This document shows positions 1 through 38,260 of a stretch of 38,260 bases of DNA, piece after piece. Under the pieces are notes generated by a model. It was not told the origin of the DNA and made no database searches. It saw only the letters and a program-made list of their open reading frames with translations. The position numbers and the translations under genes were made by a program. How positions within the stretch are numbered: the stretch's first letter is position 1; every line of letters starts with the position of its first letter. Source of the DNA: an uncultured Bacteroidota bacterium (GTDB lineage: Bacteria > Bacteroidota > Bacteroidia > Chitinophagales > Chitinophagaceae); contig CAIVEH010000210.1 in NCBI GenBank assembly GCA_903904855.1, forward strand, positions 1 to 38,260. The letters are read 5' to 3'.

Positions 1-39
1 CCAAACACTTTTCTAGTATTTGTCACGAAAGCCATATAG

Positions 40-233
40 CAATCCTCCTCTCTCAATGTGCCCTCGCCACTTCAGCCAAATAGCACCACCAATACGGTCC
101 CTCAAAAACCTTTTTAACTATTAACTCTAAATCTTCCGAATAATCACCAACCATACCCTATTTTTACCCCCAAATTCAGTAAGCAGTTATGCCCCGGTAT
201 GTAGTTGAAGTAATGTATGATGGCACACTTTAA
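40..233 (+). repeat. Truncated, diverged duplicate of truA leader and first 13 codons
   Basis: This segment repeats the DNA just upstream of and inside the start of truA (about 415-646). A 28-base stretch is identical between 152-179 and 571-598. The next 39 bases from the ATG (189-227 against 608-646) differ at one silent position. Further upstream the match is looser but still traceable (shared 'tagcaatcc', 'gccacttcagcc', 'aaaccttttta'). The copy at 189 reads MPRYVVEVMYDGT, then one foreign codon and a TAA at 231-233, so it could encode at most a 14-residue peptide. It is best read as a remnant of a partial tandem duplication. Confidence 0.85.
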
Positions 234-414
234 TCACCCCTGGTTGCACTCGGCATTCGCCTTGTTTAACGGGTCCCCTCCTTTCCCGATCTTCTCCAGG
301 ATCTACTAGAAAAAAAGAGGGGAGTTTTCCCAGCTTCGTGGCATTGATGGAGCGGGGTGCATGGGTTCAGGAGATTCCTCCTTCGTCGGAATGACGATAT
401 CTATCTGGCAAGCA
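234..414. other. Non-coding spacer between the two truA leader copies
   Basis: No gene is visible. The spacer holds an interrupted inverted repeat, TCCCCTC at 274-280 facing GAGGGGA at 317-323. It also holds a low-complexity stretch near 380-396 ('ttcctccttcgtcggaatga') of a kind often seen in scattered intergenic repeats. The break from the truA-like copy falls at about 228. No transposase remnant was found. Confidence 0.4.
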
Positions 415-607
415 AAATAGCAATCCAACTCTCAAATGGTGCCATTCCCGAAGAAAAATCGGGATATACTGCCACTTCAGCCTAAAAGTGCCACCAAGCC
501 CGGCCCCCAAAAAACCTTTTTACCCCATCAACCCTAACCATTCTCAATAATCCCAAAACAATTCCCCTATCATACCCTATTTTTACCCCCAAATTCAGAA
601 TAAGGTT

Positions 608-1357
608 ATGCCCCGGTATGTTGTTGAAGTAATGTATGATGGCACAAAGTTTCATGGCTCGCAGGTGCAGGGGGAGATACCTACTGTGCAGCTGGCGGTG
701 AATACGGCTTTGAGTACGCTGCTGCGCATGCCTGTTGCTACCACGGGGGCCAGCCGCACCGATGAGGGGGTTCATGCGCTTAGCAACTTCTACCAGTTCG
801 ACCTGGATACCCCTCTCCTGCCCGACCTGGTGTATAAGTGCAATGCTATCTTGCCTCAGGCTATGGCGGTAAAGGGCATCTATCGGGCTGTGAATCCGGA
901 ATTCAATCCGCGGTTTGATGCTATAAGGCGGCGGTACAGGTACCGGATCTATAATAAGAAGAACCCGTTTCTGGTTCATCAGGCTATGTACTACCCATAC
1001 CCGCTGCACCTGGATGTGCTACAGCAAACGGCAGCCATAATAAAGGAATACACGCAGTTTGAATCGTTTGCGAAGCGCAATGCGCAGAACTTTACGTTTA
1101 ACTGCACCATACATCAGTCGTACTGGGAAGAAAGGGATGGCGAACTAAACTATGTGGTAGAGGCCAACAGGTTTCTGCGGGGCATGGTGCGTGGGCTGGT
1201 GTGCACACAGATCAAAATGTCGCGCAAGGGAACGCCTGAGGACTTGAGGAAAATTCTGGATGCCAGGGATTGCACCAAGGCTTTTTTCAATGTGCCGGGG
1301 CATGGGTTGTATCTGGAGGAGATAACTTATCCGGAGGGGATGTTGATTGCGATATAA
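608..1357 (+). CDS. truA: tRNA pseudouridine(38-40) synthase TruA
   Basis: The 249-aa product matches the usual TruA length. TruA isomerises uridines 38, 39 and 40 of the tRNA anticodon stem-loop to pseudouridine, acting alone in the cytoplasm. The motif GASRTDEGVHA (residues 48-57) contains the catalytic aspartate, Asp52. An RYRYRIYN segment near residue 100 and the LRGMVRGLV segment in the C-terminal half are also family hallmarks. The ATG at 608 is fixed by the conserved start 'MPRYVVEVMYDGTKF', which is also preserved in the truncated upstream duplicate. The gene reads alone, with a 100-base gap before the next gene. Identification is secure; the leader duplication is the odd feature. Confidence 0.96.
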   Translation: MPRYVVEVMYDGTKFHGSQVQGEIPTVQLAVNTALSTLLRMPVATTGASRTDEGVHALSNFYQFDLDTPLLPDLVYKCNAILPQAMAVKGIYRAVNPEFNPRFDAIRRRYRYRIYNKKNPFLVHQAMYYPYPLHLDVLQQTAAIIKEYTQFESFAKRNAQNFTFNCTIHQSYWEERDGELNYVVEANRFLRGMVRGLVCTQIKMSRKGTPEDLRKILDARDCTKAFFNVPGHGLYLEEITYPEGMLIAI

Positions 1358-1446
1358 CTTTTGACTTTCTGAATATTAGTTCTATAATGCTTTTTCTAAG
1401 CCAAAATTCCTGTTTAATACCATAGAACATAAAGAGGTTAATCTGC

Positions 1447-1454
1447 TAACTTTG
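1447..1454 (+). promoter_or_regulatory. TAACTTTG promoter box (Bacteroidota -7 type), near-leaderless
   Basis: TAACTTTG fits the Bacteroidota sigma-A -7 consensus TAnnTTTG. It ends only 4 bases before the ATG at 1459, so transcription would begin at or next to the start codon. No clear -33 TTTG was found at the expected spacing. Confidence 0.6.
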
Positions 1455-1458
1455 CGCC

Positions 1459-2865
1459 ATGCCTTTTCATAAAATCCAGCCTGCTGATATTGCTGCCTTC
1501 CAGACTATACTGGAAAAGCAATATGTACTTGCAGACATTGAGCATATAAACCGCTGCGCCAGCGACCAGACCGAGGATCTGCATTACAGTCCGGAGATTG
1601 TATTGCAACCCGGTACGGTGCAGGAGGTAAGCAGCATTATGAAGTACTGCAATGAGCATAATATCCCGGTTACTCCACGAGGCGCTGGCACAGGACTGAG
1701 TGGTGGCGCACTGCCGGTATTTGGTGGTGTGGCGCTCGATATGAAGCGGTTTAATAAAATACTCAATATCGACAAACGCAATTTCCAGGTTACTACAGAG
1801 CCAAGCGTTATTACCCAGGTGCTGCAGGAAACACTCAGGGAAGAGGGCCTCTTCTACCCTCCCGACCCTGCCAGCAAGGGTAGCTGCTTTATAGGTGGCA
1901 ATGTATCGGAAAACTCAGGTGGACCAAGGGCGGTGAAGTATGGTGTGGTAAAGGATTATGTGCTCAATCTGGAAATAGTGTTGCCCAATGGAGCAATCAT
2001 ATGGACCGGGGCCAATGTGCTTAAAAACGCTACGGGCTACAACCTTACCCAACTGCTGGTGGGCAGTGAGGGAACCCTTGGAGTTATTACCAAAATAGTC
2101 CTGAGGTTGATACCCGCTGTGAAACATGATTTGCTACTGCTGGTTCCCTTCCGGTCTGCCATAGAGGCCTGTGCTGCTGTTAATGCCATTTTCCTGGCGG
2201 GTTATACACCATCGGTGCTGGAGTTTATGGAGCGGGATGCGCTGGAGTGGTCTATGCGGTTTGTGCAATCAACCGGGGTTAACCTCCCTGCGGATATTGC
2301 CGCCCACCTGCTTATAGAAGTGGATGGCAACCATATGGAAGAGCTTTACCGCGATGCCGAAGCTATATCAAATATCGTACAGCAATATGATATTGATGAG
2401 ATACTGTTTGCCGATAGCCACGAACAAAAACAAATGCTGTGGACACTGCGCCGCAAGGTGGGCGAAGCGGTAAAAAGCAATTCCATTTACAAGGAAGAAG
2501 ATACCGTAGTGCCGCGTGCTGAGTTGCCAGAATTATTGCAGATAGTAAAAGCGCTGGGCAGGGAATTCGGATTTAATTCGGTGTGCTATGGCCATGCCGG
2601 CGATGGTAACCTGCATGTGAACATTGTAAAGGGTGAGATGAGTGATGAAGACTGGAAGAACAAATTGCCACTGGGTATACGGAAATTGTTTAAAGAAGTG
2701 GTAAGGCTGGGAGGCACCCTATCCGGAGAGCATGGGATAGGCCTTGTGCAAAAGGAATACATGGATATTGCGTTCAACAAGGTGCAGCTGGATATCATGA
2801 AAAAAATAAAAGACGTATTTGATCCTAACGGTATTTTAAACCCTGGCAAAATACTGATGTCCTAA
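1459..2865 (+). CDS. FAD-binding oxidase, GlcD/D-lactate dehydrogenase-like
   Basis: This is a 468-aa flavoprotein of the FAD_binding_4 plus FAD-oxidase C-terminal family (glycolate oxidase subunit GlcD, D-lactate dehydrogenase and relatives). It should oxidise a 2-hydroxyacid to a 2-oxoacid. The FAD-binding part includes 'TPRGAGTGLSGGALP' (about residues 73-87) and the 'NVSENSGGPRAVKYG' segment. The C-terminal domain has 'GHAGDGNLHVN' and 'SGEHGIGLVQKEYM', which carry the metal- and substrate-binding histidines, and ends in the usual 'DPNGILNPGKI'. Glycolate, D-lactate or another hydroxyacid are all possible substrates. There is no adjacent GlcE/GlcF or iron-sulfur partner, which suggests a stand-alone enzyme. 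Confidence 0.9.
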   Translation: MPFHKIQPADIAAFQTILEKQYVLADIEHINRCASDQTEDLHYSPEIVLQPGTVQEVSSIMKYCNEHNIPVTPRGAGTGLSGGALPVFGGVALDMKRFNKILNIDKRNFQVTTEPSVITQVLQETLREEGLFYPPDPASKGSCFIGGNVSENSGGPRAVKYGVVKDYVLNLEIVLPNGAIIWTGANVLKNATGYNLTQLLVGSEGTLGVITKIVLRLIPAVKHDLLLLVPFRSAIEACAAVNAIFLAGYTPSVLEFMERDALEWSMRFVQSTGVNLPADIAAHLLIEVDGNHMEELYRDAEAISNIVQQYDIDEILFADSHEQKQMLWTLRRKVGEAVKSNSIYKEEDTVVPRAELPELLQIVKALGREFGFNSVCYGHAGDGNLHVNIVKGEMSDEDWKNKLPLGIRKLFKEVVRLGGTLSGEHGIGLVQKEYMDIAFNKVQLDIMKKIKDVFDPNGILNPGKILMS

Positions 2866-2936
2866 TGCTGGGGATTGCTTGTTCCTTAACAAATTCATAA
2901 AAACCGGACAGATTGCAGTAGAAAGCTATTTTGCAG

Positions 2937-2944
2937 TAACTTCG
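2937..2944 (+). promoter_or_regulatory. TAACTTCG near-consensus promoter box
   Basis: TAACTTCG differs from TAnnTTTG at one position. It lies 19 bases before the ATG at 2964, a sensible distance for a short leader. Confidence 0.4.
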
Positions 2945-2963
2945 TAAAACAGAAAATTTTAGT

Positions 2964-3593
2964 ATGAAACATATCATCTGGGTTTTATTGGTTTTTGTGG
3001 GTATTTCTTATGCATCGGCACAGGATGTGTATACCAGTTCGGGCAAACCGGGCTACCATAAGAAAACGAAGAAAAAGAAGGGCTATGATCCGGACAAGAT
3101 CATACTGGGTGGTGGTTTAAGCTTCGACATTGGCAGCGATTATGTACTGGCAGGGGCATCGCCTATTGTTGGGTACCGCTTTACTGATCATTTTTCAGCT
3201 GGTATAGGCGTAGGTTATTTGTATTTCAAACTGCCTGATCCTACCTATTACTATCCGCCAGACTATAATTATTTTGATAAAGGCAGCCTGATATACCCCA
3301 ATGTATGGGCTCATTATTTTGTATATAGAAACATATACCTGACCGGCCAGTTTGAACTGGATATGATAAAAGGCAACTATCCCGGTACTGATTACAACAA
3401 TGGAGGTGCAATTTATACATTCAATCAAAGCCAGACAGCTGAATCGCTGCTATTGGGATTGGGGGTAAAACAGCCTCTGGGTGGCAGAGTATCTATGTTT
3501 GGCCAGTTGCAGCACGAATTCCTGCAGCAAACATATAGTCCGTATTACGGACAACCAATTATACTCAATTTTGGTATTTGCGCAGGTCTTTAA
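2964..3593 (+). CDS. Small outer-membrane beta-barrel protein, function unknown
   Basis: The 209-aa product has a clear signal peptide (MKHIIWVLLVFVGISYASA, cut before QDVY). A short Lys-rich patch (KKTKKKK, about residues 33-41) follows. The rest alternates aromatic and glycine residues in short segments such as 'IILGGGLSFDIGSDY', 'GAGIGVGYLYF'-like runs and 'ILNFGICAGL' at the C-terminus, as expected for an 8-stranded outer-membrane barrel (PorT/OmpA-barrel type). No OmpA peptidoglycan-binding domain is present. It has its own likely promoter at 2937 and a strong terminator at 3614-3641, so it appears monocistronic. Function cannot be assigned. Confidence 0.75.
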   Translation: MKHIIWVLLVFVGISYASAQDVYTSSGKPGYHKKTKKKKGYDPDKIILGGGLSFDIGSDYVLAGASPIVGYRFTDHFSAGIGVGYLYFKLPDPTYYYPPDYNYFDKGSLIYPNVWAHYFVYRNIYLTGQFELDMIKGNYPGTDYNNGGAIYTFNQSQTAESLLLGLGVKQPLGGRVSMFGQLQHEFLQQTYSPYYGQPIILNFGICAGL

Positions 3594-3613
3594 GCTAAAT
3601 AATTTAATTTGCA

Positions 3614-3641
3614 GGCTTTGATACCAATCAAAGCCTTTTTT
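3614..3641 (+). terminator. Intrinsic terminator ending 7 bases before the symporter start codon
   Basis: A perfect 9-bp stem (GGCTTTGAT at 3614-3622, ATCAAAGCC at 3627-3635) with loop ACCA is followed by six T residues (3636-3641). This is a textbook Rho-independent terminator for the barrel gene. Its T-run ends just before the ATG at 3649, leaving no room for a promoter downstream of it. A TAATTTG box at 3605-3611 sits just before the stem. Confidence 0.85.
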
Positions 3642-3648
3642 ATTTATA

Positions 3649-5109
3649 ATGAGTCCTGCAATTCTGTTATTTATTGTTTTGGTTTATTTCGCGGTTTTGT
3701 TGGGCATAGCTTTCTATACTTCCCGCCATTCCGACAATGAATCCTTCTTTATAGGCAACCGTAACAGTAAGTGGTGGCTGGTGGCATTTGGTATGATCGG
3801 CACTTCGCTTTCGGGCATGACCTTTATATCGGTACCGGGCAAGGTGGGCGGCAGTGGGTTCCAGTATTTCCAGGTGGTTATAGGTTTCTGGCTGGGGTAT
3901 TTTGTGGTGGCTTATATATTGCTTCCGCTCTATTACCGACTCAATCTTACTTCGATCTATACCTACCTCGATCAGCGCTTCGGGCTGGTTACGTACAAAA
4001 CAGGGGCTTTGTTTTTTACTTTGTCGCGTACGCTTGGGGCTACATTGCGGCTCTACCTTGTGATAAAGGTGCTGGAGAAATTCATATTGCAGGATATAGG
4101 TATTCCATTCGAGGCAACGGCTGTAATAATCCTTGGCCTGATATTGCTATATACATACAGGGGAGGTGTAAAAACCATTGTCTGGACAGATACTTTGCAA
4201 ACTACTTTTATGCTGCTGGCACTAGTGATCTGTGTTGGCTATATTATGCATTCGCTGCATCTTGGGTTTGGCGATACATGGCAGGCACTACAGGCCAAAG
4301 GATATACCAAAATGATACAAACTGATTTCAACAGCCCGGCCTATTTTCTTAAGCAGATAATCGGCGGTGCATTTATCACCATCGGTATGACAGGCCTTGA
4401 TCAGGAAATGATGCAGAAGAATATCAGTGTAAGTAACCTTAAAGATTCGCAAAAGAACATGGTTACTTTTTGTTTTATTCTGCTGCTGGCAAATTTCCTT
4501 TTCCTGCTGCTGGGTGGCCTGCTTTACCTTTATGCCAGTGCAAAAGGCATACCTGCAGTGAAAGACGATCTATTCCCATTCATAGCTGTAAAAAGCGGAT
4601 TGCCGTTCTACATCACTATGTGCTTTATCATAGGCCTGATATCAGCTGTATTCCCCAGCGCCGATGGGGCTCTGACCGCGCTTACATCATCTTTCTGTAT
4701 CGACATACTGGGTATCAGGCGAAAGAATACAACCGAAAAACAGCAAAAACGCACCCGGCTGATAGTGCATAATACATTCGCACTGGTGTTTCTTTGCTTT
4801 ATTTTCCTCTTCAGGAAGATAGATAATGGCTCGCTGATTGATACACTGCTAGATGTGGCCGGCTATACTTATGGGCCGCTGCTGGCATTGTTTGCATTTG
4901 GCATATTTACTAAGCGGAGATTGATAAATGAGCTGGTGCCGGTCATTTGCCTGGCAGCTCCGATAGTATGCTACCTGCTGAAACAATACCAGAATGCAAA
5001 GGTGGGTAGCTATGTAATAGGCATTGAACTACTGATTATTAATGCTTCAATTACGTATTTGCTTTTAATGCTCATCTCTAAAAAAGAAAAGGGAATTGTA
5101 TCTCTTTAA
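3649..5109 (+). CDS. Sodium:solute symporter (SSS family)
   Basis: This 486-aa integral membrane protein has about 13 hydrophobic segments and the SSS (SLC5-like) signature. Its N-terminus has 'ESFFIGNRNSKWWLVAFGMIGTSLSGMTFISVPG' character (residues about 31-65), where the family's sodium-coordinating helix lies. A second hallmark is 'FPSADGALTALTSSFCIDI' near residues 338-356. It should import an organic solute with Na+. The substrate cannot be read from sequence; family members carry sugars, amino acids or carboxylates. The ATG at 3649 suits the first transmembrane helix. The intrinsic terminator directly in front of the start codon is unusual. Confidence 0.9.
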   Translation: MSPAILLFIVLVYFAVLLGIAFYTSRHSDNESFFIGNRNSKWWLVAFGMIGTSLSGMTFISVPGKVGGSGFQYFQVVIGFWLGYFVVAYILLPLYYRLNLTSIYTYLDQRFGLVTYKTGALFFTLSRTLGATLRLYLVIKVLEKFILQDIGIPFEATAVIILGLILLYTYRGGVKTIVWTDTLQTTFMLLALVICVGYIMHSLHLGFGDTWQALQAKGYTKMIQTDFNSPAYFLKQIIGGAFITIGMTGLDQEMMQKNISVSNLKDSQKNMVTFCFILLLANFLFLLLGGLLYLYASAKGIPAVKDDLFPFIAVKSGLPFYITMCFIIGLISAVFPSADGALTALTSSFCIDILGIRRKNTTEKQQKRTRLIVHNTFALVFLCFIFLFRKIDNGSLIDTLLDVAGYTYGPLLALFAFGIFTKRRLINELVPVICLAAPIVCYLLKQYQNAKVGSYVIGIELLIINASITYLLLMLISKKEKGIVSL

Positions 5110-5144
5110 AGGGCGGCAAATAATACGATTAGCCAGAATTGTTG

Positions 5145-5152
5145 TATCTTTG
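5145..5152 (+). promoter_or_regulatory. TATCTTTG promoter box before the small protein/GNAT pair
   Basis: TATCTTTG is a perfect TAnnTTTG match on the plus strand, 78 bases before the ATG at 5231. It is the only good box in the gap after the symporter and would drive both genes of the pair. Confidence 0.55.
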
Positions 5153-5230
5153 AAAACATAAAATGTTTCTTTGGAATGAAATTTGCAGATACTTTTCCTG
5201 GAACAATTAATAAGTAGTAAAACATATTTT

Positions 5231-5380
5231 ATGGCGAGGCCAATTAAGGAAACACCGGTTCTTACCGGGAAAGATGCAAAAAAATTTCTGGACGAAAAAA
5301 AGAAAAATCAAAGCCGGAAAGAAGATAGTAAAACCAGGGAAAGAATATTAGATAACTATAAAAAATTACAGTTCGCATAG
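5231..5380 (+). CDS. 49-aa basic protein, putative antitoxin-like partner of GNAT
   Basis: The product begins MARPIKETPVLTGKDAKKFL. It is strongly charged, rich in Lys, Glu and Asp, and looks helical after residue 15. An open frame extends upstream to a TTG at 5183, but the ATG at 5231 matches the 'MARPIKETPxL.G.DA..F' start that I recall from small Bacteroidota proteins encoded next to acetyltransferases. The GNAT gene begins 6 bases after its stop, so the two are almost certainly cotranscribed and probably translationally coupled. By analogy with GNAT toxin-antitoxin loci it may be the antitoxin, but it shows no clear ribbon-helix-helix domain, so the role is inferred. Confidence 0.7.
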   Translation: MARPIKETPVLTGKDAKKFLDEKKKNQSRKEDSKTRERILDNYKKLQFA

Positions 5381-5386
5381 TTATTT

Positions 5387-5932
5387 ATGGCTTTTGACTT
5401 TTCCGGGGTAATCAAATTAACAGCAAATCATGAAATCTTACCATTCAGTTGCAGTGATGATGAAGGAGCAATTGACCTGAATGATTTCCTATTAAATGAT
5501 GCCAAACTCCATTTTACTGAGCTATTATCAGTAACATATCTGTTTGAAAAAAACAACTCAACAGCAGCATATTTTAGTCTATTGAATGATAAAATAAGTA
5601 TTGAAGATGTTGATTCAAAAAGCCAATGGAAGAAGAACTTTCAAAAAGGTTTGCATCAAAGGAAAAAATTTAAAAGTTACCCTGCTATCAAAATCGGGAG
5701 GCTTGCAGTCAATATAAATTTCCAGGGACAAGGTATAGGCAATACGCTGCTAGATGCCATTAAAGGTTGGTTGATCAGTGACATTTCTTCAGGCTGCATG
5801 TATATTACTGTAGATGCCTACAAAGATTCATTGAAATTTTATGAAAAGAATAATTTCCGTTATTTATCATCAAAAGATGAAACTGATGATACCCGGTTAA
5901 TGTATTATGATCTGTCTCTCCTGTTACCTTAA
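5387..5932 (+). CDS. GNAT-family N-acetyltransferase, possible toxin
   Basis: The 181-aa product carries a GNAT acetyl-CoA fold in its C-terminal half. Motif A is 'IKIGRLAVNINFQGQGIG' (residues 101-118), with the pyrophosphate-binding QGQGIG loop. A following 'ITVDAYKDSLKFYEKNNF' (140-157) contains the Tyr152 expected as general acid. The N-terminal half, with 'LNDFLLNDAKLHF' at 31-43, resembles GNAT proteins of the AtaT/TacT size class (about 160-180 aa), which acetylate aminoacyl-tRNA. It follows the 49-aa protein by 6 bases. It could equally be an ordinary acetyltransferase with an unknown substrate. Family is secure, the toxin role is not. Confidence 0.85.
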   Translation: MAFDFSGVIKLTANHEILPFSCSDDEGAIDLNDFLLNDAKLHFTELLSVTYLFEKNNSTAAYFSLLNDKISIEDVDSKSQWKKNFQKGLHQRKKFKSYPAIKIGRLAVNINFQGQGIGNTLLDAIKGWLISDISSGCMYITVDAYKDSLKFYEKNNFRYLSSKDETDDTRLMYYDLSLLLP

Positions 5933-5953
5933 ATTCTATATCAGCTTTAAATA

Positions 5954-6652
5954 ATGAACAACCAAATAACCAACATTAAGCTCCGCGACTGGACCGAAAC
6001 CAAGGCCCACTCAAGCTGGCAGATTTTCAAGATAATGGCTGAATTTGTTCAGGGTTTTGAGACCCTGGCCAAGATAGGCCCCTGTATATCTATATTCGGG
6101 TCGGCACGCACACAGCCGGGGCATAAATATTATGAACTTGCTATGGATATTGCCAAACGCCTGGCTGAAGAGGGTTTTGGCATCATTACCGGTGGCGGGC
6201 CGGGAATAATGGAGGCAGCCAATAAAGGGGCCAGTATGGCCTCTGGGCGCAGCGTGGGACTCAATATAGCACTGCCCTTTGAGCAATCGAGCAATCCCTA
6301 CATCAACAGGGATACCTCTATGAATTTCGATTACTTTTTTGTGCGCAAGGTTATGTTTACCAAGTATTCGCAGGGCTTTGTAATGATGCCGGGTGGCTGG
6401 GGCACTATGGATGAGTTTTTTGAAGTTGCCACCCTTATACAGACCCGTAAATTTACCCAGACACCAATGATATGTATGGGTACAGCCTACTGGAATGGCC
6501 TCTTCGACTGGATGCGCGACACTATGCAGGATGGCGAAAACAACATCAGCCCGGGCGACCTGGAAATGATCAAGGTATTTGATACAGCAGAGGAAGTAGT
6601 GGATTATATCCGTGATTTTTATTCGCACAATAAATTGCAGCCTAACTTCTAA
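5954..6652 (+). CDS. LOG-family protein (TIGR00730 Rossmann fold)
   Basis: The 232-aa product belongs to the LOG/lysine-decarboxylase-like Rossmann family. Confirmed members are cytokinin riboside 5'-monophosphate phosphoribohydrolases, or more generally nucleotide 5'-monophosphate nucleosidases. It shows the nucleotide-binding GGGPGIMEAANKGA (residues 80-93) and the catalytic PGGWGTMDE (146-154), including the conserved Glu154. The family was once annotated as 'lysine decarboxylase', but there is no PLP site. The stop codon lies inside the first unit of a heptad array that runs straight to the next start codon. Real substrate unknown. Confidence 0.9.
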   Translation: MNNQITNIKLRDWTETKAHSSWQIFKIMAEFVQGFETLAKIGPCISIFGSARTQPGHKYYELAMDIAKRLAEEGFGIITGGGPGIMEAANKGASMASGRSVGLNIALPFEQSSNPYINRDTSMNFDYFFVRKVMFTKYSQGFVMMPGGWGTMDEFFEVATLIQTRKFTQTPMICMGTAYWNGLFDWMRDTMQDGENNISPGDLEMIKVFDTAEEVVDYIRDFYSHNKLQPNF

Positions 6653-6705
6653 AGACCAAATTCCAAGGACCAAAGTCCAAAATCCCAATAACAAATTCCA
6701 CAAAA
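6650..6705. repeat. Heptad array filling the stop-to-start gap (8 x 7 bp)
   Basis: The gap splits into eight consecutive 7-mers: TAAAGAC, CAAATTC, CAAGGAC, CAAAGTC, CAAAATC, CCAATAA, CAAATTC, CACAAAA. The first contains the stop codon of the LOG gene and the last abuts the ATG at 6706. Units are degenerate around CAAAnTC. Confidence 0.8.
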
Positions 6706-7359
6706 ATGACCACTTCCCTTTTAGCCAGACCGATAGAAGCATATGCCGAACAATTCACCACTGCCGAGTCGAAGGTACTTGCTGCACTTAACAGGGAAAC
6801 CAATCTGAAAAGGGGCGATGCAATAATGCTTTCCGGGCATCTGCAGGGGGCTGTATTAACCATGCTCAGCAATATGATAAGGCCAGCCAGGGTTCTGGAG
6901 ATTGGCACTTTTACCGGATATTCTGCTATTTGCCTGGCTCAGGGGTTACAGCCGGATGGCCTATTGCATACCCTGGAGATTGATGAAGAACTGCATGATA
7001 TTGCTGCAGGGTATATTGAAGCTGCCGGGCTGAGGGATAAAATTGTTCAGCACACTGGTATTGCATCAGAAATAATCCCGCAACTGAATGAAACCTTTGA
7101 CCTTGTTTTCATTGATGCAGACAAACTGAATTACGAACTGTATTACGACCTTGTATTTGATAAAGTGCGACCAGGAGGTTTCATTATTGCCGATAATGTA
7201 CTCTACGATGGCGAGGTGGTTTTGCCTGAAGGACAGCAGAGTAAAAATGCCAGGGCAATAAATGGTTATAACCAGAAAATAAAATCTGATAAACGGGTTG
7301 AGCATCTACTACTGCCGGTTAGGGATGGATTGATGATAGTGAGGAAACTGGTGGGATAG
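6706..7359 (+). CDS. SAM-dependent O-methyltransferase (class I, family 3)
   Basis: This 217-aa enzyme belongs to the caffeoyl-CoA/catechol O-methyltransferase-like family (Methyltransf_3). SAM motif I is 'VLEIGTFTGYSAICLA' (residues 63-78). Metal- and substrate-binding acidic residues occur in 'FIDADK' (135-140) and 'IIADNVLYDGEV' (160-171), matching the divalent-metal site of the family. It would move a methyl group from SAM to a hydroxyl, often of a catechol. The substrate is not evident. The ATG directly follows a heptad array, and the gene converges on the glycosidase gene 25 bases downstream. No terminator is visible between them. Confidence 0.9.
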   Translation: MTTSLLARPIEAYAEQFTTAESKVLAALNRETNLKRGDAIMLSGHLQGAVLTMLSNMIRPARVLEIGTFTGYSAICLAQGLQPDGLLHTLEIDEELHDIAAGYIEAAGLRDKIVQHTGIASEIIPQLNETFDLVFIDADKLNYELYYDLVFDKVRPGGFIIADNVLYDGEVVLPEGQQSKNARAINGYNQKIKSDKRVEHLLLPVRDGLMIVRKLVG

Positions 7360-7384
7360 CCGGTCTATATTCTTCATCAACCAA

Positions 7385-8131
7385 CTATCTTACCACACCT
7401 ATCATTGCCCCGAAATTGCCACCGGTATCATTTAAATTTAATTTTGGCAGGTACATTCTGGATATTGCCCCATCCAGAAAAAGAGCATTGCTGCAGTTCA
7501 GGTTCTCTTTGAACAGGCTGGCAAAATCATAAAAGTTTACCCAATCCTGGGAGATGGCAAACACTACTCTACCCTCCCTGTTCACCCCAACTCCGCTTCT
7601 TATATTCAGATTAGCCGAACCATTGTTGAAATTACTGTTGATTACGCCATTGGTTACCAGCATAGGGCCGGATTGGGTGGCAAAGGTGGTTTTGTTTTTA
7701 TAAGCGCTGAATTCCTGAGAGGTAACAACTTTGGCCTCTGACTTTGTAAGCAGAAATACACCATTGGGCTGCATAAAGAAATTTCCGTTCCCTTTGGTTG
7801 CAAGAGTAATAGATTTTATCTGTTTGCCATTTTCAATATACAAACCACAGGGTGTATTATCGGGGGTATACATGCCTGCATTGGTAGCAAACAGTAATTC
7901 ATGGCCAGTTTCGTTCACATGCTTCTTCAGGTTACTAAGGCTCTTTATTTTTTCGTTGTGCCCATTTTTCCAGAATAGCTGAATCTTTTCTTTCGGGTAA
8001 TCTGCTATGTAAACAGCATAGTGATGGCCTTTATAATCAATGATTCGGGGCTGGCCGAAGCTTGAAATGGATGACAGACAAATGCTAAGGACAAAAAAAT
8101 AAAATGGGATTCTATTGTAGTTATGAATCAT
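7385..8131 (-). CDS. Exported phosphodiester glycosidase (NAGPA-domain) protein
   Basis: The 248-aa product has an N-terminal hydrophobic signal segment (about residues 9-26, FYFFVLSICLSSISSFG). The rest resembles the NAGPA/DUF2233 domain of the 'uncovering enzyme' for mannose-6-phosphate. Diagnostic segments are 'LFATNAGMYTPDNTPCGLYIENGK', 'NGVFLL', 'ATQSGPMLVTNG' and 'NCSNALFLDGAISRMYLP' near the C-terminus, where the family's active-site acidic residue sits. It should cleave a sugar-phosphodiester bond in the periplasm or outside the cell. The substrate is unknown. It is the last of four exported-protein genes on this strand. Confidence 0.85.
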   Translation of the reverse strand: MIHNYNRIPFYFFVLSICLSSISSFGQPRIIDYKGHHYAVYIADYPKEKIQLFWKNGHNEKIKSLSNLKKHVNETGHELLFATNAGMYTPDNTPCGLYIENGKQIKSITLATKGNGNFFMQPNGVFLLTKSEAKVVTSQEFSAYKNKTTFATQSGPMLVTNGVINSNFNNGSANLNIRSGVGVNREGRVVFAISQDWVNFYDFASLFKENLNCSNALFLDGAISRMYLPKLNLNDTGGNFGAMIGVVR

Positions 8132-8156
8132 AAATCGAGGTTGAGAGAATCAAAAG

Positions 8157-8711
8157 TTAAGGATAAAAAACTTCGTTTTCAGTTCGAAAACTACGCAACT
8201 CCGGGAAATAGTGTATTGAATGGCTATTGTCATTACCAAATATATTTCCATAGTATACTGCAACGGTATGTTTCTTAACAGAATCAGTTTCACTGGTGCT
8301 TAATACCTTATAATGCATGGAATAATCGATAGCCGATAATACATAAGACTGAAAATCGTCGAATATATGTAATTTGATTTCGTCATTACCTACTGATTTT
8401 CTGACATCTGAAATGATAAGGCGGCATATGGATTTATAATCATCTAAATCCGGGTTCGTCAGTTTGATTATGGCATTGCATTCGGTATAAATACTTCCCT
8501 CATCTTTCTGCTGGTAATATTCATAAGGAATCAGTTTAGGGTTTTGCCCTTCGCTAGTAATAGTACGGAACGGCAAAGAGGATTCTTTTACCTCTACTTT
8601 TTGATAGGCATAATAATAATCTTTCAGAAAAAACCATAGTGCGGACCGAACTGCAAAAAGCAGAAAAACAATTAATAAAATGAGAATGACTTTGCGTTTT
8701 GGGTTTTTCAT
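8157..8711 (-). CDS. Membrane-anchored hypothetical protein
   Basis: The 184-aa product begins with basic residues (MKNPKRKV) and one hydrophobic helix at about residues 8-29 (ILILLIVFLLFAVRSALWFFL). A soluble extracytoplasmic domain of about 150 residues follows. It contains 'YTECNAIIKLTNPDLDDYKSICRLIISDVRK' and 'IHIFDDFQSYVLS'-like mixed alpha/beta sequence. No family or catalytic motif was recognised. It lies 25 bases from the glycosidase gene and 30 bases from the CAP gene on the same strand, so the three could be one operon. Confidence 0.7.
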   Translation of the reverse strand: MKNPKRKVILILLIVFLLFAVRSALWFFLKDYYYAYQKVEVKESSLPFRTITSEGQNPKLIPYEYYQQKDEGSIYTECNAIIKLTNPDLDDYKSICRLIISDVRKSVGNDEIKLHIFDDFQSYVLSAIDYSMHYKVLSTSETDSVKKHTVAVYYGNIFGNDNSHSIHYFPELRSFRTENEVFYP

Positions 8712-8741
8712 TTGCCTAAAATATGGTTTTAAAAATTATTT

Positions 8742-9401
8742 TTATTCATGATTTGCTATGACTACACTTACATATATTGAATACCCACTGCCAGTAATGG
8801 CAGAATTACCTTTACTTACAGAGTCACTGGTATATTTGATTGCAAAGCCGATCCCAATATCTTTATAAGCTGCGTAAATATTTCCAATACCTAAAAGATG
8901 GTTTCGGTGGCCCAGTGTTTGACTCTGCGAATCAATAATCAGCGATTTTATAGCTGTGGTACCTGCCATCTCATAACCCGGTACAGAATTGCCTAACCCG
9001 ATGTTATAACCGGATTCAGAATAGATGGATTCAAAACTATTGCTGGTTTTATCTTTCAGAAGAACAGGGTTAACAGTGTATCCGGCCTTATTTATGTAAT
9101 AGTCCATACCATAGCCTTTACCGTCAACATGAGCAAAGTAATTATTTTTTGCCATGTCGCTGGCTTTCCATTCAGCAACTTTTGCCAACTTATCATTCCA
9201 TACCAATGCTGTCTTAGTTACATGAAGTGCTTTGGGAAAAGATAATTCCCGATAATACAATTCTGGATTTTGCCTTACTTTATTCAGATAAACGAATGCC
9301 ATATTAGCCTGTTTATGGTCAACAATAATCTTCTTATCTGCCGGTATAAAAGAAACCAAGGCAAATAATGTAATTAATATTAACCCTCCTTTGAATTTCA
9401 T
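8742..9401 (-). CDS. Exported CAP-domain (SCP/PR1-like) protein
   Basis: The 219-aa product starts MKFKGGLILITLFALVSFIPA, a signal peptide. I chose the ATG at 9401 because the longer frame needs a TTG at 9410. The mature part is a CAP domain: 'AFVYLNKVRQNPELYYRELSFP' (first helix) and 'ALVWNDKLAKVAEWKASDMAKNNYFAHVDGKG', with the His of 'FAHVDG' and the acidic residue in the helix before it. Then come 'ESIYSESGYNIG' and the last 'GHRNHLLGI' histidine segment. Bacterial CAP proteins are secreted and of varied, mostly unknown function. No protease activity is implied. Confidence 0.88.
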   Translation of the reverse strand: MKFKGGLILITLFALVSFIPADKKIIVDHKQANMAFVYLNKVRQNPELYYRELSFPKALHVTKTALVWNDKLAKVAEWKASDMAKNNYFAHVDGKGYGMDYYINKAGYTVNPVLLKDKTSNSFESIYSESGYNIGLGNSVPGYEMAGTTAIKSLIIDSQSQTLGHRNHLLGIGNIYAAYKDIGIGFAIKYTSDSVSKGNSAITGSGYSIYVSVVIANHE

Positions 9402-9423
9402 TAAAACCAAATTCTAAATTACA

Positions 9424-9454
9424 GATGTGCCACACTGTGAAAGTGTGGCACATC
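9424..9454 (-). terminator. Perfect 13-bp hairpin after the PKD gene
   Basis: GATGTGCCACACT (9424-9436) pairs perfectly with AGTGTGGCACATC (9442-9454) around a GTGAA loop. It lies 24 bases beyond the stop of the PKD gene and before the CAP gene on the same strand. The T-run behind it is only weak on the minus strand, so it may terminate inefficiently or protect the mRNA 3' end. Confidence 0.65.
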
Positions 9455-9477
9455 ATTGAATATCAATTAGTTTACCG

Positions 9478-12400
9478 TTATCGTATTATCGTCACATCAC
9501 CCTTGAGGAACAGCGGTGCGCCGGTTTCGCAGATGGCATCAATTACCCAGACATATACATCCGGCTTAGGTGCAGATCCATTGAAACTGCCGTCCCATGC
9601 GTTCGATTCATCGTTGAGTTGAATGTTGGCACGTTCAAACAAAAGGTTGCCCCAACGGTTATAGATACGGAATGACTTAACTACACTAACGCCTGTGCCC
9701 CTAGGATAAAACACATCATTCTTACCATCGTTATTGGGTGTAAAACTGTTGGGTATAAATAACTGACTGTTGTCGCAATAAAGCAAAATACGTACCGTAT
9801 CTGTTGCTGTACAACCATGTTTGGTTGTAACAGTAACGGTATACGTTGTATTCACTGAAGGAGAGGCAACAGGGTTGTAGCAACTATCGCAGCTCAGTGT
9901 TTTTTCAATCTTCCACAGATAATTATTGATCAGTGTACCAGTGGCGGTAAGTTGTGCCTGCGTACCCGCCAGAATTTCCTGATCAGGACCAGCATCTACA
10001 GTTGGCAATGGGAAAACTACCACAGTAACATAATTGGTATCCGGCTGGCATCCTGCCAATTGGGCAATGGCCATATAAGTAGTTGTGGAAGGTGGCGTTG
10101 CAACAGGATAGCCACTATTCGGATTGCTTAGGCCTGTAGCGGGTAACCATGTGTATTTTGTTCCACCAGTGTCGAATAGCGGTACCGGAATACCATAACA
10201 TACCTGAGTATCGCCCCATGCGCGGGCAATGGTGAGTGTTTTAAGAAATACGGATGTTGTATCGGTATTTTTACATCCAACAGCGTCTGTACCCGTTACT
10301 GTATATTGTGTAACCACATCAGGAGAAACTTTCGTAGGATTGCAGGCTGTGCAACTCATTGTGCCTGCCCCTGCCCATGTATAAGACACACCGCCATAGC
10401 CATAGAGAGTTGCAGCATCTCCGACACAAATAATGGTATCAGGGCTTACTGTAATTACAGGCAGCGGATAAACTGTTACATTCTGGTTGGTGACAGCTGT
10501 ACAACCCCATGCATCAGCAACCTTAAGCGTTACCGGATATGTTCCAACGGCAGTATAAGTAGTTGAAGGCGATGCCAGGGTACTTGTTAATCCGTTGTAG
10601 GTCCAGTTCCAACTGGAAATGTGAGACCAATAGCTGCGGGATGTATCAGAAAAGATTACTGAATCGCCTATGCAAACAGGATTAGGAATGGTTTTGAAGC
10701 CAGGGTAAACAGCATCTACTTTTATAGTATCGAGACCAATACTGGAGTTCTGGCAGCCGGTGAGATTACTCATTACCAGCTTGGGTACATATTTGCCAGG
10801 TACCAGATAAAGATGGGTAATGGTATCGCTCATTGATGTTGTTGTGGTAGTGCCATCGGCAAAATCCCAGGTAATGCTAGGTACATTGGAAAGGTCGGCA
10901 CTGAAGAAAACATTAAGTGGTACGCAGCCAGAATCAGGAGTGTACTGGAATGCCCCTGCATAACCCAAAATATTAACATGTCCATAGACGGTATCCTTGC
11001 AGCCATATAAATTAGAAGCTATAAGCCTGATGGTATCATATCCTGGCGCAATATACAAATCGGAAGGATTGATTAATGTTGAAATGCTACCATCGCCCAG
11101 AGCCCAGTTATAGAATGTGGCGCCCGTACTGGTATTGAAAAAATGAACAGTCAGTGGCGGGCAAATGGATATGGAATCGTCCATATGGAAGGCTGCAACC
11201 GGTTTGTTGTCGTGTATATAAGCAGGATATGTGGCTGTATTGAAGCAACCATGAATATCTGTAACTGTAAGGGAAACAGTATAATAGCCCGTATCAGCAT
11301 ATGTATGTGAGGGACTAACCAGGGTAGATGTACCGCCATCCCCAAAAGTCCAGCTACATGTCGTGGTAGAACTTGATGTATTGGTGAATATTACAGCGGA
11401 CCCGAGACATGGATTCAGATTACTTGCAACAAATGAGGCTATAGGTTTATAGGCCGAAACAAGCGGCAGTGAAGCGGTACCTACGCAACCCATATCATCG
11501 GTAACAGACTCTGTAATAGTAAATGTACCGGCTGTGGTATAAGTATGCACAACAGTAGTACCTGAAGGCAGCGTTCCACCATCGCCAAATGCCCAGGTGT
11601 GGGTAGGTAATGTAGTGCCGGGTATATCGGTGGTGGCATCCGTAAAGGTTACAGTCAATGGTACACAACCACTTGTAGGTACAGCTGTAAAACTGACGAC
11701 AGGCTTGCCAACATGCAGGTAATTTAACCTGATTGCTGTATCAAAGCAATTATTCTGATCCTCAATTATCAGCGTTATGGTATAAATACCCCTGGTACTG
11801 AAGGTATCGCGGTAATTAGGGGATGTACTATCGGCTGAATGGCCACTGCTATGCCAGTAATACCCTGAAGCTACACCACCCGTGACCGTGGATGTGAACA
11901 AGACCACTGCACCCGCACATACAGTAGAATCGGGTGTGGAGAATGTGACGACGGGCCGTGTGAGGTCAATTAATTTTGTAGCCGTATCACGGCATCCGGT
12001 AATTGCATTATAAGTGGTAAGTGTACAGGTATAAACTACGGGTAATGGATAATCATGTGTAGGGTTTTTTATTGTGGAAGTAGTTCCATCGCCAAAAATC
12101 CAGATACGTGTATCATCACCATATGAATAATCGGTAAACATGACTCGTTTTGCCGGAGTACAAAGTACGCTATCGCCGATAATAGCCATTGAAGAATCTA
12201 TGGTAATGAAATTGAAAACAACAGCAGGCCCTGCGCAACCATTATAAATAGGGGTAAGTGTAACTGAAAAGACACCAGGATAGGGATAATGGTGGGTTGT
12301 TGAATCAGCGGTGGTATACCAGGTGCCAGTAGTATCGCCAAATTGCCATTTATATATTCCGACTGGTCCTGTAACAGTTGTTGCCTGGAAATGGATCTCG

Positions 12401-14049
12401 TTATGGTTGTAACAGGCTACAGTAGGTGTGGCGGTAAATGTAACTACAGGCGGAGTACCGACTATTACGGTAACGGTTGCTGTAGCAGGGCAGCCATTTG
12501 CCGTAATTATTGTTACAATTACATTGTATGTTCCAACAGCAGTATAGGTATGACTAGGCGTAGGAGAAGTAGAACCTGGCGAGCCATCGCCGAATGACCA
12601 CGAATAGGATGATATAGGAAAAGGATAAGGGGAAAAACCTGGCCCTGGAATACTGGTCAGCAGATCAGTAGAAAAATTGACAGTCAGCGGCACGCAACCA
12701 GTTGTATCTATCGGATGGTGAATCTTGAAAATCAGGTCATAAATTTTATATACCTGGGTAACAGTATCGACACATCCGAAAGGACTGGTAATGATCATCT
12801 TTACAGTGTCAAATCCATTACTAAGGTAAGTGTGGGTGGAAGGATTACCTGTTCCGGTAGTCCCATCGCCATATAACCAGGTAAATGTAGGAGTACCACC
12901 GCCGCCGCCAGTTATTGTTCCGGTAAATGTAGCATTAACAGGGGCAGGACAAGGGTTGGCAGGTGAAATACTTATAGTTCCTGATGGCAGGGGCAATATC
13001 ACAATAGAATGAGTAACAGAATCAAAGCAATAGCCATCATATACAACAAGAGTTACGTTATAAGTTCCAGGAGCTCCGTATGCATGAGAGCCAGCATCAG
13101 TTCCACCAGAGATCCCATCACCATAGTGCCAGGTACTGGAAATGTGAGAGCTGCTAGTATTAGGAAATGACACCAGGGAATTGACACAAGCAGTATCGGG
13201 ATGGGTAAATGCAGCATGAATATTACTGATAACTACAGCAGATGGCACAACTATACTATCGGTACAACCAGCGGCATCTGTGACTTTTAATGTAACCGTA
13301 TAAGATCCAGTGCCGGTATAAGTATGGGTAGGTGTTGCACCTGTTCCACCAGGACTGCCATCACCAAAGGTCCAGACATATGACATCGGAGGAGTACCTG
13401 TTGAGGTACTTGTGAAAGTTACATTACCAGGTGGATTACAGAAATGGTTGGGACTGGCTACAAAACTGGCATGCGGCGGAACGACGACATCAATATATGC
13501 CAGTCTTGTAAGTGTGGCTGAACAACCTTCGGCATTGGTGGCATATAATGTAACATTGTAAACACCGGAAGAAGCATAACTATGTAAAACAGGAGACCCG
13601 CTACCTGATAAACCATCACCAAAAGCCCATAAAGTAGTCACAGGACCAGGAACTCCACCAACGGTTGTACTTGTGAAAGAGACAGGGTTGCCCGGACATA
13701 CAATAAGTGGTGAAGCGCTGAAACTTACCGTTGGATTGGGGTACACAGTTATTACCTGCGAATGCGTGCTGGTAACACCGCCATTGGTTGCTGTAAGCGT
13801 AACTGTATAAGTGCCAGGTGTGAGGTAAGTTCCAGACACATTTGTCAGCGTGAGTAAACTTGTACCATTGTCCAGGTTCCAGACATAGGTGGTACCTGTA
13901 CTTGGAGTGGTAGTGTTAAAAAAGGTATCAACCAGCGGTGCGCAACCAGCAAGGTGAGTACAGGTAAAACCGGCTGTAAGCTGGGCATTTGCCGAAAAAC
14001 TGAGGCAAAGCACAACCAGGGAAAGTAATATAGGTTTAATTTGTTTCAT
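9478..14049 (-). CDS. Giant secreted PKD-repeat protein with gliding-motility C-terminal domain
   Basis: The 1523-aa product has a signal peptide (MKQIKPILLSLVVLCLSFSANA). I count about 14 PKD-like modules of about 80-90 residues, recognised by the recurring 'W.FGDG' strand, 'P.HTY...G.Y.VTL' and a closing Cys pattern. Examples are WAFGDGLSG, WTFGDGSPG, WSFGDGSPG and WTFGDGGTS. Three more Ig-like modules follow, with 'YTWAGAG', 'YTWLPATGL' and 'YLWKIEKTL'. The last about 95 residues are a CHU_C/gliding-motility-associated C-terminal domain ('FIPNSFTPNNDGKNDVFYP', 'IYNRWGNLLFE', 'WDGSFNG', 'YVWVID'), a known cargo signal for type IX secretion. It is probably a surface or extracellular adhesive or structural protein. 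No enzyme domain is seen. Confidence 0.93.
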   Translation of the reverse strand: MKQIKPILLSLVVLCLSFSANAQLTAGFTCTHLAGCAPLVDTFFNTTTPSTGTTYVWNLDNGTSLLTLTNVSGTYLTPGTYTVTLTATNGGVTSTHSQVITVYPNPTVSFSASPLIVCPGNPVSFTSTTVGGVPGPVTTLWAFGDGLSGSGSPVLHSYASSGVYNVTLYATNAEGCSATLTRLAYIDVVVPPHASFVASPNHFCNPPGNVTFTSTSTGTPPMSYVWTFGDGSPGGTGATPTHTYTGTGSYTVTLKVTDAAGCTDSIVVPSAVVISNIHAAFTHPDTACVNSLVSFPNTSSSHISSTWHYGDGISGGTDAGSHAYGAPGTYNVTLVVYDGYCFDSVTHSIVILPLPSGTISISPANPCPAPVNATFTGTITGGGGGTPTFTWLYGDGTTGTGNPSTHTYLSNGFDTVKMIITSPFGCVDTVTQVYKIYDLIFKIHHPIDTTGCVPLTVNFSTDLLTSIPGPGFSPYPFPISSYSWSFGDGSPGSTSPTPSHTYTAVGTYNVIVTIITANGCPATATVTVIVGTPPVVTFTATPTVACYNHNEIHFQATTVTGPVGIYKWQFGDTTGTWYTTADSTTHHYPYPGVFSVTLTPIYNGCAGPAVVFNFITIDSSMAIIGDSVLCTPAKRVMFTDYSYGDDTRIWIFGDGTTSTIKNPTHDYPLPVVYTCTLTTYNAITGCRDTATKLIDLTRPVVTFSTPDSTVCAGAVVLFTSTVTGGVASGYYWHSSGHSADSTSPNYRDTFSTRGIYTITLIIEDQNNCFDTAIRLNYLHVGKPVVSFTAVPTSGCVPLTVTFTDATTDIPGTTLPTHTWAFGDGGTLPSGTTVVHTYTTAGTFTITESVTDDMGCVGTASLPLVSAYKPIASFVASNLNPCLGSAVIFTNTSSSTTTCSWTFGDGGTSTLVSPSHTYADTGYYTVSLTVTDIHGCFNTATYPAYIHDNKPVAAFHMDDSISICPPLTVHFFNTSTGATFYNWALGDGSISTLINPSDLYIAPGYDTIRLIASNLYGCKDTVYGHVNILGYAGAFQYTPDSGCVPLNVFFSADLSNVPSITWDFADGTTTTTSMSDTITHLYLVPGKYVPKLVMSNLTGCQNSSIGLDTIKVDAVYPGFKTIPNPVCIGDSVIFSDTSRSYWSHISSWNWTYNGLTSTLASPSTTYTAVGTYPVTLKVADAWGCTAVTNQNVTVYPLPVITVSPDTIICVGDAATLYGYGGVSYTWAGAGTMSCTACNPTKVSPDVVTQYTVTGTDAVGCKNTDTTSVFLKTLTIARAWGDTQVCYGIPVPLFDTGGTKYTWLPATGLSNPNSGYPVATPPSTTTYMAIAQLAGCQPDTNYVTVVVFPLPTVDAGPDQEILAGTQAQLTATGTLINNYLWKIEKTLSCDSCYNPVASPSVNTTYTVTVTTKHGCTATDTVRILLYCDNSQLFIPNSFTPNNDGKNDVFYPRGTGVSVVKSFRIYNRWGNLLFERANIQLNDESNAWDGSFNGSAPKPDVYVWVIDAICETGAPLFLKGDVTIIR

Positions 14050-14358
14050 AAAAATACTAATTGAGTATTATATATAAAAATAAAAATGTTGAAATAAGAG
14101 TAATAAATAAACCACTCTGATAAAATAACCCATTTACCCTAAAAAAGGAGAAGGGGAACAGCAAAAAAATAATATCATGCAATATAGCAATAAAATCCCT
14201 TATTAATAACCGGGAACTAAAGAAATTTTTAAGGAATATTTAATATTCAGGGTAAATATTGCTTTTGGTAAATAAAAACAGGAAATATGCGCCCATTTAG
14301 AGTACAAAATACTCTTTATTGGATGCCCAAATTGATAAGACTAAAATAATCCTGCTTA
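14050..14358. other. 309-base AT-rich spacer, no gene seen
   Basis: The spacer separates the PKD gene start from the aminotransferase gene end, both on the minus strand. It contains the odd palindrome GAATATT-T-AATATTC (14234-14248) and a short hairpin, AGAGTA/TACTCT (14299-14315). Neither is followed by a convincing T-run. No TAnnTTTG box was found for the PKD gene on the minus strand. Confidence 0.5.
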
Positions 14359-15531
14359 TTACTTCAGTAAATCAGTTTTTAGCTGAATTTCCTGCAATGC
14401 ATTGTATAAAATATCCAGGTCGTTTTGATCATTAAAAACCTGGATTGAATATCTGAGAAAAACATGATTTTCCTGACGCATTACCGGAACCTCGATTTTA
14501 TACTGGTCGAAGAGGTAGCTGTGCAGTTTTTCAGGTTGGTCTGTATTAACCGGAATACTGCACATCTGCACTAGGAACTGATCATTGATGGGGCAGATTG
14601 GGGATGAACCAAGCAAATCGCAAAAGCGTTTGTAATTATCCCTGACAAGTTGCCGGCAACCGGCTGCAACTTCGTCCCAATTATTTTCAGTACGGAACTC
14701 TATAGCTTTAGGAACGGTGAGGAATGCAGAGAAATCGCGAGTACCCTGCATCTGGTGATAATCCAGGAACCGGGAGCGACTTGGAGCAGCGCTTTCATAT
14801 CCCCAGCTAATTATTACCGGATCAAACAGATCCTGGTATTCTTTTTTCACATACAGGAAGGAGCAGCCTTTGGGTGTCATCAGCCATTTGTGGCAGGCTC
14901 CTGTATATATATCCGCTTTTAATTCATTGAGATCAAGCGGAATATGTCCAGGTACATGAGCGCCATCAACAATTGTGAGCAAGCCCAGTTCTTTTGCGCG
15001 GTCGCAAATTTCTTTTACCGGCAGGCGAAGGGCAGTGCTGCTGGTAATCTGAGAAATGAAAATGGCTTTGGTGCGGCTGGTATACCCGCTCCAGAACTGA
15101 GCTAAGAGCTCTTCTTTAGAAGTTATCGGTAGTGATATAGGCTGACGGATGTATTTTGCATTGTTTTCCCGACAGTAATAATTCCAGGTACGGTCCATAG
15201 CTCCATACTCAATGTTGGTGGTTAGAATCTCATCACCTTCATTCAGTTTCAGGCTTTTGGCAATAATGTTTATGGCATAGGTGGGGTTCGTAACATACAC
15301 CACATCATCGGCATCGCAATTGATAAATGAAGCCAGGGCTTCGCGTGATGTTTTCAGGTAATTTACACCATCTACCGCAATATACCTGCAAGGCTCCCAC
15401 TCCAGCAGGCGCTGCCATTTCTGGTAATCTTCATAAATTGGCTTAGGGCATGCGCCGAATGAGCCAAAATTTAGATAAGTAATATCGGGATTTAGGAGAA
15501 ACTGGGATTTCAGATTTGCGTGGTCAATCAT
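14359..15531 (-). CDS. Class V aminotransferase (isopenicillin N epimerase-like)
   Basis: The 390-aa PLP enzyme is of fold type I. The lysine that binds PLP is Lys215 in 'GACHKWLMTPKG' (211-222). 'IVDGAHVPGHIPLDL' (187-201) holds the Asp189 that contacts the PLP ring nitrogen. The start 'YLNFGSFGACPKPIYEDYQKW' and the late 'QGTRDFSAFLTVPKAI' are typical of the cefD/isopenicillin N epimerase-like branch of class V. Members include cysteine desulfurase-like and other amino-acid lyases. A true isopenicillin N epimerase role is unlikely here since no beta-lactam genes are near. The real substrate is unknown. Confidence 0.9.
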   Translation of the reverse strand: MIDHANLKSQFLLNPDITYLNFGSFGACPKPIYEDYQKWQRLLEWEPCRYIAVDGVNYLKTSREALASFINCDADDVVYVTNPTYAINIIAKSLKLNEGDEILTTNIEYGAMDRTWNYYCRENNAKYIRQPISLPITSKEELLAQFWSGYTSRTKAIFISQITSSTALRLPVKEICDRAKELGLLTIVDGAHVPGHIPLDLNELKADIYTGACHKWLMTPKGCSFLYVKKEYQDLFDPVIISWGYESAAPSRSRFLDYHQMQGTRDFSAFLTVPKAIEFRTENNWDEVAAGCRQLVRDNYKRFCDLLGSSPICPINDQFLVQMCSIPVNTDQPEKLHSYLFDQYKIEVPVMRQENHVFLRYSIQVFNDQNDLDILYNALQEIQLKTDLLK

Positions 15532-15576
15532 AATCAGTAAAAGTTAGCTGCAAAGTAATAAGAGAAACGAATAGGT

Positions 15577-16062
15577 TTATTGTTTTCTTTTTATTGGAAT
15601 CCAGATTTCTTCTTCAGAATCCGGATCATTGTTTTTGTATTTGGCTCCGAGAATCTCAAAATGCTCCCTGTCGTCCAAAAGGTATTCAGATGCAGGAAGC
15701 CATTTGGTGAAGATGTATTGAAACGTTTTTTCACCTTCGCTGGCAAGCCCTATATAATTGAAAACAGCATAGAGGCCACCTTTTATGATATAACTGTCCA
15801 TCCCAAACGGAATTGAATTAAAGTCTTCAACTTCCACAGCAGCCCACTTATCAAACTCCATTTTATAATCGTAGTTATTAAAATCCAATTCGCCGTTGTA
15901 TACCTGCATACTGAACAAACCGGTGGAGACATTGTTAATAATCTCCTTTCTGCGGGGCATGAAACTGCTCCATAATACGTAAGTGCGGTTATTCAATAAG
16001 CTCATTTTGAGCTTTTGACCGATGAGCTTTTTTTCCTGTAGTATTTCGATTCTTGGATGCAT
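15577..16062 (-). CDS. GyrI-like / AraC effector-binding-domain protein
   Basis: The 161-aa single-domain protein resembles the GyrI-like small-molecule-binding domain (SOUL/BmrR-type effector domain) found alone in many Bacteroidota. Supporting segments are 'PRIEILQEKKLIGQKLKMSLLNNRTYVLWSSFMPRRKEI' at the start, 'KWAAVEVEDFNSIPFGMDSYIIKGGLYAVFNYIG' in the middle, and 'REHFEILGAKYKNNDPDSEEEIWIPI' at the end. No DNA-binding domain is attached, so it is a binding or sequestering protein, not an AraC regulator. It starts 14 bases after the stop of the permease gene on the same strand, so the two are likely cotranscribed. Confidence 0.8.
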   Translation of the reverse strand: MHPRIEILQEKKLIGQKLKMSLLNNRTYVLWSSFMPRRKEIINNVSTGLFSMQVYNGELDFNNYDYKMEFDKWAAVEVEDFNSIPFGMDSYIIKGGLYAVFNYIGLASEGEKTFQYIFTKWLPASEYLLDDREHFEILGAKYKNNDPDSEEEIWIPIKRKQ

Positions 16063-16076
16063 AAATAATTTTCAAG

Positions 16077-17432
16077 CTAAAAGTTACTCTGTTTTTTTAA
16101 TGCAAACTTTACCAGATAGTATAGTGGGAAACCCAAAACAAACAAAATAAATCCTGTGATTGCGGCCCAAGGATTTGTATAAAAAACACTGATGTTTACA
16201 GCCAGGTATACCAGGATAAAGAATGCAGGCAGGTAAGGGTATCCTTTTATTTTAAAGATATCTTTTGGCTCCCCGGATTTCTTTGCACGGTAACGAAGTA
16301 TAAAAATGGCTGCTGCAGCAGTAATCAGGCTGATACTGTCGAAGAACATCACATGCTCCAGTATTTTCTGGAATGAGGAAATAAAAAACAGGGTGATAAA
16401 AATGAATACACAAAAAACGGTGAGTGCAAATTCCTGCACCTGGGTTTTATGGTTGAATCGCTTAAAAATGGGTGGCAATACATTGTCTTCGGCCATGGCA
16501 AAATAAATTCTGGGGTTGCTCATCACCGATACATTGACATAAGCCATTACCGAAATAAACATGATTACAGAGACCAATTTAAAAGCAACTTTACCAAACA
16601 TCAGCCCCATAATATCGGAGGCAATAGTAGTGGAATGGGCCAGTCCATTAAGTCCGAGAATCCTGTAATAAGAGTAATTCACACTCAGGTAAATAATCAG
16701 AATAATAGTTATACCGAAGAATATAGCCCGTGGCATGGTGCGGCTGGCATTGGGTATATCCTTGCCGAAATTCATGGTTTGCTGGTAACCTCCATAGGTA
16801 AAAAATACGGGGATAAAGCACATAGCAAAAGCCTTAAACATATCACCGGCTGACTGATCGGGCGTGGCAACGATTGGCTGGTTGTGGTCTCCGGCTACGA
16901 AAAACACTGCGGATATCAGCAGCACCAGCATGCTCAGCTTTACCAGCATTAAACCATTGAGAAATTTGGCACTGACTCTAATACCAATCATATTGATAAT
17001 ATAAAGCAAGACCAGCGAAGAAATGGTGATGGATTTTATAGCTATATCATGCTCAATATTGGGTAATAAAATAGGTGCAATATATTCGGCACCCATTATG
17101 GCCACACCAGCTGTGGCTGCTGCATTGCTGATAACAACTATCCAGTTGACCATAAATGCAAAACATGGATGATAGCAGTGGGAAAAAATTTTATAGAACC
17201 CTCCGGCTACAGGATAGCGGGAGCCAATCTCGGCAAAGGTGAGTGCACCGATAAAACTAACCACTGCACCGGTTATCCATGCCGCGAAAAAGATCATTGG
17301 TATGACGGCTTTATGGGCAACCTCTGATGGCACCCTGAAAATGCCCATGCCAATCACCAGGCCCGCCACTATCATGGTCAGGTCGAAAGTACGAAGCTGT
17401 GGTTTTATTTTATCGTCCTGAGTAGTGGCCAT
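16077..17432 (-). CDS. APC-superfamily amino acid permease
   Basis: The 451-aa membrane protein has about 12 hydrophobic helices. The first shows the APC signature 'MIVAGLVIGMGIFRVPSEVA' (residues about 20-39), whose Gly-rich unwound region binds the amino acid backbone. 'GALTFAEIGSRYPVAGGFYKIF' follows, typical of amino acid/polyamine antiporters and permeases. It should import or exchange an amino acid. The substrate is not visible in sequence. It is the upstream gene of a likely two-gene unit with the GyrI-like gene. Confidence 0.9.
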   Translation of the reverse strand: MATTQDDKIKPQLRTFDLTMIVAGLVIGMGIFRVPSEVAHKAVIPMIFFAAWITGAVVSFIGALTFAEIGSRYPVAGGFYKIFSHCYHPCFAFMVNWIVVISNAAATAGVAIMGAEYIAPILLPNIEHDIAIKSITISSLVLLYIINMIGIRVSAKFLNGLMLVKLSMLVLLISAVFFVAGDHNQPIVATPDQSAGDMFKAFAMCFIPVFFTYGGYQQTMNFGKDIPNASRTMPRAIFFGITIILIIYLSVNYSYYRILGLNGLAHSTTIASDIMGLMFGKVAFKLVSVIMFISVMAYVNVSVMSNPRIYFAMAEDNVLPPIFKRFNHKTQVQEFALTVFCVFIFITLFFISSFQKILEHVMFFDSISLITAAAAIFILRYRAKKSGEPKDIFKIKGYPYLPAFFILVYLAVNISVFYTNPWAAITGFILFVLGFPLYYLVKFALKKQSNF

Positions 17433-17573
17433 CCCAATTCATTGAAAGGTCATAAAGCTAATTAAATGGAGAAAAATTAGCAGAAAAATCAGAGATTATT
17501 TGAGTAGATTAATAGAAATTTCAGGTAAAAAGGTATGTAAACAGGGAGAAAATAAACCATCGCAACTGATTTA

Positions 17574-17957
17574 TCAAAGTTTCCAAGGATTCAAAATATC
17601 CAGATTGTAAACTGGCTTGAAGTCCTTCTCATTATTGGTAATAAGCGTAAGTTTGTTAACCATAGCTGTGGCTGCTATAATTGAATCGGGTGTTTTCAAT
17701 CGGTATTTTTTACGGAGTTTTATAGATTCTTCGACTATATTTTCATTAATCTCAGCATACACAACAGAAGCCATTATAAAAGCTCTATATCTCAAAATCT
17801 CCTCTTGAGTAAGTTATTGTTTGCTTAGAATTTCAATTGAAGAAACTACTGATATTTCAGGATCCAGATTTTCCATCATTCTTCTTCCTTTATCTGGTAA
17901 TAAACCTTAAAGAAAATCAATCACTGCATTGGAATCAATCAGATATCTCTTTCCCAT
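17574..17957 (-). pseudogene. VapC-like PIN-domain toxin broken by two in-frame TAA codons
   Basis: From the ATG at 17955-17957, one frame without indels runs 127 codons to the stop at 17574. It reads MGKRYLIDSNAVIDFL, TAA (codon 17, 17907-17909), GLLPDKGRRMMENLDPEISVV..., TAA (codon 48, 17814-17816), then ...TPDSIIAATAMVNKLTLITNNEKDF...LDILNPW. The PIN acidic residues are present: the first Asp in 'LIDSNAVIDF', Glu42 in 'SSIEIL', Asp in 'TPDSIIAATA' and Asp in 'NNEKDF'. It is a full-length VapC homologue ruined by two nonsense mutations. Its start overlaps the antitoxin-like gene by 19 bases, the usual vapBC layout. A 73-aa open remnant (17574-17795) covers the C-terminal half only. Confidence 0.88.
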
Positions 17958-18181
17958 TCTGATCGGCTTTGTTCAATGTGTTTATGCATTTCTTCTCCGG
18001 TTTCTTTGGAGATTACACCCCAGAATTGAGCCATAACTCCTGGCTTATTCTTAGCCTTTCCATTTACCTTATTTGTTTCATCTGTTGCAAAAACAAGGAC
18101 TTCAAGTTGTTTCCCAATATAATCAATTGGAAGATCAATGTGCAGGTCGGTATTAAGTGGTGTTATGATTGTACGTATCAT
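17939..18181 (-). CDS. VapB/Phd-like antitoxin, orphaned by toxin decay
   Basis: The 80-aa product lies directly before and overlaps the vapC pseudogene by 19 bases. It reads 'MIRTIITPLNTDLHIDLPIDYIGKQLEVLVFATDE', resembling the antitoxins that Bacteroidota pair with such PIN toxins: a short beta-rich N-terminus, a charged middle, and a C-terminal helix ('GVISKETGEEMHKHIEQSRSEWERDI') that would clasp the toxin. The frame is intact. A near-consensus box (TACCTTTA, complement of about 18186-18193) lies just before the start. With the toxin dead it may be a relic, or it may neutralise related toxins encoded elsewhere. Confidence 0.8.
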   Translation of the reverse strand: MIRTIITPLNTDLHIDLPIDYIGKQLEVLVFATDETNKVNGKAKNKPGVMAQFWGVISKETGEEMHKHIEQSRSEWERDI

Positions 18182-18221
18182 ATTGTAAAGGTAAAGATTT
18201 TTCAGATTCTTATTTACTGAA

Positions 18222-19187
18222 TTATAGAATCATCCCAGCCAATGCAAGCGCCGCATAATCCCCTATTTCCTCCCCTAATTCAGCAGGGACAATTATGCAG
18301 GTCCTTGCAGAAATTGGCAGCGTTTCCCTCATCAGCATCTCATTCATCCAAGGCTCAATCAATGATTGTGCCCTTCCATAAATGCCACCAATAATAATCA
18401 TTTCTGGGTTCAGGATATCAATAAGAACAGATAAGCCTCTTCCCAGGTATTGTCCGCAGGTTTTGTAAACATCAATGGCTGTTTCATCTCCTTTGAAAGC
18501 CGCACCTGCAACTGATTTTGCGGTTATTAAATGTAATTCACCAAGGTTTTTACATAATAATGTTTGCCCACCAATCTCCAGTATTGCCCTGGCTCTGCCC
18601 TGAGCCAGTTGGGCTATCCCTCCCCCACTGCAAAAACCTTCGAAAGATCCAGCTTTGCCAAAGCCTACCGGCCCAGTATCGGCCATCCGAATATGCCCTA
18701 CCTCACCGGCAGCATCGGTGCTTCCGGAATACAAACTACCGTTCAATATCAACCCAGCCCCCATCCCTGTGCCGAAGGTTAGGAAAATAATATTCTCCAA
18801 ACCTTTACCAGCCCCATATTTCCATTCAGCAACAGCGCATGCATTAGCATCATTTTGCAGAGTGGCTTTTACCCCAAATCTTTTTCCCACCAAATCAACA
18901 ATAGGTATATTGTCCCAGCCCGGCAAGTTAGGAGGAGATAAGATTACACCAGTTTTACTATTTAAAGGCCCTCCGCATGATATGCCTACACCAGATAATA
19001 TGCTCTTCGGAATTGAATATTTTTCCAGCATTGTCTCGGCGGTGCCGAACAATAATTCAATCATTTCAAGGGCAGGCATGCTTGTTGCCAGCACTTCTCT
19101 GGCAATGATGCTTATAGTTTTCAGATTGTTGGTTTTGCCGATAATTACGGCACATTTTGTGCCACCAATATCAAATCCTAACAGCAT
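18222..19187 (-). CDS. ROK-family sugar kinase / glucokinase-like
   Basis: The 321-aa product begins with the actin-fold phosphate-binding motif 'LLGFDIGGTKCAVIIG' (residues 2-17). It has the ROK 'NDANACAVAEWKYGAGKG' and 'FLTFGTGMGAGLILNGSLY' segments, which hold the catalytic Asp and the adenosine site. The usual ROK zinc motif (CxCGxxGCxE) after 'GEVGHIRM' is replaced by 'GSFEGFCSGGGIAQLA', so zinc binding is probably lost, as in some ROK kinases. It should phosphorylate a sugar such as glucose or an amino sugar using ATP. There is no attached DNA-binding domain, so it is not a NagC-type repressor. Confidence 0.88.
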   Translation of the reverse strand: MLLGFDIGGTKCAVIIGKTNNLKTISIIAREVLATSMPALEMIELLFGTAETMLEKYSIPKSILSGVGISCGGPLNSKTGVILSPPNLPGWDNIPIVDLVGKRFGVKATLQNDANACAVAEWKYGAGKGLENIIFLTFGTGMGAGLILNGSLYSGSTDAAGEVGHIRMADTGPVGFGKAGSFEGFCSGGGIAQLAQGRARAILEIGGQTLLCKNLGELHLITAKSVAGAAFKGDETAIDVYKTCGQYLGRGLSVLIDILNPEMIIIGGIYGRAQSLIEPWMNEMLMRETLPISARTCIIVPAELGEEIGDYAALALAGMIL

Positions 19188-19212
19188 AAATAATGTGCAG
19201 TTTCTATTCAGC

Positions 19213-19220
19213 CAAATCTA
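19213..19220 (-). promoter_or_regulatory. TAGATTTG promoter box for the ROK gene
   Basis: The complement of 19213-19220 reads TAGATTTG, matching TAnnTTTG, 25 bases before the ROK start codon. A second box, TAAATTTG, points the other way at 19225-19232, making a back-to-back pair. Confidence 0.5.
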
Positions 19221-19310
19221 ATATTAAATTTGCGCCCATCAGCAATACTTTCCATTTTTATATTCTTCGGCAAATGTTTTGCATCATACCCATATACCGT
19301 TTCCCCTCTT

Positions 19311-19318
19311 TACCTTTG
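19311..19318 (+). promoter_or_regulatory. TACCTTTG promoter box that fixes the ribH start
   Basis: TACCTTTG matches TAnnTTTG exactly and lies 17 bases before the ATG at 19336. The open frame extends back to 19279, across this box, but an mRNA started here would lack the upstream codons. This favours 19336 as the real start. Confidence 0.6.
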
Positions 19319-19335
19319 ACCCACAAAATGGATTT

Positions 19336-19833
19336 ATGGCACAATCGCACAACAGCAGCAGTCTGATGGATACACACAAACTGGACATTTTAAAATTGCC
19401 CAGGGTAGCAATCGTTCATACCGAATGGAATGATAAAATTGTGCGGGAATTGAAGAATGGCTGTGAAGGCATTATCCATAAATATTCAGGTGAAATACTG
19501 GAAAATGTTGCTGTGCCGGGTTGTTTTGAACTGCCTTTTGCCTGCAGGCATCTTTGGGAGCACTACAAAAATAAAGAAGTAAAACCCGAAGCTATCATAG
19601 CTTTTGGGGCAGTGATACGAGGCGGGACACCCCATTTCGAGTATGTATGCAAGGCGGTTACTGACGGTATTTTACAGTTGAATATGACTTTACCCATCCC
19701 GGTAATTTTCGGAGTGCTGACCCTCGACAATGAAGATCAGGCCTGGGAACGGCTGGGTGGCCCTCATGGCCATAAGGGGGAAGAAGCGGCATTGACTGCG
19801 TTAAAAATGATCAGTTTTTGCCAGAGTTATTGA
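19336..19833 (+). CDS. ribH: 6,7-dimethyl-8-ribityllumazine synthase
   Basis: The 165-aa product (from MAQSHNSS) condenses 5-amino-6-ribitylamino-uracil with 3,4-dihydroxy-2-butanone 4-phosphate, the penultimate step of riboflavin synthesis. It assembles as pentamers or 60-mers. Diagnostic segments are 'VPGCFELPFA', 'AFGAVIRGGTPHFEYVCKAVTDGI' (with the active-site His) and 'FGVLTLDNEDQAWERLGG..GHKGEEAA'. I chose 19336 because the first 19 codons of the longer frame span a promoter box and are not conserved in type. The gene stands alone, away from other rib genes. Its last 7 bases overlap the convergent CWC/DUF5522 gene. Confidence 0.95.
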   Translation: MAQSHNSSSLMDTHKLDILKLPRVAIVHTEWNDKIVRELKNGCEGIIHKYSGEILENVAVPGCFELPFACRHLWEHYKNKEVKPEAIIAFGAVIRGGTPHFEYVCKAVTDGILQLNMTLPIPVIFGVLTLDNEDQAWERLGGPHGHKGEEAALTALKMISFCQSY

Positions 19834-20201
19834 TCTGATTTTTTGTTTCCATAAGGGCAGTGCCTGCAACCATTTCCGCAGCAATAGCCCCGTTTAAACA
19901 AAAACCATTTTGTGAAAACCAGGTAGCCATCTTCAGTATAGTAATCTATTCCTTCAATGGCTTTTGATGATTTTGGTAAAAGCTGAGCTTGATTATTCAG
20001 TGCGTCTTCAGTGCTAAGCGACTTTGTATATTCATTGATTTTCTTTATCGTTTCCGCCTTCAGACAAGCGGGACAAAGGCAATCTGCATCAAGGTTTATT
20101 GGAAATATGGAAGGGTAACTCTCACACCAGCAATGTCCATCCTTCTCAGTATTCCCACATGAAAAATCTGCATGACAGACCGAACATTTTTTTTGTTTCA
20201 C
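19827..20201 (-). CDS. Cysteine-rich CWC and DUF5522 fusion protein
   Basis: The 124-aa product starts at a GTG. It has an N-terminal CWC-type zinc-ribbon region with cysteines in 'CSVCHADFSCG', 'CWCESYP' and 'DADCLCPACL' (residues 7-42). A C-terminal DUF5522-type segment follows: 'YYTEDGYLVFTKWFLFKRGYCCGNGCRHCPYG' (about 88-119). These two units are often separate neighbouring genes in other bacteria. Here they are one frame, probably binding one or two metals. The role is unknown. It overlaps ribH tail-to-tail by 7 bases, a tight convergent arrangement. Confidence 0.85.
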   Translation of the reverse strand: MKQKKCSVCHADFSCGNTEKDGHCWCESYPSIFPINLDADCLCPACLKAETIKKINEYTKSLSTEDALNNQAQLLPKSSKAIEGIDYYTEDGYLVFTKWFLFKRGYCCGNGCRHCPYGNKKSDQ

Positions 20202-20268
20202 TTGAAAGTAAAGACTATTGCTTATTTAATTTTTTAGCTGCAAAATTGCTATTTGATTTTTGACACAG

Positions 20269-20402
20269 CCCAAGGTTTCAACCGCGGGTAAAATGAATAT
20301 GACTTAAATAAACTGTTTAAACCGTTTGCACTTGCCAGGTAAACCGTTAAAACGGTTGGTGTCAATTCTGTTTTATTACTAACCCACGGTTTAAACCGTG
20401 GG
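20269..20402. repeat. Composite palindromic intergenic element (four dyads)
   Basis: The spacer holds four related inverted repeats built on ACGGTTTAAACCGT-like cores. They are an imperfect dyad CCCAAGGTT..AACCGCGGG (20269-20288), AAACTGTTTAAACCGTTT (20310-20327), AACCGTT-AA-AACGGTT (20342-20357), and the perfect 20-bp palindrome CCCACGGTTTAAACCGTGGG (20383-20402). Intergenic elements of this look recur in Bacteroidota genomes. It follows the pdhB stop and could fold as a 3' mRNA structure. Confidence 0.75.
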
Positions 20403-20449
20403 CTATGTATTTTCCTATAAACCAAATTGAATGCGCTTTATATAAAACC

Positions 20450-21433
20450 TTATTTCACCAGATACATAACTTCCTTCACCAGCTTCACAGTACGGGGCAC
20501 ATCGGGCAGATAAAGTGCTACGAGGTTGGGGGCATAGTGCATATTGGTATCAGCAGAACATATCCTTCGGATAGGTGCATCCAGGTAATCAAATGCTTCC
20601 TTCTGCACCCTGTAGCTGATCTCTGAAGATACACTACCAAAAGGCCACTGCTCTTCAACAATTACCAGGCGGTTTGTCTTTTTTACTGAATCAACAATAG
20701 TATGCCAGTCGAGCGGGCGAATGGTGCGCAGGTCAATAACCTCAGCGCTGATATTCTCCTTAGCCAGTTCCTCTGCAGCTGACATAGCTACTTTCATCAT
20801 TTTGTTGTACGAAACTATGGTTACATCACTGCCTTCTCTTCTGATGGCAGCTTTTCCGATCTCAATAACATATTCTTCTTCCGGAACTTCGCCCAGGTCA
20901 CCATAAAAAGTCTCGCTTTCCATAAAAACCACAGGGTCTTCATCTCGGATCGCAGCTTTCAATAAGCCCTTGGCATCGTAAGGATTGATGGTGGAAATAA
21001 CTTTCAGCCCGGGCACATTGGCATACCAGTTTTCGAATGCCTGGGAGTGCTGTGCACCCAACTGGCCAGCTGAACCATTCGGACCACGAAAAACAATAGG
21101 GCATGTAAACTGGCCGGCACTCATAGAAACCACTTTAGCGGCATGGTTTACGATCTGGTCAATAGCCAATTCGGCGAAATTCCAGGTCATAAATTCCACG
21201 ATTGGCCTGGTACCGTTCATAGCTGCACCCACGCCTAGCGCTGCAAATCCCAATTCAGTAATAGGAGTGTCAATCACCCTCCTTGCACCAAATTCCTCAA
21301 GCATACCCTGGCTCACTTTATAGGCGCCATTATACTGTGCTACCTCTTCACCCATCAGGAATACCGAGGGATCACGGCGCATCTCCTCTTCCATCGCTTC
21401 CCGCAGTGCTTGTCTTAATGGTATAGTTCGCAT
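20450..21433 (-). CDS. pdhB: Pyruvate dehydrogenase E1 component, beta subunit
   Basis: The 327-aa product is the beta chain of a heterodimeric thiamine-diphosphate E1. It begins 'MRTIPLRQALREAMEEEM', shows 'DPSVFLMGEEVAQYNGAYKVSQGM' (the ThDP-region Glu lies in this segment), and continues 'RVIDTPITELGFAALGVGAAMNGTRPIVEFMTWNF' and 'HSQAFENWYANVPGLKV', all typical of PDH beta. With the alpha subunit and E2/E3 it converts pyruvate to acetyl-CoA. The alpha gene is not in this window. I chose the ATG at 21433 because it gives the family's usual length and start. A frame extension begins at the ATG at 21484 (17 extra residues). Branched-chain 2-oxoacid E1 is the alternative. Confidence 0.9.
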   Translation of the reverse strand: MRTIPLRQALREAMEEEMRRDPSVFLMGEEVAQYNGAYKVSQGMLEEFGARRVIDTPITELGFAALGVGAAMNGTRPIVEFMTWNFAELAIDQIVNHAAKVVSMSAGQFTCPIVFRGPNGSAGQLGAQHSQAFENWYANVPGLKVISTINPYDAKGLLKAAIRDEDPVVFMESETFYGDLGEVPEEEYVIEIGKAAIRREGSDVTIVSYNKMMKVAMSAAEELAKENISAEVIDLRTIRPLDWHTIVDSVKKTNRLVIVEEQWPFGSVSSEISYRVQKEAFDYLDAPIRRICSADTNMHYAPNLVALYLPDVPRTVKLVKEVMYLVK

Positions 21434-21492
21434 AGCTTTTACTTTTTCGTCTGTAGTTATTTTAGTTAAATGATTAACAACCATATATCTAT

Positions 21493-21519
21493 AAATTTCA
21501 AAATTTCAATGAAATTTCA
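21493..21519 (-). repeat. Triple AAATTTCA repeat in the pdhB leader
   Basis: Three copies of AAATTTCA lie at 21493-21500, 21501-21508 and 21512-21519. The first two are exact tandem copies. The second and third form a dyad (AAATTTCA-A-TGAAATTT, 21501-21517). The repeats fall between the promoter box at 21551-21558 and the start codon, so they would be in the mRNA leader. Confidence 0.6.
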
Positions 21520-21550
21520 AAAATATTCCTGCCCTATAAGCGGTGTGCGG

Positions 21551-21558
21551 CAAAGATA
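21551..21558 (-). promoter_or_regulatory. TATCTTTG promoter box upstream of pdhB
   Basis: The complement of 21551-21558 reads TATCTTTG, a perfect TAnnTTTG match. It gives a leader of roughly 110 bases to the start at 21433 (or about 60 to 21484). It lies next to the tail of the neighbouring lipoprotein gene. Confidence 0.55.
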
Positions 21559-21571
21559 ATAATTACCTGCT

Positions 21572-22405
21572 TCATTTCCCTTCCCGCTTAAAAGTAAGGG
21601 TACTAATGGCGCTGTTCTCTATGATTTTTAAAGTAAGATTATCTTGTCCAATAGCAAGGATATTCCATTTCATAGGTTCTCCTTCGGCGGTTTTTATTAT
21701 ACTTTTTACAGTTATTACGGTATCATTTTCAAGGTTCCAGCTAGCGGTATCTGTTTCTTTATCTACAGTTAATTCTACAACTCCGTCATTCCTGAAATTG
21801 AACCATGTATCAGCTTCTGGTTCCTTTTTGGTTATTCTTTCGCCTTCTGGATGAAAAGTAACCACACTATATTCGCCATTGTCCCTGAATTTTAGTTGCA
21901 TTGCTGTATCCGAAACTGAGACAATTTCCATTCGTACCTTTTCACCTTTAGTGGCAGAGTTAAGATCATCCAGAATCAGGAAGCCGAGACTATCTATATA
22001 CCAAGCGCTGGAATCAATATTTCCCTGAAAGGATAATATTGCCAATCCATTCTCACCAAAATAAAAAGAGGTAGATTTTACACCGTAATCTCTCATCTTT
22101 CTTGCACTGTCGAACTGAACCTGTAGCAAGGCTTTTAAGCTGTCCATATTCGCAGTTCCATAAAGCTGAATATTGGTAGCTGCATTATTGTTTTTACCCA
22201 GAGTATCAATATATATCTGGTTCAGCTTTGCAGTACTATCCATTCCCGGATTTGTGAGGTGGACTGCATTCCATTTGCCAATCAGTTTTTGCAGATTGTT
22301 TTCAAATGCAACCACATGCCACTTGCCAGAAAGTAATTTCTTTGTATCCTGTTTACAGGAAAAAAGCAACATTAATAAAACCAGGGAAAGACCAGTTTTT
22401 TTCAT
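21572..22405 (-). CDS. Putative lipoprotein of unknown function
   Basis: The 277-aa product begins with a lipoprotein signal peptide, 'MKKTGLSLVLLMLLFSCKQD', with Cys17 as the likely lipidated residue. Two 'GKW' segments come early (SGKWHVV about 26-32, IGKWNAV about 42-48). The rest is beta-rich, for example 'STSFYFGENGLAILSFQG' and 'NGEYSVVTFHPEGERI', suggestive of a lipocalin-like barrel domain, possibly duplicated ('WFNFRNDGVVELTVDKETDTASWNL'). No enzymatic motif is recognised. It likely sits in the inner or outer membrane facing the periplasm. It is 12 bases from the next exported-protein gene on the same strand. Confidence 0.75.
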   Translation of the reverse strand: MKKTGLSLVLLMLLFSCKQDTKKLLSGKWHVVAFENNLQKLIGKWNAVHLTNPGMDSTAKLNQIYIDTLGKNNNAATNIQLYGTANMDSLKALLQVQFDSARKMRDYGVKSTSFYFGENGLAILSFQGNIDSSAWYIDSLGFLILDDLNSATKGEKVRMEIVSVSDTAMQLKFRDNGEYSVVTFHPEGERITKKEPEADTWFNFRNDGVVELTVDKETDTASWNLENDTVITVKSIIKTAEGEPMKWNILAIGQDNLTLKIIENSAISTLTFKREGK

Positions 22406-22417
22406 AATTCAGATATT

Positions 22418-22765
22418 TCATTGTTCGCCAGTGGCAAGGTAACGTTTTTGCCTTAAATCGTATAGTACGAAACTACTATCTTTTCTGTCCAGTAAAAAAC
22501 CTCTGTAACCGTTTTCCGGTACCATAATTGTAAACTTCTGAGGTGGGTATTTGTTTTGCTGAAACAGAATTTCAATGTGTATAGGGCCAGCTTTCAATTC
22601 AGATAATATGCAATAATTTTTCCCGTATCTGGGCATCATTATGCCTTCCATCTTCACATAAAAAGGAGTTATTTTGTCACCCTGAATATAAATGTAAGAG
22701 AAATGACCGGCAATAACTGCATGACTGAATACAACTGCCAGAAAAATCAGATATGCTGCTTTCAT
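22418..22765 (-). CDS. Small exported protein of unknown function
   Basis: The 115-aa product starts MKAAYLIFLAVVFSHAVIAG, a signal peptide. The ATG at 22765 was chosen; the longer frame needs a TTG at 22819 and reads through an odd N-terminal stretch. The mature part has 'HFSYIYIQGDKITPFYVKMEGIMMPRYGKNYCILSEL' and 'PENGYRGFLLDRKDSSFVLYDLRQKRY', a beta-rich periplasmic domain that I recall near lipoprotein genes in Bacteroidota. It resembles no family I can name. It is followed closely by the lipoprotein gene and may be cotranscribed with it. Confidence 0.7.
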   Translation of the reverse strand: MKAAYLIFLAVVFSHAVIAGHFSYIYIQGDKITPFYVKMEGIMMPRYGKNYCILSELKAGPIHIEILFQQNKYPPQKFTIMVPENGYRGFLLDRKDSSFVLYDLRQKRYLATGEQ

Positions 22766-22847
22766 CTTATTAAAGCCCCAGTTACTTATTTGAAAAATGA
22801 GTGCTATCCATGCCTGCAAGGGCAGGTTTAGATTTACTTTATATGAA

Positions 22848-22882
22848 CTTTAACTTCAGACTAAGGACTAAATACTTCAGAC
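22848..22882. repeat. Short heptad array (5 x 7 bp)
   Basis: Five consecutive 7-mers CTTTAAC, TTCAGAC, TAAGGAC, TAAATAC, TTCAGAC read on the plus strand. TTCAGAC occurs twice, two units apart. The array lies in the spacer between the biotin carrier and exported-protein genes. On the minus strand the units read GTCTGAA, GTATTTA, GTCCTTA, close to the GTCTAAA units of the array at 36385. Confidence 0.6.
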
Positions 22883-22890
22883 TCAAAATA

Positions 22891-23391
22891 CTATTCCAGT
22901 TCTATTAGAACAGCGCCTTTTTCCACTGCGGTCCTTTCTGTTACTTTTATGGCTTTAACTGTAGCAGGGCCTGTTGCCTTCAGGATGTTTTCCATTTTCA
23001 TTGCTTCCAGTACCACCAGCCCGTCGCCTTTATTAACCTGCTGGCCAGGGGTAACCAGTATTTTCAAAATCATTCCGGGCATCGGTGCTTTTACAGGTTC
23101 TGTTTTCTGCAGAGCCTTAAGGTTAATGCCCATATTGCTCAGCAGCAGGTCAATAGGTTCCTTTACAGATATAGTATAAAGCTGACCATTAACACGGAGT
23201 GAAATTTCCTTGTTATTGCGGTCTGTATTTTCAATAATAGCAGTAAAACTTTTACCATTATATAATACACTTATAAGTCCATTGGCTTGCCAGCTAGCAT
23301 CCCAATTGGCAGGTGTATTATTAATTTCAAAACGTCCTCCATCCTGGTTGATGGAAAATGTTTGCTTGTCATTTACTGTTAATTGCAACAC
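22891..23391 (-). CDS. Biotin carboxyl carrier (biotinyl-lipoyl) domain protein
   Basis: The 166-aa product, from a GTG start, has an N-terminal domain of about 85 residues with beta-rich sequence. A C-terminal biotinyl domain follows: 'APMPGMILKILVTPGQQVNKGDGLVVLEAMKMENILKATG', where the Lys in EAMKM (residue about 131) is the biotinylation site. It should carry CO2 in an acyl-CoA carboxylase (propionyl-CoA, methylcrotonyl-CoA or acetyl-CoA type) or a similar complex. No carboxylase or biotin carboxylase gene is nearby, so its partner is encoded elsewhere. Its own promoter box lies at 23414-23421. Confidence 0.88.
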   Translation of the reverse strand: MLQLTVNDKQTFSINQDGGRFEINNTPANWDASWQANGLISVLYNGKSFTAIIENTDRNNKEISLRVNGQLYTISVKEPIDLLLSNMGINLKALQKTEPVKAPMPGMILKILVTPGQQVNKGDGLVVLEAMKMENILKATGPATVKAIKVTERTAVEKGAVLIELE

Positions 23392-23413
23392 GAGCGTAGT
23401 TGATTTTGGAAAA

Positions 23414-23421
23414 CAAAAATA
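23414..23421 (-). promoter_or_regulatory. TATTTTTG promoter box for the biotin carrier gene
   Basis: The complement of 23414-23421 reads TATTTTTG, matching TAnnTTTG, about 22 bases before the GTG start. Confidence 0.5.
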
Positions 23422-23515
23422 GTTAAATGCCGTCTCTTAAAAAGATAAATGATAAATATTATTTTATCAATCACTTTTTAGCATCCCAAGGTAATTAATT
23501 GCCATAGACAAAATA

Positions 23516-25492
23516 CTATTCATAAATCTTAAACTGTGTCCTTTTCAGGTCCATTTTAGTAAAAGGCGTTACCACCATAGGTATTTTCTCAGTTCGGGTT
23601 TCGCTGGTATCCAGCCCGAACGACTTATCATCTGACAGTGACAGATGCTTAAGGAAGAAATAACTATGCAATATGAAACCATCACTGGCCTTAAACTCAT
23701 TATCTGTAGACAGGAATGTTTCCAGAATAATAAAAATAAAATCGGCAGCAAGGTTGTGTTTACTAAGTGAAGGATATGGGCTTGTTACATCCAGTTCTTT
23801 ATGGGCTACCATTTCTTCCACCACTTTCCGCATCATCAGGTTAATTCGTGGTTGCACACGGAAACCAAGTCTAAATTCAACACGGATTATTTTATCCTTC
23901 TTCAGCTCTTCCACCGTATACTCCATGGTATAGGGCTCATCTGTGCGCTCCACATGCACAAACCAGTATATATCGGCACGTTTGGGCTTGCGGCTGAAAA
24001 TGGAGTAAATTATACGCTCCTCTATCTGGAAAGTATTATTGGCCTTGGTAAGGAAAATAGCGTGGGTGGCAAATTTGGGAACCTTGGTATCATAGCTCAG
24101 GTCATCAAGCAGCTGGATGTACTCCCGCATATTCACAAATTTCAGGAACTTATTGGTGATTTTACGGGCGCGATACCATACATACATCGTAAATATAAGT
24201 CCGAATTCGAATACCAGGAAGAATAACCGCTTAACGATCTTAACTGCATTAGCTATAAAGAAAGAAGACTCAACTGAAACGAAAACTAAAAGTATTATTA
24301 CCACGATCCACAAAGGCCAGTGCTTTACATATCTGAGAAAGTAATATACCAGTATGGTAGTCATCAGCATAGCAATGGTGATCGAAAAACCATAGGCCGC
24401 CGTCATAGCTTCAGAGGTTCGGAAATAAAGAACCACAAGTATACAACCCGTGCATAAAATCCAGTTGATACTGGGAATATATATCTGGCCCCTTATTGTT
24501 GTAGGATATTTCACGCTCACTTTGGGCCAGAAGTTAAGGCTTATGGCTTCACTTATGAGCGTAAACGATCCGCTGATCAATGCCTGGCTGGCAATAATCG
24601 TAGCTGCTGTAGCAATAAGGATAGATGGCAATAAAAATCCATGGGGCACAATTTCGAAGAATGGGTTAATATCTCCCAGGTTCTGCTTATGCTGCAATAA
24701 AACCCAGGCGCCCTGCCCGAGGTAGTTAAGCACCAGTGTTGTTTTTACATAAATCCAGCTAACCTGTATATTTTTTCTGCCGCAATGCCCAAGATCTGAG
24801 TAAAGTGCCTCAGCCCCTGTTGTACACAGAAATACCGCACCAAGCAGCCAGAAGCCCTTAGGATGCAATGTGAGTAACCTGAAACCGTAAATAGGATTTA
24901 ATGCCTTAAATATCTGTGGATAATGCAAAATCTGATTAAGTCCAAGTCCGCCCAACATAAGAAACCAGATAAACATGATAGGGCCAAACGACCATCCTAC
25001 TACCTTTGTACCAAACCGCTGGAAAATAAACAGCAGGATCAGTATGGTCATTACAAGTCCCATAACCAGGTGATTGCCAGGAGCAATTATTCCTTCAAGA
25101 CCTTTTACGCCACCGAGGCCCTCTATAGCCGATGTAACCGAAATAGGCGGGGTAATAATACCATCGGCCAGCAAAGTACCGGCGCCAATCATTGCAGGCA
25201 GCATCAGCTTTTTGCCATAACGGCGCACAAGAGCAAATAATGAGAAGATACCTCCCTCCCCCTTATTATCGGCCTGGAGTGTGATAAGGATATACTTAAA
25301 GGTCGTTTGTAGTGTCAGCGTCCAGAAAACGCACGAAATAGCCCCGAGTACCAGTTCTTCGGTGGCAGCGCCGCCTTCTTTTAATATGGTTTGAAAAGTA
25401 TAAAGTGGGGAAGTACCGATATCACCGAATATGATCCCTAGTGTAATTAAAAGCCCCGCAGTGGTGACTTTTTTAAAATGGTTAGACTCCAT
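23516..25492 (-). CDS. kup: KUP-family potassium uptake transporter
   Basis: The 658-aa membrane protein belongs to the KUP/HAK/KT family and should import K+ coupled to protons. About 12 transmembrane helices fill the first 440 residues, with signatures 'GLLITLGIIFGDIGTSPLYTFQTIL' at 13-37 and 'GEGGIFSLFALVRRYGKKL' about 78-96. The region 'ADGIITPPISVTSAIEGL' (about 109-126) is another hallmark. The C-terminal about 200 residues form the cytoplasmic domain ('HAIFLTKANN', 'YWFVHVERTDEPYTMEYTVEEL'). Length and helix count are normal. A promoter box lies at 25520-25527. Confidence 0.94.
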   Translation of the reverse strand: MESNHFKKVTTAGLLITLGIIFGDIGTSPLYTFQTILKEGGAATEELVLGAISCVFWTLTLQTTFKYILITLQADNKGEGGIFSLFALVRRYGKKLMLPAMIGAGTLLADGIITPPISVTSAIEGLGGVKGLEGIIAPGNHLVMGLVMTILILLFIFQRFGTKVVGWSFGPIMFIWFLMLGGLGLNQILHYPQIFKALNPIYGFRLLTLHPKGFWLLGAVFLCTTGAEALYSDLGHCGRKNIQVSWIYVKTTLVLNYLGQGAWVLLQHKQNLGDINPFFEIVPHGFLLPSILIATAATIIASQALISGSFTLISEAISLNFWPKVSVKYPTTIRGQIYIPSINWILCTGCILVVLYFRTSEAMTAAYGFSITIAMLMTTILVYYFLRYVKHWPLWIVVIILLVFVSVESSFFIANAVKIVKRLFFLVFEFGLIFTMYVWYRARKITNKFLKFVNMREYIQLLDDLSYDTKVPKFATHAIFLTKANNTFQIEERIIYSIFSRKPKRADIYWFVHVERTDEPYTMEYTVEELKKDKIIRVEFRLGFRVQPRINLMMRKVVEEMVAHKELDVTSPYPSLSKHNLAADFIFIILETFLSTDNEFKASDGFILHSYFFLKHLSLSDDKSFGLDTSETRTEKIPMVVTPFTKMDLKRTQFKIYE

Positions 25493-25519
25493 TAATTCCC
25501 TTTGTTATAATTGGGTCTG

Positions 25520-25527
25520 CAAAGGTA
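25520..25527 (-). promoter_or_regulatory. TACCTTTG promoter box for kup
   Basis: The complement of 25520-25527 reads TACCTTTG, matching TAnnTTTG, 27 bases before the kup start codon. Confidence 0.55.
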
Positions 25528-25613
25528 TATCAGTTACTTTTCATAAAAAATTTATTCTTTAAAATTGATTCACTACAGCAATAAGAATTTAGTGTCCATT
25601 GAAATTACTACCG

Positions 25614-26846
25614 TCAGAATTTCTCCAGGCTCTTTCCAATAATTCTTAAGCACTCATCTACCTGCTCCCGGGTTATCAGTAATGGCGGGGCAAACCTGAT
25701 CCTGTCGTTATGAGTAGGCTTGGCTATTAAACCGTTTTCTTTCATTTCCAGGCATATTTCCCAGGCAGTATCTTTATCCGGATGATCTATTACAATTGCA
25801 TTAAATAATCCCTTACCCCTGATTATCGATATATGGTCATGATTCAGCATTTTCAATCCATTCCTGAAATGATCTCCCATAACCCTGGCGTTTTCCGCCA
25901 TCTTTTCATCGGCAAGTACCTGTAGTGCAGTTATTGCAACTTTGCAGGCAAGTGGATTTCCGCCATACGTCGAGCCATGGTCGCCGGGTCTGAGTGTATC
26001 CATTATTTCATTATCAGCCAGTACGGCAGATACCGGCATAGTTCCTCCCGAAAGGGCTTTACCAAGTATTAGTATATCAGGATGCACATTTTCATGATCG
26101 CAACCCAGCATCAGGCCTGTGCGCGACAGCCCGGTCTGTATTTCATCTGCTATAAACAAAACACCAGCCTCCCGGCATAATTCTTCTGCTTTTGACAAAT
26201 ACCCTTCATCCGGAACAATAACACCAGCTTCACCCTGAATGGGCTCAACCAGGAAACCTGTAACAAAAGGATCAGCTAAAGCAATTTGTAAAGCTGTAAT
26301 ATCATTATAAGGAATCAATTCAAAACCCGGTGTAAATGGCCCGAAGCTACGCCGGCTGCTCTCATCACTACTGAAGGAAATAACACTTATTGTACGGCCA
26401 TGAAAATTGTTTTCGCAGGTAATTATTTTTGCTTTGCCCGCTGGAATTCCTTTCACATCATACCCCCATCTGCGGGCCAGTTTCAGCGCTGTCTCCACTG
26501 CTTCCACACCGGTATTCATCGGCAACACCTTATCATAACCAAAAAACCGGGTAATAAATTCCTCATATTCACCCAGTACATTATTATGAAAAGCCCTTGA
26601 AGTAAGTGTAAGCTGCTGCGCCTGCTCAACAAAAGTTTCTATAATCCTCGGATGGCAATGACCCTGGTTGATAGCCGAATAACCTGAAAGAAAATCGTAA
26701 TAACGTTTATCTTCCACATCCCATACAAACACTCCCCTGCCCTTTTTAAGTACAACGGGTAGTGGGTGGTAGTTATGAGCGCCATATTGTTCTTCCTTTT
26801 CAAGATAATATTGGGTAGAGTTTGAGATGTTTTTTGTAGCCTGCAT
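25614..26846 (-). CDS. rocD: Ornithine-oxo-acid transaminase
   Basis: The 410-aa class III PLP aminotransferase should transfer the delta-amino group of ornithine to 2-oxoglutarate, giving glutamate semialdehyde and linking arginine to proline/glutamate metabolism. Characteristic segments are '[44 protein letters not shown]' in the N-terminal half and '[22 protein letters not shown]'. '[13 protein letters not shown]' then leads to '[26 protein letters not shown]', with the PLP lysine in 'GKALSGG', and to '[12 protein letters not shown]'. The overall order fits RocD/OAT better than ArgD. It shares a divergent intergenic region with the AlgX-like gene. Confidence 0.93.
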
Positions 26847-26850
26847 AGTG

Positions 26851-26858
26851 CAAAAATA
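26851..26858 (-). promoter_or_regulatory. TATTTTTG promoter box, near-leaderless, for rocD
   Basis: The complement of 26851-26858 reads TATTTTTG and ends 4 bases before the rocD ATG. The geometry is the same as at the GlcD-like gene (1447-1454), so the mRNA would start at or beside the start codon. Confidence 0.6.
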
Positions 26859-26879
26859 CGATTTTAACCTGCACAGCTG

Positions 26880-26887
26880 TACTTTTG
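26880..26887 (+). promoter_or_regulatory. TACTTTTG promoter box for the AlgX-like gene
   Basis: TACTTTTG fits TAnnTTTG on the plus strand, 22 bases from the divergent rocD box. A leader of about 140 bases would precede the ATG at 27034. Confidence 0.5.
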
Positions 26888-27033
26888 TTCCCGAAATCGA
26901 GATTACTTCATTTATAATTAATGGAAAGGATCCTGACTAATTTCACCAAAAGATCCATTCAGGGTATTTGCCTTACCGAATGGGAAATTATTTATTTCCG
27001 GTTTTATACCTACCTTCAAAACCTGATTTCCTG

Positions 27034-28182
27034 ATGAGACCTGATTATAAAAAGGGATTATTTACCCTCCTCTTTATTGTGCTTTTACTGCCATTTGTAC
27101 AGCAATGCCTGCCATTTATTGACAGCGGCAAACTATTTGGTTATTATACTGATTCACCTGATGCAACCTTCTCATTTGAAAAATGGTGGGACGGGTCTTA
27201 CCAGAAAAATAAAGGGAACTACTGTAATGATCATATAGGTTTCAGGCCCGACCTGCTGCGGGTTAACGGGCAGATAGATTATTCCCTTTTTTACAAAGTC
27301 AATTATGGCGGCACCTGTGCAGGTAAAGACGATTACTTGTTTTATGATAATTACATTACTGCTTATTACGGGTTGGATTATGCAGGGAGGGCCAAACTGG
27401 AAACCCAGATGCTAAGGCTCAAGGCATTGCAGGACACTTTTGCACATATGGGCAAGTCGCTTATTTTAGTATTTGCACCCTGTAAAGCATGGTATTGCAG
27501 CAAATATCTTCCCGACAATAAGAAACCGGATGAAAACCGGCCAAATAATTATACAACCTGCATAAGACTGGCTGACTCATTAGGTATTAATATGATAGAT
27601 TTCAATGTCTGGTTTCTTAAGTTGAGAGATACAAGCAAGGAATTACTTTACCCGAAGCAGGGAATCCATTGGACTAATTATGGTTCAGTACTGGCAACCG
27701 ATAGCCTGATAAAATACATTGAAAAACTGCGGCATATTCATTTGCCTCATCCCTACTGGGCCAGCGTTTATCACACAACAGATCCGCAGGACCCCGATAA
27801 TGACATGGGGAATATTCTGAACCTGATATGGCCGGTGGTTAAAGAAACGTTCTGTTATCCAGTAGTAAAATTCATGCAGGATTCTTCAACATCTCATCTG
27901 AACGCTATTCACATTGGCGACAGCTACAATATCAATTTACTACGGACTGGCATGCTGCAGAATATGTATGGGGACAACTGGCAATTCTGGTTTGGTTTTA
28001 AGCATATTTTTAACCCCAAAACTTATATGGAATGGACCTATCCACAGATTGCAAATACCGATTGGAAGGGTGAAATATTAAAAGCAGACTGCATCATATT
28101 ACTCAATACACCCAGAAGTGCAGATGATTTAGCAAGTGGTTTTATTGATTCAGCTTATCATTACTTTTACCCAGGAAAATAG
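27034..28182 (+). CDS. AlgX/AlgJ-like SGNH-fold protein (putative O-acetyltransferase)
   Basis: The 382-aa product (from MRPDYKKG) has one N-terminal hydrophobic anchor (about residues 8-24) and an extracytoplasmic SGNH-type domain. The pattern 'GIHWTNYGS' (HWT at 212-214) and the nucleophile motif 'HIGDSYN' (GDSY 295-298, Ser297) match the AlgX/AlgJ family, which O-acetylates exported polysaccharides. 'GKDDYLFYDN' and 'SLILVFAPCKAWYC' fit the family's early strands. It stands alone, without the MBOAT partner AlgI. Longer starts (ATG 26980, TTG 26968) are open, but 27034 puts the anchor nearest the N-terminus. Confidence 0.78.
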   Translation: MRPDYKKGLFTLLFIVLLLPFVQQCLPFIDSGKLFGYYTDSPDATFSFEKWWDGSYQKNKGNYCNDHIGFRPDLLRVNGQIDYSLFYKVNYGGTCAGKDDYLFYDNYITAYYGLDYAGRAKLETQMLRLKALQDTFAHMGKSLILVFAPCKAWYCSKYLPDNKKPDENRPNNYTTCIRLADSLGINMIDFNVWFLKLRDTSKELLYPKQGIHWTNYGSVLATDSLIKYIEKLRHIHLPHPYWASVYHTTDPQDPDNDMGNILNLIWPVVKETFCYPVVKFMQDSSTSHLNAIHIGDSYNINLLRTGMLQNMYGDNWQFWFGFKHIFNPKTYMEWTYPQIANTDWKGEILKADCIILLNTPRSADDLASGFIDSAYHYFYPGK

Positions 28183-28311
28183 TGCTTAATATTGTTATTT
28201 ATTGTCTAATTGACAAATAATATTGCCATCAGGTGTTTTTTGCGACTAAATGGCACTAAATTTATTCTGGATTAAATTTTGCTACACAATTTCAAATACA
28301 AAGATCAATTT

Positions 28312-29016
28312 ATGAATCAGAACGAGTTTCGCAAGTATGCCATCAAGCATCATGGCATCAGCAGTCTGGCAGTAGATAGTTATACTTCTTCATTGTTCAA
28401 GACGCCGAATGCACTAACACCCTACATTATTGAGGAGCGCCCTATGAATGTAGCCTCAATGGACGTGTTTTCCCGGTTGATGATGGACCGCATCATTTTT
28501 CTAGGAGAAGGCATCAACGACTATGTTGCCAATATTGTAACAGCACAGTTATTGTTCCTGGAGAGCACAGACCGGACACGCGATATCCAGATGTATCTGA
28601 ACAGCCCGGGAGGCAGTGTTTATGCAGGTCTGGGTATCTACGATACCATGCAGATCATTAACCCCGATGTTTCGACCATCTGTACCGGTATTGCAGCTTC
28701 AATGGCTGCCGTGCTAATGTGTGCCGGCAGTAAAGGCAAACGTACGGCTCTGCGCCACAGCCGTATTATGATTCACCAACCCTTAGGCGGCGCTGAAGGA
28801 CAGGCAAGCGATATTGAAATTACAGCCCGTGAAATAGGTAAACTGAAAAAGGAACTGTATGAGATCATTGCCCTTCATTCGGGTCAGGACCTTGCAAAGG
28901 TAGAAAGAGACAGCGACCGTGATTACTGGATGACTGCTGCCGAAGCCAAAGATTATGGTATGGTAGATGAAGTGCTGGAACGCAACCCACGCAAGGCTGC
29001 CGCAGATGGCAAATAA
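28312..29016 (+). CDS. clpP: ATP-dependent Clp protease proteolytic subunit
   Basis: The 234-aa product is ClpP, a self-compartmentalised serine protease that works with ClpX or ClpA-type ATPases. The triad is visible: Ser130 in 'GIAASMAAVLMCAGSKGKR', His155 in 'RIMIHQP', and the Asp of 'ERDSDRDYWM' (200-206). The 'MYLNSPGGSVYAGLGIYD' segment (94-111) lies near the oxyanion loop. I chose the ATG at 28312 because the longer frame starts only at a TTG (28279). The N-terminal about 30 residues are longer than in E. coli ClpP and may be a propeptide. A strong terminator follows, and no clpX is adjacent. Confidence 0.94.
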   Translation: MNQNEFRKYAIKHHGISSLAVDSYTSSLFKTPNALTPYIIEERPMNVASMDVFSRLMMDRIIFLGEGINDYVANIVTAQLLFLESTDRTRDIQMYLNSPGGSVYAGLGIYDTMQIINPDVSTICTGIAASMAAVLMCAGSKGKRTALRHSRIMIHQPLGGAEGQASDIEITAREIGKLKKELYEIIALHSGQDLAKVERDSDRDYWMTAAEAKDYGMVDEVLERNPRKAAADGK

Positions 29017-29035
29017 GTATTAAAATAACAACTAA

Positions 29036-29079
29036 AAAAGCCGGTGATTTTGGTAAATTTCCAAAAACCACCGGCTTTT
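29036..29079. terminator. Bidirectional intrinsic terminator between clpP and pyrH
   Basis: The outer stem is GCCGGTG (29040-29046) with CACCGGC (29069-29075), extended by AAAA and TTTT flanks. The inner stem is TTTTGG/CCAAAA (29048-29053, 29061-29066) with a TAAATTT loop. T-rich flanks on both strands (CTTTTCTT after, AAAAAA before) let it serve clpP and the convergent pyrH. Confidence 0.85.
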
Positions 29080-29185
29080 CTTATTAAGCTTTTAAATTGA
29101 AATTTCAGTTTGTAACTGAATTAGCAAATAATAAATTGATGTAGCAAGCTAATGTTGAATTAAAAAGCCATTTCCAACCTGCGAC

Positions 29186-29896
29186 TTATGACACCAGGGT
29201 ACCAACCATCTGCCCCGTTACTACACTCAGCAGATTCCCGCTCCGGTTCATGTCAAATACTATTATAGGCAGATTATTCTCCTGGCACAATGTAAATGCA
29301 GTCATATCCATCACCTTAAGGTTCTGACTGATTACTTCTGCAAATGTTAAGTGCTCATACCTTGTAGCTGATGGGTCTTTCTCCGGGTCGGCAGTATAAA
29401 TACCATCTACCCGGGTTCCCTTCAGAATCACATCAGCATTAATTTCTATTGCCCTGAGAGAACCAGCTGTATCAGTAGTAAAATAAGGATTCCCGGTACC
29501 AGCGCCAAAGATCACTACCCTTCCTTTTTCCAGGTGGCGCATAGCCCTGCGGCGGATATAAGGTTCAGCCACCTGCTCCATTTTAATAGCGCTTTGTAGC
29601 CTTGTATTCACGCCTTCTTTTTCCAATGCAGCCTGCAGCGCCATACCGTTGATCACGGTAGCCAGCATACCCATATAGTCGCCCTGGGCACGCTCAATGC
29701 CTGTTTCAGCTTCGTTCATGCCGCGGTAAATATTCCCTCCGCCTATTACAATTGCCACCTGAACACCTATCTCAGTTATCTTCTTGATTTCCTTGGCATA
29801 TTGTTCCAGCATTTTGGAATCAATGCCAAAATTGCGAACACCCATCAGAGATTCACCCGATAGCTTTAAAAGAACCCGACTATACTTTGGTAGCAT
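29186..29896 (-). CDS. pyrH: UMP kinase
   Basis: The 236-aa product is the amino-acid-kinase-fold uridylate kinase that converts UMP to UDP, an essential pyrimidine step. It begins '[29 protein letters not shown]', with the family's conserved Lys in 'LKLSGE'. It then shows '[41 protein letters not shown]' and '[23 protein letters not shown]', the ATP/GTP-site segments. The C-terminal '[32 protein letters not shown]' is also typical. It is commonly next to frr, but frr is not in this window. Confidence 0.95.
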
Positions 29897-30173
29897 ACTA
29901 AATTATGGTTTGAAGAGATTGTGCAAAAGAAAGAAAAATTCTGCACTGTTTTTATGATTAATTGCAAATTAAATTTGGTAGATTAAAGGGATTATGATTT
30001 GATGTGTGAAACTGAACATTAGCTTATTCTATTAGAAGTAATAAATAATAAAATAATTAAAGTTCATCCTAATATACCATAGTAATAATATTGTTCTAAA
30101 TCAACAGTATACTTTTGTCAATTACAATAAGTAGATTCAAACAATTACACACGGTAATTTCTACTCATGATTT

Positions 30174-30755
30174 TTATTTCATTGCCTGCTGCAACATTTT
30201 TATAACACCATCCTTGTCAAGCCGGGAATCCTTTACAGATTGCTTCAGGTAATCGCTTACTTCGGCTTTATTGGCATAATCCAGTGCGGTCTTACCCATA
30301 TTATCTTTGGCATTTACTTTTGCGCCATGTTTCAACAGCAATTCCACCACATCCAGTTTTGCATTCTGTGCGGCAAGCATAAGCGGGGTAATACCGTCAT
30401 TTGAAACCGCATTTATATCAGCACCTTTATTTACCAGCATCAAGCTGATACCCTTTCCGCTGTAATAAGCACAGCCAACCATTAATTCAGTTCGCCCTTT
30501 GGGAGATCTTACCTTATCCGGAATAGCTCCATGCCCCAACAGAAACCGCACCATTGGTTCATCGGCCCACCTGCAGGCAGTCATTAATGCTGTTGTCCCA
30601 TCCTTATCCGGTTGGTTCACATCTCCACCCTTCTTGATCAGTTGTGCAGCAGTTAGTGTATCCTTTTTATCCAGAGCCTCTTTTAAAGTCTGGGAATGGG
30701 CAACCGGAGCAAGAAAAACTAAAGCTATCGATAATGCCAACTGTTTTATATTCAT
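30174..30755 (-). CDS. Exported ankyrin-repeat protein
   Basis: The 193-aa product has a signal peptide (MNIKQLALSIALVFLAPVAHS) and about four to five ankyrin repeats of about 33 residues. They show in 'LIKKGGDVNQPDKDGTTALMTACRWADEPMVRFLLGHGA', 'GRTELMVGCAYYSGKGISLMLVNKGADINAVSNDGITPLMLAAQNAKLDVVELLLKHGAKVNAKDNMGKTALDYA'. It is a small periplasmic or surface protein likely to bind another protein. No other domain is present. It lacks a clear promoter or terminator in the 277-base spacer toward pyrH. Confidence 0.85.
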   Translation of the reverse strand: MNIKQLALSIALVFLAPVAHSQTLKEALDKKDTLTAAQLIKKGGDVNQPDKDGTTALMTACRWADEPMVRFLLGHGAIPDKVRSPKGRTELMVGCAYYSGKGISLMLVNKGADINAVSNDGITPLMLAAQNAKLDVVELLLKHGAKVNAKDNMGKTALDYANKAEVSDYLKQSVKDSRLDKDGVIKMLQQAMK

Positions 30756-30891
30756 AAAATACTGGTTTTAATTAACGGTATTCAATAATGATTTTAACCT
30801 TGTTCTATGTGCTGATTTCAGTGGCAGCAACAAACCGAAAACTGTTAAATCCAAGGTCTATTTACCGGTTTCAGCAAATTGCCCCAACAAG

Positions 30892-31047
30892 CTAAAGTAT
30901 CCTTTTACCCTGGATAATTCTCAAAAGCACAGCAATCACTGCAATAACAAAAAGAATGTGGATCAACCTGCCAATATGGAACATAAAAAAACCTAATGCC
31001 CAACCGATAACGAAAACCACTGCAATAATATAAAGTAGAGATCTCAT
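30892..31047 (-). CDS. lmo0937-family small membrane protein (51 aa)
   Basis: The frame from the ATG at 31045-31047 reads MRSLLYIIAVVFVIGWALGFFMFHIGRLIHILFVIAVIAVLLRIIQGKRIL. Two hydrophobic segments (residues about 4-22 and 29-44) are joined by a short loop, and the end is basic. This is the lmo0937-type small membrane protein common in Bacteroidota and Firmicutes, with no known function but often stress-responsive. A TAACTTTG promoter box (complement of 31091-31098) lies 43 bases before it. Confidence 0.85.
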   Translation of the reverse strand: MRSLLYIIAVVFVIGWALGFFMFHIGRLIHILFVIAVIAVLLRIIQGKRIL

Positions 31048-31090
31048 TTTTTTGTTTTTAAAAATTACTAATCAGCTTTTTCTACAGTAT

Positions 31091-31098
31091 CAAAGTTA
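31091..31098 (-). promoter_or_regulatory. TAACTTTG promoter box for the small membrane protein
   Basis: The complement of 31091-31098 reads TAACTTTG, matching TAnnTTTG, on the minus strand. Confidence 0.55.
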
Positions 31099-31282
31099 GC
31101 AATTTTCTTATTCTATTACTCCGAAATTATAATACAAAATTGGCGTGATTATTTATAAAAAGAGATATGAATGCATAAAATTCAAATAACAATAAAACAA
31201 ATTTCTGTCAACCAATTTCAGACAATTCAAAAGAAACTAACACCCTGTGGATACTTATTTAAACCTATGATGATCATAATAT

Positions 31283-31290
31283 TATTTTTG
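31283..31290 (+). promoter_or_regulatory. TATTTTTG promoter box for the two-helix membrane protein
   Basis: TATTTTTG fits TAnnTTTG on the plus strand and lies 19 bases before the ATG at 31310. Confidence 0.5.
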
Positions 31291-31309
31291 TATCAAATAA
31301 TCTTTATCC

Positions 31310-31921
31310 ATGCCATTGACAACGTTGAAGGACGACCTCCTTGCCGAATTCAGGGAAGAAAGGGTTATGATCAACGAACAGATAGCCCTGCTCGACCCTC
31401 TTGCCACTTCTTTACGCAAGCCTGCAGCACAAAGACTACTCAGCAGCAGCACACTGGCGCTTAGTGAGTATATATGCTACATTATCAGTCTTGGCGGTGT
31501 AGCCTGTATCTGTTTTATGCATAAAATTTACCCTTTCAGCGGACTATATGATATTTTCTATAACCCCGGTATCAGAAATACAATTGGCGGCCCCAATCTG
31601 ATGTATCTCACCCTTGGCGTTTATTCCCTGGCATCAATAGGCGTTGCCCTTACCTTTATTTTAGGCCGTGTTGCCCGCGAAATGAGACTTAAAAATGAGA
31701 TACTCTACCATGCAGGAAAAGATATTAAAACCATTGTAGGCCAGCATCTGGAACGCAAAGCAGCATTAGATACTATTGAGCAGCGACATATGCTGGGTAT
31801 GTCGGGCATACAGCAACCTTTGCAACAGAAAGTATCTACACTTGCCCCTGCGGCCAATACACCATTTATGGCCTCCCTTACTGGTTCAATAAATGAATTC
31901 CCTAATCCAGGATTTGAATAA
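31310..31921 (+). CDS. Two-helix membrane protein of unknown function
   Basis: The 203-aa product has a charged N-terminal stretch of about 48 residues rich in Leu, Glu and Arg, likely a helix or coiled coil ('TLKDDLLAEFREERVMINEQIALLDPLATSLRK'). Two transmembrane helices follow (about 53-71 and 99-118), separated by a loop of about 25 residues. A long C-terminal tail ends in '...FPNPGFE'. After the second helix come 'ILYHAGKDIKTIVGQHLERKAALDTIEQRHML'. No family was recognised. It is single, with a promoter box at 31283. Confidence 0.75.
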   Translation: MPLTTLKDDLLAEFREERVMINEQIALLDPLATSLRKPAAQRLLSSSTLALSEYICYIISLGGVACICFMHKIYPFSGLYDIFYNPGIRNTIGGPNLMYLTLGVYSLASIGVALTFILGRVAREMRLKNEILYHAGKDIKTIVGQHLERKAALDTIEQRHMLGMSGIQQPLQQKVSTLAPAANTPFMASLTGSINEFPNPGFE

Positions 31922-31938
31922 TCAGATATAGTTTGATC

Positions 31939-31974
31939 ATTAGTTTGCAGCAATTGTTTATGCTGCAAACTAAT
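31939..31974. terminator. Perfect 14-bp hairpin between convergent genes
   Basis: ATTAGTTTGCAGCA (31939-31952) pairs with TGCTGCAAACTAAT (31961-31974) around an 8-base loop. It sits between convergent genes 31921 and 32013. Neither flank carries a strong T-run, so termination strength is uncertain. Confidence 0.55.
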
Positions 31975-32011
31975 AACAATCAACTTTCAATTTTAAACTA
32001 AAAACCACCAA
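31963..32011. repeat. Heptad array abutting the stop codon (7 x 7 bp)
   Basis: On the minus strand the sequence splits into TTGGTGG, TTTTTAG, TTTAAAA, TTGAAAG, TTGATTG, TTATTAG, TTTGCAG. All seven begin with TT and most end in AG. The array runs from just beyond the stop of the BNR gene (32013) into the right arm of the hairpin. Confidence 0.55.
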
Positions 32012-32012
32012 C

Positions 32013-34607
32013 TCAATAAACCACAACCCTTACATGCGATATCGCAGCCCCACGGCTTATCTCGCATATATAGAAGCCTGGAGCCAGCCCGCTGGTGTTG
32101 ATTTTCATCCTGCCACTGCCATCAAATAAATTATTTGAATTGATGGCGACTTTACCATCTGCAGTTATGAGTTTTATCTGAACAGGACCTGTGAGTAATT
32201 CGTCGTCAGTAGTTGTAAGTGTAAATGAATCATGACTTGGGTTAGGCGAAACAACTGTAGATGTCTCAGCAATTTGCTTAACCGATAATGAACCCGGATT
32301 GTCGGCTTTAGTGCTTTTCCACATACCCCGTCCGAAGGTTGCAGCCCACAATTCACCTGATGAATACTTAATATGCAAGTCATAAACATGCACTGTAGGC
32401 AGATGTGTATTATAAAGCGCCCAGTCTGTCATGGTAGTATCCTTGAAAAATACAGCAGCATCAGTGCCAATGTACTTTGTGCGGGATAAAGTATCGGATA
32501 TCAGGCAGTTTACCGGAATATTAGGCAAAGAACCAGTCTCATTAGTCCATGTATTTGTAGTGAGGTTGTAACTGTAAACCTTATCAGTAGCGCTATATCC
32601 GCTCACTGTTACCCAGATATGCTTAGCATTTTTCGGGTCAACTACTACATCTGAAATGAAATTGGTAAACGGAATATGAATGGTATCCCATGTTGAACCC
32701 ATATTGGCTGTATAATAAAGCACAGATTTCCAGATAGTGTAGTCATCGTAAGAAGTATAAATATAGTTGGTGTTGGTAGGGGCCCAGGCTATAAAATTTA
32801 TACTAGAGTTACTGTCGAATACAGGGGAAATCGGGCTCCATGATGTGCCATTATTATGCGAGATATAGAGATTTCTAAAACCTAGCAACAAAGTAGCAGT
32901 ATCAGTTGGATGCAGCAGGTACGGACTTATCCAACCACCGCCATCATCATGTAGAGTATCTGTGATGCTGTGATAAGTGATACCCCCATTCCTGGTCATA
33001 TTGATATAGCCATTCTGAGATGAACAATAAAAAATATTTGCAGGGTTGCCATAGTTAATAAGAGGCTGCATACCATCGCCGCCCATAAGGTCGGTACCTA
33101 CACCGCCATCTATCATTTTGGTACCATTGTCCTGAGCACCACCTATGCAGAACGAAACATGATTATCCACAGCATTCCGGTAAAACTCGGTAATACATAA
33201 TCCGTTGCTCAGATTGGTCCAGGGAGATGTAAGCGGACCGTAATTCTTATAAATGCCACCATCGCAGGTTTCGAACAATGCACCTGTAAGGGGGTGATAA
33301 GCCAGGCAATGCTTATCGGCATGAACCACTTCAAGGCTGGTACCGGTACCATACCAGCCATTGCAAACTGTCCAGCTAATACCGCCATCAGAAGAATAAT
33401 AACTGTTTACTCCACCAATAGTAACATTTGAGGCATTGGTTGGGCTAACAGATATACACAGATCATACCAGCCCTGACCGCCACATGATGAAGTAGGAAG
33501 ACCAATATCCCAGCCCAGCAATTCATTTGTACAAGAGGTATCATTATGATATATCAGGGAATAATTGGAACCACTGTTTATTGATTTATAAATACCCAAT
33601 AAACCAGAACTGGTATCGGATGCAATAGCCATAACCTGGGCCGGATTTGCAGCGCTGACCGCTAAATTTATGCGTTGGGCTTTTATAAGATTGGAAACAG
33701 GGGTAAATGTCAAACCGGCATTTATGGATCTAACAATCTGGCAACTGGTATCAGTATAAATGGTGCCATAAATGGTGGAAGTATCACCTGGTTTGAAAAG
33801 CAATTGCTTAAAGTTGAGCGTACCAGAAGGAGTCCAGCTTGCGCCCGCATTATGTGTGATATAAACACCGGAATTAGTACCCAGCAGAATATTATTGGTA
33901 TCAAGCGGATTGATCAAAATGGAGCGTGCGTTATTGTAATCAGTTGGCAACCAGCTCACACCGGCAGTAGACCAAGTTGCGCCGGCATCATGCGATACAA
34001 TGATACCTGAACTATATGCATCACCTGCATCGCCATCGCCTGTGGCTACATAGATTGTATTCCTGTTTCGGGGGTTTATCTTGATATCCGCTACACCAAG
34101 TGTCGGGAGGAAATCATATAAGGATGTCCAACTAGCACCACCATCTGTGGTTTTCCAGGTACTGCCGGCAGCGCTGCCGATATAAAAAGTATTTGAATCA
34201 ACCGGATCAAAGGCAACAACGTTGACCCTGCCAATACCAGCATATCCACCCGGGGTAGTAGATGGCCCCTGAAATATCCAGTTGGAAGGTAAAGTTGAGG
34301 TTGATTTTGCAGCTTTATTTTTATAAGCCTGCCACTCAGTAAGGGTTCTTAGCGGAGGTACAATATAGCCATCCTTATCCAGATGTTGTTTCCAGTACCA
34401 GTCCCATTTCTGCACCAGGTGGTTCTTAGATTCGCCAGGCTCACCATTAAGATTGGTTACCTCATTTTTCTCACCAGCATTAACCAATGGATAATTTTTC
34501 ACTACATCAGAAAACTTAACAGGGCCAGCACCTTTGGGCATCCATGGTTGGGCTGATAGGTTATTGACAGTCAATAAGATGACAACAGCAGAAAATAATT
34601 TTTTCAT
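32013..34607 (-). CDS. Secreted BNR/VPS10-like repeat protein with T9SS sorting domain
   Basis: The 864-aa product (from MKKLFSAV, signal peptide ending about 'NLSAQPW') contains repeated 'SxDxGxTW' BNR/sortilin-type blades. They are seen at 'TTDGGASWTSLYDF', 'SHDAGATWSTAG', 'THNAGASWTPSG', 'SSDGGISWTVC', 'SHNNGTSWSPIS' and 'TANMGSTWDT'. The C-terminal about 80 residues ('VVSPNPSHDSFTLTTTDD', '...GLAPGFYICEISRG') are a Por_Secre_tail type A sorting domain, directing type IX secretion and surface attachment. The blade fold resembles glycosyl hydrolase or sortilin propellers, but no catalytic set was assigned. The ATG at 34607 was preferred over a TTG at 34616. Confidence 0.9.
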   Translation of the reverse strand: MKKLFSAVVILLTVNNLSAQPWMPKGAGPVKFSDVVKNYPLVNAGEKNEVTNLNGEPGESKNHLVQKWDWYWKQHLDKDGYIVPPLRTLTEWQAYKNKAAKSTSTLPSNWIFQGPSTTPGGYAGIGRVNVVAFDPVDSNTFYIGSAAGSTWKTTDGGASWTSLYDFLPTLGVADIKINPRNRNTIYVATGDGDAGDAYSSGIIVSHDAGATWSTAGVSWLPTDYNNARSILINPLDTNNILLGTNSGVYITHNAGASWTPSGTLNFKQLLFKPGDTSTIYGTIYTDTSCQIVRSINAGLTFTPVSNLIKAQRINLAVSAANPAQVMAIASDTSSGLLGIYKSINSGSNYSLIYHNDTSCTNELLGWDIGLPTSSCGGQGWYDLCISVSPTNASNVTIGGVNSYYSSDGGISWTVCNGWYGTGTSLEVVHADKHCLAYHPLTGALFETCDGGIYKNYGPLTSPWTNLSNGLCITEFYRNAVDNHVSFCIGGAQDNGTKMIDGGVGTDLMGGDGMQPLINYGNPANIFYCSSQNGYINMTRNGGITYHSITDTLHDDGGGWISPYLLHPTDTATLLLGFRNLYISHNNGTSWSPISPVFDSNSSINFIAWAPTNTNYIYTSYDDYTIWKSVLYYTANMGSTWDTIHIPFTNFISDVVVDPKNAKHIWVTVSGYSATDKVYSYNLTTNTWTNETGSLPNIPVNCLISDTLSRTKYIGTDAAVFFKDTTMTDWALYNTHLPTVHVYDLHIKYSSGELWAATFGRGMWKSTKADNPGSLSVKQIAETSTVVSPNPSHDSFTLTTTDDELLTGPVQIKLITADGKVAINSNNLFDGSGRMKINTSGLAPGFYICEISRGAAISHVRVVVY

Positions 34608-34706
34608 CGCGTTCAATTTTTACTTTTAAAAAAGGTCTTGGTAAATGTAAATATTTCTTACTCCCCAATTCCAGCAATTCAACAAACAGCAGAACTGCAA
34701 AATGAA

Positions 34707-35219
34707 TTACTGCATTATAATATCCGGCTTCTTAACAAGGTTTTTGACCGGTAAAGATAACCAGCCACTACCACCTGTTTTATAAAACAGTGTATTCTTT
34801 GTATCGGCAAGCACTTCGGCTGGTACAGTGAATTTACCACCCGGCAATGAAACCAACTGCAGGGTATCTCCTTTATGTATCTTATCGGCAGTTACTATTT
34901 CAGTATTGTATTCCTGCCTGTCTCCCTTCACAGGGGCATCGAATTTCACTTTATGTGCCTTGGAGATATTACAGTTTTCCCAGCCATTCTCGCCTCTCCA
35001 GAAAATGGTTTCCGGATAATTCTTGCCTTCCCAAATAACAATAAAGTGATAATTGGTTTTTGGCGCCATACGCGGAATACCCGGTACTGTTTTCTGAGAC
35101 CAGGCTTCCAGCACGGTAATTCCGGTTTTGGAGACTTTTTTTGTCTTGTTTTTAGCCACTGATTGAAAACCGGCAATCATTGCCAAACTAAGTATAATAA
35201 AGATTCCTTTTGAGTTCAT
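34707..35219 (-). CDS. Exported hypothetical protein
   Basis: The 170-aa product has a signal peptide (MNSKGIFIILSLAMIAGFQSVA). A basic stretch (KNKTKKVSKTG) is followed by a beta-rich domain with 'ITVLEAWSQKTVPGIPRMAPKTNYHFIVIWEGKNYPETIFWRGENGWENC' and 'YNTEIVTADKIHKGDTLQLVSLPGGKFTVPAEVLADTKNTLFYKTGGSGW'. No known family recognised. It is 99 bases from the BNR gene on the same strand and upstream of it. Confidence 0.7.
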   Translation of the reverse strand: MNSKGIFIILSLAMIAGFQSVAKNKTKKVSKTGITVLEAWSQKTVPGIPRMAPKTNYHFIVIWEGKNYPETIFWRGENGWENCNISKAHKVKFDAPVKGDRQEYNTEIVTADKIHKGDTLQLVSLPGGKFTVPAEVLADTKNTLFYKTGGSGWLSLPVKNLVKKPDIIMQ

Positions 35220-35373
35220 AACAGTAAAAATAAAGAAAACAGTTGATACTAAGTGTATTTTATTGATGATTTCAATTTTGAAATATTTTCATTTTACCGT
35301 TCACTGACTATTTTTATTTCAGAGTCATGACTTCGGTATATTTAGTTTAGTTTCTTTGCACAATAATTTCAGT

Positions 35374-36396
35374 ATGGCAGATCAGAAAAAACGCGGTATA
35401 ATATTAATGAACCTGGGATCTCCTGATTCCACGAGTGTAAAGGATGTTCGCAAATACCTGAATGAATTCCTGATGGATGAGCGGGTAATAGATACACCCT
35501 ATTTGCAGCGTTTGTTGCTGGTAAAAGGCATCATTTCTCCGTTCCGTGCTCCCAAGTCGGCAGAGGCTTATCATACCATCTGGACCAAGGATGGTTCACC
35601 TCTGGTAGTCATTACAGCTCAACAGCAGTTGGCGTTACAAAAACTGGTGAAGGAGCCTGTTGAGATATCTATGCGTTATGGCAATCCTACTATGAAATTT
35701 GCCTACGATAAGATACTGAGAGAAAATCAGGATCTGGAAGAAGTGATATTGCTACCCCTCTATCCTCACTATGCCATGAGCAGTTTTGAGACTGCTGTTG
35801 AACATGCCAAAACGGTACACGCCGAAGGTAAATACCCGTTCCGGATCTCTACAATTCCTCCATTTTATAATCACCCTGCCTACATTAAAGCCCTTGCTGA
35901 GAGCATTAAATCTAAGCTCACGCCCTCAAGCCATTTGCTTTTCAGCTATCACAGTATACCCGAGCGTCATATCCATAAGAGTGATGTTACCGGTAACCAT
36001 TGCCTCAAAGCCAATTGCTGCGAAACGGATTCACCTGCCCACCAGTACTGCTACAAGCATCAGTGCCTGGTAACTACACGGCTTGTAACCGAAATGCTGG
36101 GTATACCGAAAGATAAATACAGTATTGCCTTTCAGTCGAAACTGGGCCGGTCGGAATGGCTTAAACCAGCTACAACAATGCGCATGGAACAGATGCCAGG
36201 TGAAGGTATTAAAGAGCTGGCAGTGGTATGCCCGGCCTTTGTAAGCGACTGTCTGGAAACACTGGAAGAAATTGGCATACGGGAACGGGAGAACTTCATG
36301 AAAGCTGGAGGTGAGAAATATACCTTCATTCCGTGCATGAATACCCAACCGTCGTGGATAACAGCTATGATAGAGATTTGTGGGCTAAAGTCGTAA
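35374..36396 (+). CDS. hemH: Ferrochelatase
   Basis: The 340-aa product inserts Fe2+ into protoporphyrin IX, the last step of protoheme synthesis. The catalytic His193 is in 'FSYHSIPERH' (190-199), and the acidic helix 'FVSDCLETLEEIGIRERE' (289-306) has the other metal-channel residues. It carries a Cys-rich insert 'GNHCLKANCCETDSPAHQYCYKHQC' (Cys210, 215, 216, 226, 231), typical of several Bacteroidota ferrochelatases and compatible with metal or Fe-S binding. The start is the ATG at 35374; the open frame reaches only a TTG at 35356. hemJ follows 125 bases downstream across a heptad array. The stop codon is in the first units of that array. Confidence 0.95.
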   Translation: MADQKKRGIILMNLGSPDSTSVKDVRKYLNEFLMDERVIDTPYLQRLLLVKGIISPFRAPKSAEAYHTIWTKDGSPLVVITAQQQLALQKLVKEPVEISMRYGNPTMKFAYDKILRENQDLEEVILLPLYPHYAMSSFETAVEHAKTVHAEGKYPFRISTIPPFYNHPAYIKALAESIKSKLTPSSHLLFSYHSIPERHIHKSDVTGNHCLKANCCETDSPAHQYCYKHQCLVTTRLVTEMLGIPKDKYSIAFQSKLGRSEWLKPATTMRMEQMPGEGIKELAVVCPAFVSDCLETLEEIGIRERENFMKAGGEKYTFIPCMNTQPSWITAMIEICGLKS

Positions 36397-36510
36397 GTCT
36401 AAAGTCGTAAGTCTAAAGTCTAAAGTCTAAAGTCTAAAGTCTAAAGTCTAAAGTCGTTAGTCTCAAGTAAAAACCATTACCCAAATAACAAAAGACAAAT
36501 TACAAATAAC
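36385..36510. repeat. Heptad array across hemH stop and hemJ leader (18 x 7 bp)
   Basis: Twelve clean units run from 36385 to 36468: CTAAAGT, CGTAAGT, CTAAAGT, CGTAAGT, six more CTAAAGT, CGTTAGT, CTCAAGT. The same register continues through 36510 with AAAAACC, ATTACCC, AAATAAC, AAAAGAC, AAATTAC, AAATAAC. The hemH codons Leu-Lys-Ser-stop are themselves encoded by the first two units. Confidence 0.85.
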
Positions 36511-36521
36511 AAATTTATGCA

Positions 36522-37055
36522 ATGTTTTATATAAAAGCGCTCCATATCATCTTCATCGTTACCTGGTTCAGCGGTATGTTTTATATCGTGCGGTTATTCA
36601 TATACAACACTGAAGCCAATGAAAAAACAGAACCTGAACGGACGATTTTGCAGAACCAGTTCAATATTATGATCCGCCGCTTGTGGATGGGCATTACATG
36701 GCCATCGGCTATTCTGACTCTGATTTTCGGACCACTAATGTGGTACAAATTTATGGGTAACCAATTTGTTATGGTTGACTGGCTAACCATTAAGCTCATT
36801 TTTGTCGTATTACTGTATGCATATCATTTATCGCTGAATACTATTTATAAACAACAATCAAAAGGCTTATTCAAATACACTTCAAATCAGTTGCGCATCT
36901 GGAATGAAGTGGCAACCATCTTCCTGATAGCAATTATTATGCTGGCTGTAGTAAAACAAGGAATGGGCCTAGTTTATGGCCTGCTGGGGCTGGTTTTGGT
37001 TATCGTTTTGTTGATGAGTGCGATTAAGATTTATAAACGGATAAGGGGGAAATAA
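36522..37055 (+). CDS. hemJ: Protoporphyrinogen IX oxidase HemJ (UPF0093/CopD-like)
   Basis: The 177-aa membrane protein has four or five helices. The first is 'IKALHIIFIVTWFSGMFYIVRLFIYN' (about residues 4-29), with the His8 and Arg24-type residues of HemJ. 'RRLWMGITWPSAILTLIFG' and 'LLYAYHLSLNTIYKQQSKG...SNQLRIWNE' are the other HemJ hallmarks. HemJ oxidises protoporphyrinogen IX to protoporphyrin IX, the substrate of the neighbouring ferrochelatase. The two form a natural functional pair. A heptad array fills the gap between them. Confidence 0.93.
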   Translation: MFYIKALHIIFIVTWFSGMFYIVRLFIYNTEANEKTEPERTILQNQFNIMIRRLWMGITWPSAILTLIFGPLMWYKFMGNQFVMVDWLTIKLIFVVLLYAYHLSLNTIYKQQSKGLFKYTSNQLRIWNEVATIFLIAIIMLAVVKQGMGLVYGLLGLVLVIVLLMSAIKIYKRIRGK

Positions 37056-37064
37056 TAATTAAAT

Positions 37065-37098
37065 CTTTGCGAAGGTAGCCTCACGCGAAGGCGCAAAG
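37065..37098. repeat. CTTTGCG inverted-repeat element
   Basis: CTTTGCG (37065-37071) faces CGCAAAG (37092-37098). Inside are GCGAAGG direct copies and an AGG/CCT mini-stem. Elements with this 'CTTTGCG..CGCAAAG' look recur between genes in Bacteroidota. It follows hemJ and may act as a weak terminator. Confidence 0.6.
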
Positions 37099-37207
37099 GA
37101 GGTGCGTTTTGCAAACAACTGATTTAAGCACGCAATAACCAGCAATATGCCGAGTTTTTATATCTAATCGATTTACGGGAATTCTGCTGAAAAATTCTAC
37201 ATCCAGA

Positions 37208-37750
37208 TCATACCTCATCCATAATCACATCCTTAACAATCTTCCAGCCATAATTCGAATTGACAAATGTTGTCCTGTACTTAAAAGTGCCTTCTTTAAA
37301 ACAATGCGGGCTCCAGATTTTAAAGAAAGCATTATGAATTACCTTTTGCTGGTATTCAACATATGTAACAGCTCCCTTGTTCCCCCTTTCACCGGGCTTT
37401 GAAATGGATAAGATCTCAACCTGGACAGTACCCACTCTGAAATGTAATTCATTATTTTCTTCCTTTAACAGAAAAGGTTGCCCCTTTTTAAGCACCTTAA
37501 TTTCCAAGCTGCCCGGGTTAATTTTACTGCTTGCAACCAGATCAATAAAACCAGCTTTCTTTAAAGCTTTTATATTGTCTGGTACATTATTTCCATCTAC
37601 CATTTTATCCAGGTAAAAACTGCTGTAAAGCATGTCATTGGTGGCCTGATCAATTTGCTTTTTAGCTTCATTTTTTTGCAGGTCTTTACCAGTAGCATAA
37701 AAGGTAAATGAGGTAACCAATAGGGTTAGCATTAACAGGTTCGCTTTCAT
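37208..37750 (-). CDS. Exported hypothetical protein
   Basis: The 180-aa product has a signal peptide (MKANLLMLTLLVTSFTFYATG) followed by a soluble domain. It includes 'KQIDQATNDMLYSSFYLDKMVDGNNVPDNIKALKKAGFIDLVASSKINPGSLEIKVLKKGQPF', 'RVGTVQVEILSISKPGERGNKGAVTYVEYQQKV' and 'FKYRTTFVNSNYGWKIVKDVIMDEV'. The pattern suggests a beta-rich periplasmic domain, possibly an NTF2-like fold by its end (YGWKIV), but I cannot assign a family. It lies alone between hemJ and the edge region. Confidence 0.7.
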   Translation of the reverse strand: MKANLLMLTLLVTSFTFYATGKDLQKNEAKKQIDQATNDMLYSSFYLDKMVDGNNVPDNIKALKKAGFIDLVASSKINPGSLEIKVLKKGQPFLLKEENNELHFRVGTVQVEILSISKPGERGNKGAVTYVEYQQKVIHNAFFKIWSPHCFKEGTFKYRTTFVNSNYGWKIVKDVIMDEV

Positions 37751-37817
37751 ATTTATAGATTTTGATACACTAAAGTAAATATTAAAAATATAAGGAAAAG
37801 TTATTTCTGATAAATGG

Positions 37818-37867
37818 ATTTCATAGGGCGTTGCCCTATGAAATGAGATTTTTCCCTTTCAGGGAAA
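37818..37867. repeat. Twin-hairpin intergenic element
   Basis: Hairpin 1 is a perfect 12-bp stem, ATTTCATAGGGC (37818-37829) with GCCCTATGAAAT (37833-37844), loop GTT. Hairpin 2 is TTTCCCT (37851-37857) with AGGGAAA (37861-37867), loop TTC. This arrangement (GGGCGTTGCCC hairpin followed by a CCCTTTCAGGG hairpin) matches a mobile-like intergenic element common in Bacteroidota, often mis-annotated as a short protein. Confidence 0.75.
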
Positions 37868-37940
37868 TGAAAATAACAAAATATATTTTTAAGAATTATT
37901 TGGACTATGGCTGTTGATTTGGCTTTTAATGCCATCATTA

Positions 37941-38255
37941 TTATTTGTTGTTATTGGTTTTGAGGTTTCTTTGCTGCTGGCGGCGCTCTCTCCGGTTTTG
38001 CGGGGCGGGGGCTACACCCTGTTTTTTATTTTTGTTTGTGGATAATTTTCTATCTTGTTGTTGGTGTAGATCATTTATATGCAATGATTTATGCGAATAG
38101 CCATCTTTTGGGTACACCCTACTTTGCGGTGCGCAGTTTTCAGTTGGCAGTTGGCAATTTACAGTTGGCTGTTTTTCTTTTGTCCTTTCTTCGCCTGATG
38201 ATTCAGGAGATGGATGCGAATTTACCCATTGCTGGTATTCCCTTTCCAATTCCAT
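37941..38255 (-). CDS. Hypothetical open frame at the right edge, probably incomplete
   Basis: The frame runs from a Met at 38253-38255 to a stop at 37941. It may extend beyond the window. Translation is low complexity and basic ('RRERRQQQRNLKTNNNK' at the end, 'ELEREYQQW' near the start). It includes a heptad-repeat stretch translated as 'TVNCQLPTENC'. No domain is recognised. It could be the C-terminal tail of a gene, or not a gene at all. Confidence 0.3.
   Translation of the reverse strand: MELEREYQQWVNSHPSPESSGEERTKEKQPTVNCQLPTENCAPQSRVYPKDGYSHKSLHINDLHQQQDRKLSTNKNKKQGVAPAPQNRRERRQQQRNLKTNNNK
38134..38175. repeat. Heptad array inside the edge open frame (6 x 7 bp)
   Basis: Six consecutive units: CAGTTTT, CAGTTGG, CAGTTGG, CAATTTA, CAGTTGG, CTGTTTT. 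CAGTTGG occurs three times. Arrays of this CAACTG type are, to my recollection, frequent in Bacteroidota intergenic DNA. Confidence 0.75.
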
Positions 38256-38260
38256 ATCCA

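Follow-up and report, generated by a model that had tools for sequence, protein, structure and literature searches.

Polar heptameric arrays at gene edges in a Chitinophagales genome: a possible satellite of gene boundaries

Introduction

The spacers of a Chitinophagales genome carry a family of period-7 DNA arrays, and these arrays have a direction. At gene edges, the strand bearing ACT is directed into the nearer gene in 49 of 51 testable arrays, with one more ambiguous, and this holds at starts and stops alike. Our leading reading, held with slightly less than even confidence, sees them as a polar heptameric satellite at gene boundaries that would grow in steps of 7 nt and halt at coding DNA. 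The window, that is the whole stretch of 38,260 nucleotides analysed here, comes from this genome and contains five such arrays (Table 1). They were singled out in an original prediction made from the letters alone, which left out both the polarity and the gene-edge rule.

Extent of the period-7 arrays

Arrays were counted in a genome sample of 60 stretches (809,875 bases, about 0.81 Mb), with 10 dinucleotide shuffles for comparison. The non-coding DNA of this sample contains 29 period-7 arrays versus 0.5 in the shuffles, and 3 more fall in its 0.62 Mb of coding DNA. The other periods between 5 and 13 give 0 to 11 arrays, and the mean lag spectrum of the spacers has just a mild peak at 7. These counts bear out the proposal of an array family with related units across the spacers of the genome. 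Equal periodicity in shuffled spacers had been named as the case against it, and the shuffles are without the signal.

Within the window, the period-7 match fractions of arrays 1 to 5 are 0.59, 0.57, 0.62, 0.73 and 0.69, and the remaining lags from 4 to 13 give 0.09 to 0.49. Such a match arises by chance at some lag between 4 and 14 with probabilities of 0.0005, 0.009, 0.001, 0 and 0, respectively (2000 shuffles each). Both measures use the array boundaries first proposed, and each array's own letters were shuffled. The local period-7 score is highest in arrays 1, 3, 4 and 5. Shuffles of the window's 8,059 non-coding bases yield 0.39 segments scoring at least 9 and 0.055 scoring at least 11.1; these bases exclude arrays 1 and 5, which lie inside called ORFs, array 1 by a wrong antisense call. 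The strict 7-base period claimed for all five is solid for arrays 1, 3 and 4 and stands out in array 5, and array 2 is weak by score. Likewise, the placement of all five in gene spacers fails for array 5, which sits within an ORF.

Table 1. Arrays of the window and the genes beside them
Feature	Positions	Strand	Details
LOG/lysine-decarboxylase family gene, upstream of array 1	5954..6652	+	Pfam PF03641, E 6.4e-30
Array 1	6653..6705	+	Degenerate heptads over 53 nt: ACCAAAT, TCCAAGG, ACCAAAG, TCCAAAA ...; score 13.2 for 6642-6702
O-methyltransferase gene, downstream of array 1	6706..7359	+	Pfam PF01596, E 4.4e-47
Array 2	22853..22883	+	ACTTCAG ACTAAGG ACTAAAT ACTTCAG ACT; five ACT in phase; score 7.4
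Biotin/lipoyl-domain gene (accB-like), stop toward array 2	22891..23391	-	Pfam PF00364, E 6.3e-15
Array 3	31968..32012	+	Degenerate heptads ACTAATA, ACAATCA, ACTTTCA, ACTAAAA, ACCACCA; score 11.2
Secreted BNR/sortilin-type protein with Por_Secre_tail, beside array 3	32013..34616	-	Pfam PF15902, PF18962
Ferrochelatase gene (hemH)	35356..36396	+	Pfam PF00762, E 2.9e-97
Array 4	36388..36514	-	ACTTTAG/ACTTACG heptads, then ACAAATA-type; score 54.9
hemJ (UPF0093) gene	36522..37055	+	Pfam PF03653, E 2e-34; homologous start in L056
Array 5	38126..38192	-	ACTGCCA-type heptads, translated in frame within ORF 37941-38258 (minus); score 15.1

The arrays of the window

Two arrays were said to span the distance from the stop of one gene to the start of the next, and arrays 1 and 4 do fill such gaps. 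Array 1 is the entire spacer between its two neighbours, and its G-poor strand runs into the O-methyltransferase start. Of the four relatives examined, three have a junction of just 0 to 14 nt: the two flanking genes overlap by one base or leave gaps of 9 and 14 nt (L326, L328 and L329). In L327, the fourth, the gap is occupied by other, weaker heptads (score 8.3). The ferrochelatase stop codon falls within array 4, whose minus strand has nine ACT-phase matches that overlap one another. Its minus-strand ACTTTAG/ACTTACG part (36389-36468) runs into that stop, and the ACAAATA-type heptads extend up to hemJ.

The ACT strands of arrays 2 and 3 both head into the stop end of a gene, at about 8 nt from the biotin-carrier gene and at 0 nt, respectively. 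By period score alone array 2 is at chance level, with 1.38 such segments expected in the window's non-coding shuffles. Its five ACTs nonetheless keep an exact 7-base phase; this pattern, derived from the genome's own arrays, never occurs when the window is shuffled 100 times.

Array 5 lies in the tail of a multicopy gene, whose ORF is open at the contig end. Similar copies occur in the genome at C88, C138 and C86 (123 bases at C86). The full-length copy in L263 matches a phage-type DNA-binding family, with hits to the DNA-binding protein PHROG 4151 and to terminase small subunits; the window fragment has no PHROG match.

Unit sequence, polarity and position

The units were proposed to be variants of one heptad, which the genome's 78 arrays support. 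Their common heptad is nACTTAC, with one strand almost free of G (3.42 bits versus a null maximum of 2.35). In this genome, successive units agree in the ACT columns at 0.87, 0.87 and 0.76, versus 0.63 to 0.71 in the remaining columns, and the top three columns exceed the rest by 0.157, versus a null maximum of 0.097 among 40. The 47 arrays of relatives have no ACT-column excess (0.034 versus a null mean of 0.038). A subset of units is GGGAATT-like. Runs of two G that could form a quadruplex occur in 14 of the 78 arrays.

For the polarity count, array orientation was assigned blind to position. The ACT strand is directed into the gene at all 26 starts and at 23 of 25 stops. When only neighbours of 200 aa or more are counted, the rule holds in 45 of 49, with two more ambiguous. 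In 47 arrays, the head lies a median of 3 nt from the gene and the tail 122 nt. Of 27 arrays, 24 lie no more than 10 nt from a gene end, against 6.6 under random placement. Start-side distances range from -20 to 9 nt (median 3, n=23), and the stop-side median is 0 (n=26). Arrays that do not touch a gene end follow no clear rule: the head is nearer in 6 of 10 and 6 of 7 in two sets from this genome, and the rule holds in 1 of 7 by a 3-mer model.

The enrichment of arrays between co-directional genes that might have been expected is absent. Arrays occur in 12/143 and 12/152 co-directional spacers, 7/74 convergent and 7/92 divergent ones. With these frequencies alike, the arrays are bound neither to starts nor to the direction of transcription.

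Relatives and viral contigs

Absence from relatives had been named as a second case against the family, and related genomes do carry such arrays. At the hemJ junction, an array is present in 23 of 77 evaluable related loci, and the units differ among these loci; the comparison with shuffles gives 23 of 75 junctions versus 0.32. The hemJ junctions of the window and L056 differ in length by 84 nt, or 12 x 7, between shared anchors, and by 79 nt with an out-of-frame ATG as anchor; this whole-unit difference is seen in one close pair only and has a chance of 1 in 7. At score 11, no array is present in the 140 kb of G010 or the 75 kb of G012 that were sampled from these two relatives; G010 has 144 ACT-heptad matches. 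Polarity is weaker outside this genome, at 5/8 in relatives and 18/25 at hemJ loci, and the head is nearer than the tail in 13/20 (p 0.23) and 34/52 (p 0.07), respectively. Virus-labelled contigs of IMG/VR do not follow the polarity rule (2 of 10 flush arrays, several of them near copies, and 13 of 24 ACT runs).

Comparison with known repeats

REP/BIME palindromic repeats are dispersed and intergenic and form inverted pairs, with REP units being single hairpins. The arrays here resemble them in dispersal, intergenic position and inverted pairing, and differ in being heptad tandems. Cyanobacterial short tandemly repeated repetitive (STRR) sequences consist of heptanucleotide tandem units in many copies, a property which, by that definition, this genome shares; they are not known to follow a positional rule.

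The original prediction knew of no named description of such a system. This was wrong, as heptameric intergenic repeats of the same geometry are described in PMC4692102 and similar ones in PMC4679880. According to Rehm et al. (2015, PMC4692102), GGGNATC and GGGGA(C/T)T repeats of Xanthomonas and Nostoc have period 7, are dispersed and mostly intergenic, and point their G-rich strand away from the nearer ORF, whichever way that ORF runs. A number of them extend across stop codons, and Xanthomonas has inverted pairs. Two species share the ORF position of most repeats, though lengths vary, and the G-rich unit folds into quadruplexes. Our arrays share the non-coding enrichment and the C-rich strand running into the nearer ORF near its start or stop. 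Unlike those repeats, most units here are ACT-core, the phylum is different, and divergent spacers, avoided there, are not avoided. Two-unit forms of GGGAATC, GGGGATT and GGGGACT, the forms searched, number 0 in 1.52 Mb of the genome.

TAACTGA direct repeats are described in Beggiatoaceae, cyanobacteria and five Bacteroidetes by MacGregor (2015, PMC4679880). They are mostly intergenic, strain-specific and sometimes mixed with other heptamers; the largest class ends 1 nt upstream of a start codon, and Table 1 of that paper gives 147/170 sets toward a start and 12/170 toward a stop. Our arrays are like them in having AACT heptamers and in ending a few nt from the start codon, and unlike them in that stops are as frequent as starts and two TAACTGA units in tandem are not found in 1.52 Mb. 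Mrazek (2007), as cited in both papers, describes long simple sequence repeats of prokaryotes with units of 5 to 11, heptanucleotides being the commonest, and proposes polymerase slippage; the citing passages mention neither polarity nor an ACT core for them. The arrays here are mostly non-quadruplex relatives of the described heptameric repeats, having the Xanthomonas and Nostoc geometry in common and resembling the TAACTGA repeats.

Discussion

Under the satellite reading, arrays would be gained and lengthened by whole units through slipped-strand synthesis, a process favoured when the ACT strand is the one being synthesised. The head would advance through non-coding DNA and be halted where purifying selection guards coding sequence, and the ACT core would be retained since slippage, or a protein stepping 7 nt, favours ACT. 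Growth stopped at coding sequence would leave the edges flush and the polarity the same at either end of a gene, whichever way the gene is transcribed. We judge any expression effect, such as a G-poor, unstructured leader before starts, to be secondary. Two junctions speak for the satellite: array 1 occupies one that is nearly spacer-free in three relatives, and the related species L056 differs at hemJ by exactly 12 units. Polar growth predicts a gradient of unit purity along the array; the arrays of this genome lean one way (26 versus 12, p 0.05) and those of relatives the other (9 versus 16, p 0.05), and with the trends opposed the gradient lends polar growth no support. Additionally, pure slippage should conserve all seven columns equally, and the unequal columns of this genome count against it. 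Among the mechanisms originally offered, a slippage-type satellite nevertheless fits best.

A protein binding the ACT heptads in RNA or DNA, or an effect on gene expression at starts, is an unlikely main cause. The greater conservation of ACT columns between successive units, beyond the null in this genome, keeps such a protein under consideration. Additionally, 18 of 23 start-side arrays end 0 to 9 nt ahead of the start codon, the G-poor strand is the sense strand at every start, and 7-nt steps would suit the binding of one protein per heptamer that is cited in PMC4679880. However, convergent spacers, with no start near, carry arrays equally often, the mRNA past stops has the complement and not the motif (23/25), and ten scanned window proteins beside arrays have no common pathway. 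Quadruplex action, as in the Xanthomonas and Nostoc heptads, is very unlikely as a general cause: the geometry relative to genes is that of PMC4692102, and the GGGAATT-like units would suit it, but four runs of three G, as a three-layer quadruplex needs, occur in just 4 of 78 arrays, and the polarity holds for ACT-core runs mostly without GG (44/45).

That the arrays are terminal inverted repeats or remains of a REP- or MITE-like mobile element inserted at gene ends is improbable. Arrays at both edges of a spacer have opposite orientation by the polarity rule, and inverted matched arms occur in 3 of 13 both-ended genome spacers and 3 of 8 hemJ loci, versus 5% and 2% of cross pairs. At a score of at least 18, there are 4 own spacers, one of them a period-8 pair, against a mean of 0.7 and a maximum of 3 in 20 random pairings. 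An array is also present in a junction that is spacer-less in relatives, and Y1-type transposases exist (2 matches in G000, and matches in 21 of 25 genomes). On the other side, the mean arm match in the genome is not significant (p 0.14), with no excess at lower scores, and the direct match is significant (p 0.0006), at least partly since single long arrays cover both halves. The hemJ arm match (p 0.0008) is confounded by lineage-specific units. Arrays are mostly solitary, no common arm core is visible by eye in the spacers inspected, and transposase number does not track array number, G010 having no Y1 match despite its many ACT heptads. Chance or composition of AT-rich spacers, or an assembly artefact, has a negligible probability; weak arrays such as array 2 and the mild lag peak would allow it, but the shuffle counts in the genome and at hemJ junctions oppose it, as do similar arrays in records not marked as MAG, e.g., Niastella sp. 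OAS944 (L099).

A broader proposal, which we consider a long shot, is that ACTNNNN arrays are a polar gene-boundary element on which a dedicated factor steps 7 nt along DNA. Since the same architecture with other units is reported in unrelated phyla (GGGNATC, and TAACTGA in part), one conserved replication or repair activity, e.g., slippage-prone synthesis begun at a trinucleotide, would mark and re-mark coding edges across phyla.

So strict a rule within one genome (49 of 51), applied equally to starts and stops, is hard to derive from transcription or translation signals alone. It ties together observations in other phyla for which separate explanations were given, one by quadruplexes and one by translation control, neither of which accounts for non-quadruplex units after stop codons. 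The polarity rule is a measurable handle on the making and upkeep of bacterial spacers.

Period-7 arrays in the genome and its relatives

The draft genome that holds the window comprises 5.61 Mb in 271 contigs, of which the window is contig C210. Local agreement at lag 7 served as the array score, set against other lags and against dinucleotide-shuffled sequence. Across 60 stretches of this genome, the window among them (809,875 bases, of which 15,852 are N), the non-coding DNA contained 29 period-7 segments scoring at least 11, against 0.5 after shuffling; the all-N contig L023 was left out of these counts. The 619,210 bases of coding DNA held 3 such segments. Period 14, a harmonic, also yielded 29 segments, and the remaining periods from 5 to 13 yielded 0 to 11. 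Chance periodicity is ruled out by the shuffles, here and at the hemJ junction considered below. Local scoring was preferred since the spectrum over whole spacers, whose sample included L023, is only mildly peaked at lag 7 (z of 5.4, above the 3.2 and 2.8 of lags 6 and 8 but below the 5.5 of lag 12 and the 7.0 of lag 3). Stretches L163-L181, mostly picked for array-like hits, were kept out of all frequencies.

Related genomes carry such arrays in most samples, with 8 segments in 107 kb of G004, 2 in 120 kb of G002 and 2 in 120 kb of G018; none was found in the samples of G010 (140 kb) and G012 (75 kb). Two other families of the order gave 3 segments in 80 kb and 2 in 60 kb, and shuffles of the relatives' samples gave 0 to 0.1. 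The original prediction, that the 7-base order exceeds that of shuffled spacers and recurs in relatives, is thus borne out.

Array 2 scores low: chance would give 1.38 such segments in the window's non-coding DNA. It does hold five ACTs in perfect 7-base phase, and 100 shuffles gave no match to that pattern. Arrays of period 8 form a smaller second class, with 11 in the 60 stretches of this genome and in part at gene edges; examples, with ATTGGCAC and CACATTAG among their sequences, lie in L208, L009, L185 and L072, some of them at gene edges.

Coordinates of the arrays and associated features
Feature	Location	Strand	Score	Remark
Array 1	window:6653-6705	+	13.2	between LOG/lysine-decarboxylase and O-methyltransferase genes; score is that of 6642-6702
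Array 2	window:22853-22883	+	7.4	
Array 3	window:31968-32012	+	11.2	
Array 4	window:36388-36514	-	54.9	ferrochelatase/hemJ junction
Ferrochelatase stop codon	window:36385-36396			inside array 4
Array 5	window:38126-38192	-	15.1	
Multicopy gene fragment	window:37941-38258			contig ends inside gene; C-terminal tail encoded by heptads
Period-8 array	L208:11806-11967			
25-mer stretch	L072, about 3640-3830			downstream of hemJ
Opposed heptad arrays	L217:2462-3061			GGTGATA and TATCACC
Array between direct repeats	L022:3894-4129			

A shared unit with an ACT core

The proposal that the differing units are variants of one heptad held up. With register and strand chosen freely and blind to genes, 78 arrays of the genome share the unit nACTTAC at 3.42 bits, compared with a null mean of 2.24 and maximum of 2.35 bits (30 trials, columns of each unit permuted). 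On the strand that reads ACT, hereafter the ACT strand, G is nearly missing from five of the seven columns. Successive units agree best in the core columns (0.87, 0.87 and 0.76, against 0.63 to 0.71 elsewhere), and the three most informative columns exceed the rest by 0.157 (null maximum 0.097 in 40 trials). A mixed collection of 47 arrays from relatives shares a different unit, AAATTCA (3.08 bits, with 2.56 as the highest null value), whose informative columns do not agree better from unit to unit than the rest (a difference of 0.034, inside the null range).

Of the 25 genomes of the genus, own included, 24 contain five ACTs in 7-base phase; most have tens of hits, G009, G014 and G019 one apiece, and G021 none. 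The reversed control mostly gives few or no hits in the genus, the exceptions being the own genome (175 hits vs 76 in the control) and G008 (247 vs 62). Elsewhere in the order, hits turn up in 8 of 15 genomes, and the control sometimes exceeds them (9 vs 49 in G026, 23 vs 78 in G039). Exact 21-mers of a single unit are rare and patchy across 296 genomes of the phylum, own included: GACTTAC in 3, TATCACT in 7 and ACTGCCA in 16. Reversed controls of the first two occur in as many genomes or more (about 6 and 9), in part because reversal yields a heptad that belongs to another array family; that of ACTGCCA occurs in 2.

Position and polarity at gene edges

The arrays lie against genes. A gene end falls within 10 nt of 24 of 27 arrays in the first sample, where random placement gives 6.6, and the median distance to the gene is 3 nt for the array head and 122 nt for the tail (47 arrays, random stretches). 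The gene calls come from a simple longest-ORF script that shifted GTG and TTG starts to a nearby ATG and picked one wrong antisense ORF, over array 1.

The arrays are also directional. Among the 84 spacer arrays of the genome, 52 adjoin a single gene edge with the opposite edge 30 nt or more away, and one of these is ambiguous; the 32 without one clear edge, including those in spacers too short to tell the nearer one, were left out. By a consensus learned on the genome's own arrays, blind to position, the ACT strand runs into the nearer gene in 49 of 51 (26/26 at starts, 23/25 at stops; 28/28 in the first random sample, 3/3 in the second, 18/20 in picked stretches). With neighbours of at least 200 aa the count is 45/49, a set in which all starts are ATG, partly by construction, owing to the script. 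ACT runs alone point toward the gene in 26/27 and 18/18 cases. Background composition fails to account for the polarity at stops: beyond the stop, the sense strand of array-free spacers is slightly richer in C than in G, opposite to the arrays.

Orientation was measured in three ways, and the blind consensus is the one relied upon. G minus C gave 7 to 5 at left edges and 10 to 1 at right edges (picked stretches, score 11); the unit TCTAAAG has as many G as C. With a 3-mer model that had been trained on 34 edge arrays, the counts were 5/5, 21/27 and 6/10, and 26/33 at the hemJ loci, a count that still includes a conserved stretch downstream of hemJ. Other G-free triplets in 7-base phase, counted in the random stretches where ACT gives the 26/27 and some likely representing the same arrays, ran toward the gene at edges in 8/10, 6/7, 7/9, 1/4, 3/3, 1/2, 4/5, 2/4 and 7/9.

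Elsewhere, consensus polarity is 5/8 in the relatives and 18/25 at the hemJ loci, and ACT runs alone give 3/4 and 7/7, or 9/10 distinct, one locus (L229/L080) being counted in both sets. Virus-labelled IMG/VR contigs, several of them near copies and of unknown organisms, do not follow the rule (2/10 and 13/24), and three 56-nt repeat queries, run with low-complexity filtering, matched no plasmid record.

History at single junctions

Among 22 other genomes matching the O-methyltransferase, four loci were cut out around the junction that holds array 1 (53 nt); in three the genes overlap or lie 9 nt or 14 nt apart, and in L327, the remaining one, a similarly long gap contains weaker heptads built on a different unit (score 8.3).

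By HemJ, the nearest named relatives are uncultured Bacteroidetes (90% and 86%), the next at about 75% and including Flavipsychrobacter (Chitinophagales). The best 80 of 375 loci found were compared; they are named loci of Chitinophagales type, the upstream gene being a putative ferrochelatase. A period-7 array, in at least half a dozen different units, is present in 23 of 77 evaluable junctions, and 20 have at most 20 nt between the genes. The 75 long enough to shuffle gave 23 arrays vs 0.32, other tested periods giving 0 to 5. The window and the related locus L056, about 81-82% alike here, differ by 84 nt, or 12 units, in the spacing of their shared anchors.

Downstream of hemJ, 17 of the 80 loci, from Niastella, Puia, Longitalea and others, carry an exact copy of the 25-mer TAACCCCTAAACCCTAAACCGTAGA, and in the eight loci inspected a G/C-rich hairpin and a T run lie just before it. 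The region matched Rfam in none of two loci and a tRNA in none of three; it may be a leader or attenuator for the gene that follows. The heptad-like stretch in these 17 loci was excluded from the arm, purity, consensus-polarity, head/tail and column-conservation sets.

Two further loci stand out. At L217, about ten GGTGATA heptads follow one stop and an inverted TATCACC array precedes the next, with a putative broken small ORF between them; the arrangement resembles an inserted unit bounded by heptads. At L022, two copies of a 37-base direct repeat flank a heptad array, perhaps as the mark of an insertion.

Known heptad repeats and a proposed origin of the arrays

Heptads are known from other bacteria. 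The account of GGGNATC-type heptads in Xanthomonas and Nostoc could identify no role and stresses quadruplex formation (Rehm et al. 2015, PMC4692102); their geometry, as described there, is that of the present arrays, which are, in contrast, mostly unable to form three-layer quadruplexes. Indeed, G4 potential is present in 4 of 78 arrays only, and a quadruplex was rejected as the cause. TAACTGA repeats, whose largest class stops 1 nt short of a start codon, are described from Beggiatoaceae, cyanobacteria and five Bacteroidetes (MacGregor 2015, PMC4679880), and a later Thiomargarita paper mentions them (PMC4853749). The present arrays differ in that the rule holds at starts and stops alike and divergent spacers are not avoided. 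No further description of the gene-edge rule was found in the open-licence literature, judged mostly from listings; as far as could be seen, the arrays are a new variant of known heptads with different units.

Position and polarity together call for something with a direction, which halts at coding DNA from either side and is indifferent to gene orientation. A regulator binding leaders would account for the arrays at starts, but convergent spacers hold an equal share. A mobile element with inverted ends would account for opposite arrays within one spacer, and matched arms are in small excess at high scores; however, the arms match clearly beyond chance in the hemJ set only, where lineage-specific units confound the comparison. 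As general hairpins, matched arms are weak.

We propose instead that an array would grow in whole units from a leading end, the 3' end of the ACT strand, and would be halted by purifying selection where coding begins, so that no gene recognition need be involved. A clear purity gradient, the support expected for polar growth, was not found, the results being conflicting. The conserved core asks for either a slippage-favouring motif or a protein.

Array 5, taken originally for a spacer array, is instead read in frame inside a multicopy gene, a full copy of which matches a phage-type helix-turn-helix family, with further copies on contigs C88, C138 and C86. Array 4 encloses the stop codon of ferrochelatase, and the last residues of the protein differ in L056, which indicates that the arrays can rewrite C-termini.
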